Origin: Sistotremastrum niveocremeum HHB9708
Taxonomy: Eukaryota > Basidiomycota > Agaricomycetes > Sistotremastrales > Sistotremastraceae
Direction: 5' to 3'
Length of the DNA stretch: 64,000 bases
Assembly: GCA_001630475.1 (NCBI GenBank)
Contig: KV419398.1
Coordinates: forward strand, 781,825 to 845,824
A model generated the notes under the pieces. That model saw only the letters and a list, made by a program, of their open reading frames with translations. It was not told where the DNA came from and made no database searches. Both the position numbers and the translations under genes were made by a program. Shown here in pieces: positions 1-64,000 of this stretch (its first letter is position 1; every line of letters starts with the position of its first letter).

Positions 1-89
1 CGGAGAGGAAGGAAAGCCGAGGAGCACCGGAAGTTCAAAGAGGAGGAGCAAACAAGGGATAGATCAGAGCATAGAGTCGGGTAACTTAC

Positions 90-127
90 TTGGGAGGAGC
101 GCCCTTGTATGTTGATTTGGTGGACAT
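90..127 (-). CDS. First exon of an unidentified gene, cut by the window edge
   Basis: On the minus strand an ATG at 127-125 opens a 38-nt exon reading MSTKSTYKGAPPK, followed directly by a consensus GTAAGT donor (89-84). The intron runs off the left edge of the window, so only the N-terminus is seen. A very short first exon followed by an intron is common in basidiomycete genes, including highly expressed ones. Product not recognised. The gene would be transcribed in the same direction as the ThrE-like gene that ends about 415 bases upstream of this start. The call rests only on the start codon, the short basic peptide and the donor site. Confidence 0.35.
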
Positions 128-542
128 GGTCGACGACGATGAGTGTCTCTAGTGTGATTGTGTCCGATGGGAGGAGATGGCGGTGGAGGTAAAGTTCGGG
201 GAGATGAGATGCGTTGGCTTCCCCTCTAAAGACGAATGCAGGAATCGAACAGTGTACAACCCAGCTCGTGCGTGTTCTTTTCAATTCTCATCTGCCTCGA
301 GGCAACGGCGCAACCTATATCTCTTTTTCTGAATCTCTGCATTCAAAGCGTGCGGACAACTCGTGGCTCTTGCGTGGCACTGCATCTTCAAACGTCAAGG
401 CGGGGCATTTCGGTAAAGGCAATTGGTGATACACATTATAGTTATTACAAGTTAATACAAGTTATACATCGAAGTGGTGATACAAGAAAGATACAAGTGG
501 GGTGGTAGAATACTTTTGAGTTTTCGTCCTCTTCGTCGTCGT

Positions 543-2965
543 TTAGAAAGCAAACAAGGCTGCCTGTTTCCGACTCCCAAAGGAGTAAATGAACAATCCA
601 CTTCCGAACAGACCAACAGTGATACCAATGCCGACTTGCACCATGCGCATGCCGATCTCGAGGCCATTCGAAAACTGATCTTGATCCCCTGAACGGTAGT
701 TGTCTGACAGACCGCCTGCAGCAGATAAACCAGACTATGAAAAGTAAATCAGTTTCCGAAGCGAAATGAAAGACAGAAGGTGACATACCGGCACGAGGAA
801 CAGCACGCCAGTAACCATAGAGGTGAACGCTGTACCACCGAAGACGCGCGAATACGCGTTTCCAAGAACACCAACCACGAAGGCGCCAATGGCTGACACG
901 ACGTCGCTGCGGTTGAAGATGTAGTGATTGGCTGCTTTGTTGGCGGCGAATGAGGCACAACTGATGACGACCATGACGGGGAGCTGTTTGCTGAGGAGTG
1001 GCTGCTGGTTGTTGAGGGAACTGAGGATACTGAACATGGGGACCGTGATGAACAGAGTCCAGCCTGGGAAGGCACGTAACCACCAAGGATCAGCGGTGCT
1101 TCTGAGACATCCCGTGACGATGCTGCTTTCTGTCGATGAGACAGCAGTCGTGTTGGAGAACGTGAACGTTCCGTAGAAGTTGCCGTAGGGACTGGTCATA
1201 TTGCTGGAGCTGAAGTTGCCGTTGAGGATGGTGACAGCTGCGAGGCCGGCGGTGGCTGCAGCTTGGCGATGTCGAGCATGGGAGTCGATGAGGAGATAAA
1301 GATCCGAGCCGATGGTGAGGCCGAATCCCAGGAATAGGGAGTAGATGATAGCGTAGACCATGCGGACACTACCACAAACGATATTCTTGGAGGCCAGCTC
1401 CAGAGAACTGCACACTGTGGAAACAAGTCAGTCTATGTTTCGGATGATAGAAAATGTGAGACATACGGATAAGATATCCGGGAAGGATGAGCACGACACC
1501 GGCGGAAGAAATGGCGTTGTAGCAGAAAATACCGGAGGGAATGCTTGAAAGCGCTCGGGCTACGAATGAAACCATAATCGCGACAGAGATCCTGGAAAGA
1601 TATCAACGAATGTCTCAGACGAGAAGAATAGGACGTACTCAAAGACATTCGCATACAAGGCACTCTTGGTGGCTGCCCGCAGCTGTAAGAAGGCCAAAAA
1701 TGCACCAGCAGCGCCGGCAATCCACATGTCGATAAAGGATCCACCAAATGCGAGAGGGCAGATCAAAGCCGCGCAGAAGAAGGAGAGTAGACACTTGATG
1801 GCGATGCCGTACTGGGGCTTCGCTCTTAACAAGTTGTGGAGCTTTTGCATGCCTTCTTCGGCACCTATCTCGTCGTGGACGACTTGACGATAGATGGTAT
1901 GGACTTTGTGAAGCTTGCCGAGGGCGAGACCACCGCCGGCTTTGACGAAGTGGGTGTCGGATCCTTTTGATTCTTGGTCGCCGAATGATGCAATGACAAC
2001 ACTGGGAATGTGGACGAATTGAGCGTCGATCTCGAGAATGCGTGCGGCAGCGGCAAGCTGGGACTCGATACGATGGGAGGGAGCACCGAAGGTCATGAGT
2101 GCCTTGGCGAGTTTCAGAACGAAGTTTTGTCGTTGAAGAACAGCTGAATCAAAAGTAAGACGCCGTTCTAAGCTGAAGGAAATGATGAACACGTACAGCA
2201 AATATTCTTCTGGATGATAACTCGTTGCTTTTCAGCACGACGTTTCTGAGGTTTCTTCTCGCGGCCATCGCTGTCGATGGCACTAAACCTAGCACTTCTC
2301 TCCCGTTCTCTATCTTTCTGATCCCGACGATCTTGATCGATGCGATTAGGCTTCGCACCGGTGAAGATAGGGTCGTCGGCATCGATGGGTTCATCACTTG
2401 AGAGTGCCCGACGGTGATCGTACTCCCAGCGACTTGTCTCGGAATTGGCGCGAGACATGTAGCGGCTTGTTGCGCCACCATGGGATGAATAGTCTTCAGA
2501 CAAGGCCCGCTTGTTCAAAGACACTCCATAGAGGGCAAATAGATTGGCGAAAGTGCCTTTTGGAGCTTCGACACCACCTTCTTCGAGACCTGTCGCATGG
2601 CGAGCAAGTTTTGGTGAGGATGTCTGGAACGACTGGAAGGTGGAATCGCTATAGCTTCTGTTGTAGCTGTAAGGAGGTGCTGGTGATGATCGATAGTCAT
2701 TGCCAAGTGACTGATGGGCTTGGGGAGGGCGAGTAGGAAGATTTTGGGAAGGGGGTCTCACTTCGGGAGGTGAGTTGCGACGACCCTGTCGTTGAGGAGA
2801 TGCATGGCGAGGAGGGAACTCTTCAGCACTGGTCGACCTATCAAAGGGACCAGGAGGCGGGGCTGCAGGTGCATGTTGAGCACGAGGAAGGTAGGTAGGG
2901 CTGGTGAAACGATCTTGGTCAGAGTCGATGGAGTCGAAGCGGACACGGGAGCGATTTCGTTGCAT
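543..2965 (-). CDS. ThrE/Prm10-type (DUF1212) membrane transporter-like protein
   Basis: The start ATG is at 2965 and the stop at 545-543. Exon 1 (2965-2197) encodes about 255 residues of charged, Ser/Pro/Arg-rich, probably cytosolic disordered sequence. After a GTACGT...CAG intron the ThrE domain begins with the typical signature KALMTFGAPSHRIES, then FGDQESKGSDTHFVKAGGG and VVHDEI. Later exons (about 2145-1630, 1575-1455, 1413-790 and 720-543) carry the hydrophobic membrane segments. The family (bacterial ThrE threonine/serine exporters; yeast Prm10, pheromone-regulated) has about 10 transmembrane helices, and fungal members usually carry this long hydrophilic head. Substrate in fungi is not established. 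It is divergent from PEX3 with 211 bp between starts. Inner exon edges are approximate. Confidence 0.85.
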
Positions 2966-3176
2966 GTTGGAGATGATCAGTGTTCGGGTGCAGAATTTCT
3001 GGAAGCAATTCAGGTTACTTATATCTCGTCTTCAGCCTCCATCCGAGACAGTCTCGGGTCGACGTCAGAGGCGGCGGCGGCGTCGGCATGGGCGGCATGG
3101 AGGCGGGGGTGGCTAAGAGGCGCGGCGGAAGCAAAGTTGAGACATCCGCGGGCGGCAACGTCGGGTCCTTCTTCTT
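2966..3176. promoter_or_regulatory. Shared divergent promoter of the ThrE-like gene and PEX3
   Basis: The two start codons face away from each other over 211 bp. The right half is GC-rich, with runs of GGCGG/GGCGGC (about 3068-3160) and no TATA box, as expected for housekeeping promoters. Both genes must be served by this short space, so some co-regulation is likely. This is an inference from layout only. Confidence 0.5.
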
Positions 3177-5074
3177 ATGGCATTCGCCCGACTCAGCCAG
3201 TTTGTTCGAGATCGTCGTAGAGGACTCGCAACCCTCGTCGGCATATTCGGTGGTCTCTATCTTATCGTCAGATATGTCCTGGAACGTCTTGAAGAAGTTA
3301 GAGACAGAGTCGTGCAGGACAGAATTGCGCGAGACAAGTAAGTCTAACCCATGTCTTAATACTCAAACTGAGCTTGCGTCTAGTCTTAGAAGACGGTTCT
3401 TACAGAACCAACTAGATTGCAAATACACTATACTCGCTCTCGTCCCAACTATGGGAGAGAGAATTATCGACGAAATGGACGTCGAAGCCATCACGCATGC
3501 CGTCCAACTCAAGTCCGCCGCCTCACGAGCTCCGTCAGAAGCCCCATCAACGGGATCATTATCATTGAACAACGTTCCCCTCCCAGATACCAGCACCATC
3601 GACCTTGTCGTCCCAGAGCACGACCTTCAGTCAGAGCCGGGCTCGTCGGTGTCAGGCGACCAATCACCTGCTCCTTTAGGAGAGTCTTCCCTTAGCTGGG
3701 TTGAGCAGTTCACTGGTTCCGCCAGCGACAATCAAATAAGCAATTCACCCACTTGGAGTTCGGGTCCACAGTTATCAGATTCCATTCATAGCGCCAGCGT
3801 CTCCCTCATTAGCGCTAGCGAGCAAAGCTACCCTAGTGCTGTAAGTGGCTTCTTTATTACTTGAAACACTTTCTGATGTTATGGATAGTTGCTCTCCGAT
3901 AACGGCTCTCCCACCCGTGATTCTTATTCTAACAAGACAAAGGCGGAACTTTGGCGAGAGATCAAAATACTGAGTGGGTGCCTTTCTTCGCCAATAAACG
4001 ACATCCCTGACCGATATATAGCTTTCACTCGCACTTTAACCATCCTTTACTCCACGACTTTCTTGACACTCCTTACCCACATCCAACTCAACCTGATCGG
4101 CCGACACAAGTATGTCCAATCAATACTACAGTTAGAACGCGAGGAGAAACTTTGCGAGCGAGTGGAATTCGACTTGTCTGTGGGGTCTTTGTTCTGGGGA
4201 AGTGGAGGTGCTCAGCTTGAGATTGATGAAGCCGGTGTGGCATTGCGTGCAGAACAAGTCGAAGTCTCTGAAGAGACTGAAAGAATGTATCTCACTGTCA
4301 GCTGGTGGCTCGTTCACATGAGCTGGCGGGAGCTCGGGGAGAGCATACGCAAGTCTGTCGAGCAAAATCTGGAAGGGTAAGAGTATCACGGTCTCTCACC
4401 AAACGTCGTTGAATATCGGTGCAGAGTATCTCTCAAGGCACTCCTTAGTCCGGAAGATGTTGAAAGGATCATAGCCAATATCCGCAAGGACGTTGAGACA
4501 GAAACCCTCCCCGATGGCTCAACTCGGCATCGAAAGTATGTGATGAGGAATGTGCCTAGATTCTTCTGCTAACCCACGACCCAAGCTTCTCCAACATCCT
4601 CCTCCCCTCAACCCCAGACGCGATCCATCACGTTCTTACCTCAGGTGGTCTCCCGCCCCATCTCATCTCTCCTTCATTATCACCTTCATCTCCCTTCTCG
4701 TCACTTTTATCATCCACATTCTCATTCATTCAATCATCTGATTTTGGAAAAGTGCTGAGAGTATCTCTTGATCGTGCTATTGCTGTGCTCGGGGATGCAT
4801 TGAGAAAGGAAGTGTTTAGTAACGAAGGACGCGATGGGGAGGACGTCGAGAAGATTAAATTGGCAAGTTTATTGCCTGGTCTCGCGCGATGGTGTCATTC
4901 GGTCGTGCATGCTTTGCCGAGTGATCTCGTCGAGGTATGATCGTCCTTCATATATTCACCCTCGTCACTGATTCGTTTTCATTCATTTTCGACTTGTAGG
5001 GCTTAGGGGAAGTGAGAGAAGTCACTGGATTCAGCGCTATAATCTACTCAAGTTACGAAGATAAATTACCCTAA
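3177..5074 (+). CDS. PEX3: Peroxin-3 (peroxisomal membrane biogenesis protein)
   Basis: Seven exons (3177-3337, 3384-3840, 3889-3973, 4022-4376, 4425-4535, 4586-4934, 5000-5074) join in frame into 530 residues. The start at 3177 gives MAFARLSQFVRDRRRGLATL followed by a hydrophobic membrane anchor (GIFGGLYLIVRYV), the usual Pex3 N-terminus. Other family signatures are LRRRFLQNQ after intron 1 and ELWREIKIL joined to FTRTLTILYST and HIQLNLIGR across intron 3. Pex3 anchors in the ER/peroxisome membrane and docks Pex19 with cargo membrane proteins. Residues about 110-215 form a Ser-rich insertion between the helical segments that looks disordered. All introns are 46-65 bp GT-AG. The gene is intact. 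Confidence 0.92.
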
Positions 5075-5332
5075 AAATCTGTATACTATCCACATAATAG
5101 ATCACATCCCCAGAAGACTACAAACACGAAAAGACAACGAAGAGAAATATTCATTGAAATAATGAGCCAATCGCAGACTTGGGATATATTTTAAACTCCG
5201 CATTTCGCCGAACCGTCGCACCCGCTGCTAGCGCAGGCTGCTCATCGACGCACAGACGCATCATAGACGCTAGGCGTCGTCGTGGTCATTTTCCTTTTGC
5301 TAAATACCCTATAGAGTAAGGGGCATACCGTC

Positions 5333-7932
5333 ATGCTGCGCATTGCTGCTGGAAGAGCAGCGGCGCGGTCTTCTAGCAGACCAATTGTCAATGCGAAGAG
5401 TGTACCTGGTGTTTGCTCAAGCTGCTCTACTAATCGGAGTATGTTATTCATCCTGCTAAATTTCGTCTTATCTGAATTAATTGGTGAAATCTAGGTGCTC
5501 GGCGGAATTTCTCATCTAGTTCTTCACGACAGGCCGATATTACACTGACCGTCGATGGCAAGGAAGTGACTGTTCCTCAGGGTGCGTCTTCAGGCTATTC
5601 TTTTCTGAATCCTCTCCATGCTCATTGATGTGTTGGTCCTCAGGCACGGCGTTGATCCAAGCTTGTGAAGCAGCCGGAGCCACTATTCCTCGGTTCTGTT
5701 ATCATGACCGCCTGGCCATCGCTGGTAACTGTAGAATGTGCTTGGTAGAGGTTGAAAGATCCCCGAAACCCGTGGCATCATGGTACGTCGTGAAAGAGAC
5801 CGAGCTACCCTCGTCTTCATCTAATTTGTACATTGCGAAGTGCCATGCCAGCCATGCCTGGCTCCAAAGTTTTCACCAACACGCCTCTGGTACATGAAGC
5901 CCGGTATGCCACAATGTTCGAGAGCTTGATATGAACTCTAACATATCTCTTCAGAGAGGGCGTCATGGAATTCCTTCTCGCCAACCATCCTCTCGATTGT
6001 CCCATCTGCGATCAAGGTGGAGAATGTGACTTGCAAGACCAGTCAATGCGATACGGCTCCGACCGTACTCGTTTCCACGAGATCACTGGCAAGCGTGCCG
6101 TCGAAAACAAAGATCTCGGACCCCTAGTCAAAACCGTCATGACCCGATGCATTCAGTGTACTCGATGCATCCGCTTCGCTAATGAAGTCGCCGGAGTTGA
6201 AGAGTTGGGATCGACAGGTCGTGGAAATGATCTTCAGATTGGGATGTACGTCGAGAAGACGATGGATTCGGAACTTTCGGGCAACGTAGTGGACCTGTGT
6301 CCAGTGGGAGCTCTCACCTCGAAACCGTACGCCTTCCACGCTCGACCCTGGGAGTTGAAGAACACCGAATCCGTCGACGTTCTTGATGCTGTTGGCTCGA
6401 ATATCCGAGTAGATTCGAGAGGTCTTCAAGTCATGCGGATACAGCCTCGAGTAAACGATGATGTCAATGAGGAGTGGATTAGCGACAAGACTCGTTATGC
6501 ACATGACGGTCTTCGATTCCAACGTCTCACTACTCCCCTAATCCGTGAAGGCGACCGATTCGTTCCTGCCAACTGGGAGGAAGCTCTCACTGCTATCGCT
6601 GATGGACTGAAAGCTTCCGGGGCCCAAGATAACGAAATCCAAGCCGTCGCAGGTCACCTCGCTGACACCGAATCTTTGGTTGCCCTTAAGGACCTCGTCA
6701 ATCGCCTTGGCTCAGACAATCTCATCCTCGATCAGCAGCTGGGCGACAAAGCACCCGTCAATGGCATCGACATCCGCTCAAACTACCTCTTCAACTCCAC
6801 CATTCCCGGGGTCGAGCACGCCGACGTCATTCTTCTCGTTGGTACGAACCCTCGTCATGAAGCTGCTGTCATGAACTCTCGTATACGCAAGAGTTGGATG
6901 CATACTCCTCTCGAAGTCGGCTTGATCGGGGAGCAGGTAGACACCGCCTATGGATACAGCTACCTGGGACCTGATGCAAGAGCTTTGGCCGATGTCGTTG
7001 CTGGAAAGGGCGACTTCGGAGCCAAGTTCAAGGCTGCGAAGAAGCCTTTGGTCATTGTCGGCAGCGCTGTCACTGAGCATGCCGATGGTGCAGGCGTCTT
7101 GAAGGCTGTTGCGAAGCTGGTGCAGGGTCATAAAGCTATGCTTACTCCCGAATGGAATGGATTCAGCATCCTTCAACGAGTAAGCCCATTTTACGCATTC
7201 CATTCGTCTTACCTCCTGACGTGGTCTCCAGGTTGCATCCCGACCCGCGGCGTACGACATTGGCTGGACTCCTTCCAAGGCTGCATCCCAGACTACTCCG
7301 AAATTCATCTATCTTTTGAACGCCGATGAAGTTGATCCCAAGTCAATTCCTCAAAATACCTTCGTCGTCTATCAGGGTCATCACGGAGATGTCGGTGCAC
7401 AACTGGCAGACGTCTGCTTGCCCGGTGCTGCTTACACCGAGAAATCCACGACCTGGATCAACACTGAGGGTCGTTCGCAGCTTGGAAGAACTGCTGTGCC
7501 TCCCCCTGGCGCTTCTCGTGAGGACTGGAAGATCATTCGGTATGTGACACTCCTTAGCTGAATGTACGAATCCTTTTCTGACCCTTTCATCTTAGTGCCC
7601 TCTCGGAGGTGGTTGGGCAACCTCTGCCTTATGATGAAGTCCTTGCTCTCCGTGATCGTATGTGGGAGATCTCGCCTTCCCTGGTCCGGTATGATGTTAC
7701 CGAACCCGTCACCTCCGACATTGCTCTCGCGGGCTTGAAGACTTTATCTTCCCGGACTGCTGGGGTCGCTATCAGTGGTGTTCCATTGAAGAAGCCCATC
7801 TCAAACTTCTACATGACTGACCCTATATCAAGAGCATCGGTGACTATGGCACAATGCACAAGGGCGTTTGTGAAGGGAGAGAATTACGGATTTTCAGAGG
7901 AAGAAAAGACTGGACAGGCTTCATACGCTTAG
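5333..7932 (+). CDS. NDUFS1: NADH:ubiquinone oxidoreductase 75-kDa subunit (complex I, mitochondrial)
   Basis: The start at 5333 gives an Arg/Ser/Ala-rich mitochondrial targeting sequence ([19 protein letters not shown]). Next come the 2Fe-2S ferredoxin-like domain ([14 protein letters not shown], then CRMCLVEVE), the NADH-G 4Fe-4S segment ([19 protein letters not shown]), [10 protein letters not shown], and the molybdopterin-oxidoreductase-like domain to the C-terminus. At least seven exons; small introns lie near 5440, 5582, 5789, 5903, 7181 and 7542. The Cys ligands are present across exon joins (for example a split Cys codon giving ASCAMPAM). The enzyme is the largest core subunit of the electron-input module and sits in the matrix arm. 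It follows PEX3 in tandem with 258 bp between. No damage seen. Confidence 0.95.
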
Positions 7933-8211
7933 AAGCTTCATGCAGTATCAAAAAGCGCAATGTGTATAGATTAATAGTAATGAAATGCTAGCCCAGTGGT
8001 GAAATACGTAAGCTATTAATGTGAATGAAACCGATACTCCGGCAATTGCCAGTGGGCAAGCTCCCTCTTTCAAACTCCCTCCACTCGCAACCACTGCAGT
8101 TGCAGACACGCTCGACCACTCCAGCATTCGATCTTCTTTTCTCTCTCTTGCCAACGTCTGGCTTGACAGATCTATTTCTCCCTGGAAGAAAGAACAAAAC
8201 CGATCAAGCCC

Positions 8212-9444
8212 ATGAAAAAAGAATGTTATGTCTGCGGTTCCGCGACCCAGCAGAAATGTTCTGCTTGTCTAAAGGTCAACTATTGTACCGTTGATTGTCA
8301 GCGCAAGGATCGCATCCGCCACATCCTCGAATGCGACAGCCCCGGACGTCCGATTACCAGTGCCGACCACCTCGCATTCGCAGTGCAAACCAAGTTGGTA
8401 CCCGTCCACCCGCAAACGATTACGGACTATGGATTCAACTCGGCCCAAACATTTGCGGAGATGATCCAGCTGCTCGCCATGTACGCTGACCTGATGGAAG
8501 GCCTGGGAGTAAAACCCCAAACCCTTCACCGGTGGCAAGCAAAGGGCGTCCTCTATAAAGAAATCGAGAAGACTTTCGAGGCGAGCGACGAAGGTCGGAA
8601 AAGCCGGAACTACCAATGGTTCCTCGGGAACCCACAATTCAAACGTGTTCGTGGCGTCGACGTCGACGCCATGGTCGCCGATGCCTTTCTCAGGGCCTAC
8701 CATATGACAGGGGGATTGTCTGATGTTCAAGCCGTGGACGCGATGCACGAGGAACTAATCGATTGGTCTCCCGAGCGTCTGAGGATGTGGGTGTTCTACG
8801 GCGATGTTCTGTCAGCGGTGCCACCGCAGACTGGATCCGATGCATGGATACATTTTGGATTCGGCGCTACCAATCCGGAAGACAAGCATCTCCTTCTGGA
8901 GATCTATAGCGCATTGGTCATGAAGGCGACACACGACGAGTTTCGGGAAGCGTACAAAGCGAACCGTCTCGCTGCCCTAATGGATCAATATGGTTTCCAG
9001 GAGAAGCGAAATCGGCTTTCGTTGGACGTACTGGATGCCTTGAATCACGGGCCCGATCACAATTCCGATGTATGGAACTTGAAGACCTATGCGATATGGA
9101 ATGAGAAGGGTAAAAGTATGGAATGGCAGGATCGTTACGGTCTTTCCCGCTGCACAACCGAGGAAGAGACGTCGGGTCTGAAGAACATATATCGCAAGTT
9201 CTTCGCCCAATCTGGTCGCAGAGCATTCGAGCTCGCTGAAGCCGCGAACGCGGGGAAGATATACGAGTTTGTGACAGAACATGTCAGGCTTTTGCCCCAG
9301 GAGAAAAGCATCCTCAAGAGGCTCACCGGTGTCGTCCCAAATTCTGTTTTGCATGCATCCACGCCTTCCGAAAAAATTGCTCCAGAGAAAGAGGAGGATC
9401 CAAAGGTATATTCTATTTTATTTGGCGTCTTGATCGTCTTTTGA
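8212..9444 (+). CDS. MYND-type zinc finger protein
   Basis: 410 residues from the ATG at 8212. Residues 5-41 form a complete MYND finger: Cys 5, 8, 16, 19, 25, 29, His 37 and Cys 41. MYND fingers are protein-binding modules. The remaining 370 residues are helical, mostly soluble, and contain no SET domain or other enzyme motif that I can recognise, so this is one of the many stand-alone MYND proteins of Agaricomycetes. At 9406 a good donor (GTATAT) and an acceptor ending at 9450 would join the codon for Lys-398 to a TGA at 9451, so the true protein may end with DPK rather than with the unspliced tail of 12 further residues. Role unknown. Confidence 0.85.
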   Translation: MKKECYVCGSATQQKCSACLKVNYCTVDCQRKDRIRHILECDSPGRPITSADHLAFAVQTKLVPVHPQTITDYGFNSAQTFAEMIQLLAMYADLMEGLGVKPQTLHRWQAKGVLYKEIEKTFEASDEGRKSRNYQWFLGNPQFKRVRGVDVDAMVADAFLRAYHMTGGLSDVQAVDAMHEELIDWSPERLRMWVFYGDVLSAVPPQTGSDAWIHFGFGATNPEDKHLLLEIYSALVMKATHDEFREAYKANRLAALMDQYGFQEKRNRLSLDVLDALNHGPDHNSDVWNLKTYAIWNEKGKSMEWQDRYGLSRCTTEEETSGLKNIYRKFFAQSGRRAFELAEAANAGKIYEFVTEHVRLLPQEKSILKRLTGVVPNSVLHASTPSEKIAPEKEEDPKVYSILFGVLIVF

Positions 9445-9453
9445 TGTCAGTGA

Positions 9454-12400
9454 TATAGTTGCTTGAGCCCTCGCAACTGGATTCCAAGCCCGCCTCGAAT
9501 TGATCGGTCAGGGATGTGGAACTTTGCAAAACGCGCTGAAGTTCTTGTCGATTGAATGGGCGAGAGCCACGATTTTTGACCGTCTTTGAGTGGATACGGT
9601 AGCTGTAGTATTGTATTGTGTAGGAAGCACGTATGAACCAGTACTTTTGAAGCTTCATTGACCCCCGGAGCCATTCGGCAACCTTGAAATTCAGATCCGA
9701 GTATTATTTCGCGCGAATTTCGTGTTCCTCTGGCAATGTGGAAACCCATAGGCAACGCCGAATGAAATTTCGGAGTCCACGCGACAAGCTCAGCGCACGA
9801 AGACGGACAACGCGCGACAGTGTTGTGGCCACCTCTCGAAGCCACAGAGCTCCAGGCCTCAAAATGCCAAATGTATGTGAAAGATCCTTGTATACGCCTC
9901 ACTGGTGGATATCTGAGGCAGTGGCTTGCACACGAGAGAGTTTTGACTTACAAAGTTCGCCCCAGATATGCCACAATACCAGCTCAGCTTGGCATGGTGA
10001 CTCTGTTGTTCTTGAAGGACGGCAGGTGCTCTTTGCAAAATTCTCGCAAGGCGCTGGTTCCTTCATGAACCGATTCTCTGAACGCGGATCCTGGCAGAGC
10101 CATGGACAAGGAATGCTGCCAACGCTGAATTCTGGCGCCACTGGGATATGTGAGTCAGTTTGGTCGTCAATTTAGGCTTGAGTAGCCGTCCAACGACTTA
10201 CTACGGAGACTGCGAATTCTCTACATAGGACGCTATCTCACTGGCAGCATGGACCTTGGGTGGACAACAGCACTGTCTCGGCCAATTTTTGGAGCCCTCG
10301 AAACGAACACCGATCGCATAGGACGATGTGTTTGGAGTCACATTTTGCGCGATAGTTTCATGACGAACGATAACAATGCCGCATGAGCACCCTCGATGAC
10401 TCTGGATGTATTTGAAGGGACGTCTGAAGTTGTTGAGTGAATGCGTCGAACCGCAGTTGAGCTGCCATTCCGGCGTGTAGGCTTTGGATTCGAGAGCGGA
10501 TTTCTGAAAGATCGACCAGCAGTTAGCATCTTTTTTCGAGGAAACCATTTTAGCGAGGACTAACCTGGGTAAGGGCGTGGGCACTGTGGTTTGGCAGGAA
10601 AGATCGACTACCCATCATGAAGAGACCAACAATTAATGCAGCTGGGGCGACTGTGCCCACTGAAATAAGATAGCGGACAAAGCAAGTCGGTAAAAGTCTC
10701 ACTATTCATGGGACTCTGCCCTCAATCACTCATGATCATTCCTCTCATAGATTTTGCAGCATGCAACGTCTTTCTTCGAGCGGAAGCAGCTGCGTGGATA
10801 TCCAAGCAATGCTTTGTCCGACTCTATGCTTGAAGATGGCCACGATCTAGGGGCCAACGCTTCCAAAAGACGGTGTCGAGCTGCGTATTATGGCCCAACC
10901 ATAAGATCGCCCAATCAGACAATAGATAGAGTCGATTCGAGCGTCGTCGAATGCCTAACGAGGCGTGCTGCCAGCGGAGTGAGTTCAAGTTTGAACTTGA
11001 CTCTCCGATCATGCAGCGGTCGAGGTGCTACCGAGTGTACCCAATTCAAAGCCACAAATCTCAAATGCAGCATCCCTCAGACAGCTATAGCAGCTCGTAG
11101 TAAGCTCAAAACCTTAGTCTGAACCATTCATCCATTATCTAACCTATACAGTCAGCCTGAGCTTGGATATTATTCTTTAGCCAGAGTCGACGTCAGCATC
11201 CTCCCGACCTGCGATCTCGAACTTCATCCACCCAACTGCTATCACGGCCGCCCACTGGATGAACCGCGCAGAACATTCTTCTGTTCTGGAAGCTCAGACT
11301 GCCCTGCATCTCCTCGCAAGACTCACGACGACAAACTTTTGCGGAACGCCGAGGCCTCCTATGTATATTCGGGAGATCTACACATCATGCCTGGGTCGAA
11401 AAAGGTACCGGCGTTACTTCCTGCATCGCTGAGAAGACGACAAGGAAGAAAAGATCAGCGACCTCAGTGACAAATCCCCAACTGGCTCATCGGACTCACT
11501 TCGCGCGAACTCGAACCGTTGGCCATTCTTCGCAGGAATGACTGTCGATGATGGCTCACAGGGAGAGAAAGACTCGCCGTGCCGGTTGTTCTCATGAACC
11601 ACAAGAATGAAGGAAGCCGATTGCTCTAATGGACTACAGGTGAGTAAGATCGGATTCACCGTTCACGGACAGTGACTCATTTCTTCTCCTCCTGATTATT
11701 GTAACAAGACAGGCGCTGCATTTCATACCTGAATTTTATGAATGTCTGCCATAACGGCAGACTCTTTGTTGTTCAATCTTCAAAATGCGGCACCGCAACG
11801 TTTCATGCGATTTCTTAAACCATGAACCTCATCAGACTAGAATGGCTGCAATCTGTGGATCGCTGATCAAATTAGCCAATTGACGATCACCGACTCATTG
11901 CTGTCACATTCATCGTGCGTGTACCGATTCATAGAAGGCTAAAACTTATTCATTTCATGGTAGTCTTTGCAATGGCTTTTCCGGAAGTCGATTTCAGATC
12001 TGTTTTACCTCGCCTGAAAAGTGAAGGCCATCCTTCATTGTTTCGCCTTTGGGGACAGCACTTTGCTCAGGTGAGCTCTTGCTTCCACGAGGTGATAAAT
12101 CCCTGAAGCTCCATCATACAAGAATTCTGATGAGCGGACAGAGGCGGCACGGCAAGCCGTGCTTTTGTAACGATAATATGGAAGAAAGTTCCTCCTACTA
12201 TTCCCTCGATGATTTCTTCGTTGCTTCCTGAATGCAATAGAGATATTTACGCCACCCTCGGGCACAATGGCCATCTCAGACCGCCTCTAATCTCTGGTAC
12301 AAAATGCCTTGATCCCAAATCTGTGAACCTGGTGATACGAATGACTTCAGGCTTCAGCGTCCACTTGATCACTTGAACGGTTATCTGTCCAGAAGGGTCG

Positions 12401-12950
12401 CTCCTAAAATTATGTTTCAATGGCGGAGAGCCCGCAATTCCTTCGAAGATCATGTGCCGGATCTGGATGTGCCCCATACAGTCGTCAGGGATATTCTTTG
12501 GTCGACCTTTAATTAAGGAATCGCGTCAGAATGTTGGATGCATCTTGGACAAACCTTCCGGGATATCCCGACTGACGCAACCGATATCACCCGTGACTAA
12601 CTTTTTGCGGAGACGTGGTGCGCGGGCCGCCTGATCCCGCTGCTCCGCAAATTTCGACTCACCAATCGGTCCGACGACGTAGTCGGGATCGCGTTTGCTT
12701 CCTTCCAGCAACGGTTCCCGAAAATCTACCATATATTTCGAAGTCGAGCACGACCTGGATTGCATCTTCGAGCCACAACATGTGGCCCTTGCCGACTTCC
12801 ATTGCGATTCAGTTCGTCGAGGGTGAAGAGAAGAGCGTTCCGCGAGCGGGCCCTCGCCACCCGTCTTCGCGAATGGCCTGACCGTTCACCTGAGTGGGGT
12901 CAAACCCTCCATGAAATTCCATTTTCCGAAGCTTTTGCTACTCTGCTTCT
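9454..12950. other. 3.5 kb without a recognisable gene
   Basis: Open frames here are short (80-163 codons) and overlap on both strands. I tried to join two of them on the minus strand (around 10584-10201 and 10141-9899, ending in a possible donor near 9953), but the reading frame closes within a few codons after the best acceptor. No domain, tandem repeat or transposon end was seen. Base composition is like the rest of the window. It may hold a decayed gene or long intergenic DNA upstream of the glucuronoyl esterase. Confidence 0.5.
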
Positions 12951-12955
12951 GTGCA

Positions 12956-12962
12956 TATAAAG
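12956..12962 (+). promoter_or_regulatory. TATA box of the glucuronoyl esterase gene
   Basis: TATAAAG lies about 60 bp before the ATG at 13023, the usual spacing for a fungal TATA promoter. TATA promoters typically mark inducible genes, which fits a secreted plant-cell-wall esterase. Confidence 0.6.
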
Positions 12963-13022
12963 TGTTTGAGCTTGCCTACGGTCGAAGCATAGTAGTGTCA
13001 GATCGTATACTCCACTCCTACT

Positions 13023-14265
13023 ATGGCGACCAGATATTCCGCCCTACTTGCTCTGTTCTGCGGATCCGCAATGGCGGTGTCACTCCCAAACTTGTTGTGT
13101 ACGTCGTCATTTTGTTCATGATACGAGCCACTTGTCTCATAAATTGTGGATAATAGGCCCGCCTGTCAACACTAGCCCGGCGCATTACAACGACTCTTTC
13201 CTCCCGAACCCATTCGTCTTCAACGACGGTCTGCCAGTCCTTTTGAAGACTCAGTGGACTTGCCGTGCGAACGAGATCAGTCAGACCATCCAGAAAGACG
13301 AGCTCGGTATCCTTCCTCCCAAGCCCCAATCGCTCGCTGTCCAATTCGTTAACGGCAACACGCTGAACATTACCGTGACCAACAACGGAAAATCGATCAA
13401 CTTCGCCCCCTCCATCACCTACCCCGCCAACGGCACCGCTCCTTTCCCCGCCTTCATTGCTTACGATGGCGGAAGCATTCCCTACCCCGACAACGTCGCC
13501 GTCATCTACTTCGACAACGATGAGATCGCCCAGCAGAACGATCAGTCCAGTCGTGGCGTGGGAAAATTCTTCGATCTCTTCGGTACCGATGCGTCGGCTG
13601 GTGCTATGACCGCCTGGGCTTGGGCAGTCTCTCGCATCATCGATGCTCTCGAGAAGACACCTCAGGCGAAGATCAACGTCAACAAGCTCGGAGTCACTGG
13701 ATGCTCGCGAAACGGCAAGGGAGCCCTCGTCGCAGGTGCCTTCGACAGCCGTATCGCCCTGACCATCCCCCAGGAATCGGGCTCGGGAGGTGCCGCTTGC
13801 TGGCGCATCTCGGACTGGCAGTTGGCCACTGGGACCAATGTTCAGACCGCCCACGAGATAGTGCAGGAGAACGTCTGGTTCTCAACCGCCTTCGATCCCT
13901 TCGTCAACGACACCAGCACCCTTCCCGTCGACCATCATCTCCTCGCCGGCCTCGTTGCACCGCGCGGTCTCTTCGTTATCGAGAACACCGCCTATGACTG
14001 GCTCGGCACCCAATCCACGAACGGATGCATGCGGACGGGCCGCAAAGTCTTCGAGGCACTTGGTGTCGCCGATAACATGGGTTTCTCCCAGATCGGCAAC
14101 CATCTTCACTGCGACTTCCCCGCCTCTCAGCAAGGCAATTTGACCAACTTTATCGACAAATTCCTTTTCAACAAAAACACCGACACTAACATCGTCGTAT
14201 CTGATGGCAACTACACCTTCAACGAGAAGCAATGGATCAACTGGCCCACGCCGAACCTGATTTAG
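13023..14265 (+). CDS. 4-O-methyl-glucuronoyl methylesterase (CE15), secreted
   Basis: Two exons (13023-13098, 13157-14265) give 394 residues. The N-terminus MATRYSALLALFCGSAMA is a signal peptide. The CE15 core shows the nucleophile elbow VTGCSRNGKGA (Ser), the acid region PQESGSGG (Glu) and the catalytic His in GNHLHCDFP, that is, the full Ser-Glu-His triad. The enzyme cleaves ester bonds between glucuronoxylan side chains and lignin alcohols. Conserved Cys residues suited to disulphides are present (start of mature protein, GCS, AACW, NGCMR, HLHCD). Length fits a catalytic domain alone; there is no CBM1 or linker. A long antisense frame on the minus strand is a codon-bias shadow. Confidence 0.94.
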
Positions 14266-14403
14266 ATTTGGTTTCTCTCCTGGTATATTTGTCGACGTAG
14301 ATTACTATTCTGCGCCGTCCTGTATGTCCTGTTTTCCCATGGAAAGTATTGATTACATTCAACTAGTCGAAAAGAAATGAATTCTGTGTACCATACTTGA
14401 AAG

Positions 14404-16513
14404 CTATAGCGCATATGCTCTCTTCCATTGCGACGCCGGTTTGCTGATAAATTGATACTCTCCCGCAGAGACGCTTTCAAACTTGACACTTGTGGAGCGT
14501 GCTTTTTCGTCATGAGGATCTACGGTTGTTCCCTCCGGGAACCTCAGAGACGAGCTTGAGGATGCGACAGCCAACGAGATGAGGCTGGTCGGATCGAAAT
14601 ATGTCAAGGAAGACTTCATTCGAAGAATGACCCATGCGAAGAGGATGATCAGCACAATCCCTGAGATTCCAATGGGGAGGAACGCAAGGAGCGCATGTGA
14701 ATTCATTTCCCATCCATAGGTCGATCTTTGCATGGCTCCTGTAAGCGGTCGCGTACAGGGGTTTGTTTTGGTTAATTCCGACGTTTGAGTGAGCATTTGA
14801 AGGGTAAATATTAATCGAAGAAATGATGCCTTGGTTTCCGTCATAAGTATTCGACAATTACTGCCTCAGACAAAACCTACCTCATACTCGAGAACTCCTC
14901 GAGTCATCGTTTCTAGCATTGAAAGGAAGGACAGTTGAGGAGCGCCCGTAACCAGCGTCTGGTTCATGACGAAAGGAACGTAAATCGAATTTATCGCGTC
15001 GATGAACAGATTCCCGTCCTCGCTTTGACTTGTCTCCAAGACGTAGATCAAGGCATCCATAGAATTCTCTAGGACTCTGAAGCTCTGATCTCTTGTCTCG
15101 ACGGACCCATCACTATTCCAAGAAAATGCCGAAGGGGGCGAATTATAGTCCAGGTGTCCCGTTGTGATCGATCCATTTACCTCGCAGCTGATGTTTCCAA
15201 TGATTTCGTAAGATCCTCCTGTGCCATAATTGGAAAAATACAAGAGATGGCTCTCCAAATTTGGCGTGCTAACGGATTCAGGACAGTCAAGCGAGGCCAC
15301 AATGAAGCTGCTGTTTGGTAGCAACCATGTTTGACCTTGCCCGTCTGGGCAATATCCGGTTACATTGACCATACTGCTACTCTGGTCAAGGAAAGCGGTC
15401 ATGGGCGACTCGTTGATATATTGGCAAGAAACCGAAATATCAATTCCTTGTTGATCCAGTGAGGAATTAGCTTGCCTGGAGTATGACTGGGTCGTATCGA
15501 GATGTTTATCGCTGGCAGGCCCCTGTGGTACCGCACCGCCCGTAGATCCGTAAAAAGTAGATCCTCCCATTTCATATATTTCGACTACTTCTTGAAGTGA
15601 AGGACTTCCTAGTTGGTCTAGTTGTTGTTTGAATTCTTTTACAATCTGGCTCTGCTTTACTGAACAATCCAAATGGTGAATCGGTGTGTGACATACTGCT
15701 GAACGCCCTGCCGTCATGATTTCAAGTCTCTTCCCGGATGACCAGCATGTACTAACGCCCAAACCAGATAGATTCTAAATGAGACGAGACGAGATGAGTT
15801 GACTGGCGCAAGGATGATATTCCTGAAATATTACCTGCCATCCGCATGCTCCGAACGAAAATAAGTTGTTGTCCGAGAACCAAGCAGAACACGAAGCATC
15901 CGTGGCCAAAAAGTCAATTTCCCAACCGCTCAGAGGTTCACTCAGGACTATTGGTAATGGAGCAAGAATAGTTGTGTATGCGGCAGTCAACACTCCGAAA
16001 ACAATTGCAGAAGCAATAGTCATCAGGGAATAGAGTGGGCGCCGCCAGGAGGGAACGCTTCCGCGCAATGAATGATATAACAGTAGAGAACAAATTTCGG
16101 GTGAGCCAAGCGAACACTGAGGAAATGATGGTGATGATGAGAAGTGTACGGCGGGGGTTATACGTAGCCATTGTCACCAGAAACTCTGGCGCAACAAGGC
16201 CACCACTTCCATGGCTGCTCACCGCTAACAAAATGAGAAAGCCGCTGGGTAAACCAATCGCAATCATGAATTGGAAGCAAGTGAGAACGTAAATTCCAAC
16301 CATGTACGATTGAGGATACAAAAGATACGTGGAATGGACGGATGAGCTCGAAATGATACTGAATGTTGGAGTGATAGGTGTTCGAGGGTCGAAGCTACGA
16401 AGAGGAACCCTTTCTGAATCCCAGTCGTTCATCGTGGTCAGCGTCCGCCGTCCGATGTTGCGATAAGCCTGAGTAGGGGGCTCGTTATAACCGTTGCGCG
16501 TCTCACTTCGCAT
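14404..16513 (-). CDS. Multi-pass membrane protein with large extracellular domain, unknown function
   Basis: Start ATG at 16513 (MRSETRNGYNEPP). The first part has a cytosolic head, then hydrophobic segments (YMVGIYVLTCFQFMIAIGL; LLIITIISSVFAWL) and another TM in 16020-15940. The middle (about 15770-14880) is a roughly 290-residue hydrophilic domain rich in Asn-X-Ser/Thr sites and Cys, probably extracellular. The last exon (14760-14404) has a strong TM (LLAFLPIGISGIVLIILFAWVIL) and a cytosolic Ser-rich tail. This layout is common in Agaricomycete orphan membrane proteins. Two joins are unresolved: near 16060 the frame changes by one with no clear intron, and the join at about 14870/14740 is off by one with the best-looking sites. 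So the gene may be lightly damaged, or my model is wrong there. Confidence 0.6.
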
Positions 16514-16811
16514 TTTGAAGTCCGAGATTGGGTAGAGATCCTCAGGGAGCTAGGGGTAGACATATGATCATTATTGAAAAGAAACGCGGAACCAACAAAG
16601 TGTTACAGGACGGGCAAGAACGTATGATTACATAATATGTTGTCATATGCTGATTGGCTATCTGGAGGTCACTCAACGATTTTGACACTTTCAGGCGCCA
16701 GAATGCAAGGCACTATCGACCTTTGGGCATCAGGTTTGACATGGGAAAGAACAAGGGGTGCTCACTCGGTTCCAGTGACTGCATGAAATTCTGCGGTCAC
16801 AGGTGATGCAG

Positions 16812-17093
16812 GGTACTGTACTAAATCAAACTTAAGTCCCAGTCACGTGTCACAGCCCCTCAAAAAATTACATAATTTAGGTCCCAAAACGCGTCACGCA
16901 AGGCCATTGGGACCTACATGTAATGTATCTGAAAAAAATTCCGGGCCTGCCGGCCCTGGGACTTAGGTGGTCATTTGGGACCTAATTTTTGCACATGTCA
17001 CAGTAACACAATGCCTCTGGGACCTTGGGACTTAGTATTTCTTTTGGTCACGGTCACAAATGCTGGGACCTAAGTTTGATTGAGTACAGTACC
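16812..17093. mobile_element. Non-autonomous DNA transposon (MITE), 282 bp
   Basis: The ends form terminal inverted repeats of about 30 bp: left GGTACTGTACTAAATCAAAC..., right end read in reverse GGTACTGTACTCAATCAAAC..., both continuing CTTA(A/G)GTCCCAG, with only two mismatches. The interior is AT-rich with several repeated GGGACCTA/GGGACTTA words and contains no open frame. Size, inverted ends and lack of coding capacity define a MITE. The outer GGTAC/GTACC may include a short target-site duplication (TA or GTAC). No other copy and no matching transposase is seen in this window. Confidence 0.8.
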
Positions 17094-17494
17094 AGGGGCT
17101 ACAAAGCATTCGATGAAAGTCACAGGAGACCCATCGAGATTTAATCAAGGCTTTCGTCAAAGCGGCCAATATGCAAGCTTTGTTTCGACAGGCATCGACA
17201 TCGGGAAGTCATGTGGTTCAAAATCCAGCGAACTAGCCTATAATGACTGTTGATGAAAGAAGCGGAAGTTCATGCCTTTTTCAAACGTGGTTGCATGTTT
17301 GGGAAAGTGAAATATTACACGGCCTTGTCAACAGACGATGGACTAGCAGTGCACCAGATAATAGAAATAATGATCATGGCCACCGGAGAATAGCAGAGGG
17401 GGACACTCCAGATAAGGAAAATCCAAAGACCTATGATATATTGTTGTCCTCTGTGTACTGTGAAAATATACAATGATAAAAAAAAAAGGAAAAA

Positions 17495-17775
17495 CAGACG
17501 AGAATCCCGACCTCCCGCACCTTGTGGTTTCCACTACCCCGACCCCAACAGATCAGGCGTCACCCCTTTTCCGGATGAGATGGTCCCCAGTTCGGCGTTA
17601 TCAAGGAGAAGCCGCGACTCGTCCACCGGCACGCGCCCTCACATAGGACAGCAGTCGGCCATGCACCAGCACGTCCCCATGGACGCTTGACTGAGTTGAA
17701 CCTGGGTCGCGACATCCAGTTACTCAGCCCTGTGATACACAGCGTTCTACCGCCTATGCTACCTCGCCCGCCGTT
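17495..17775 (-). repeat. tRNA-derived SINE-like repeat, copy A
   Basis: Read on the minus strand, the unit starts near 17775 with a tRNA-like head: an A-box-like GTAGCATAGGCGG and a B-box-like GGTTCAACTC about 50 bases later, the two internal RNA polymerase III promoter parts. A conserved 200-base body follows, ending in CTCGTCTGTTTTTCC and a T-run (the A-run at 17478-17494 on +). Homology with copies B and C continues upstream of the head for another 100-150 bp (to about 17925). Confidence 0.75.
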
Positions 17776-18900
17776 AGTATACGGGGTAACGACAGACTAT
17801 AGCCATTTATTTATCCTCTTGACGGTATTTCTCGTGAGGCGGTGCACTATGAGGCTCCGGATTCCGACGGATGCATCTATATTCGGAACCAAGGAATATG
17901 TGCTGCCAGAGTCAAGTAGTCGCATGAGGATGATTCAATTCGGAGCTGGCGTTCTAACGATTCTCAAGTCTTGTGGGAGAGGACAGTCGTGCCGTCAGCT
18001 GGCTGTTGTAATCGAGATGTACAGCGGTGTCGCTCTGGCGCTAAAAACTGGGTCCTCAGAGGTACTAGCGTAGTGGTGGCAAGGAAAGAATTCGCATAGA
18101 GGAATAGGGAAGTCGAGAACATTGAACAGGGCTATCAGCCGCAAGTGTATATATCGAATAATCTATAATCACTCCTTTCAGACTCTCAGGGACAATGTGA
18201 GACTAAAAACCCTGATACATACCAGGCAGAAGTGCCCCGAGAGCTCCGCGGATAGATTGGTGTATATAATTTTGACGACGAAAATGAACCATGCGAGAGA
18301 TAAAGCATATTCATGGTTGAACCTCGCTGAAGCAAGGCTGCATCGACACAAGTCTAGTAAGCGACAGATGGATGGACTTCAAGTTCGTGAGCAAAGGCCT
18401 GTGCACAGTTGAAGATGGGAAGCTTGAGATAGTGGAAGGATGTCCTAGCCAGATGATTTCAAGGATTGCAGCAAAACTTGCTCTGATTCGAGAGTGTTGA
18501 AGCGCCAAGCGTTCGAAGTAGAAATCTTGCCAAAAGGTTCCGATTTAATAGAAGATGCAAGTTGCACTGAGAACCTGAGCCGCCGATCGCGTTGACAGAA
18601 CTGAACATGTTCTACGTTTGGCGTCCGACACGCGCTTTGATACGCGCAAGACCAATCCACATGAACGCCAGAAATCGACCCGGCAGTGAGAGAAAGCGTA
18701 ACTGACAAGTACCGGACGTCGAATGAGGACCTGGAGACAAGAGGTAGCTCTATGCAACAAAAGTTGGATCAGTAATTGTAAACTCGATGGCACCACATGT
18801 GTAGCTTACCGAGAACTCCGACTTCACGCATTGGCGGTGGATCCACAGTTCAGGGAGGCGAACATGCAGCTGGGAGGGCTCGGATGAGCGATGATAGCAC
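17776..18900 (-). pseudogene. Paralogous gene segment alpha (degraded, minus strand)
   Basis: This stretch is homologous in the same order to 24211-25610 and 28276-29600. The best conserved part is near 18385-18490 (TTGAAGATGGGAAGCTTGAG... GTGGAAGGA), matching 28995-29110 and 24950-25060. Short frames on the minus strand are hydrophobic, hinting at a many-exon membrane protein, but no frame longer than about 85 codons survives. I do not recognise the family. It sits upstream of SINE copy A in the same arrangement as its two relatives, so gene and SINE were probably duplicated together. Confidence 0.45.
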
Positions 18901-20511
18901 CACAAAGCGAGATTGAACAGTATATTCGCAGAGTCCGGGTTTGTCTTCGAACAGACAGAGAAGAGGTGTTTCGGATGAAGAGCCAGATTACAGCGGTTAT
19001 GAGGGACCTAAAGAGACAACACTTGTTTGTAAGCTTTCTTGGCACTTGGCATGTCATTATGACGGACCGACGAGTTGGGCCCCTCGCGTCTCCTCTGTTT
19101 CGCCGGAAACTTTATATTGTGGTAGTGAGCGATGTCTTCGCAGGAGTATTTGGGGCATGAGAGGTGACTTGGATGTCATTCCATGGAATCTTAATCGCAA
19201 GGAGCTTGTGATCCTCAATGGAGTCGATGGCTGTTGTAGGGTAGGGAAGAGATTGAGCGGTTGGCAGCCGACAGCTGCTGGAACGGTTATTGATCCTATG
19301 AACTAGGAAAAAAAATGAAGGCATAACTTCAATAGTCGTTCGCGAAGCGTTGAGTGGAGAAAAAGATCTTCAGAGAAGAGACGCGTGGCATAGGATGGCC
19401 GACAGCACAGAAAGGTCGAAGTATTCCAAGACCACATTTCCGAAGGACGGGTACGCCACAGGAGCGTATGAGACGCTAGGATTCAGAAAACATACTTAAT
19501 GCTTCCGTTGATGATGCACCTACTGCGCATCTGAGTCAGTCTGAGCGATCACCTTCGAAGACGAGCAACCGGCGCGGCCTCACCTTTAACAGTCGTGCGA
19601 CCAAGACCATCCAATCATCAATCACTCTAGTCTGAAGCTAAAGCTACCATCTCCGTGGATGCGAATGACGAGTATGTGAGTCTGGAGGCATTGTGCAGGA
19701 CTTCCGAGTCTGGCGATGATGCATCGATGATGTACGGGAACGGCTGCAGTGAGACCCGGACCTTCTTGGGTCATCGGGATGAGAGCAACGCGACAAGTAT
19801 GGCAGTTCTGAAGACAAGAATCGTTGGAATACGCAAAGATTGAACAGCGCAAAGAATCCTCACCCTATGACATTCTTCATCCGGCCAGTCGCTGGCCCCT
19901 CCCAAGTTTATGCTCCTGATTCCGAACGAAGATCGTCCTGAAGGATATGCATCGCGACGACATGGAATGATATGGTCTAGATTATGGTCTTCTCTGTTCG
20001 ATGGTCAGCAAGCCCATAAGACTGGGAATTCAATTCACCGACCTGCACATTTTTAGATTTTGCTTGCTCTCCTATCGATGGTGGCTTGCTTCGCGGGTAT
20101 CATGATATTTGAATTAATTGCCAAGGGCAGGGGAGGCCTTCAGTGCGTACGTGAATGCTATCCTGTAGACGAGATCGCTGTCGGATGATGTTGGCGCGAG
20201 GCAAGTCGGGGTCGGGTCGGACGGGTTCGATTGACTAACAGAAGATATCATTATAGAGGAATATTATTCTCGGATGACCTAGGGGTAGAGTAACATGAAG
20301 AGAAAGATGTAGGATACAGGGATGATGAAAGCTATGAACGAAAAGAATGGTGCGTTGAGATAGATGAACAATAATGATAGTTGAAGATGTGCAGAATGAT
20401 GTTGATGAAATAATTACTTGGGTTGTGGCGACGGCGAAAATCCTCAGGTGAACCCGGACCACAAAAATGAACGGGAACAGATACTTGAACAGCGACTCTC
20501 ATCGAGTGAGT
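18901..20511. other. 1.6 kb with no recognisable gene
   Basis: Only short overlapping frames (60-120 codons, both strands) without domain signatures. A 121-codon frame at 18941-19306 on + has no recognisable motif, and I do not call it. No repeat units noticed. Confidence 0.4.
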
Positions 20512-23160
20512 CTAGAAATTAGAGCCGAAGAAAGGAGTTGACATTCTCGTGACACGATGCGTCGGCGTCGAGTGGGTTGACAGGATGCCTGCGGCGGAGC
20601 GTGTACCAGTCTCGTTCTCCTCGTTTTCCTCCGACTCCTCCGTCGAATGCCCCGCAATCGAGTGATTGGTGACCGGAATGGCTGATGATGAAGCCACAGG
20701 ATGATGTTGCCCTTCGCCGGACGGCTGCTCAGAGTGCCATACGAACTCTTGGCTCCCACGAACGTCTACATCCTCCGCTGGCGCAGTGGAATCGAACCAG
20801 AGTTTAGTGAGACCCTGAACCCATCCGTTGTCGTGCCTCAGTCGATCTTCGATATGGTAGATCGACCCTGGGACTTGGGGAGTGTATAAGGAGCAGGCGG
20901 CATGATCATGTGTACGCCGGGGTGTAGCAGGGACCTCCGGTAAATTGAACGCGGGAAGGAGTGATGTGTCTAGGGAAGGAATGCGAGAAGGACCAGCTGC
21001 TGCCTCAGGTTGGGTTGTCGCCGAGTGTGCAGTGGTAGATTTTCGCCGGCGGGACCCTAACCGAGTGAGCTTTTGGAAGAAAGATAGGGAATCCGAGGAC
21101 GCCGGAGCTTGAGAAGGGTCACGAGAAGAAGGTGACTTCATCAAGCTCAAATCTAAACTGGTACGCGCTCGCTTGTTTTTATAGTCCCGATCATTCTCCT
21201 TCGACGATGACGAAGAGTGCCCACGCTTTAGAGGATTAGGCTTCACCGAACTAGGATCGTTCAGAGGCATCTTCCCGATTATCTCACTCGGAAGGGGATT
21301 CGATTGTGATCTTTGTTTAGACCGTCTGGACGATGAGGGCGTCGCCGGGGCCGATTGAGGATATGATGGGCGAATCGGCCAATAGCGAGTGTTGCTCCTT
21401 GACGTCGAAGAAAGGACACCGACAACAGTGGGCATATGTTGCCTCGTTCCTAGAGTAGAATGGGCTTCGGTCGGGATAAAGGGGGCTTGAGGAGCGTGAT
21501 GGGCAGTTGGTGGCATTGCGAGCGCTTCCAACCTCTCTTCCGAATCTTCCGGAACGGAGGCCAGCGTGCTCGCGCTCGAAACTCTCTGGCGCATGTGTAT
21601 ATGCGCGGCGCCCGTCGATGGACGCGATTGCAAAATGGATGAGGGTGTATGCGAAGGTGGTACATTCGACCCGTTGGCCATGTCGAAGTCGATGATGGTT
21701 GATCCCAACGAAATAGTTGTCGATGGACGAGGAATAAAGGTGCTTTCGAGCCGGGCTTCGTGGCTGTGATCATGAGAAATGAAATCCCGCCATCCCATAA
21801 TGCGCCTTGCGGAGTGGAATTGCTTATCGAGAGCCTCCTTTTGTATTTCTTCATCGGCTACCGCACAGAACCACTTCCATAACCTCCCAACTTTGATCAC
21901 CCACCACCTCAGGTCTCGAAGTTCCACTTTGTTGAGCTGCGGCGCAACGTTAGATCTTCGAAGCGACCCGAATATGAAATCATTGAGGCGTACCGCATGC
22001 TTTACTCGCTCAATGATGGCCTCGTTGCAATCTCCACAACGCCCAAACACTTGTGCGTTGACGACCCGTTGCAACTCTTTCGGTAAGTGAGGGAAAGTCC
22101 GGGCGATTATCTTGACTCCGCATTTGACTGAACTAGCCCACACATCCACCAATGATGCCTCTGCGAAATTCCAACCGGCGGACTTCATGGCTTCAAGTGC
22201 GCCAATGACTTTTAATAGGAACTTGAAGCTGAAGCGTTCGCCAGCATCATGCTTCTCGTGGGCGATGCGTATAAGATGATTGACTAGTGATGTTGCCATC
22301 GAAACTGAGTCCGAGTTTCGAAGACGCATTAAGGCATACTTGAGACATTGTTCCGTGGATTCGTAAGGATGGTTATTGCCAGGGAAGCAGATGATCCGGA
22401 TGAGACAATCGGTGACCACAGAGGCATGTCTTTGCTGTGAGAGGGGTGAAAGCCAGAAGGCGGAAAGGGCGGCGCTAAGTGGTGGGAGGAGAGACGTTTT
22501 CTCTGGAGAGTCTGGAAACTCTTTGCAGAGCGCTGAAACTGGTAAGATAACTCTGAAATATGGTCAAAGTCTGAGCTGACACTTGAAAATGAGTAAGGAC
22601 TCAACTGCTTTTTCAAGAGTGCGAAAGACTCTTCCCAATCCTCAAACTGCGTGGCTACGCACGCTGCTAAACCGACGCTCTCCACCACGAATTCCTTGTC
22701 GTGAGTGCTCAGTATCTTGGAGGAGAGCTTGGTGACGCAATTGAGTAGGAAGGAGCGTGTGTCGGCGCGTGCATCGAAGGGCAATGAGCCGTTGATGATA
22801 GAGCTGCGCAAATCCGCTGCGACTTTTCTCATGATCTGCAGAGAATCTGGTGTTTCCGCCGCTGGATCCAAAGCAACCTCGTTCATCAACGCAACCACTC
22901 TCTTGATGGGCTCCGCGCAACCTGAAGCAATAACTTGCTCAGCCATACGCAGCAGCATCCGTCCCTCTACATTCTCTCCGTTGACCCACTCAAGATCGCG
23001 CGTCTGGATGGGGAGCTTGGTAATGTCGAAGATGGCGGAATCGAAGGGAGCAGCATGGCGGGGCGAGGAGCCACCGACGGCAGCTACACAGATTATTCAG
23101 AAATGCGATATTCGGTTGAATCCAAACAAGCCTACCACTAGTGGAGACTGATGGTCTCAT
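20512..23160 (-). CDS. Orphan C-x2-C-N family protein, member 1
   Basis: Four exons on the minus strand (23160-23136, 23083-22583, 22538-21994, 21936-20512) join in frame to 831 residues. Residues 1-400 are helical; they end in FGRCGDCNEAIIERVKHA (Cys 343 and 346). The intron directly after this motif is 57 bp with no in-frame stop. The block after it (RWWVIKVGRLWKWF... EIQKEAL) is shared with member 2. From about residue 410 the protein is disordered: Ser/Pro/Arg-rich, with a basic patch (LKRGHSSSSSKENDRDYKNK) that could be a nuclear signal and a conserved island AAGPSRIPSLDTSLLPAFNL also seen in member 2. No known domain recognised. TATA box about 120 bp upstream. Related genes lie at 37646 (+) and 53608 (-). 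Confidence 0.82.
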
Positions 23161-23935
23161 AGCTGTTCCTGTCTTTCGTAGTTCTGGGGTGGTCGAGAAC
23201 TGTGGATGGGCGAGGAGGGGAGAGGAGGAAGGGGGAAGAGGGGAAGAGGGACGCGACGCGAACTAAATTTTGTCTCGTCTTTATATATATGAGCGATACT
23301 GAAGACAAGGGGCGGGTCCTTGATATTCCCAGTTCTGAACATGACGCAATCGGAACCAAAAGAAGACACTTCCAAATTCCAATCGGGAAATCGGGGATCA
23401 GTTCCGATTTCCATCAAGTATCTCGCAATATCGGAAATTTAGTCCGTAATCAGATAAACCTCTTGTCAATGGTGCTGAGAAGACTAGCTTTACACGAAAA
23501 CCGTTATAACATCAATTCGTCTGAACACGGTAACGAATCGTGGCGAGCTGAACTTCTGAAGCAAGTTGCCGTTTCGGCAAAACTAGCCGAATGCGGGGTG
23601 AGCCTGGACCCTGTGGGGCGTCGATCAGCGGAAATAAATTCAATCCAAGAGTCATCAAATTCTGGTTCAATTACTAGTACTAGTCGCAATCAGGTAATTC
23701 AAGGTGGATTGAAGATGAGCGAAGAGGGGTCATAGTCTGTTGTCATTGTATTCATGTCAATTAATATGGTGTATCACATAGCCAATTCACCAGACAAAAA
23801 CAGCAGGTGTACCAGATGATGTTCAGTGACGAAAGGGAGCAGCAGAGCAGCACACTCAAAAGTGAAGGAAATCCGAAGCTCTACAAGTATCCCTGGAATT
23901 TAGTAAAAAATAATAAATCAGAACAAAATGAATAA
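23161..23935. other. Intergenic stretch upstream of family member 1
   Basis: Contains the TATA box listed separately, then a 177-codon frame on + (23202-23735). That frame opens inside a purine-rich run beside the promoter and shows no domain, so I do not call it a gene. The end is A/T-rich and leads into SINE copy B. Confidence 0.35.
23279..23287 (-). promoter_or_regulatory. TATA box upstream of family member 1
   Basis: TATATAAAG on the minus strand, about 120 bp before the ATG at 23160. The two related genes also have TATA-type boxes about 100 and 55 bp before their starts, so the promoter type is shared across the family. Confidence 0.5.
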
Positions 23936-24210
23936 CAGACGAGAATCCCGACTTCCCTCACCTAGTAGGTCCACTACCCCTTTCCCCATGGATCAGGCGT
24001 CACCCCGAAGGATGAGATGGTCCTAGTTCGGCGTGTTCAAGGAGAAGCCGTGACTCGTCCACCGGCAAGCGGTCTCACATAGGACGGTAGGTGCCCATGT
24101 ATCAGCACGTCCCCATGGACGCTTGACTGAGTTGAACCTGGGTCGCGACATCCAGTTACTCAGCCCTGTGATACACAGCGTTCTACCGCCTAGGCTACCT
24201 CGCCCACCGT
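23936..24210 (-). repeat. tRNA-derived SINE-like repeat, copy B
   Basis: Same unit as copy A and closest to copy C; B and C share nearly every base from CAGACGAGAATCCCGACTTC to the tRNA-like head (A-box-like GTAGCCTAGGCGG on the minus strand, B-box-like GGTTCAACTC). The preceding A-rich stretch (23900-23935) corresponds to the 3' tail. Homology with copies A and C continues past the head to about 24370. Confidence 0.75.
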
Positions 24211-25610
24211 TAGTATGCTAGGTAACGCGAGCGTATAAGCACTTCTTTTTCCCTCTTGACAGTACTTTTCGCGAGGCGGTCCGCTTTGAGATTCCGGATT
24301 CCGCCGGATGCATCTATATTCGGAACCATGGGATATGTGCTGCCAGAGTCAAGTAGTCGCATCGGGATGATCCGATTCCGAGTATGTATGCTTTCGAATC
24401 CGCCAATAGTGCAGAAGATAACAGTAACGGCGTCGGATGGATTTTTTGTTCAGGAGAAGCAGCAATGTCGGCTCAAAGCTAGAAGCTATGTCCTGCGGAG
24501 TAGCAGTCATGGCAGCGATTGATGGTCAGATTTAAGATTTGTGAGCAGGGTCCAAGTGTGAAGCTTGTGTGGATGAGGCCAGGAAAAGGTTCACAGAGGA
24601 AGAAGGGATTATCGAACATCTGTTTGAGGTCAGTTGCATTTTTCTTCCCTTTGACAGGATTGAGGAAAGGCAAGTACGAAGGACGAACCAACCCGACGCA
24701 ATTGTGTCCACCGAGGAATCTATAATCGAGGTCAAGAAAGTATTGGAATCAAGAAATGAATAAAAACGTACAAGGCATAAGGGCCGCAAGAGTTTCGCAC
24801 CCGATTTAAGGAAATGGCGCATCGAATTTCGACGACGACGAAAGTGGCCAATGCAGGAAGGGAACCGTATTGATGGTTGAAGCAGAGTCGAATCAAGGTA
24901 AGTGTACTGACCGACAGATAATTGGACTTCGGAGAACGAATGCCTGTCTAAAGTTGAAGATCAGAGGCCTGCGATAGACGAAGAAAGCACTTGCGGGATG
25001 AGTCCAGGGATCGTAGCGAGACTCGCTGTGATTCTGATGACCGATGGCGAGCCCTCTCTTGAGCTATGATATGCGTCACGAATCATTGCCCAGAGAGCCC
25101 GTCTTTGCTTGTGATTGAGGCGTGGCAGAGCACGATCCAGTGAGCAGAGTCAAGGAACATCGGGGGGAAATCTCAGAGATGAACCTAGAAATTTCACGTT
25201 GAAAGGTTGCGAATGTATCAGTGATGATAAACGAACCAAGTATGTCGGTGTTCTTTAAAGCGTGGGTATAGACCAAGGCAAGCGTACTTTTCGCAGCCTG
25301 GTATCCGTAAGAGAAATACGTAGATCGGTATCAGCGCCTGGCAGCACACTCCTGAGCAGACCGCGAAGAGCAGGTTAAAAGTAATCGAACGATTTGAGCA
25401 TACGATCTGGACGAAAAGCGAGCGATTTGAATCAGATGCCGTGATGTCGAACGGAAGGGACGAGAGAGCTGGTAATGGTGACGGATCATATGTAGAGAAC
25501 TCAGATGAGCCTATAGTGAGCTCAGATGCATGTCCCGGCGTATATGCCTGATGTAGCAGACGGACAATGCTCATACCTGCAGTATATACTAAGTCACAGC
25601 ATCGAGAAGA
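24211..25610 (-). pseudogene. Paralogous gene segment beta (degraded, minus strand)
   Basis: Colinear with 28276-29600 and more weakly with 17776-18900. Minus-strand fragments shared with the gamma segment include N-x-V-x-GKK (about 24650) and K-x-x-DI-x-G-x-F-(I/V)-ITD (about 25250 and 29275). The upstream part has a hydrophobic frame (25574-25218) with a membrane-like run FNLLFAVCSGVCCQALIPIY. This suggests a multi-exon membrane protein gene, but frames break too often to build a model. Not recognised as a known family. Could still be a functional gene with many tiny exons. Confidence 0.45.
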
Positions 25611-27000
25611 TCGGAGAACGTTGTTTGACTCACCGATGAGCTATCATCATAGTTGATTTCTGCAGTTGCACGACATCACACCATTACTGCGATGTCCACA
25701 GAATCGAGGAGAGAACATTCTCAGACATGAGATCGATGAGCCGGACGCTTGTCGATTCATAGGGCTACCTCCCTCGTCTGCTTCATCTCGTCAAGAGTCG
25801 AATGCAGCGAATGGGATCAGCCTGATAGCAGAGGACTGAAAGTGTGATGAGCGTCTCAAAGGAAACAGAAATGATGGCTCACCTTGGCTGACACGACTGC
25901 CATTCATCGCCGCCCACGATGTAGCAGTACGATGGATTACGACTGTTATCAAAACTCTCTCAAAACTCTCTCATTGCATGCGTCCCAGCCACCTGATAGA
26001 ATTATCCCCTATGATCGCCTCAGAGGTGATCTAACAAAATCATGCCTGTCGAACGGTCAGCGGGAACGGACCGACGCAGCTGAGGATTGTACTGACCTCT
26101 TGCTTCCATACCACCAATATTTTCTTTGCAAAGGAGTCATGAAACGAGAGGGAACAATATACGTTGAGTGCTAACGAGATTTTGTTGAGGCTCAAATACA
26201 AGTTAGGACCGCAGAGACTCACTTGAAGCATTCACAAATAGCGTTCGATAAGTTTCTAGTTCTAGATTCTTTCGTCCCTGAATTACTCAATGAACTAGGG
26301 TGCATCTTCAGGCTGCTAAGGTGCCCCATTAATATTCGACGACTCATAGTTCCTGGCTGTTGACGAGTAGCAGTAGCAGTACTAGTGGTAGGAGAACGGA
26401 GGATGGCTTACATAAGCTAGAGCACGCTCACCTCGACGACACCAACGACTCACCGAGTGTAGTCTATCCACTACCCCTTGCGCCATCAAAGGATCGAAAT
26501 CTTGAATCCCAGTACAGGCACTTCTCCTTTCAAAGCAACACCCGTGGAACCTCTCTGCTTGGCTGAACAAAGCTTCGGAAGTCTTACAATGATTTGCTTG
26601 AAATCAGGCTGCATTTGAGTCTCTTTTCCTGGCAACATATATCTCCATCTGCTCGTGATCGTCAACATGTACCGATGAGCTCTGGAATACGGCACTGCTG
26701 CACTGTATGGTTTGCATCCTAATCGCGGAATATATGATCCCCGTCCGTGTGCACCATTCTTGGCCCTATTCCTACTGAGCTTTGCAACTCGGAGTTGCGA
26801 TGACCGCAAAGGTTGAGGTACTCTTTTGACCATGGTGCACATGCCGGGATTTTTATTCATTTCTCCTCGCATCTCTGCCGGTGATGGAACTACCTCTCAC
26901 AGTCTCGGCCTCCAAACATTGTGTCGCATTTTCTGGCATCAGCCTAAGTTATCGCTTGCTTAGCGTGCGCAGAGGGGGGTCGCTGGCACTTGCGTACATT
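25611..27000. other. 1.4 kb with no recognisable gene
   Basis: Only short frames. The longest is minus-strand 26872-26486 (128 codons), basic and without domain features. No repeats noticed. Confidence 0.4.
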
Positions 27001-27560
27001 TATAAAGGATTTGGCTGTTGAACCCCAAGAGGGAAATTGAAAGGTGTGTCCTTTGTTTTTTCGTAAGGGCTTGCCTTTCCGCTCTCCCTTGCATAGTTCG
27101 TCTACGGTACTTGTCGTTATTTTCTGCTCCTCCTCGTCACAATTTCTTTCGTGCGCTCAGTCTAAAATTCTGGTCATTCCTCAGTTTTGGACCTTTGGTG
27201 TCTTCGTTCTCGTTTCGAGCTGGCTTCTGGACCGCTTCTTCGTTCTTTCACTTTCACTGTCACTATCAGTTTATTGACGTTCTCTTCCGTTCCTCATTTT
27301 TCTCCGTTTTACTCCTCCATCGCTCTTATCTCGGTATCGATTCACTCACTAGTACCACATTCGGTATTCATGACGAGCTCGAGCATCTGCTTCTACTTCC
27401 TTCGTTGTACCTCTTTTAGCTCGTTCTCTTCGCCCTGTCTTTCGCCTCCGACTCTCTGATCCACTTCCTCCCCTCCTCTTTCATCTCCTGTTCTATGCTT
27501 ACGATACTTCTCTTTTTCCCTTATTTCCTTGCGTTTTTCTTTTGCTACTTTTACTTCGCA
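27001..27560 (+). promoter_or_regulatory. TATA box followed by a 500-bp pyrimidine-rich tract
   Basis: TATAAAG at 27001-27007 is followed from about 27040 to 27560 by DNA very rich in C and T on the + strand (runs such as TTCTCCGTTTTACTCCTCC). CT-rich leaders downstream of a TATA box mark strong fungal promoters. Frames in the tract (up to 133 codons, Phe/Ser/Leu-rich) look like composition effects, and no convincing coding region follows before the SINE at 28000. It may be an orphaned promoter of a lost gene, or the start of a non-coding transcript. Confidence 0.35.
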
Positions 27561-27999
27561 TTCGTTTCTGCCGGTACTCGTAATAGTGGATAACCCCTCT
27601 TCGCCGCTCCATGTCATGTATTGCTGTCCAACTGTCAAGCCAACTGTGATAAATATCACCCATTAAATTGATGTTCTTCGTTTGAGCTTCCTCATAACTG
27701 GTCTATGCCTGAAAATTCATAGATTCATTTTCAAGTCTGACAAGTATCACAAATGATTTGTGGATTGTCTTTATTGTCGAGTCTCGATACGACTGATGGG
27801 CGAGGAAATCGAAATTGCAATCCTGATCAGCTCAGTCTACCATTTACGAAAGAAGCGCCGACATCCGGTTGCTGCTGACCATACGCACGAGTGCATTGAG
27901 CAATAAAATGACAGTGATCTGCAAGAGAACAGCAGGGCAGATTCCAAAGCCCTACAAGTATTCCTGGATTTCAGAAAAAAATTAGAACAAAATGAGTAA

Positions 28000-28275
28000 C
28001 AGACGAGAATCCCGACTTCCCTCACCTAGTAGGTCCACTACCCCTTTCCCCATGGATCAGGCGTCACCCCGAAGGATGAGATGGTCCTAGTTCGGCGTGT
28101 TCAAGGAGAAGCCGTGACTCGTCCACCGGCAAGCGGTCTCACATAGGACGGTAGGTGCCCATGTATCAGCACGTCCCCATGGACGCTTGACTGAGTTGAA
28201 CCTGGGTCGCGACATCCAGTTACTCAGCCCTGTGATACACAGCGTTCTACCGCCTATGCTACCTCGCCCGCCGTT
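28000..28275 (-). repeat. tRNA-derived SINE-like repeat, copy C
   Basis: Nearly identical to copy B over the body, while its head (GTAGCATAGGCGG on minus) and the 120 bp beyond it are nearly identical to copy A (for example ATTTATTTATCCTCTTGACG). It carries the same B-box-like GGTTCAACTC. Mosaic identity suggests exchange or gene conversion among copies. Confidence 0.75.
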
Positions 28276-29600
28276 AGTATACAGGGTAACGACAGACCAT
28301 AGCCATTTATTTATCCTCTTGACGGTATTTCTCGTGAGGCGGTGCACTATGAGGCTCCGGATTCCGACGGATGCTTCTATATTCGAAACCGAGCGATATC
28401 TGCCACAAGAGTAAGTCAGTAATTCCATCAGCAGTAGGATTGAAAGAAAGCTGAACCCTGAGCGTGTGTGATGGAGAGTTCGCCAATATTGTAGGAGATG
28501 ACAGTCATGTCGTCAGATAGATGTTGTAATCAGGATATTCAGCGGTATTCGTTCAAAGCTAACAGCTGCGTCCTCGAAGCGCAATTGATGACCAGATTTG
28601 TGGGTAAAGCTTGGGAAGAAAGCCTGCACGGATATGAAAAGACCGAGAGCACATCGAGAGCAAGGAATGGTCATTTATCTCTTTTAAGTCGAATTCCAAA
28701 TTTCTTCCCCTCAACGCGATTGAGAAAAGCTGAAGACGTTGGGCAGAGAAAGCTGCCACCAGAGTGTATGCGAGAAATCTGTAATTATTGATCTCATGAA
28801 CAGCGGAAAACCAAGAAGCGAAAGAATGTACCAGACATAAGAGCCGCAAGAAAGGCGCCAACGATCTGACAAAAGTGGCGTGTCTATCATGCTGACGATG
28901 ACGAAAGTGGCCGATGCAAGAGGGAAATCGTATTTATAGTTGGAACAGGGTTGCGTCGAGGCAACTTTGTTGATCGTCAGATAAATGGACCACGTGAACG
29001 AGGTGGTATACACGCTTGAAGATCGGATGCCTGAGATAGTGGAAGAAAGCACTTCACAGATAGGCTTCGAAATCGTAGCATCAGTTGCTCTGACTGATGA
29101 CCGCTGAAGATCGCTCTCTTGGACTTTCACTGGCATTATGGACATTGGCTAAGATAGCCCGTCTTGCGACTGAGGCGTAGCAGAGCTCAATCCAGAGAGC
29201 AGAGTCAGAGAACATGGTGAGCAGATCTTGGAGATGAACCTAGACGGACCAGTGTTAATAGGTTGTGAATGGAAAATCAGTGATGACAAACGGACCGAAT
29301 ATGTCGGGGTGCTCTTTGAGTATTTGTATAGACCAAAGGCAAGCGTCCTTCTTGCAGCTTCGAACGAGTTCGTATCCCTTATCGACATCTGGCAGGACAA
29401 TCATCAACGAAACACAAAGAAAAGGATAGATGAGAACGAACGATTTGAGCAGGCGTTTGAGCACACGACCCGGACAAAACGCAGGCAATTGTGATTTATG
29501 CGCCGCGAAGCCGAACGGAGGGGATGATGACGGGTCACCGGTCACCTCTGGTGGTGGTGGTGTACTCGGGCTTGAAATCTCGGCCTTGGAGCATAGAACA
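28276..29600 (-). pseudogene. Paralogous gene segment gamma (degraded, minus strand)
   Basis: Third copy of the segment described at alpha and beta. Minus-strand frames include a 144-codon one (29145-28711) and a 96-codon one (29545-29255) with a hydrophobic stretch (KSFVLIYPFLCVSLMIVL). The series of short hydrophobic frames separated by possible small introns looks like a multi-exon membrane protein. No recognised domain. Conservation to beta at the DNA level is clearest between 29150 and 29400. Confidence 0.45.
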
Positions 29601-30713
29601 TAGAGCGCTCAGCCTCTGAGCTTGTGCACACAATTACCGGCCGCGAATATGCACCGTCGGCAGGCCATCATAATATTCATTCGGTTCGATCGGCAGCACC
29701 AGCCTGAGCATAAGCCTGAGCGTCTCGTATACCTCGTCAATGGAGGTCGGAATTCCTGAATATGTCGAATATAGCGCAGGCCAGTACTATGAGTGACGTG
29801 AGTTTGGTTCTAGGATACTTAATTTGTTGAGCCACGACTCACGAGCTCCGAACTTCATTTGCATTAGGTTAGCTTGGCGTCTTGAGTGCTCCTATTCGTA
29901 GTCATACTCTATGGTCGCCTGAGTCGAGTCGAGGTACTGAGAATGAGCATGAGAGAGGCAGAGGCACAATTCGACGTTGGTATGACCTGGTCACCTGGTG
30001 ACTCGATTCTGGCACTGGCCCACTGGGTGTCGACTGAGTGTACACATGTGCTAATACACGATGTTCCTGGATGTCCATACTGACAGCATGGGTGGCCAGT
30101 GGATGAGCGGCAGGCAAGTTTCGGGCTGGCGCTGCACGAACAATAGGCACTGTTGGTCGTCGTGTCGAGCAGAGCAGAGGATGGGATGGCTATGAGGAGA
30201 GCGGTGAGTCTGGTTGGGGTAGACTAGGTGATCAGGTCGATCATATGGGGTATGGTGAGACATCAGTTGGAAGTCCAGAAAGGTATGACGCAGGCACGAT
30301 TTTGGCAGGGGTGCTGTCAGGTTGGTCAGGGCAGGGTCGAATGCTGCACTGCTTCGGCCTTGAGCGTCAAGTGTCTGTACACTAGTGTTGTCAGTAGTGG
30401 AGTGTTAGGGAGTTCCTAATGGAAGTAAAAAGTGTAAATTGGCGAATCGAAATAGATCTTCGCCCGAGATTACATTGAGATTAATATCTTGAGGGCGGGA
30501 GCAAATAAGGATCCGTGCGGAGATCACAGGCCGTCGTTCGGCATCGCAGACGGCATGGTGGAGATGACAGCGGAAGAAGCCGGGAGATCATCAACACCGC
30601 CTCGATCATCTCTCTTGCGTTATCTCGCTCGTCGGATCTGCAGCTCAGCTCCAACTGAAGCCCAAAGACGCTTAAGTAGCGCGACGTTTCTGTTTCTGTT
30701 CTGGTTATATTCC
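29601..30713. other. 1.1 kb with no recognisable gene
   Basis: Several short frames of about 65-80 codons on both strands, none convincing. Between 29520 and 30250 there are many GGTG/GTGG words but no clear tandem repeat. Confidence 0.35.
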
Positions 30714-31344
30714 ATGTCTCAGTCTCAGTCTCAGCTGCTCATTCCCCATCCTTACTCCCACTTCTGTCCCTCCGTCTCCCCTGTTAAGCCCCGTCCGTTC
30801 CTGTTCCCTTCGCCCTCGTCGCCTTTTGTATCTCCATCTGCTTCTGTCTCTGTCTCTCCCATTCCACGATCTGCATCTTCGCTATCCACCCGCCGTCCAC
30901 GATCTCCAGAAACGATGCGCTCAATGACGACGACGACGACGACGGCATCTGCAACGACATCCGGCCGTACATCTCCTCGATCCACACAATCGCAATCACC
31001 ACATACGCACGACCGTGACGACCATGAGCACGATGACGACGAATACTACGATAATCTCCCTTCATTCATTCCCGTTCGTCGCCCCACTTTCTTTCGTCTA
31101 CCAGATACTGACGATGAGCAGAGTATGACAGACGACGAAGACGCCCGTTCAGAACATCGTGCCCGAATGATGCGACTACAACGCTATCGTCCTCAAGCAA
31201 CGAAAACATTCCGCGTACGTTCCCCCCCTCCTCCCATCCATCCAAACTAAACTAAACTACGCCATCATGCAGCGCTTAGCTACGCTCTTCCGCCGACGCA
31301 CAGACGATCTCGAGTGGAGCTCGGGGCCGTATTCGCCATCATAA
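30714..31344 (+). CDS. Small low-complexity hypothetical protein
   Basis: The ATG at 30714 opens MSQSQSQLLIPHPYSHFCP. Exon 1 ends at a GTACGT donor (about 31216) after ...QATKTFR, and the acceptor CATGCAG (ending near 31270) joins in frame to RLATLFRRRTDDLEWSSGP and a TAA at 31342. The predicted protein is about 190 residues: a Ser/Pro/Val-rich head, a poly-Thr run, an acidic His/Asp segment (DRDDHEHDDDEYYDN), then a short region PSFIPVRRPTFFRLPDTDDE that looks conserved, and a basic end. No known domain. An earlier in-frame ATG at 30555 is possible but precedes a leader that looks like 5' UTR. The clean splice gives moderate support. Confidence 0.55.
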
Positions 31345-32937
31345 TCATCATTCCCATGCATACGCGCACTTCAATCATACCCGAACTTCACCTCGATAGC
31401 ATGAATAAGCACTTCCACCCACCCCCTCCCGCCCTTCTCGACGTATCTTCCCACCCACGCGCGCCGCTCTTCTCTTCTCAGCCCGTCCCTCGCCTCATCT
31501 CGTCTCGCATAGCACGTCTCGTTCCGTTTAGCTACTTTATCCTTTTGCATTCGCGTACCATACACTTGTCATGTTTATCACGACCTCTTCGCCAGCCTGT
31601 TTACTTTATCCCTTTGTCTACTTTATTCCTTCCTCGTTATTATCAGTACCTTATCGCAATGTCCTCATCCGTATCACGTCCTCGTATTATACCGTTTAAG
31701 AAATAATCACCATCATCATCGCATCACATCATTCCCGATCATCTCGCGCTCGTCGAGCATATGCTCCTCCGATTAGATCAAAAGATCAAAAAGACTAGAT
31801 CATGCCATTGAATAATGGATTCGCGAAGAAACATCCGCGATCAATGCCCAGATACAGATACAGTACAGGTTAGATGGAAGGAGAATAGAGGAGTGAGAAT
31901 TTGATTGCGAACTAGTTCGTGGCACGTAAATTGATCCGTCGAAGCTTGCGTCGAAGCGTAGTTGCCAAACGAGGAACAAAACGAAGATCCGCCCAATTGC
32001 AAACGCACATCATGATGGCATCCATCTCGACATCCTATTCGGGCCAGCGCGATCACAGAGGGATTTACGTATGTATTGGTATATTGTATGTTAATCCGAG
32101 TTCGTGATGGGTGCATGTGGTCGTGCTAGGTTTGGGAGATCTAAGAGGCGGTGTTAAGTTTTATAGGGAGCTTGATTGGGAAGAGGATTTCGAAACGGGG
32201 CTGAGTTCGGAGGTGTACGGTGGGGATGTCATAGCTCATAGGTTAGTTTCAGGGATGACTGCTAGCACCAGTACTAGTGTTGTTAATGATCTGTGATTCC
32301 AATCCGAATTCCACTTAGATTTCGAAGGTCGGCACAATGATAATGCCATGGCATAGGTACAGTGAATCGGAAGCAATAGACGTTTGAGGCGGATGGATTT
32401 GGAGATACAGTATGCCGCCGCCAGTAGCATGTTACGGGGTGGCGTGGGTTGGGGGTGAGATGTAAGTAGGCATGGTTAGAGTGCAGGCCGCCGCAAAGGT
32501 TGTGGACGTGTGATAATATTCTTAGTCACCCGAGCCTGGCAAAACTTGAAGTTGATCGGGAGAGAAATACACAGGCCCCCAAAAAGCAAAGACGAGCGAT
32601 TAATATTGGTATCGTTAGCGTTATCGAATGGGTGGTCAAATTAACATCGTGTGTGGTGTAGACCTGTACAATCGTAGATCGACGAATGGGCCAGACAAAA
32701 GTTGAAATAATTGAGAGACAGTCGATCGGATATATTACTGGCAATCCCAGCGAGAAACCTTCATAGAGATGCAGACGAAGACGAGTGATGGCATTATTGA
32801 TGATTTCAAGGTGGTATTAGCGCTTTGGTCAGCCTTGGACTGATGCCAGGATCGGAAAGAAATTCCAGAGGTCGTCGTCAGGAACACTACACAAGCAGAA
32901 AATTGAAATGAACATTTAGCAAGAAAAAAAAAAGGAA
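31345..32937. other. 1.6 kb with no recognisable gene
   Basis: The first 350 bp (31345-31706) are pyrimidine-rich and are likely 3' UTR of the preceding gene. The rest holds only short frames. It ends in an A-run (32924-32940) that is the tail of SINE copy D. Confidence 0.4.
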
Positions 32938-33588
32938 AAACAGACGAGAATCCCGACTTCCCTCACCTAGTGGTTAGCACTACCCCCACCATTCCAGGTA
33001 AGGCGTCACCCCGAAGGATGAGATGCTCCAGTTCGGCGTTTACAAGGAGAAGCCGCGACTCGTCCACCGGCAGACTATCTCACCGGGCCGGTCGTCCGCT
33101 CTAATACCAGCACGCCCTTCCGGACGTTTTGACTGAGTTGAACCTGGGTCGCGACATCCAGTTACTCAGCCCTGTGGTACAAAGCGTTCTTCCAACCAAG
33201 CTACTTCATCTGACGTTACTCTATAGGTATGAAGGATTTCTATAAGCATTTCTTTTTCCCCCTTGGAAGAGGCAGTGCACTCCGGTTTCCGAATTATGCT
33301 TCCGTACTGAGAAGTGCTTTAATAAATTTATTCAGGTGGTCCTCTTTCAGGTCTAATATACACATGTATATCTTCCTGCTCGCTATCCAACCCTTTCACA
33401 CGCTACATGTTAATCTGTTGGTCTCGCATGTATTTTGCCAAGAGCTAAAGCAGACGGATAGCCATCGACCAAACTCGACCCAGAAAAAGCCTCGGAGTAG
33501 TAATGCCAGTGGAGTTCGTTGCCAAAGTGCCTGAGGACTGAAAGCCACTGCTAGAAGATTCACAGAGGGCCGAGCTGATCGCCGAACC
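32938..33588. repeat. Left arm of a 651-bp inverted repeat
   Basis: Every position x in this arm pairs with 69703-x in the arm at 36115-36765, with no gap. By eye the two arms look identical: the SINE part matches base for base, and a 101-codon frame inside (33229-33534 +; 36169-36474 -) gives the same peptide from both. The arm holds a whole SINE copy (D) plus 373 bp of unique DNA. Homology stops abruptly at both ends. The 101-codon frame is probably not a gene, since it spans the repeat without any domain. Confidence 0.9.
32941..33215 (-). repeat. tRNA-derived SINE-like repeat, copy D
   Basis: Lies inside the left inverted-repeat arm. Minus-strand head GTAGCTTGGTTGG fits the A-box well, and the B-box-like GGTTCAACTC is intact. 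The body is diverged from A-C (for example TAGTGGTTAGCACTACCCCC) but has the same order of conserved blocks. Preceded by a 10-A run. Confidence 0.75.
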
Positions 33589-36114
33589 GTAATGATCCTA
33601 CATTTCGGCGTGGTGTTGACAGGCTGATTTTTTTTCCGCAGTCTCACTATCGATATCTATAGATATGTCATCTGTGTCATGGCTTTGTGATGAGACACTA
33701 ATAGCCGGCGTTTCATCATCGAGCTAGAGAATACCAATTATTTGAGCTTCAAGCGAGCATATTTGGGATAGACGTACCAATATAGCACCGCCGAAGCTGA
33801 TACCAATGTTTGAGACCAGCAAATGCGCACATAAGTCCGCGAAAGCGAGAGGGTTTCACTAGCAGCTTTTCCGTCCGATACCACAGGGCCTTCTGGAGAA
33901 AATGATGAGCGATGTTTTCGTCTGGGATCAGGTTTGGATCCTGGCTGACGGATGTCGTGCACTGGATGCACAGCGGTAGTTTTGGACACTGTTGTTCTCA
34001 GTGATATTCCCGCTAGAGTGGGTTTATCAAGAGATCTTTGAGGGCGGTGATAGTAATATTGGCAATGGAGGAAGAGGGCACATTCACCGGCAGGAAGAAT
34101 GTGCGAAAACTCCTTGAGAACCAGAATCCGAACACTCCTGAATTCTTCAGTCGCGCAGTATTAGATAGGATCTGTCTATAGCCTGAGGTCTGCCTGAGGG
34201 ACGTGAAGACTCCGATGACGTTCAATGCGTTTTCCGTTGCAATTTCCTTCAATGAGCACTAGGATCAGTCGCTGCCTCGAGCGAAGATGACACGTTTCAC
34301 TGCGAGGAGCGGGAAGCCGAATATTTGGGACAGAATTTGACTACTGAGCATCATGGGGATCGTGGAGAAGACGAAGAGTGTCAAGGACCATGGAACCATG
34401 ATGCCTTGAAGGCTCCAGCGAGAGCAGCGTTGGCAGCGGCGAAATCATGAATATAATCCCAGGCGTCAACTCATGGCGAGCTTGCCCTAGTCGTCATCAG
34501 AGTTTTGACGGTTTCTTCTCCATCCCGGTAGTGTGCCTCGAAGATAGGAATACGGAAGATTTTGAACTGAGAGAAAGACTCCGTATATTTAGAAGTCATC
34601 AGTCATGGCCTGGGCGATGAATGATACGTATATACTCACCAAAGATGACAGAGCGCCATACCTCTGCAGCGAGGACAAAATCACAACTTTGCTCCTAAGT
34701 TCCTGGCAGAGCAGACCCCTAGGCCTCTTTGAGCCTCTGATCATAATTTATTTTGTAAGATCCTTGATGTCGAGAAGTGACGTGGAAGGGTTTGAGGGAA
34801 TACTGGAATCACGGGCATGAGGAGAGTTGTGGCGCTACTGAGGTGCCACTGTGATATGCTATGAAGCGTCATTCATTGGCTGTGGCGGAGTCGTGTCAGT
34901 GCATTTCGAAAAATAATGCTAGCCAGAGTGGACGGCTAAGAGGAAGATGTTTCGCTTACATAAGAATGAGCATTCTCGTCTCGCCTCCACGACGTCAACG
35001 ACTCGTTCGTTGGGCTCTTGTAAAATGGACAGTCTCGATGTGGGTACTGACTATCTATCCATCTATGCGTATGAAGGCAGATCGATTTCTCTGTTCGGCT
35101 GGCCATCGCTTCGCCCGTCCTCGGATGCATCTCCTTCCAGTCGAACTCCTGCTACAGGCTATCTTGTGGCTATTATCCCCATTAATATTGCGCACTTCAA
35201 CAGAACCACTGGCAACTCTTCCAGCCTCATGTGAATTTTTCAAATGATAATCGTGGACACTTTCAAAGTGCAGAACGTGCAATTAGCGTCGGTACAGGGG
35301 CCGCTCTCGAAAGGCAAACAGTGAGTTTATTCACGAATTGTCATATTTGATGTGGATGAAACTTTACCTTAGCTTCTCTTTCGTCGACCCAGGTGGTATT
35401 CGTCTCTTGCTTGTCACTCAAGGAAACCGAATCTGAAAAGATGTTCATGGCACCTTATCGATGCCTCATGCCTCAAATGTCCCTCAAGAGTTCTGGCATA
35501 CGTAAGTGGTTTCCTTGATTCCTCGACCGCGCTGATTGCAGGATATATAAACCAAGTTCCTGATGGTCACTATTCGTGCTCCTGTTCCTATACGAATCAT
35601 CCTGCAACTCAGATTTACGATGATCACTAAAGCTGAGACATTTTTGATTCTCGCAAATCAAATCCCGAAAGATGTCATCATTCTGATCTTGCATTTCTGC
35701 TGATAAGGGGCTCTGAAGCCCTTTTTGCTATGCCAACCTCAAAGACTTGCGTCAGCAGTTACTGGCTTCAAGCTTCGGTATCGGCTTTGGTCGCGCTTTA
35801 CAGTATGCCGGCGCGTGTTTCTGACTTATCATTTCTTGATGCCTAAAAGGGGTTTTTATTTCATTTTTAAGTGTCAAGGTTTCGTCAAGGAGGCACGAGG
35901 CTGAATTATACCTCTACGGTGGAACCGCGAAGGAGACTTTACATCATCAACACTAGATTCCAGCTCCAATCGCTCTCTCTATCTGCAGCAAATATCTCCG
36001 GCAACACATGTCGCATACTGCTTGGTTCAATCTTGCTTTAGTTTCACGATCTCAGTGATGAATTTCGTGACCGAAATGCCTTCGGTGGTTTCGGAAAAGC
36101 ACGCCGTAATCGAT
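33589..36114. other. 2,526-bp spacer between the inverted-repeat arms
   Basis: No complete gene. Minus-strand frames at 33989-33738 and 34252-34013 (the latter with KEIATENALNVIGVF and FFLPVNVPSSSIANI) are short and unrecognised; they may be exons of a decayed gene. A fragment on + at about 35105-35247 resembles an F-box (listed separately). On +, a 78-codon frame (36022-36258) crosses into the right arm. No transposase, terminal repeats of its own or tandem repeats were seen. Confidence 0.5.
35105..35247 (+). pseudogene. F-box-like fragment
   Basis: The + strand reads MHLLPVELLLQAILWLLSP and then TEPLATLPASCEFF before a stop. LPVELLLQ-I and LA-LPASC-FF resemble the two helices of an F-box (LPxELLLxI ... 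LAxxARxCRxF), a Skp1-binding motif in very many Agaricomycete proteins. Only about 45 residues are seen, with no downstream repeat domain, so it is probably a fragment. The match is weak. Confidence 0.25.
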
Positions 36115-36765
36115 GGTTCGGCGATCAGCTCGGCCCTCTGTGAATCTTCTAGCAGTGGCTTTCAGTCCTCAGGCACTTTGGCAACGAACTCCACTGGCAT
36201 TACTACTCCGAGGCTTTTTCTGGGTCGAGTTTGGTCGATGGCTATCCGTCTGCTTTAGCTCTTGGCAAAATACATGCGAGACCAACAGATTAACATGTAG
36301 CGTGTGAAAGGGTTGGATAGCGAGCAGGAAGATATACATGTGTATATTAGACCTGAAAGAGGACCACCTGAATAAATTTATTAAAGCACTTCTCAGTACG
36401 GAAGCATAATTCGGAAACCGGAGTGCACTGCCTCTTCCAAGGGGGAAAAAGAAATGCTTATAGAAATCCTTCATACCTATAGAGTAACGTCAGATGAAGT
36501 AGCTTGGTTGGAAGAACGCTTTGTACCACAGGGCTGAGTAACTGGATGTCGCGACCCAGGTTCAACTCAGTCAAAACGTCCGGAAGGGCGTGCTGGTATT
36601 AGAGCGGACGACCGGCCCGGTGAGATAGTCTGCCGGTGGACGAGTCGCGGCTTCTCCTTGTAAACGCCGAACTGGAGCATCTCATCCTTCGGGGTGACGC
36701 CTTACCTGGAATGGTGGGGGTAGTGCTAACCACTAGGTGAGGGAAGTCGGGATTCTCGTCTGTTT
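36115..36765. repeat. Right arm of the 651-bp inverted repeat
   Basis: Reverse complement of 32938-33588 without any difference that I could find. Immediately outside (36766 onward) the sequence ACGCTTTTGTATATTTTTCC is unlike the A-run outside the left arm, and I saw no target-site duplication bounding the whole structure. Confidence 0.9.
36488..36762 (+). repeat. tRNA-derived SINE-like repeat, copy E
   Basis: The same SINE as copy D carried in the right arm, so here it reads on the + strand: A-box-like GTAGCTTGGTTGG near 36497, B-box-like GGTTCAACTC near 36559, end CTCGTCTGTTT at 36755-36765. It is the only copy in this orientation in the window and clearly arose with the inverted duplication rather than by separate insertion. 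Confidence 0.75.
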
Positions 36766-37540
36766 ACGCTTTTGTATATTTTTCCTTTTCTGTTCTTAGT
36801 ATGGGTATTTTTTGTGTTCCAAAAATTGGCAGTGGCGTATGGAGGTCTGATGCACATATTGATTTAGCTGACGTTGCCGTTATACCAGTCCATGTAAGTC
36901 CTTGGACCACACTCTGGGGGTTGATGCTTGCTCACAAGACAGCGTAGTTTCCAGATTTAAATTGAAAGGGATTTGAGTTTAACAACTGAATTACTCATTC
37001 AACAAGAAATAGGCGAGTATCATGGCAGTTGACGGAAAGGTACAGAAAATCCATGGCTGAGAGGGCCTCCTGTCACCTCTACTAGGCACCTGTCAAGGAG
37101 CAATGCGCTGTGTGTCTTCATTACCGCTCCTCGGGCCATGTTGCATCTGTCTTGGCTGGAATAAGGCTATCAGAGCTTCGAGAAAATACAGCGTTGAATC
37201 CCGCTGCAATGTCAATAGGAGGACAAAACTTATCCCCGTTTGGTCTGCTCCTCTGACGCGATGACGTGCAGGTGATTCTGCGATGACAGGGCAAAAGACG
37301 GTCAATTTAGGAGCCAAACTGGACAGGGAATGCAAATGTCAATCCCGGCAGAAATGGTAATCTTGAATAACTCACAATATGTCACAAAGCCTGGATTGAT
37401 TTCGTCATCTAGACCAGTCGATTCGCAGATCTTTGTTTGGAAAGTCGAAGATTTACCCCTAACTGTCTTCTTTTGCTCCCGAATGGGAAAGATTCTGAAA
37501 ATGATTTTCAGGATCCGCATGCTTCTTTTTCAGACCCACC
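36766..37540. other. Intergenic, nothing recognised
   Basis: Short frames only; it leads into the promoter of the next gene. Confidence 0.35.
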
Positions 37541-37549
37541 ATATAAATA
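37541..37549 (+). promoter_or_regulatory. TATA box of family member 2
   Basis: ATATAAATA about 100 bp before the ATG at 37646, followed by a pyrimidine-rich leader (CTTGTCCTTTTCCCTCACTT), a classic strong fungal promoter layout. Confidence 0.6.
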
Positions 37550-37645
37550 GGAAACGCGACCAGATCGGCTCGCAACTCACTCTTGTCCTTTTCCCTCACT
37601 TCGCCCATCCTCAGGCTATACTACGCCACATATTATCAGTAGCCC

Positions 37646-40251
37646 ATGGCAAAGTCTCACAGTAAGCTTATCTTCCCATTGATGACTGTAGATCTTGTCT
37701 CACCAGAGTGTACAGACCTGGCGGGCAATCCCCCGTTGCCGAACACTGTCTCGACGACGTTGCCTGGCTCCGACAGCACGGCAAGCAACCCGGACACAGA
37801 GCTCATTCTGACCCTTGCAAAAGGATCACTGGCATCGAAATCACCAGTCACCTACATCGCTGCCATATCCGGAATGAGTGAACGGATTCCTGCTGTCCTG
37901 CCAGCGGGGACGACAATTCCTCGCTCGACATTGTTCCTCATTCGAAAAATGACGACACTGGTCTCTACGTCAGTAACGGAAGGCGGCATGCCAGAAGAAG
38001 CTCGCGAAACTACCATATCATTCCTCAACAAATGCGTCGTGACGTTAGCCCTCAGCCTGCTCGCCGCTCCAGATCAAAGCCCAATTCCGGAAATGGTCGG
38101 CGCAATGGCATGTCTTAACTCTCGGCTCGGAGCTCGAGAACAGTCTTTAAAGCTACTAGACGAAACGTGAGTATCGACCATTCAATCGAGGCGATGACAA
38201 GGAGACTGATTACTCTGATCTCAGTCTTGTCTCGCCCATCCTCTCATCCCCCGAAGCGGTTCGCTCTTCACTAATCCCTCCTTTCTTCGGGGCGTTGGCC
38301 GCTTTCTGGATTGTTTCAGCATCGGACGATCGCGAGATTGTAATCGAGACTGTCGTAAAGATTGTGGCTCACACCGCCGCCCACGGTCAGTATGAGTGCG
38401 TCGAAGCGGGTTTAAGCGCTCTTTTCTTCGTGCTATTCCCAGCAGCCATTGGTCGCGCTCGTTCCGTCTCGTCCAATTTGATCCTTTATGTTCGAGAGGA
38501 ACATAACAAGGGTGACGCCTTCGCCTTCAGAGTATTGACGCGTCTCGTCGCCGTGTACGAGAAGTTGGGTGCCGCAGGATGGATGTATGCGTCCAAGGAT
38601 CTGTCTCCGATGTGGTCGACCTCCATTAAATGCGGCTCGGACATTCTGAACGAGTCGTTCCCATCCCTCCCTCTTTCTTTTCGTGCGCTTCTCAACAAGG
38701 AAGTCTTTGTTCGTTGCACTCTTTGCAACGAAGCAACTATCGAGCGGGCGAAACGCTATCACGGGGTGAGTTTTCTCTCTAATTTGATGGCCGACTTTAT
38801 CTCTTACTAACATGTTGATACAGCTCACTGCCAATCAGGCCGCAGATCTTAAAGTCTGGCTCTTCAAAGTCGCCGCTTTCTCGTTGTGGTTCGACGCGAT
38901 TCCGGATCTGGATGTTCAGAAAGAAGCCCTCGGTTCGGCATACGAGGAAGTCAACCCCCTTCTAGGCAAGCAGAGCGTCGAGAAACACGATCATAGTATT
39001 ATCCTCGACATCGCCTCCTCATCCATTACCTTCCCCGCGCCGAATTCTTCTTCCGCTGCGCCCAGTACATCTGCGGCCGGCATCCCCATCACATCCCCTC
39101 CCAATACCACTCGAGTACGCTTGAACTCACAATCGCCGACGTCTCGTGCCCAGTCCAAGCAGAGAGTTGCGCGGCCCATGTCGAACGTCGCGACATTGGC
39201 TCCTGTCCACGAGGAAGACCCTCATTTAGAGGAGGCGGGATCTTCTTCCGTCGCCGGCAACGTCCCTCTGCCTTCTGATGCTATAAAGTCTCCACCAACG
39301 CGCACAAGACTTCCGGTACCCACCGCTTTCAAAAGTCCCCCAGTGGTTAATCATACCGTGGTGAATGTGCTCGGTACCTCTTCAAAGCCAAATTCCCAGG
39401 CCGCGCCAACTCAGGCTAAGGCATCGGACCCCCCTCCCCCGACGAAACAGACTGTCAAATCAAAACCCCGGTCAACTCAGCCTCCAGCGGCAACAACTAA
39501 GGCGAAGAAGGTGGTGAAGACCCCGACGGTGCCAACGGAAACGACAACAACAACGAAAGCGACGTTGAAGAGGAAGGCTCCCGCCTCGACTGTGGAGAAG
39601 GAGAATGCTGGACCTGAGAAGAGGCCTCGGAGTGATGTTGCTAGACAAGTTTTCTCTCCGACTCGGCCTTCTTCGCAACCATCGACGTCCCCTGCAAAGA
39701 CTGCGCATTCTGTGTTCCTCGATCAGCTTGTCCAAGCCCCGACACGTCAACGAGGCACCATCTCCCATCCTCAGACCGTAGCGGGTCCTTCTCGTCTCCC
39801 TCCTCAGGCTGCAGCTCCTCTTCTGCCGGGTATCAATCTTCTAGATTTCTCTGTTGCAGCCACGGGACCTTCGAATGCGCGAGATGCATATCAACATACG
39901 ACAGATTACATCTTTTCGTCGCCCATCGCCCCTGGTCCTGAGGACGAAGTGGCAGGCCCTTTGAGGCGAGATGGCCGAAGAATCCTCAATGTCGATGGTC
40001 CCCATCCTCCGTTATCAATGCCGATGGAAGGTATCGCTGGCCCCAGTAATTATCAACAAGCGTCGCAAGAGACTTCATCCGCAGATACGCATACCGAGGG
40101 ATCCGATCAGGCTTCGTCCGGTTCGACAGCACTTACCCAGGCCGGTACACGCCTTCCTTCCTCGGCTTTGTCAAAGCCCAAACCAACTTTACCCGTCCCA
40201 GCTCAGCGCAGGTCGAGCCGAAATATCTCCAACGTTGGGATTATGTGGTGA
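37646..40251 (+). CDS. Orphan C-x2-C-N family protein, member 2
   Basis: Three exons (37646-38166, 38225-38765, 38824-40251) give 829 residues, nearly the same length as member 1. The helical N-terminal half ends in FVRCTLCNEATIERAKRYHG (Cys 338 and 341), followed at once by a phase-0 intron at the same place as in members 1 and 3. The block after it (LKVWLFKVAAFSLWFDAI... VQKEALGSAYEE) matches member 1. From about residue 400 it is disordered, rich in Pro/Ser/Thr/Lys, with basic stretches (TLKRKAPAS... EKRPRSD) that could act as nuclear signals, and the island VAGPSRLPPQAAAPLLPGIN parallels member 1. No recognised domain or enzyme motif. Own TATA box. Looks intact. Function unknown; a scaffold or nuclear regulatory role is only a guess. 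Confidence 0.85.
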
Positions 40252-40955
40252 TCGGGTGGATGATTGGGGTCGCTGGTCAACAGTCTTCTCTAATAATCTC
40301 TACAAGACGTCGCTTCAAACGTCTCCATTCATCCTTGGTTGCTCGCAGGCATGGTCATTCATCAGCAGCATCCGCGTGACACCCGCATTTATCTTATTGT
40401 TTTTGCTATCTTTCATCCCCTCATCAGTGTATCATTCTTTTCGCTGGTAGCTATTTTGTACACCCTCATTCTCTATGCACAATGTATAATTTTCTCCCTC
40501 GAATCGAGTGAAAGCGATTGAAAATCGTACGGTATACTAAGTAACTCCGGACTGGAATCCACGAAGAGGCGCTCAGGCTGATGCTGGCTCGAACCGAACC
40601 GAACCGTATTTTAGTACTAGTACAGTATTCGCGGTCTCTTGCGCATCTGCGAATTGGGTACCGGTAATATCACTTAGTGGCAAGATTTTGACACTCCTTG
40701 ATACTTCTCTGACTCGCTATGTGCTATCCTCAACACGCCCAAGGCCGGGATTACTAGTACAAGCCCGAACTTCACATTTTCATTCTCGAGGCTAAAAGTA
40801 GAACCTAGAACAGTCGAGGATTCGAGACCGAAGGTTTAATGGGAAAGAAGCAAGCGTTCATGAATTCCAAGCCATCCGTAGCGGTCTATATAGAATAATT
40901 TGTTTCAAATCGACTGCCGATCGTCCCATCGACATCCCAACTTCACTGAAATCAC
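40252..40955. other. Convergent intergenic region
   Basis: About 700 bp between member 2 (+) and the ZZ-finger gene (-); both 3' ends point here. It has two copies of TAGTACTAGTA-like palindromic words near 40613 and 40752. No gene seen. Confidence 0.4.
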
Positions 40956-43900
40956 TCATTGAAGACCGCTCCTCTCAGCTATACGACTCAACAACGCTTC
41001 CATATTTGTGAGCCGCGTACTGAGGTCCTTCATGCTCTCTGCATGACGACGTTCCATCTCCTGAAGACGTTTCTCGACACCTTGGATTCCTTCCTTCGAG
41101 TGTTCTTTCTCATCTCTGGACTCCTGAGAAGGCTTCTCATGATCAGTGTCTTCTTTCTTTGACTCGGGTTTTCGAACCCATAGAAGAACATGTTCAGTGA
41201 GATGAGCTGATCCTTTCGGCGGGTTATTCCTCTCGCAAACGACACAAAGAATATGATCTGTTTGAAGAGGGTTAGAGTGGATGATATGATTGAACAATAA
41301 AACCTTACAAGGACAGTCCAAGCAGCGGAAATATCCCTCGGTCATCGAGTGCTCATCATCATTATTGCAAAGCAATGAAGGAGAGTCGTCAGGCAATTCA
41401 GCGACCACGGATTGTTTCGAGGCAATCCTATCCATCATCTCATCCTCCTCCTCGATTTTCGCCGAATCTTCGGATGCGGTATCGGAAGTGTCGTCGTGAT
41501 CGTGACCATCCTCACTATCCGTTTGCGTTTCCGGTGATTGGATATTGTTGCGCATCGATTTCTGGGGAGCAGCTCGAGCGTTCTCTATCAGTCCATGTGC
41601 CTGAGCCACGTATTTGTGTCGCGCCCCCCATATCAAAGGGAATGGCACTTTGAGAAAGGCGTGTTTCTTGTGAACGCCCTTTCCCACCTGATCGGTGTGC
41701 GCGCACATTTCGCATAGATCATAGCTGCTATATCCGCGGTCCACTGTTTAGAATTTCAGGAGCAGAACTTCAAGAATGTTAAACAGACGGACTACTGCAA
41801 TTTACGCAAATAAGCCGAACCCCTTTGACAGGGTAAGTAGAACATTCATCGCATGATACAGATCTAATCGACGCCGATCAGCGAAGCAACAATGGAATCG
41901 AGAATTTCATACCGATGCGATCCACTCTTTACTTTGAGGAGGATATGGACAGATGCGTGCCACTTTATTTCTGGAATATCGGCTCTCCAACAATCCAGAC
42001 AGAACCGAAAGCCTGGAGAAGATGGCAACGATCAACATCCAGCAAATGAATAACTGATCCAAAAAAGGATCATTCACCATCGCACTGCAGGCACTCAAAT
42101 CTAATGAAAGAAACGTGGCGTTTCCCGCATGTGCCGGCGCATTTTCGATTGCTCTCCTTGTTCAAGTCCTTTTCCCATTGGACTTCCTGTTGGTTCAGAT
42201 GTGCTTGTTCGTCATGATTCGCACCAGACGCGAGTGACTCTTTCACTGCCTCCCCCGAGCTTGAGTTCCCAAGCATGCGGGCAGTGTCGTTCGTCGTTGC
42301 TTTTTCCGATTGAGATGGACCGAGAGATTCGGGTGATATTGGGCAGTGTTCATCGGTGGCATCATGGAGAAAAGTAAATTCTTCATCTTTAGATTCATCC
42401 AGAATTGGCTGAGTACCCTGTGCGGTGTTGGGATCATTTCCGGCCTTTTCCTCTGAGTCTTCGGCGTCCTTCGCTTCCCGAATTTCCTCGGTCGACGGCT
42501 CGGAAGTTTCATCTTCTTCGGCAACGTTGTCGATTTGATCGCTCCAGTCATCGATATTCTCGAAGCGCTGCCAGGCTTTCTTGATGAGGTGCTTCACGGT
42601 CGACCCGGACATTGGCCAGGGAAGACGGAACATGTTATGACTGCGCAAATGAGTGTGGTCCACGAAGGCTGCAGTTTCGCAGTTCTGACATAGATCGAAG
42701 TCTAAAGAGATAGGTTAATGCAGAGATTATGATGATAGAGAACATAATTGCCTTCGCACTGCATGCACTTATATCTGGGCCCAACAATGTCAAGCGTACG
42801 CTGAGGATTACATCCATCGCAGGACCAAAAGCGGCTATAGCATAGATGAGCGACAACACATATATTCATGCCAGTTGCGACATACTGGATTTGCTGCTGA
42901 CGCACTTGCAGGTCGGCGATAGGCCAAAGCCGCTTGCTTTGGTCCTCCGCGAACAAAATATCAAACGCAGCCGACCAACGATCGAAGAAAGCAGATTCTT
43001 CGGTTTTGTAATGCCTATAGCGGATGATCTTCATGAGGATCTCAACATATTTACGTTCTTCCTCCGTTGCGACTTCCATAGGAAGCGTGTAATGGGGGTA
43101 ACTCAGCATATTCACGCTCGGCTCAGGCTGCACCCAAACCTTGTTCCATATTATACCAGGCACAGTGAATTCATTGCTGAGAGAGCTATCATCGACGGAG
43201 CTGTCCCCGTGCTTGCAATTGATCAAATATACGGGTAGGAACTATTCGTTGGATGTTATTAAGACTCACTAAATGACTTAATCTCACATCACTTACCATG
43301 CCTCCCGCGTAGCGGGTGAATCGTTTCTTGAGGTCATTGAACGGCTGTGCGCTGAAGAGCTCTTCAAATAGTTAACAAACGCTCAGTCTAAGTGGCCGAC
43401 ACGCACTATTCAAGTCTGCAACACGGTTTGCCCAGGCACGTACGATCACCGAGATGGTTGACCCAGCCAGAATGAGCTCGTTCCCATGTAGTATATGAGT
43501 TTTGGCTAACTTCATGATGCTTAGATGTCGAGAAAGCACCAAAAGTAGAACAGGGAGGATGAACTATGCGGCTAATTAGCTCAAAGAGGACGCGAGATCA
43601 GAGATCGTACTTGTTCCAAAGTTTCCTTTCGACCTGCAGTCTGAGAAATCAGGAAAAGCATGTCCGTGTCATGGATTTCATATCGCCAGACGTCTAGACT
43701 CGCAGCCAGAGTCTTTTCCCGGGACTTCATGCAGTCCATAACCAATTTACACAGATTTGAGTTGTCATACAAAAAAAGGCTGATTTCAGCTGCATTTTGC
43801 CCCAAGATTTGAAGAAAACTCGTCAGATGATTGACGATGTAGTCCTGTACCAGAATAGCATTGATGCCTTTGACATCGGGCATGGAGATCATCCGCTTCA

Positions 43901-46039
43901 GCAGATCCATAATCCTCAATCGATAGATCTGGACCTCGATCATATGACCTACAGAGCTGAGTCTCACCAATTATGTACACCGTGATTCGGCCACTGACCT
44001 GCTACTGTATACGCAATCCATTGCAGGGTGCTCCATCCGTCAGGTTTGTGATCAACGAAATCATTGATTTCCTTAATGCGAATAAAGCCTGATCCATCTA
44101 GATCAATCGCTATATAGAATTACCTAATAAGCAAATGACGATGTACCAAAATGAGTCTCTCACCTTGAGCAAGCGCTGACATGTATTCCGTTTTCAAAAA
44201 TTCCAAGCACCATCTATCACTTTCGCTCACTTCCGAGGATGAGGCCGATTGGGATTGTGAAGCAGTTTTGCTGTCAGTGTTCTGATGGGAAGCTATGGGC
44301 GCGGTCCGGTCTGCATAATGGCTGCAGCGGATTAGACACACCAATGAAACCGATAAGATAGAACCTTATTCATGTAGGGTAAGTAGGAAGTTGCGGTTCT
44401 TGACAGACGATCTCCACCCCTAAACTGAGTGTCAGTATGTATCAGTGCGCGATTCACGTCGTGAGACATACAGCGAGCTCCCATACTTCTTGTATGATCT
44501 GTGGTGCGTCAATTCCCGTAGATAATGGGAGGTTGGTCACTAACCGGATCATTGATTTGGGTCCATGGCCCATCCTTTACAGACTTAATGATATTAACTT
44601 GGGCTTCTTGCAGTTTCATTTGTATGTCTTCCAGTTTTTTCCTCATTTGCTCGTAGTGCTCGACCTCCACTTTCTCCCTGGCTTCCCATTTCTGCATAAA
44701 GACGGTCTGATCCGCGAGGAGAAGGCCCTTGAGCTCCTGCTTGAGGGCAACAACAATTTCAATCTGCTCTTGATGTTCCGCGTTCTCTGCCAGCGTTCTG
44801 ACAGGTTTGTCGCCTTTTGGAGGGAGAATGACACCTTTCGAATAGGCAGCGGCGGCGCCGGATCGAGCATCTTCTTCTGAAGCAATCTTCTTCAGCTTAT
44901 CCCACAGCCCTGGATCCTTCACAATCGCTTCGACCCTTTCCTTGTGGTCGCTCTTCTCTTTGAGTGCACTGATATTTGTGAACTTCTGCTCGTTTGCTGT
45001 CAACATGCAGAATATTTTGTCGACAACGTCTTTCGTATCGACAGAAAGAGCATAATTCTGGGCGACTTTATTCTGGAATAGCCATTGAGTTCAAGGGTAT
45101 GCCTACGACAGGGAATGACCCACGAAGGTGTCCACCCCGAGACTCACGATCAGAGCTTGCTTGTGAGCGGAGAAGGTAGTGGCATATCCTTGAAGAATTG
45201 CCTGGTTGGAATCATGAGGAAGAAGACATGAAAGATTCTGAGATGCTTGCCTTCCACTCCAGGACTTTGAAAAACTTGACTAAAGATTATGCCTCAGATG
45301 GAGAGTTTGACGGGGAGAGACCATAGATACCTATCGTTTTCTGTCTTCTGTATGCTTCGAGGTCTCTGCCACATTCACGCAGAGATTTTGCTATGCTTCG
45401 CAAGGTGGCTTGATGTAGAGATCAGAAGGAGTCATCTCGGTCTATCAGGGAAGCATCATACTTTCGAGAGGGGTTTTCGCAGGATTCTCCTTATCCTCGG
45501 ATTTGCTACCGCTTTGTCGATTTCGCAGACTAAAAACAGGTTCAGTGAAGATCAAAGAATACCGAGAGCGACGTGCCTGAAAGTGACACACATCATGTCA
45601 GCCATACAGAGCAGCAGGGCAGGGATCCTGGAGTCGTTGTGTTCCCTTTCTAATTCTACTTCTAAGACCAATTTGAAAGGGATTGCGGCAGCTGTGAAGC
45701 GTTGACGCAAAGTTGTGGATGAATGCAAATAACCGCACCTTGCAGTATGGGGTGAGTAGCAGCCAAGGCGTTCACAGCGTGGGGGACCATGCTAACTGGA
45801 TGAACAATATCAAACACAGGCGTGGAAGCTAATTCGCTTTCCAGAACGCCAGCAAGAGAAGAAGCGGCCTCATCGTAGATGGCAGGATTGTCATCTACAA
45901 GGTCTTGGGCTGTATCGAGTCTCTCAAGATTCTTGCTCACGGTATCATCTTGTAGTGGACATGCTCTTGAGACGAAACGGAGTGTATAAACGAAGTACTC
46001 ACGAACAACATCAAATTTGTCTTCTAGTACAGTACACAA
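40956..46039 (-). CDS. Large protein with several ZZ-type zinc fingers and coiled coils
   Basis: Many short exons on the minus strand. The N-terminal part (46039-45250) has a helical region with AATHPILQ-like and LLLCMADMM-like elements, recalling the helical head of fungal STAND/NLR-type proteins. A charged coiled coil follows (45006-44510, rich in Glu/Lys), then a helical middle (43970-43580). The C-terminal third carries ZZ fingers: one with WSCDGCNPQRTLDIVG...KCMQC and DLCQNC (42870-42670), one with CAGTCGKRHV...FECLQC and DLCEMC (42140-41700), and a weaker third with FRCLDCP and ILCVVCE (41330-41230). Acidic linkers separate them. A coiled coil (VEKRLQEMERRH...) ends the protein at 40956. 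ZZ fingers bind protein tails such as histone H3 or N-degrons. The start is not settled (exons upstream to about 46230 are possible). Confidence 0.65.
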
Positions 46040-46647
46040 TCAGTATTTGATCAGGTCTAACACAGGCCTTGCACTCACTCGAATGCCTTCTCCGGCTTTG
46101 GAGAATATTCCTCACGATGGCCACTACCATTATCACTGGCACGACTGCTTCTGATGGTGGAACGGGGAATGTACGGTGTGGGCTGCGCAAGGGCGTGAAG
46201 GAGATTTGATATACCCAAGGTCTCTTCCTTCAGGAACCGCTACAACAGGATAGGGAACGGAACGATGCGAGATAACGTGCCGTGCCATCGAGATGAAACA
46301 ACAGTGGCGCAACCTGTCATCTCGATGCGGAAGCTTCGAAAAAGTCGAAAGGCATGGTAATAGGAAAAGATGAACGAAAGCGAGAACCTGGGTCGCCTGA
46401 CTCCTATCCAAATGTCAGGCTATCATCTCACTGTCCCTGGAGAAAGGGGCCAAATGAAAAGCAGAGCGCCTCCGATAGCTGTCTACGACGCCGTGTAGTG
46501 TTCCTACTTTCAGTGTCAGCCAAGTTTATAGAAGAACAACAAAGCCATTTCCGAAGTCCGGTTGTCCTCATCCGATCACTGCGGTCTTGCCCGTTGGCTG
46601 ATTCACTCGGTCTGCAGATCTATTGACCATTTCAAAGTGTGAACAGG
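46040..46647. other. Divergent region between the ZZ-finger gene and the ING gene
   Basis: The left part (to about 46230) may include first exons of the ZZ-finger gene: GCATTCGA followed by GTGAGT at about 46082 is a good minus-strand donor. The rest would be a shared promoter. No TATA box noticed. Confidence 0.35.
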
Positions 46648-47966
46648 ATGTCGATAGCTTCAAATCCATACGCCCTTCTCTTGTTATCCGAATACTCTCA
46701 AACCCTTGATTCTGTGCCTTTGGACCTTTCAAGACACCTCGCAGACCTCCGCGAACTTGATGCCGTTTTACTTTCATCCATCAGCTCGATCATTGGCAAA
46801 GTAGACTCGTTGGTTGAGTTTATTGAATCGGGCAAAGGCAATGAGAATGGCAAAGCGAGCGGGAAAGCGAGGAGAGCCGAGATGTTGGCTGAACTTGCGC
46901 AGGAGGCTGAGAGGCTCAAACTGGGCGGCGAGGACAAGATGAGAGTCGCCTCACAAGCTGGCGATATGGTACGTCCCGAAAGTCTCATTTCATTCCGACA
47001 CTAATGCACCGAGTAGCTTGCAACGAATCAAGGATTCCTATCTGCGCTACTAACAAATGCCTCTCTAACCGACCCAGCCTTCAAGCCATCCGCCCTCTTT
47101 TCCAAAACTACATTCCCTCATCTCCCTCGGAGACCTCATATGGACCCTCTTCCTAATGATCATAGGAGAAAGCGGTTGAACGCAGGGTCGAGAAGTATAC
47201 TTGGTGCTGCTCCCCCTATTCTGGGTGCCGAAAGCCCCGCGAAAAAGAGGAAGAAAGACGAAGAAGAGAAGGGTGTCAGTGTCAAAAAGCCTCATACTGC
47301 AGGACATGCATCGTCGAAGTCCAAAAGGTATTTATTCCAACGCAGATGCGAGAGCCAACGCTAATGCATACTTCAGTATCCGCCCACCTTCTGTGGAATC
47401 AGCCTTGTCGATTACAATGCACTACGATCACCACAACGCGCACGGAAATCACTCCTCCCAGTCACACCATCACTCTCGTTCACACCACACCACACACACA
47501 TCTCACGCAACCCACTCGCATTCCCTACTCTCATCCCGACGAACCCAACCCACCGCAGGAATGCTCGACAACTTCCTCAACTCTCCTCCCCCCATCGAAG
47601 ATTCCTCGTCGTCTCGCGGCTTTGTCGGTGATCTCCACCCGTTGTCACAAGCAGAACGCGAGGCAGCGGATGATGGCGATCCGGAGAAGAAGTATTGTGT
47701 ATGTGGAGGTCAGAGCTGGGGCGAGATGATCGGATGTGATGATGATAATTGTAAAAGAGAATGGGTCAGTCTTTCATTTCTTTGGATTGAATTGGATTGG
47801 CTAATGCGGGGTTTAGTTCCATCTTTCATGTGTCGGTCTTACGACCGCGCCCGATCCGGATGACAAGTGGTACTGCGATGAATGCACGAAAAAACGTGCT
47901 TTGTCTGGACGACGAAATGGAAAGAGCTCGAAGAGTCGCAATGGGCACGGCTCGAACGGTGTATGA
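46648..47966 (+). CDS. ING-family PHD-finger chromatin protein (Yng2-like)
   Basis: Start ATG at 46648: the N-terminus (SEYSQTLDSVPLDLSRHLADL... ELDAVLLSSISSIIGKVDSL) is the ING helical domain that binds acetyltransferase or deacetylase complexes. Introns near 46968, 47335 and 47765 join in frame to the end at 47966. The C-terminus has a full PHD finger, C4-H-C3: YCVC, GCDDDNC, W-FHLSC, WYCDEC, followed by a Lys/Arg/Ser tail. ING PHD fingers bind histone H3 trimethylated on Lys4. Between the domains is a basic bipartite stretch (KKRKKDEEEK) and a long His/Ser/Thr-rich low-complexity segment (about 47440-47540). Divergent from the ZZ-finger gene, convergent with the E2 gene. Confidence 0.9.
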
Positions 47967-48164
47967 ATTAATTCTGATATATGTTTTCTAGTTCTGTTCA
48001 ATATGTGGGATCTTGTACTCGATAATATTGTGTACGTTCGTATAAAAATGTTTGCAGTAATACAAATGGATGGGATGGATGGGATGAAGGTAGAGGATAC
48101 AAATGACCAATGAATCTCCACAAGCGAGGAAAAAAGCGACGCAAGCCAGACTGCACTCTCATCA

Positions 48165-49206
48165 TCAATCGTCAATCACAATCACATCTCTACTCCCGCT
48201 ACTGCTCGCAGTCGTCACGTCGGACCCATCACTAATCCTCTTCCTTCGACCATTCTGGTCATTCGACTCGGGCTTCCTCTTTCGTCCAGCCACCGGTGTT
48301 GGGGGATCAGAGTCTGTCAGATCGATAGGCACCGACAGATCCGTGCTGGGAGCAACGGGGTGTCGTGCGGCTCTTCGGGGTCTGACATTTCGTATAGGTG
48401 CGAGTGTAGGTCCGGGCACCGGCTGTGACGAGATGACAGAGGGTGGCTTTGACGAGGATGATTTTGAAGGGAGAGCGTAGAGTTGGACGTATTGACGAGC
48501 GGTCTCATCGTGCGCTTTGCGGCTGCGGGTATATTGTGTGGCTATTTGGGGCACTGGAAATCAAGGTTAGGGGTGGCTCGTCGTCAATCAGCATGTACTC
48601 ACCCAGCGGGTCCTCTGAATAGTAACAAGGAGAAAAGTGGATATCAGAAGAGTGTGAGGGAACGTGTGGTAGGACGTACTGGGGTTCGGATCGGTGAGGA
48701 GCGACGAGAGGCTTAGCATGGCTTTGTACAAGCTCAATGCTGGCGACCAGTTATTCTTCAACAGATCCATGCATACATTCCCCCTTTCCGAGATATTCAT
48801 GTGATATATACTGTTCCAGAGCCATAGGTCAGCCGTGCTGCATGCGTGGGCGGTTAGAGGGTGAAGCCACCCACCGAGTTGCAAAGGTCACTTTCGGCGC
48901 TGAGAATCTGAAACACGTCACAATATTCATTAGAATTCCCGCAGTCATGGATGGCATCTTGAACGTACGGATAGTCGGCTGGGAGCACAATGTCGACTTG
49001 AAACAGCCCGCCTTCGTAGACGCTTCCCTCAGGTCCAGGTAACATCGCCTTCCACTCGAACAGATTATCATCCTTCGGGCCCAGAGTCATCTTTCCAAGA
49101 TCCTCTTTCGCAAGGTCGGCAATCTCGCGATGTACTCTATCAAACTTGGTCGTCAGTATCCTCCAAGACGCACTGCACTGCATAACACCCACCGCTTGAT
49201 GGTCAT
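48165..49206 (-). CDS. Ubiquitin-conjugating enzyme (E2) with a SUMO-interaction-like tail
   Basis: Exons include 49206-49193, 49136-48969, 48907-48875 and one starting at 48810. The start gives MTIKRVHREIADLAKEDLG, a UBE2D-like helix. The core continues FEWKAMLPGPEGSVYEGGLF, DYPFSAPKVTFATRIYHMN, the catalytic Cys in GNVCMDLLKNNWSPALS, and SLLTDPNP then DPLVPQIA, all typical UBE2D-type blocks. The usual HPN triad is HMN here. A tail of about 90 residues past the E2 fold is Pro/Arg/Ser-rich and has two SUMO-interaction-like motifs: VPIDLTDSD and the final DVIVIDD. So this is a class III-like E2 with a C-terminal extension, possibly SUMO-directed. Convergent with the ING gene 198 bp away. Confidence 0.85.
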
Positions 49207-51375
49207 CTTATATAATAACACACAAAATCGAGAAAAAATTAGAGAGGAAGATGTGGGTATGAGGAGAGACGACTGACTTGACTAGGTTGTGAGGGCTTTG
49301 AGTGCGAGAACATGACTGACGACAACAGAGCAGGGAACGAGCGTTGGGAAGGAACGAAAGGGTGGAACGCCTCAGGGCGAGAAGAATGAATGGGCCGAAG
49401 AGCACGTGATCGCGTTTCAGCGTTGTTTGGTCGCCAAACAAGCCGGCTTTCGGCCCATTTCGGAAGGATGATCTGCCACATCATTCATGTCCTCAAGTTA
49501 TCCTGAGCATTGTATACGATCTACACAGCCATTATGTGCGCAAACCAACACATTTTCATTATCTATTGACGTCAATTTGGGCCCTTTTGCCCATGGTGGG
49601 ACCAGAACATCGTTTTGGGGTGTAAGTGGGGACGTTAGGACCGCGTTCATTCTGTGTCAGATGTCTGGACTCTGCATCAATAGGACTATTAGGTAGTGAG
49701 ATTGAAAGGAATGAGGACGAAATAAAGTTGAACCTCCGTGGGCTAAATATCATTGAAGTCTCGCAGACATAACAGCGCACGAAAATAGAAGAACAATGTT
49801 TGCATCAGAAGGTCTTGTTTCCCAGGCCAATCGAAGGTCGGCAGAGAACTTGAGCCTCAGAATCGCGGCGAGAATCATTGCTGATCACCGTGACGGAGCT
49901 ACACATATCGTTGATTTTTCCGATGGGCCAGTCGACGCCGTGTCCGTCCTCAAGCAAAAAAGGGGACAACAGCAGGAAATCGTTCATCGGTACCGCAGGT
50001 GCGGCAGTTTCAGCAACGAGTATAACCTCTTCCAAGCAGATTGAGGTTCATGCCGTCCGCCGAATCTTGTTCGCTTGATGGAAGAAGATGGAAGAAGCCT
50101 GTTTCGCCGTGACTTCTGGCCGCGGAAAAATTCAACAAAGAATATGCATACCAGGAAGAGTTCCGTCAGTCAGCGGCAGTGTGCAAGAAAAGGCCCCGTG
50201 AGCAAGATTGACGATGGGTCTAAAGGATTGGCCAGCAGGCTGTCGTCCAAAGTGGGAGGCGGAGTGAGAACGAAAGCTTGAAGGCATGTCGGCCGATTTT
50301 GAGCCCTCAGAGCGAGATGGAGGACCGCCACCACCTTGCGCCTATTTCGAGTTGTTCGAGCACCGGTATGAATACCACTACCATGTATTCTGTCATCTCT
50401 TTGCTCCAGCAGAGAAACGCTAGGAAACCCCAGGCAGAGGGAACGATGGAGACTGGGTCGAATAGGGGTCTGGAGTCTGGACGAGAAATCCATCGAGGGC
50501 TGGGATTGGGTGAATACCGCTAACAGACATATGTTTCAGTGAGCTCACCTATCATATCATGCATGGAGATGTGAAGCTCGACAAGTCGCCGCGGCAGCGT
50601 CTGCCTATTCGCCCAGACTCTACCCTTCTAATCGCTGTCCTGGAAATGGAGGCGACAGTCGCGAACGCTGATTGTTGAAGAGTCAAATCTCTGTAGCCTT
50701 CCTCTCGGACAAACTCACGAGTATGGGCGTAATCCAGAATGTAGATCAGAGATGTCAATGACGATGCTTGCTCAGCCGGCGGTTGCGAGATTGAATATTG
50801 AATCGTTGTACAATTTTAAGCCGGTTCGTCCACGGAAATCGATCCTGGGCTCGTAATTGTGAAATTTATGGGTCGGAGCGCTCCCAATATGTTGCATCAT
50901 GTCTAAGAACAACATCATGATCCTGCAAAGGCGGGAATCCAATCAAATGGGAGACCAACCATGAATACCGTCCTCAGGCTCACTCAGGCTGACTGCTCGT
51001 CTTGAGAATCGGGGTCATCAGGATCATCCCAGCTTCCACGATTATGCTGCTGGATTAGATAACCCAGCCTAATATGAAGACCATGGTGCAGAATGCAGAG
51101 ACCGAAGAGAAACGAGGAGATCGAACGGAAGCAATATCATATAATATTGACCCTGACAGGCACGTGCACACAGGCCCAGGCCCCCGCAAAGCTGACTGGC
51201 GCCATTCATGATTTAAGAGACTCAGAGTTCTCATTGAGAGTGTGAGTGACAACCTTGTCAGGAGATAGAGGAGCATGATACAGATTTATTTTCATAGAGA
51301 GTTCCATTATAATATTGCTGCGAACGAACGAACTCTCCGAGTAACTCAACCAAAATGAAATAAAATAACGAAACG
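49207..51375. other. 2.2 kb with no recognisable gene
   Basis: Facing frames at 49796-50044 (+) and 49805-50035 (-) cover the same DNA and neither has a domain. A hydrophobic minus-strand stretch near 51180-51060 (SAFCTMVFILGWVI) could be an exon remnant of a membrane protein. Nothing else. Confidence 0.35.
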
Positions 51376-51643
51376 CAGACGAGGTCCTGAATTCCCTCCA
51401 CCTAGTGAACCACAAATCCGTCCCTACCGGACCGATCATTACCTGGCTTAACCAGATAAGGTGGACAGTTTGGTGTTTCTATGAGTTAACCAGAATCGCC
51501 AAACAGGTTACACATCTTATCGGCCGGTAGAGAACCAAAGCTGCCGCGATCCTACGAAGGCAAGCTAGAGTTGAACCTGGGTCGCGACATCCAGTTACTC
51601 TAGCCCTGCAGCCCGGCGCTCTACCAACACAACTACGCCCCCT
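51376..51643 (-). repeat. tRNA-derived SINE-like repeat, copy F (diverged subfamily)
   Basis: Minus-strand head GGGGGCGTAGTTGTGTTGG and then TAGAGCGCC is close to a real tRNA 5' half, with B-box-like GGTTCAACTC downstream. The stretch between the boxes (TAACTGGATGTCGCGACCC) matches copies A-E, while the body has diverged (CCTAGTGAACCACAAATC block shared with copy G only). Confidence 0.75.
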
Positions 51644-51971
51644 GTTAACATATAGAGTGATCACGCGTTTAAGAGCCTTTTTTCGCCTTCTTTGATTTGA
51701 TTTTGGGGGGAAAAGTCGTGTGGTCGCATTCAGAAGGGTTGGTGTTCATGCTTGCGTTTGTGTTCAACCGTCTAGCGCCCTTCATTTGCCCTTCATGAGA
51801 GCAGCGGCGGCATGTAGCCTCGCAACGCGCACAATTACACTATAACCAGAACCTGGTGAACTGGTATAAAAAATAAAAAGGGGTGGGTCTAACCTTGATC
51901 TCAGAGTCTAGTCCTCACAAAGGAGCGGTTGCGGTTAATCGTATACAAAAATAGTTCAGATATCAAAAACA

Positions 51972-52243
51972 CAGACGAGATTCTGAATTCCCTCCACCTA
52001 GTGAACCACAAATCAGGCCGCACGGACTGATCATCATCCCCCGCCCTCATCCCGGTATGAGGTGGCCAGTTCGGTGTTACGACGAGTTAACCAGAATCGC
52101 CCCACAGGTTCCGCTTCATCGCCCAGTTAAGCGCGCAAATTGCTACCATCACACGACAGCGAACTGGAGTTGAACCTGGGTCGCGACATCCAGTATTCCA
52201 GCCCTGCAATTTACGCGCTCTTCCGGCACGACTACGCCCCCCG
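51972..52243 (-). repeat. tRNA-derived SINE-like repeat, copy G (diverged subfamily)
   Basis: Second member of the F-type subfamily, same orientation, 330 bp further on. It shares the tail start CAGACGAG, the CCTAGTGAACCACAAATC block and the B-box region GGTTCAACTC; its head reads GGGGGGCGTAGTCGTGCCGG. About 50 bp outside the head are also alike in F and G. Confidence 0.75.
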
Positions 52244-53607
52244 TTAAAACCTATGGTGTTAACTTCGCTCTAAGCCATTTTTGCCGTGTTTGGGGGAAAT
52301 TATGAAATAGTTCATATCGGTTCTGTCTGTAGTGAGCGTACGACTCCCAAGCTGACATCCAAGGGCCGTTACAGTGCAGCATATTCCCCCTTGGCATAGT
52401 CGCCCCTCAAACGAGTCCAGAACATGGATAATTGCGGTTCAATAAGGATTACCATTCGATGTCACGATTCAATTGACGATAGAGTGCTACAGCATTACGG
52501 TCGTGAGAAGAGTTCTGATATATCTCAAGGTACCAGAAGCTTACAACATTTAGGCTCAGGCGACCTTCAGCATTGTATCATCACTGAGCAAAAATTGAAT
52601 AAATGTCGGAGTGCATCATAGGTCGCTCAGAGCAAGGATCTTGGAGTTCACAAGTACGCTGTCGGAGCATAACTCTAACACCTCGTCAATAAACAAGAGC
52701 GTTAAAAATGGACATCACTCACCGCAGACCATGACAGCGATACAATCGAAAGTGCGGGAATTGTCAGGCTTCGGGATTACTAGTAAGACTCGAAGCACTC
52801 AAGGATGTGCTTGAAGGGTTCAACTTGAAAGACGAGACGAGGAGCTGGTGTATTAATCTGAACCTCCGTTAGTCGTCGCAGATGCAGGCGAAAGAGGAAG
52901 GAACGTACCACAAATAAAGAAGGCTGCCATGGTCGTCGCATAACCGAGCTCTCCGACACGATCGCCTCCGAGTGACATCAAGGACGCTTATGCGAGCTGG
53001 AGCGACTGGGTGTCCCGACCCAGATCAAGCCTACTAGCAAGCTGCGATATTGACCTTTGTCATTAGCGTAGCCTTCCTCACAAGTGACACCTGCTGGATT
53101 CTGTGGTCCAAGATTCCAAGTCCCGCAAGTCGCATAGCAGAAATGGCAGATGAAACGTGTCAAATCTAGGTACAATAGCAAGTCGACCGTCAACATCATG
53201 AGCATGAACCGAGCTGGCGAGCTATTCCAAATGGATCACTTTGTGCGGTGGTAGGTTTTGGAGGACCGGACTGACTATGAACGTCTGATCACACAACGGA
53301 GGAAGTCAGATAGTGAGAATTTGAGGTTGTGGACTCGTCGAAGTCAGACATGCGCATTGAGTGTCGGGTTGTAGTGAAGGTGATGGACGGCTGCTTAGCG
53401 CTTATTCAAGTATTCACTCGGCAGACATGTGTAATAGTAGTAGAACCTGTGATTTTCACGATCGACAAAACGAGTCATACACGCAATAGGGACGAATAAA
53501 GAATAAATAAAAAAGGAAAGGCAGCGTAGAAAGTCAACGGCATCACAGGAACCAAGTAGAGCTCGAGCTTCCTAGAAGTCATCATAGGTGACAAAAAAAG
53601 GAGACCA
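52244..53607. other. 1.4 kb with no recognisable gene
   Basis: A minus-strand frame at 53205-52978 is Cys-rich with hydrophobic sequence (TRFICHFCYATCGTWNLG), and a nearby stretch reads GDRVGELGYATTMAAFF before a donor-like site (about 52910). These could be exon remnants of a membrane protein, but no model holds together. Confidence 0.3.
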
Positions 53608-55713
53608 TTAATAGGGTTTCCATGGAGGAGACTGGGCGCGTGAGTGTGGTCGAGTCGCTTTTGGGCGGGAACTGGATGGAGACTTTAGTTGTGCTGCTGT
53701 AGGACTCGTGACTGTCATATCCAGGCCGTTCGCGTTCGTCGAAGGGGTCGGAGCGGAAGTCTTCCTGTTCGTGGCCATGGGGAGCCTTGACGCCTTGGGT
53801 TTGGCCATTTCCGAAAAATTTTCAACTTTCTTCTCTGTGCTTGGATTGCCAGTTAACTCCTGAGTCGCGACAGATTGTTCCGTAAGTGAAAACTGAGAGG
53901 CCGCAGGGTCTTCCAGACGACGAGCTTCTCTTCGAAGTGATCCGGATGGACGACGATGCAATACCTCGGTAGAATCCAAATAGTCGGCCGCGGTAAAATC
54001 GTTTGTTTGGGCGAGAGCTTCTTGATTTGCCAGTCGTATGGGGGATCCGAGTAAAGAAGCCTGATTCGCTTGACTCAACGAAGGGAGTGTGCGTGCGGGT
54101 ACGGGGATGCTGCGTTCTTGAGAGGTCATAGCGTAGATGGCGGCCATGAGAGAAGGGGGGTGGTCGATGCTGACGTTTTCGGAGATGGCATTGGGGAAGG
54201 CACCCAAAAGAGCAATGTCTGTGTGCCTGTGCGCAGTGCGTACATTATGATCTGGTAAAACGGGTCTTGACCGGCTATGATCTGTGCGGGATCTTTTGTT
54301 GTGAGGTGCCTCGTCTGCGGTAGGCGACTGCCGCTTAGAAGTTTGCTTTCCCATCGATGAACCTTTTGCATGACTCGAATCATTGTCAGCACCTCCTGAC
54401 TCTTGAAGGTGATTATGCTCCGCTGTGTCCATCCATCTCATCATTGCAATGAGTCGGGGAAAGTAAGAGCCAAGCAATGTTTCTCGGACACATGGATCGG
54501 AAATGATCGTGAATAAGGGTTTGAGCCGATAGCCTTTGGAAAGCCAATGCTTAATATCGTCAAATTGTTTCGGTGTAATCTTCACAGAGAGGGTCAGATT
54601 TCAGAGCTTCAAGAAACTCGATAAGAGATCATACATGTTCAAGTGCCCTGGCTTTCAAGAGCTTTGATCTGTTGCAATCCCGGCAAGAGGTGAAGGAATG
54701 TGCACTTAGCACAGGCGAGGAATGTTCGGACAGGACCGGGAACGATCTGATATAGATGGGGGCCAGAAACTTAAGTGTCCGGACCCAAGTAGGGGCTAGC
54801 GCTTCGTGCTCCAGAGTGCATCCGGCTGCATGGCTCATCTCCATTGTTGGTAGCAGTATTTGTGCAGTAAACGTCAGCATATATGAGTCGCCCCTCTCGT
54901 CGACCTCCTGAACTCGGCAAAGAAGCTCCTGTAATACGTGTCGGAATTGTAAGATACTGGAATCGTCGGGGACATTGCAATCGGATAAGAGTGTCTTGAT
55001 GCACTGCCTGGCAATTTTCCATTGGCAGAGGTCGGTACAGGCGAAAACGATGCTGAGTAAAGCGCTTCGTATTTGATTGACTTCGTTGACATCAGACGAC
55101 TTCGACATCCACGACTCTTTCAGCGCATTCGAAACGACAGGGAAGATGGAGATTCTGGATACTTCAGGGAGATTTAGGATAGAAGGAAGGAGGCTAGAAA
55201 GAATATGAGTATTTCGAAGGTAGAAAGTATCGGAAAGATCAAGCTTTACCGCTTTTTGAGTAAGTTCAACGCGCGCGCAGAACCATTGCAGTGCAAAGAG
55301 AGGCAACACAGCGTTTCAACGATCTCTTGAAAAAGCGATTTGCCGGCGTGGTCGGTGACAGCAGACAGCAGAGAAGTCGCATGCTGATCCAAAAATTTCT
55401 CCAGATGCGATCGCGTGTCAGGAGGTACTCCTGTCTTCGAGACTACCGTGCGAGCTGCGGCAGCCACATTTCTGCGGAGATTGTCTACTTCAAGCGTCTG
55501 CGCTTGGTGACTAGCCTCGAACTGCTCAAAGAAACCCAATACATGGGCGGTGAGCCCCGGCTCCGCTGTTGCCACACATTTCTCTGACAATGACATTAGC
55601 ATCTCTATCCAGATGGAATCCGCCTTCGCTGGCGTTACGGTTGGATGATTCTGAGCTTCGGCGCCATTCGCAAAGATAGGAGCCTGGTTTGAGTCACCGT
55701 TTGACGTCGACAT
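53608..55713 (-). CDS. Orphan C-x2-C-N family protein, member 3
   Basis: Three exons (55713-55250, 55193-54635, 54579-53608) join in frame to 664 residues, shorter than members 1 and 2 because the disordered tail is shorter. The helical half shares with the others the pattern ...FLDQHATSLLSAVTDH... LNLLKKR before intron 1 and ends in FTSCRDCNRSKLLKARALEH (Cys 325 and 328), directly followed by the family's phase-0 intron. Intron 1 has the same phase (2) as in member 2. After it, QFDDIKHWLSKGYRLKPLF keeps the spacing of member 2. The tail is Ser/Pro/Arg-rich with a possible nuclear signal (KQTSKRQS... HNKRSRTDHSRSR). It is the most diverged of the three. No recognised domain. Confidence 0.8.
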
Positions 55714-56545
55714 GGTCTAGGAATGCGCGTGAACACATCAGTCCCGGGAAAATGATAGAGGCTTACTCTTATATAAAGATGTATGATCTTGTAGCTGATG
55801 GGCCAGCCTTAGAGAAGAGTGATAGTCGTGAACGTAAATTCTCAATATTAATGTCGTCGATGACGGAGGAAACAAAGAGAACCTACATCCGGCGGAGTTT
55901 GAACGCCTAGCCTTCAACTGCATTATCTTCGCTGGAATTCAAAAAAAAGAAGGAAAACGTGCTCTGGCTACCGCAGATAGGCTACCCGTGATCAAGACCT
56001 TGCGGCTTTCTATTTACCAGACATTCTCTAGTCTCTGAGCATCCACATTTCTCCACAGAATTGAAGTTGTGCCTCTCGAGCTCCTGGGTTCTCGTTTCTA
56101 GTCACCCGGACCAGCTGGACCGTTCTTTGTCGTCACGACTATTCTTCGCTCATACCTGCCAGTGCAGTTTCGGAATCGAAGTAACTTTGTCACCAGGTTC
56201 TGAACCCAGAGTCGCCCACCATTTCACTCTTTCAATGTGTGCTCAATGATATCATCGACGCCAAGGCCTGTGCTCTTGATTTTCCCGTCTAATATTCAGC
56301 AAGTCTAAATCATCTATCCGCAAGGATTACATCGCTTCTCTGTCGGCGTAGCCTTTGTTGACGTCGTTTTTATAAGCCTCCTCAAGCTCTATTCTGACCT
56401 CCCGAAGATGAGCGATACTCCAGCGATTCCTGGCCCGATAAACGGCCGACATCACCTGAGGCCTTTGCTCTGCGCCGTCGTGATGGCTAGCTCTCCGATT
56501 CTTTTCCGTTTCGGGGATGCAGTCGGCGTGTCGCTGGCTGGCTGA
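55714..56545. other. Intergenic, promoters at both ends
   Basis: A TATA-type box for member 3 lies at the left and one for the CBM1 gene at the right (both listed separately). Short frames between them have no features. Confidence 0.4.
55768..55778 (-). promoter_or_regulatory. TATA box of family member 3
   Basis: CTTTATATAAG on the minus strand about 55 bp before the ATG at 55713. Confidence 0.5.
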
Positions 56546-56552
56546 TATAAAG
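56546..56552 (+). promoter_or_regulatory. TATA box of the CBM1 gene
   Basis: TATAAAG about 50 bp before the ATG at 56600; same type and spacing as the box before the glucuronoyl esterase. Confidence 0.6.
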
Positions 56553-56599
56553 TACTCTAAGCTAGCTCGATGGCCATTGGATCACTCGTCGGTGCAGTC

Positions 56600-57718
56600 A
56601 TGTTCAACTTCAACTTGAAGGCCGTCGTTCTCGCCGCTGTCGTTGCACACGTTGCTGCGCAATCTCCCCAGTACGGCCAAGTTCGTGATCCAGTACTGCT
56701 ATATATGATGGGCGTTTTCAATTGACATTCGTTCTGTCAGTGCGGTGGTATTGGCTGGAGCGGTGCTACTACCTGTACCTCTGGTTGGACTTGCACATAC
56801 AGCAATCCTTACTACAGCCAGGTGTGTACAATAAATGAAAACAACCTCAGATCATTGACGCGTTCACTCAAGTGTCTCCCCGGTGCCTCGACTTCGTCCA
56901 CGACTTCAAAGTCTTCCACGACCACCTCCTCAACCACCAAGTCGACCACGACCACCTCTTCAACCACCAAGTCGACCACGACCACGACCACTTCGTCAAC
57001 TTCAAAGTCCACCTCGACAACTACCTCCACGACTTCTACGACTTCCACCACCTCCACCTCGCCGTCAGGAACGGCTACTGCTGGACCTACCGGACCTACT
57101 TTGCTCCCTAACAACCTCTGGATTCGTGCTGTTGTGAGTACTTTCGTACTTTCGATGTATGCTATCCAACGCTAGCTCGATGAATAGGAAGCTCCCAACT
57201 TCCACAAATACCTCCAGTCTTCAGTCTCAGGACAACCCGGTCCGGCAGTCTTCGGCTCATACACCACTGCTGCTCAGTTCCAGATCGTGAACGGACAACT
57301 CGAACAGCAACTCGGCGGCGGCGCAGTGCTCTATCTCAACGGTAAGCGATGTTCTATACCTCACTTGAATACCCTCTGACCGAAGTACGTATTTCAGTCA
57401 CTCCCCAGAACAGCACTACCCAGACTTACCTCTCGACCTTCTTCTCCACGACCGCACCGACTACCGGTACCTGGGCATTCCAGGGTGATGGCCTTACTTG
57501 GACCGCGCCTGGTGTCAGCCGTCAGAACAACGGTGCATTCCTCGCTTGCGGCGATGCTACCACCCCTAGCGTCAACATTAACCTCGGAGCGTAAGTTATC
57601 TATTATCCCGACCGCACAAACTCAAACTGATACCTTAATCAGTTATGCGTACATGACTCCCGCTGGATGTGCCGATGAAACTCTCAACTACTACAACGGG
57701 GCCACCGCTGTCAACTAA
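56600..57718 (+). CDS. Secreted CBM1 (cellulose-binding) protein with Thr/Ser linker and unknown C-terminal domain
   Basis: The start at 56600 gives the signal peptide [20 protein letters not shown]. After an intron the CBM1 is complete: [15 protein letters not shown] and then [13 protein letters not shown], with four Cys and the aromatic face. A further intron lies within it. Then comes a 60-70 residue Thr/Ser linker (56885-57080) and a C-terminal domain of about 150 residues ([18 protein letters not shown]... AYMTPAGC) split by three introns (near 57135, 57342, 57594). The end is TAVN, stop 57718. The C-terminal domain has no known glycoside hydrolase or LPMO signature; short aromatic and Gln/Asn-rich blocks suggest a beta-rich fold. 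Likely acts on cellulose outside the cell; activity unknown. Confidence 0.82.
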
Positions 57719-57881
57719 AATGTTCGTTTTGAGTTTGGTAGTGTCTAAACGAGGATATCCAACCATGGTGACTTATATTGCATTGCATCACTAAGACTAT
57801 CTAAATAAATTACGCTTGGCGTTTGACAAGAAAAGACTGATCATGCCTCAATTGCGAGACTGCTTTGTTTTACTCAAAATC

Positions 57882-58067
57882 ATGTTGTGTGTGGAACAAC
57901 GGTGATAGTCGAAAATCATTGGCGGAGCACGAAATTTCCTAGGAAGCTGGACGCCAACGCGTAGGTTCAAAATTTCAAACCCCGACCATCCGCGTAGCGG
58001 AGGGGTTTAGGTCAAGCCGCGTCAAACGACATGGTACTTGAAAACGCTATTGTTCCACCCACAATCA
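57882..58067. repeat. Short imperfect inverted repeat (186 bp)
   Basis: TTGTGTGTGGAACAA near 57885 and its near-complement TTGTTCCACCCACAA near 58050 face each other over about 150 bp. Between them the sequence contains CCGCGTAGCGGAGGGGTTT. It could be a tiny MITE or a hairpin at the edge of the DUF6589 locus. No target duplication confirmed. Confidence 0.35.
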
Positions 58068-58260
58068 TCCGAATGCCCCAAATCCTTTTTGAGCCTGTTC
58101 ATGAGAGTCTAAACTTGTTCATTAAATTTTTTTAGCGACGAAAATGTATCTGTGGGATCGTCGCTCTTCGTGCCGGTTTCCGCCGTTGAAAATATCACGA
58201 AAATCTTGATACAGCTAACGGGAAGGCCGTTTGAGCTGATTCTTGCTCTGGTGTATAGAT

Positions 58261-61222
58261 ATGGGTACCAAACATATTTTCAACTCTTTTAAATATCATA
58301 TCATGAGGTTGTGGTATCAGTGCGACCTTGTACAACGATGTCCTCGCGGCGTGACAGGATGTCACACATGTGACACAATGACCTCCCAGGCAAAAAAAAC
58401 ACCGACGATGCTCGAGGAGCCGCCACAGGGCACTGATGAAGCCCAAATAAAATGGGAATCCATATTACCTCACAATACTGTCGATTGGCCACTCCTGGAA
58501 AAAATTCAGTTGATCTGGAGCTTGTTTATATTCCTGAAACTCCCCTTACTCGATGTCCTTCGGGGATTCTTCACTGCAACGGATCCAGCAGTCGTGACGT
58601 ATGTCCAAGTATTCACGAGACGAAGGCCGACAGGACAGAAGATTGGCTTCCCAGCCCTAGAGCTGTGGGAGCTCTGGATGAATTATCCCTCAACAACTTT
58701 CCAAGACAATCTGTTTGAATACATTGTCAAGCCGGGGGCACTGGCACGCAGCAGAAAGGAGCTGGAGCGAGCCATGAATGAGCCTTGGCTGAAATTAAAA
58801 CGAACGCAACTGACGTTGGAGGACATTCGAGACCGACTCGACTTCAAGCAGCTTGGTGTGCGGCTCGAGAGACTCTTGCCGTTCACCGTCCATTGGCTTC
58901 GGCACTTGCTTGAAACCTGGAACCGTTATCGAAAGGAAAAATTCCGGCGCGAGAGCACGTCAAAGGCGAGAGCGGACGAGGATGAGATGTCTGATGGATC
59001 GAGTGATGAAGAGGCAAACGAGGATGATGGAGATGACAAAGAGGATGTGTATGATCGCACAAGTCTGGTATGTGGCAGTATCGATGTGATTCGGCATATC
59101 ATGTTGACAATGTTGTTGTGCCCTAGATAATCATCAGCATTCTGTCATCCATTCTCTACGCGTGCAACAGAGCGACAAATTACCTATCACTTTCCATGGG
59201 TCTGTTCTTGGTCATCGAGGGTGCCAGTGATCGCACTGTGGCCTGCTTGAACCGGATGGGCATGTGCGTATCCAAGCGCTCAGTCGAACGCATGCGGAAA
59301 CGATTGTCCGCAGATGCAATCGCCTCCGCGAGAAGGGTCATCAGGAGTAATCGGCGCTGGATGTGGATCTTTGACAATATCAATATCTATGTTTGCAAAT
59401 CTCAACAACGGCTCACCAATCAAAATAACATGATCAACGCGACGAACGGAGCCGTCATTGCGCTGCCGAGCTGGGTGCCGAACCTTGCGTTCGACTTGGG
59501 ATCCTTTCATCGTATGAGAGGTGGCCGCAAGGAGTTTGATTACACACTGTTAAGGCTCTCATCAGCCGACGCCAATTTCTTTTCGACAGGATTCAAGGCG
59601 GTCATAGCTCACCTTCTGTTTCGGTACTGTCCCGGACGTAAAAAATGGGCCAATCGTACCGTGTTACAGCAGCAGATTGCTGAGGCGATGCCCTCAGTCC
59701 GTCCTATACCTGCGGAAAAATCACAAGGTTATCCGATTGGAGCCATGGATGTTGACGAGGGATCAAAAAAGGGGGTCATTGGCGTCATGACCGAGTTTCA
59801 ACGGCAGAGTGGGCTGTCAGAGCAGGAGCTGTCTGCATCAGTGGTCATTGTCGGGGGCGATCAATTGACAATCAAGAACTTACGTTCGGCACGAAACGAA
59901 CGATCACGAGATGTCTCTGTGTTCCATCGTTTGTCTTATATCTGCGAACTAGCTCAGCTCTTCCATTACGACCTGAATAGCAAGACGACCATCTTCCGCA
60001 CACATACCGGAACAAGCAATATCAACCCAGCCTCTCTCTCAAGACACAAAGATGTTTTGAAACGGCGTTTTGATATCAAGAAGCCAAACTACGCAGACGC
60101 GAAGTCTCTCATACATCACTCACTGATCGCTCGTATTATCCTGGGTCTGATGTAAGCATGTGCGGCCAAGGGTTCTGGAATCATGCTCACAATTGACATC
60201 AGGGCAGTGATGAACTTCAAGAATATCCAGGAAGTCGAAGAGTGGACGCCTTCATATGAGGACCTGGTTTCGGCTTCAGCATCGATCTACGAAAGCTTCC
60301 TGGATCCAGACGTACCAAAAAAGGCCATGCAAAAAACATCGACAGGCGAGGGAGATCACGTCTTTGCACAGAACTGCTGGTTCATGCGAGATGGCTTGCT
60401 TACTTGGATGTTTGAAGAGGCGGTTCGCAACGGAGACCCTGGAATCATATGGCACATTGTCAAGATGTGGATGTACTCATTCCGAGGAGCAGGACAAACC
60501 AATTACATGAGAGAGTGCGCTGAGCTGATTGTGCGATTTGAGACAGAGCTGCCGGAAGATCTGAAGACGGCGTTAGAGGCGTCTTGGTTCTTCAATGCAA
60601 CTGGGAGGCCGCACCATTTCATTGCATGTGATCTTTATGTTGAGCACCTGAACTATTGGATCAAGGTATGTGTGCAATGAAGGAATGTAGTCCTCAGTAA
60701 TGCTGACTGCGAGATCAGCGAGTCTTTGTGCCCGAGGGATCAGGGCTGACCATTCAGAATATCATTGACCGAGGGTCTTCGTGCGTTGATGCTCTACGAG
60801 CGATTTCTGTGGAGGTAGCAAAGTTCTGCGGCGTTCGGAAAGTACGCAGAAAAAAGAAAGAGATGGAGGCCGAACTGGATATTCGGACTTTAGTTGAGAT
60901 GATGAATAAGGAGAGAGTGCACGAACGACAGCAGAGCCGCGTCGCGTGGCAGCCTTCAAAGGGAGAAGGACCACTGGTCAGTCAGGCTATTGACGTGGTT
61001 GCAGTGGGTATGGCGGGGTGGAACGCTGCGGCTCGGGACTTTGTCAGTGAGACGGCTTGGGATGCGGGAGGTGGGTATCGGGTGGATGATGAGGATGAGC
61101 TCGAGGAGCGGGACCCTGATTCGGTGGATGCGGAGACGGATGCACCGGCGGAGGACCCAGAAGCTGAGGTCGAGGTAAATACTGAGGAGGATTTTGAGGA
61201 AGTTGAGAGTGCATGGGATTGA
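58261..61222 (+). CDS. DUF6589-family protein, transposase-like
   Basis: Four exons (58261-59067, 59127-60151, 60203-60665, 60719-61222) join in frame to 932 residues. The part after intron 1 (SILSSILYACNRATNYLSLS then GLFLVIEGASDRTVACLNRM) and the block FRGAGQTNYMRECAELI are the typical DUF6589 pattern that occurs in many copies per Agaricomycete genome. Three acidic residues sit in the strongest family blocks: Asp352 in IFDNINIY, Asp514 in VGGDQLTIKN, Glu715 in NYMREC. This recalls the D-D-E arrangement of RNase H-fold transposases (inference). The tail is acidic (after about residue 880). An upstream start choice is open: ATG 58261 or 58378. It converges on the RecQ-like gene. No frame damage seen. 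Confidence 0.8.
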
Positions 61223-61650
61223 GGGAGGAAGGTCGATATTGTCTTACGGCGGCTCGAGGGGGCTGGGGAGACTGACGAGAGGTGTGGAGGACGTGGTTCA
61301 AGGGAACCGAAGCGATTGGTTGTTGTATTATATGGCCATTCGGGGAGTTAGCAGGGTGGTTGGAGTGGTGGAATTGCGGGGCGGGTATTGGTGTGCCTGG
61401 GGGCACCAGAGCATATCCTGGGATCGCGTAGCGAGGGTCGTGGGGATAGTGTGGGTGGGGATAGTAATAGACTAACGTAGGACTGTTCTCGGTTGGATGC
61501 AAGTGTGGTCGTGTTGGAGCCATCGGCGTGATATTCTGAGACGGTGTATGAGGGTTCGGTGTACGAGAGTGTTCATGTGAAGCGTGCGTTCGAGCAATAG
61601 GCGGTGTCAACGGGCTCGTGAACACATCGTTGCCGGCCTGCGGTAGCAAA
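61044..61650 (-). other. Possible Pro/His-rich C-terminal exon of the RecQ-like gene
   Basis: On the minus strand a 250-codon open frame (61796-61044) has biased but protein-like sequence (HLHPTENSPTLVYYYPHPHY; YALVPPGTPIPAP). It is in a different frame from the RecQ exon that stops at 61651, so an intron of about 90 bp ending at a CTACCGCAG near 61640 would be needed. The last 179 nt overlap the acidic end of the DUF6589 gene on the other strand, and there the Pro/His content may be only a mirror of Glu/Asp codons. Confidence 0.3.
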
Positions 61651-63652
61651 TTACTCTTGTCCGTTAGTGGCACTCTGGGCTCCAGATGCGGGACTTGAGT
61701 CGCTTGCATGGCTCCCGTGACACACGACACAGTGGCATAAGTAAGTTTCAGGGGGGGTGACAAGACTCGTCGCGCTATCTGAGCGTGAACGACCACCTGG
61801 CGTCTGAGAGGTGCGATCCTTGCCCTGCTTCTTCCTCTTGGCTATCGATCTGATTTTCTGTGGGCGAAGACCGTTGTCAGCGCAGGTGATCAGCGCAGAG
61901 TTACAGGCGCTGCAACACTTGGCAGGAGCCTTCTTCTCCTCATCCGTCTTCGACGCAGCTACCTTCGCGTCAGCAACAACCCACACGCTATCATGACCAC
62001 CTTGAGCCATCAGTGCTGACCTCGGCCCGCGCTTGTATCGACCGGTCAAGTTAAAATTCGTGTATTCGTTGAGGCCTGTAGTTGGACGGAACACGGTGGC
62101 GATGATCGAATGGATGCACCCTGTGAGACGCGTTGAGTACTCGGTTCTTCACTCTCAGAGCTTAGCTAACCTTTGGCATTAATCACATCATCCAGGCCAT
62201 ATTGCAACTTCGCGCGTTTGGCCAACGCAGCTTTCGACGGACCAGCGTTCTTCTGTTGGTCAACGTCGCCTCCTACACCGTTCTTTTTCTTCAACTTCGC
62301 CACGGCATATGCGCTCGGCAGCTCCCCAAAAGCCCACTCCGGCATTAGCAGTACGCACTTTGCCTTCATCTCCCTCTTCCTTCCCGCCCTACCCCACCTC
62401 TGGACCAACACTGACAAGCTCGTCAGGCTTTGGCCAACAACCACCGTCAGATCGATATCTGGTACATTGCAACCCATCCCCGCCGCCTCTGTTGCACATA
62501 AGATCCGAATTTTGCCGGAGTTCAGCTGTTCCCAAACGTCCGTCTTGAACAACTCGGACCCGATTGAGGAGTACGGCACCACAAAATCGCGCAGCTTCGA
62601 AGGCAGTGCAGACTGAATCAAGTGCATCGCCTTCAAGCACAGACCCTGAGTTGGTAGGTACAGGATACTCTTTGGTATAGCCGATGGAAGTGAGTTGTTA
62701 TCCAGTTTTGGGAGCAGGGCGATAAACTCGAGCACCGGATCTCGTCTTGCAGCAAGCGGTTTGACCACGTAAGTCAATTCGTCTCTTCGACATCCAACAT
62801 CTAATCCCCAGAAAGGTCGATGCCCATAGCCCAATGTACTCCAGATGACTTCAAAGGTATGAGTAGTCATTGTCGCCGTGCATGCCACAAACGGCACAGA
62901 CGTGCCTGTGAAAGATCGCAGAATACTGAGCTGACGATACTCAGGTCGAAAGTCGTCCCCCCATTCCTCAATACAGTGCGCCTCGTCGACAAATATGCAA
63001 GAGATGTGTTCCCGAAAAACGCGATTCATCCACAATCGCTGGAATGAAGGTGAGAGTGCCATTTCTGGAGAGATGTATACGAGCTGATATTGTCGTTGCT
63101 CGATATCGTTCCATAGGCCGGGGGTTTTCGACGTGTCTTCGTTCACTGCTACGGCGCGTAGGCCTTTGGCGGTTGCGCTGAGGACCTATTATCACGCGTC
63201 CGCACGCGTCATTAAACTGTGAATTTCAAACGAAAGTGTTATAAACGTACCTGATCATTCTCTAGGGCCTTGAGCGGGCATATCACAATCGTGGTCCATG
63301 TCTTGTAGTGAGATGCGACTCCCTCAATCACCAAACTCTTCCCATACCCCGTGCCTGCGGTGAAAATGACGTCCTTCTTTGCGCGGATATTTGCAATGCA
63401 TTCTAACTGCCATCGCTCAGGTTCAAAATCAAGCTTCAGTTCCTCCTTGATTTTCTCAGAGACCGTGCGCCAGCTTGGGACCCTGGGACCCTCTCTCGCA
63501 GCCTTTGAGCGCGTTCCGTGAGGCGCCTTGTGGGTCCTCGACGGGGATGGCTGTCCAGAGGCTGACATTGCGGTTGAAGATACAGTATGAAGCTCAGGAA
63601 GCGTGATTTCAGTGGGAGATTGACGACCAGAAGTCGAGAGCGCGTCAGTCAC
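61651..63652 (-). CDS. RecQ-type DEAH-box helicase
   Basis: Three exons (63652-63251, 63185-62171, 62120-61651) give 628 residues. Helicase motifs in order: Q-motif-like ERWQLECI, Walker A FTAGTGYGKSLV, motif Ia ICPLKALENDQ, Walker B FVDEAHCIEEWGDDFRPEY (DEAH, with the RecQ aromatic-rich loop), motif III ACTATM, motif IV-V (SILYLPT; ILCATEAAGMGCNVPDI) and motif VI VQRWGRAGR. RecQ zinc-binding, winged-helix and HRDC domains are not recognisable; the C-terminus instead has CCSACNS and CHCVVCHG Cys pairs that may bind a different zinc. Agaricomycetes carry large, lineage-specific families of such short RecQ genes. Convergent with DUF6589, 430 bp apart. Confidence 0.88.
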
Positions 63653-64000
63653 GTGACATTTTCTCTGGCCATTATTTCCTCAACATTTGACACTGGCCGC
63701 AGGAGCGCTGTTATGCTTAATTTAAGGATGGCAAATATTCTTACAAAGGATTTGAAACGTTTTGGGTGACTAGGTTTACGTCAGGGAGCTTTTGGAGAGT
63801 AGTTGACGATTTATGGCCTGTTTCACCAGGGTCCTCAAAGCTCAGCGTAGAATATAGGATGTCGGCAGTCTAAATTTCTGGAAAAATCATACAACATATT
63901 TCTAGATTCTCAAGAATACATTCAAATATTAGCAAGATTTAAGAGGGCAGTGTGCGTTTGCTAGAGCGCCGCAAACCACCATAGAAAACGACCCGCTTTG
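63653..64000. other. Upstream of the RecQ-like gene to the window end
   Basis: AT-richer DNA; no gene, TATA box or terminal repeat recognised. I compared it by eye with the left flank of the DUF6589 gene (57700-58260) and saw no matching inverted or direct repeat. Confidence 0.4.

Follow-up and report, generated by a model that had tools for sequence, protein, structure and literature searches.

A strongly diverged multigene family of probable nuclear proteins, with a predicted metal-stapled helical region, and a neighbouring structured RNA family in Sistotremastrum niveocremeum

Three genes that lie dispersed in a 64,000-nucleotide window (the whole stretch of DNA analysed here) of the genome of Sistotremastrum niveocremeum HHB9708 raise the question of whether they are members of one family, and of what such a family might do. 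Gene models based on splice signals and homology were obtained for M1 (20512..23160, minus strand, 828 aa; exons 23160-23136, 23083-22606, 22552-21994 and 21936-20512), M2 (37646..40251, plus strand, 814 aa; exons 37646-37661, 37707-38166, 38225-38765 and 38824-40251) and M3 (53608..55713, minus strand, 664 aa; exons 55713-55250, 55193-54635 and 54579-53608, with no 5′ intron modelled). The coordinates, strands and C-x2-C-N motif that an earlier note had assigned to the three genes were all correct, while its lengths of 831 and 829 residues for M1 and M2, from which a difference of just two residues had been read, are superseded by these models, the figure of 829 for M2 being that obtained if the 5′ intron is left unspliced. 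The motif reads RCGDCN in M1, RCTLCN in M2 and SCRDCN in M3 when the preceding residue is included, the C-x2-C-N portion corresponding to residues 340-344 (CGDCN; 22024..22038, minus strand), 323-327 (CTLCN; 38715..38729, plus strand) and 325-329 (CRDCN; 54671..54685, minus strand), respectively. A phase-0 intron, which the note had placed within 20 residues of the motif, was located 10-12 residues past its asparagine in all three genes (57 nt in M1, where it can be read through, 58 nt in M2 and 55 nt in M3), such that motif and intron positions coincide; an earlier phase-2 intron is likewise common to the three, and M1 and M2 probably also contain a phase-1 intron after a 5′ mini-exon, as judged from splice signals. 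When M1 was used as the query in a search of its own genome, the best exon of M2 was retrieved at E 1.2e-29 and that of M3 at E 2.5e-10, and on these alignments the similarity between the three genes is far above chance. TATA-like boxes, representing putative promoters, were seen by eye upstream of each gene.

As judged from sequence comparison, the three genes belong to a family that is larger, has no name and has diverged strongly. Instead of the three members previously proposed, the 34.7 Mb genome encodes at least 16 members and one fragment (own-genome counts being lower bounds), of which seven members, together with the fragment, are situated within approximately 222 kb of a single contig, C5, equivalent to 0.64% of the genome. 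Introns were in every case assigned from splice signals and homology, and the phase-2 and phase-0 introns could be placed at homologous sites in all 16 members, while the 5′ phase-1 intron was modelled in eight of nine, M3 being the exception. Some of these assignments involved a choice between candidates: the phase-2 intron of M1 was outside the four best-scored candidates and was picked by homology, that of C12 was picked by hand and that of C5a was the second-scored candidate, and tied phase-0 acceptors in M2, C84, C6, C42 and C29 were decided by homology, with the donor, and hence the phase, unchanged. Pairwise identity among the first nine members is 19-40%, and because of this low identity the suggestion that the expansion is recent is not supported; third codon positions are 27-37% identical in the six pairs tested, and codon position 2 was better conserved than position 3 in each of these pairs. 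The description of copies in both orientations within a repeat-containing stretch was upheld. One further own-genome match, C48:148.9k, was rejected as a member as it gave no profile match, and weak matches were also noted at C1:1303k, C9:822k and C13:586k.

The pattern of residue conservation points to a common structural feature. Across the N-terminal region of approximately 370 residues, the only columns that are invariant in the 11 members of subfamily 1 are two cysteines, a leucine and two histidines, the cysteines forming the C-x2-C pair and the histidines an H-x-H pair located 65-72 residues further on in 11 of 11 members. In the window genes the latter is represented by HDH at residues 409-411 of M1 (21766..21774, minus strand), HDH at residues 394-396 of M2 (38986..38994, plus strand) and HNH at residues 396-398 of M3 (54409..54417, minus strand). 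The C-x2-C element of the motif reported earlier was thus borne out, while the invariant H-x-H that follows it had been overlooked. In subfamily 2, the first pair is C-x4-C and a C-x2-C is found near the H-x-H position in four of five members, so that two conserved pairs of Cys/His ligands, four residues in total, are present in all 11 members of subfamily 1 and in four of the five of subfamily 2; the fifth, C42, lacks both pairs. A single shared metal site would lead one to expect just such a swap of ligands between subfamilies and the joint loss of the pairs, and it appears from these sequence patterns that members share one metal-binding site, probably for zinc, which is not present in every copy because C42 is without the ligands. 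No predicted structure shows such a site, the model obtained for this part (M1 exon 3, the retained 19-residue intron and the start of exon 4) being of low confidence (pLDDT 61.3, from an alignment of five rows).

The first large exon is confidently predicted to form an all-helical domain, the AlphaFold2 model of M1 exon 2 comprising six helices with a pLDDT of 86.5, though helical folds are generic. No acceptable match to the protein family was obtained in Pfam, NCBIfam, PDB sequence or PDB fold searches, in line with the earlier statement that no known family was recognised, and the N-terminal half gave no confident match to a known domain in the libraries tried. Within Pfam-A, no score exceeded the curated cut-off for the window exons, nine members and two of the five subfamily-2 members (C3, C4, C12b, C47 and C42 being outside these scans); an example of a sub-cut-off match, at E 0.0089, reached 16.3 bits where the cut-off was 27. 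Peptidase_C41 (E 0.0089), RsiG (0.018), Poxv_Bcl-2-like (0.11) and a designed helical chain (E 0.42) were dismissed as below cut-off or confined to a single member. Helical repeats of the HEAT, ARM and TPR type resemble the family in that its first large exon is modelled as all-helical and in weak, non-significant matches to designed and natural repeats (Arm 0.14 and HEAT_SCC3-SA 0.094 in Pfam, each in one member of nine); however, no PDB fold matched at E 0.001, no HEAT or ARM entry in Pfam rose above its cut-off, and the family possesses conserved Cys/His pairs. The order of two cysteines followed by two histidines is also that of the FLYWCH/WRKY-GCM1 and BED zinc fingers, from which the present family differs in that its pairs are 65-72 residues apart with an intron between them, and in that no Pfam zinc-finger match was obtained. 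A viral scan with M2 exon 3 revealed no relative, and a literature search found no name for either the protein family or the RNA family described below.

Beyond this region, 10 of the 11 subfamily-1 models carry a tail of 135-455 residues, and this long tail is probably disordered; the C4 model has its tail cut. A bipartite motif resembling a nuclear localisation signal (NLS) was found by pattern matching in nine of the 11 subfamily-1 models, the exceptions being C5b and C4, which have the two shortest tails, and in three of the five subfamily-2 members; these matches agree with the possible nuclear signals mentioned earlier and fit a probable nuclear location. The string AGPSR[IL]P is indeed present in M1 and M2, but as a family mark it fails, occurring in only those two of 11 tails, while a shorter GPS string was counted in seven of 11. 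We consider it fairly likely that these genes represent a multigene fungal family of nuclear adaptor proteins with a metal-stapled helical region. In such a protein the N-terminal region of approximately 370 residues would be mainly helical, with its C-terminal part held by one structural metal site built from two pairs of ligands, which are C-x2-C...H-x-H in subfamily 1 and C-x4-C...C-x2-C in four of the five members of subfamily 2; the helical region would act as a scaffold for a nuclear binding partner, while import and flexible contacts would be provided by the tail, usually with its bipartite NLS-like motif. Homology, a common gene structure, residue conservation, the ligand swap with joint absence of the pairs, and clustering were observed, the helical first large exon was obtained as a model, and we infer metal binding, disorder, nuclear location, the adaptor role and the identity of the partner.

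Some of the protein genes are adjoined by members of a structured RNA family of approximately 300 nt with Pol III-like features, at least 31 core matches of which are present in the same genome, 19 of them in the C5 stretch. Within the window, copies were located on the minus strand at 23937..24245, approximately 0.78 kb upstream of the M1 start codon and on the same strand as the gene, and on the plus strand at 36451..36761, approximately 0.89 kb upstream of that of M2 and again on the same strand. Further copies, all on the minus strand, were found at 17496..17809, 28001..28309 and 32942..33252, the last of these lying within a 668-nt inverted-repeat arm (32921-33588) and being identical to the 36451-36761 copy over the compared stretch, while two divergent minus-strand copies were found at 51377..51681, downstream of M3, and 51973..52280, approximately 1.3 kb past the M3 stop codon. 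In an alignment of 29 of the 31 copies (two being left out as identical to others), two-sided changes were observed in 32 of 63 base pairs, with covariation across both halves of the molecule. The RNA strand was assigned on its lower energy under ribosum scoring and on the box and T-run signals, as the opposite strand likewise gave a much better fold than column-shuffled alignments (-106 versus -56; 14 copies, ribosum scoring); with the standard tool a value of -48.2 was calculated for the chosen strand. A loose A-box pattern was matched in 30 of 31 copies, or in at least 24 if the six whose first match lies upstream of the expected place are set aside, the B-box GGTTCAA is present in all 31 by selection on the core, and a run of four T residues occurs within 50 nt of the RNA 3′ end in 31 of 31 copies versus a background of 15%, these signals being those of a candidate Pol III type-2 RNA gene. 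Conservation of the repeat was seen by eye to reach into an upstream promoter-like block. Rfam returned nothing at the gathering threshold in the whole window, and none of its covariance models matched up to E 10 for 27900-28500 or E 5 for 51350-52400; the RNA core had no exact match in viral and prokaryote collections.

The proximity of the two families bears on what the proteins may be. It is quite conceivable, albeit somewhat short of an even chance, that they regulate chromatin or transcription and owe their diversity to local duplication, with the RNA genes as bystanders in the duplicated stretch; the NLS-like motifs and the clustering on C5 would fit, as would the collinear segmental duplications around M1 that carry RNA copies, whereas no known DNA-binding domain was detected in the Pfam scans and the adjacency observed away from C5 would require separate coincidences or co-duplication. 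This adjacency concerns C12:772k and C3, two of the nine protein loci off C5, where RNA copies are found within approximately 3 kb, for which a simple uniform estimate puts the probability by chance at about 3e-4, and it is also the point from which a closer relationship could be argued, namely that the helical metal-stapled region binds the adjoining Pol III RNA. A parallel, by analogy only, is offered by Ro60, a helical-repeat protein that binds the Y RNAs, themselves structured Pol III RNAs. Here, unlike in that ribonucleoprotein, the genes are merely adjacent, no Pfam RNA-binding helical family was matched in the scans, and the TROVE domain gave no match at E up to 1. In favour of such binding, the C5 stretch (0.64% of the genome) contains both 19 of the 31 RNA core matches and seven of the 16 protein genes, and an RNA copy is positioned 0.75-0.98 kb upstream and on the same strand in M1, M2, C5a and C12, and approximately 2.2 kb upstream in C5d; the other six subfamily-1 members depart from this layout, the RNA being on the opposite strand and 3-4 kb upstream in C5b and C5c, downstream in M3, 0.55 kb away in divergent orientation in C3, and absent in C29 and C4. 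Moreover, the 4-kb stretches examined at the five subfamily-2 loci contained no RNA copy, no family member lay within the 3.2-3.4 kb downstream of the six that were examined among nine RNA copies away from known members, the spacing was noticed post hoc, and the clustering is explicable by shared local duplication without function. A partnership between protein and RNA is consequently possible on this analysis, while direct binding in the manner of Ro60 seems unlikely, and slightly more so the fuller proposal of a previously undescribed two-component nuclear ribonucleoprotein in which metal-stapled helical proteins and tRNA-like Pol III RNAs of approximately 300 nt with a near-invariant core have co-multiplied in one chromosomal block.

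We regard as improbable that the genes belong to a mobile element, whether as domesticated or as active components, with the RNA-like repeats as its ends, for example as tRNA-containing LTRs of the Helenus type. Copies are dispersed in both orientations, inverted 668-nt arms are found near M2 and the C12 member is flanked by two RNA copies in inverted orientation, all of which would suit an element, and Helenus LTRs with tRNA-like sequence have been reported from Agaricomycetes (PMC10886601), the RNA-like repeat resembling these terminal-repeat elements (TRIMs) in its tRNA-like A and B boxes and its dispersal in a fungus. It differs from them in its conserved upstream promoter-like block, in strong covariation through both RNA halves and in showing no sign of target-site duplications: 5- to 8-mers were not shared in excess between the flanks of the 31 copies, 24 of 31 sharing a flank 5-mer versus 25.4 under shuffled pairing, in a coarse test in which old copies may have lost their duplications. 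Furthermore, the repeat ends, inspected by eye, are not TG...CA, and the protein members diverge from one another, have conserved introns and gave no match resembling a transposase.

For the family of probable nuclear adaptors, the four defined residues, the ligand swap and the conserved gene structure provide a precise profile with which fungal proteomes can be searched. With its covariation, Pol III-like signals and lack of an Rfam match, the neighbouring RNA family offers a concrete candidate for a non-coding RNA, and the fact that it is co-located with the protein genes raises the question of a partnership between the two.

The earlier note had described a three-member family within the window, which covers positions 781825-845824 of contig C5 (KV419398.1) in a genome of 34.7 Mb and 111 contigs, judged by its gene content and intron style to be fungal and probably that of an Agaricomycete; the family is real, yet it was under-counted and partly misread. 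The three genes, here called M1 (20512-23160, minus strand), M2 (37646-40251, plus strand) and M3 (53608-55713, minus strand), are indeed present where they had been placed. Each is modelled with two predicted introns at homologous sites: a phase-2 intron behind a leucine-rich segment, which reads LLKK in M1 and M3, and a phase-0 intron 10-12 residues past the N of C-x2-C-N. The claimed shared cysteine motif and phase-0 intron coincide in position. M1 and M2 probably start with a 5′ mini-exon, separated from the next exon by a phase-1 intron, and their exons are numbered from that mini-exon. The open frame that adjoins M1 in divergent orientation (23163-23735, plus strand) matches nothing in Pfam, and a genome search found no other copy of it. 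Beyond M2, cysteine- and histidine-rich segments at 40956-43241 (minus strand) presumably resemble ZZ-type fingers, and Pfam searches with three frames of this region returned no match; a gene at 58240-61222 (plus strand) matches DUF6589 (PF20231) in two adjoining frames, at E values as low as 7e-52.

Searches of the host genome with M1, M3 and four further members (C5a, C5d, C3 and C4, named by contig) as queries, coupled with profile checks, established a first subfamily of 11 members (M1, M2, M3, C5a-C5d, C12, C29, C3 and C4) and a second one of five (C12:499k, C47, C84, C6 and C42), in addition to a fragment near C5:748k, the total being a lower bound: the three-member family thus has at least 16 members and a fragment. 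Both introns, of phases 2 and 0, can be placed in all 16, and seven of these lie in C5:615-838k. The expansion had been regarded as recent, which is contradicted by the N-terminal region, where the first nine members share 19-40% identity in pairwise comparison. Identity is 48-63% at codon position 2 as compared to 27-37% at position 3 (six pairs), which fits proteins under constraint, as expected. In a tree of the 11 subfamily-1 members M1 groups with M2 (support 97/96), C5a with C29 (97/96) and C5b with C5c and C5d (98/96), while the base lacks resolution and the joining of C3 with C4 carries a long-branch risk.

The only invariant columns in the 11-row subfamily-1 alignment are C, C, L, H and H, the two cysteines and two histidines being the proposed ligand pairs C-x2-C and H-x-H. 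These pairs are separated by 65-71 residues in the first nine members, and by 72 and 67 in C3 and C4, which were recruited through whole-domain similarity in which the motif played no part. In four of the five subfamily-2 genes the first pair is C-x4-C (GCGNSDCN, GCGRHECN, GCGHKKCN and GCGRNTCN) and a C-x2-C lies at most a few columns from the expected place of H-x-H, while C42 has neither pair; such patterns, in which one pair is exchanged for different metal ligands or both are absent together, are what a single shared metal site predicts. The family proteins are probably stapled by a metal at this putative site. AlphaFold2 modelling of M1 exon 2, the first large exon, aligned with M2 and M3, gave six helices (pLDDT 86.5, pTM 0.83); the following part (exon 3, a retained 19-residue intron and the start of exon 4) reached a pLDDT of 61.3 with five rows, and hence the model cannot show the metal site. 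In agreement with the earlier failure to recognise a known family, Foldseek searches with both modelled parts gave no match at E 0.001, and Pfam, NCBIfam and PDB sequence searches, in which C6 and C84 represented subfamily 2, gave no acceptable match. By raw pattern count, a bipartite basic motif (for example KRGHSSSSSKENDRDYKNKR) is present in 9 of the 11 subfamily-1 models and in three of the five subfamily-2 tails; the two subfamily-1 exceptions are C5b, whose tail is short, and C4, whose tail is truncated in the model. Among the nine, seven have the motif beginning 171-192 residues past H-x-H. On this motif the family is probably nuclear. A KEN tripeptide lies within the motif in the tails of M1, M2, C5c and C5d (4 of 11 subfamily-1 members), which we take to resemble a KEN-box degron, possibly by chance.

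One dispersed repeat of the window brought a second family to light. The genome contains 31 matches to its 24-nt core, of which 29 are exact and two differ at a single position; no match has two or three mismatches, and the reversed control gave none, while in long matches of the whole repeat elsewhere identity drops from 91% to 72%. Seven copies lie in the window, at 17496-17809, 23937-24245, 28001-28309, 32942-33252, 51377-51681 and 51973-52280 on the minus strand and 36451-36761 on the plus strand. RNAalifold with ribosum scoring of 29 distinct copies gave -165 for the strand opposite the core as compared to -114 for the core strand; as the latter also outfolds column-shuffled alignments, the choice of strand leans on TATA, box and T-run signals too. 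Under the predicted structure 94.2% of cells pair, against 34-45% in slid versions, and 32 of 63 pairs show two-sided changes, against 10-13, a comparison in which the structure has an advantage, having been predicted from the very alignment on which it is scored; shuffles gave 87.1% and 18.8 pairs, and none of 500 attained the observed values. A TATA-like box stands at a near-fixed distance in 23 of the 31 copies; 30 match a loose A-box pattern, at least 24 of them where it is expected, and all 31 have a T4 run no more than 50 nt from the conserved 3′ end (background 15%). By eye, many copies also share an upstream block, CGGAA..CCGGA..GCAC.GCCTC..CAAG.GG. Rfam gave no match for the repeat, which we regard as a family of candidate RNA genes of approximately 300 nt with Pol III-like signals.

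Three collinear, diverged tandem segments surround M1 (17476-18489, 23872-25189 and 27943-29244). Between the RNA copies at 23.9 and 28.0 kb identity is 98% across 300 nt, as against 76-82% in three other blocks aligned between the two segments that carry them, a contrast that constraint or gene conversion could explain. Just upstream of M2, an inverted repeat with 668-nt arms (32921-33588 and 36115-36782; 99% complementary, 2.5 kb apart) carries one RNA copy in each arm. Two diverged partial copies (E 2.6e-7 and 1.1e-17), additional to the 31 core matches, lie beside the C3 member at 6393-6468 and 6936-7178 of stretch L037.

The two families are partly co-located: 0.64% of the genome contains 19 of the 31 RNA core matches and seven of the 16 protein genes. 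Off C5, the C12 member lies between RNA copies, and the C3 member adjoins one core copy and the two partial copies in a row; RNA copies at two of the nine protein loci off C5 would arise by chance with a probability of about 3e-4 under a uniform-placement estimate. A bold reading, that protein and RNA form a working pair, is favoured by same-strand RNA copies 0.75-0.98 kb upstream of M1, M2, C5a and C12 and approximately 2.2 kb upstream of C5d. However, the RNA lies 3-4 kb upstream on the opposite strand at C5b and C5c, downstream of M3 and in divergent orientation at C3, no copy was found at C29, C4 or the examined stretches of subfamily-2 loci, and at all six RNA copies examined, of the nine remote from known members, the 3.2-3.4 kb downstream contain no family member. 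The sober reading is that neighbours were duplicated together. On either reading, a structured RNA family adjoins several members of this protein family.
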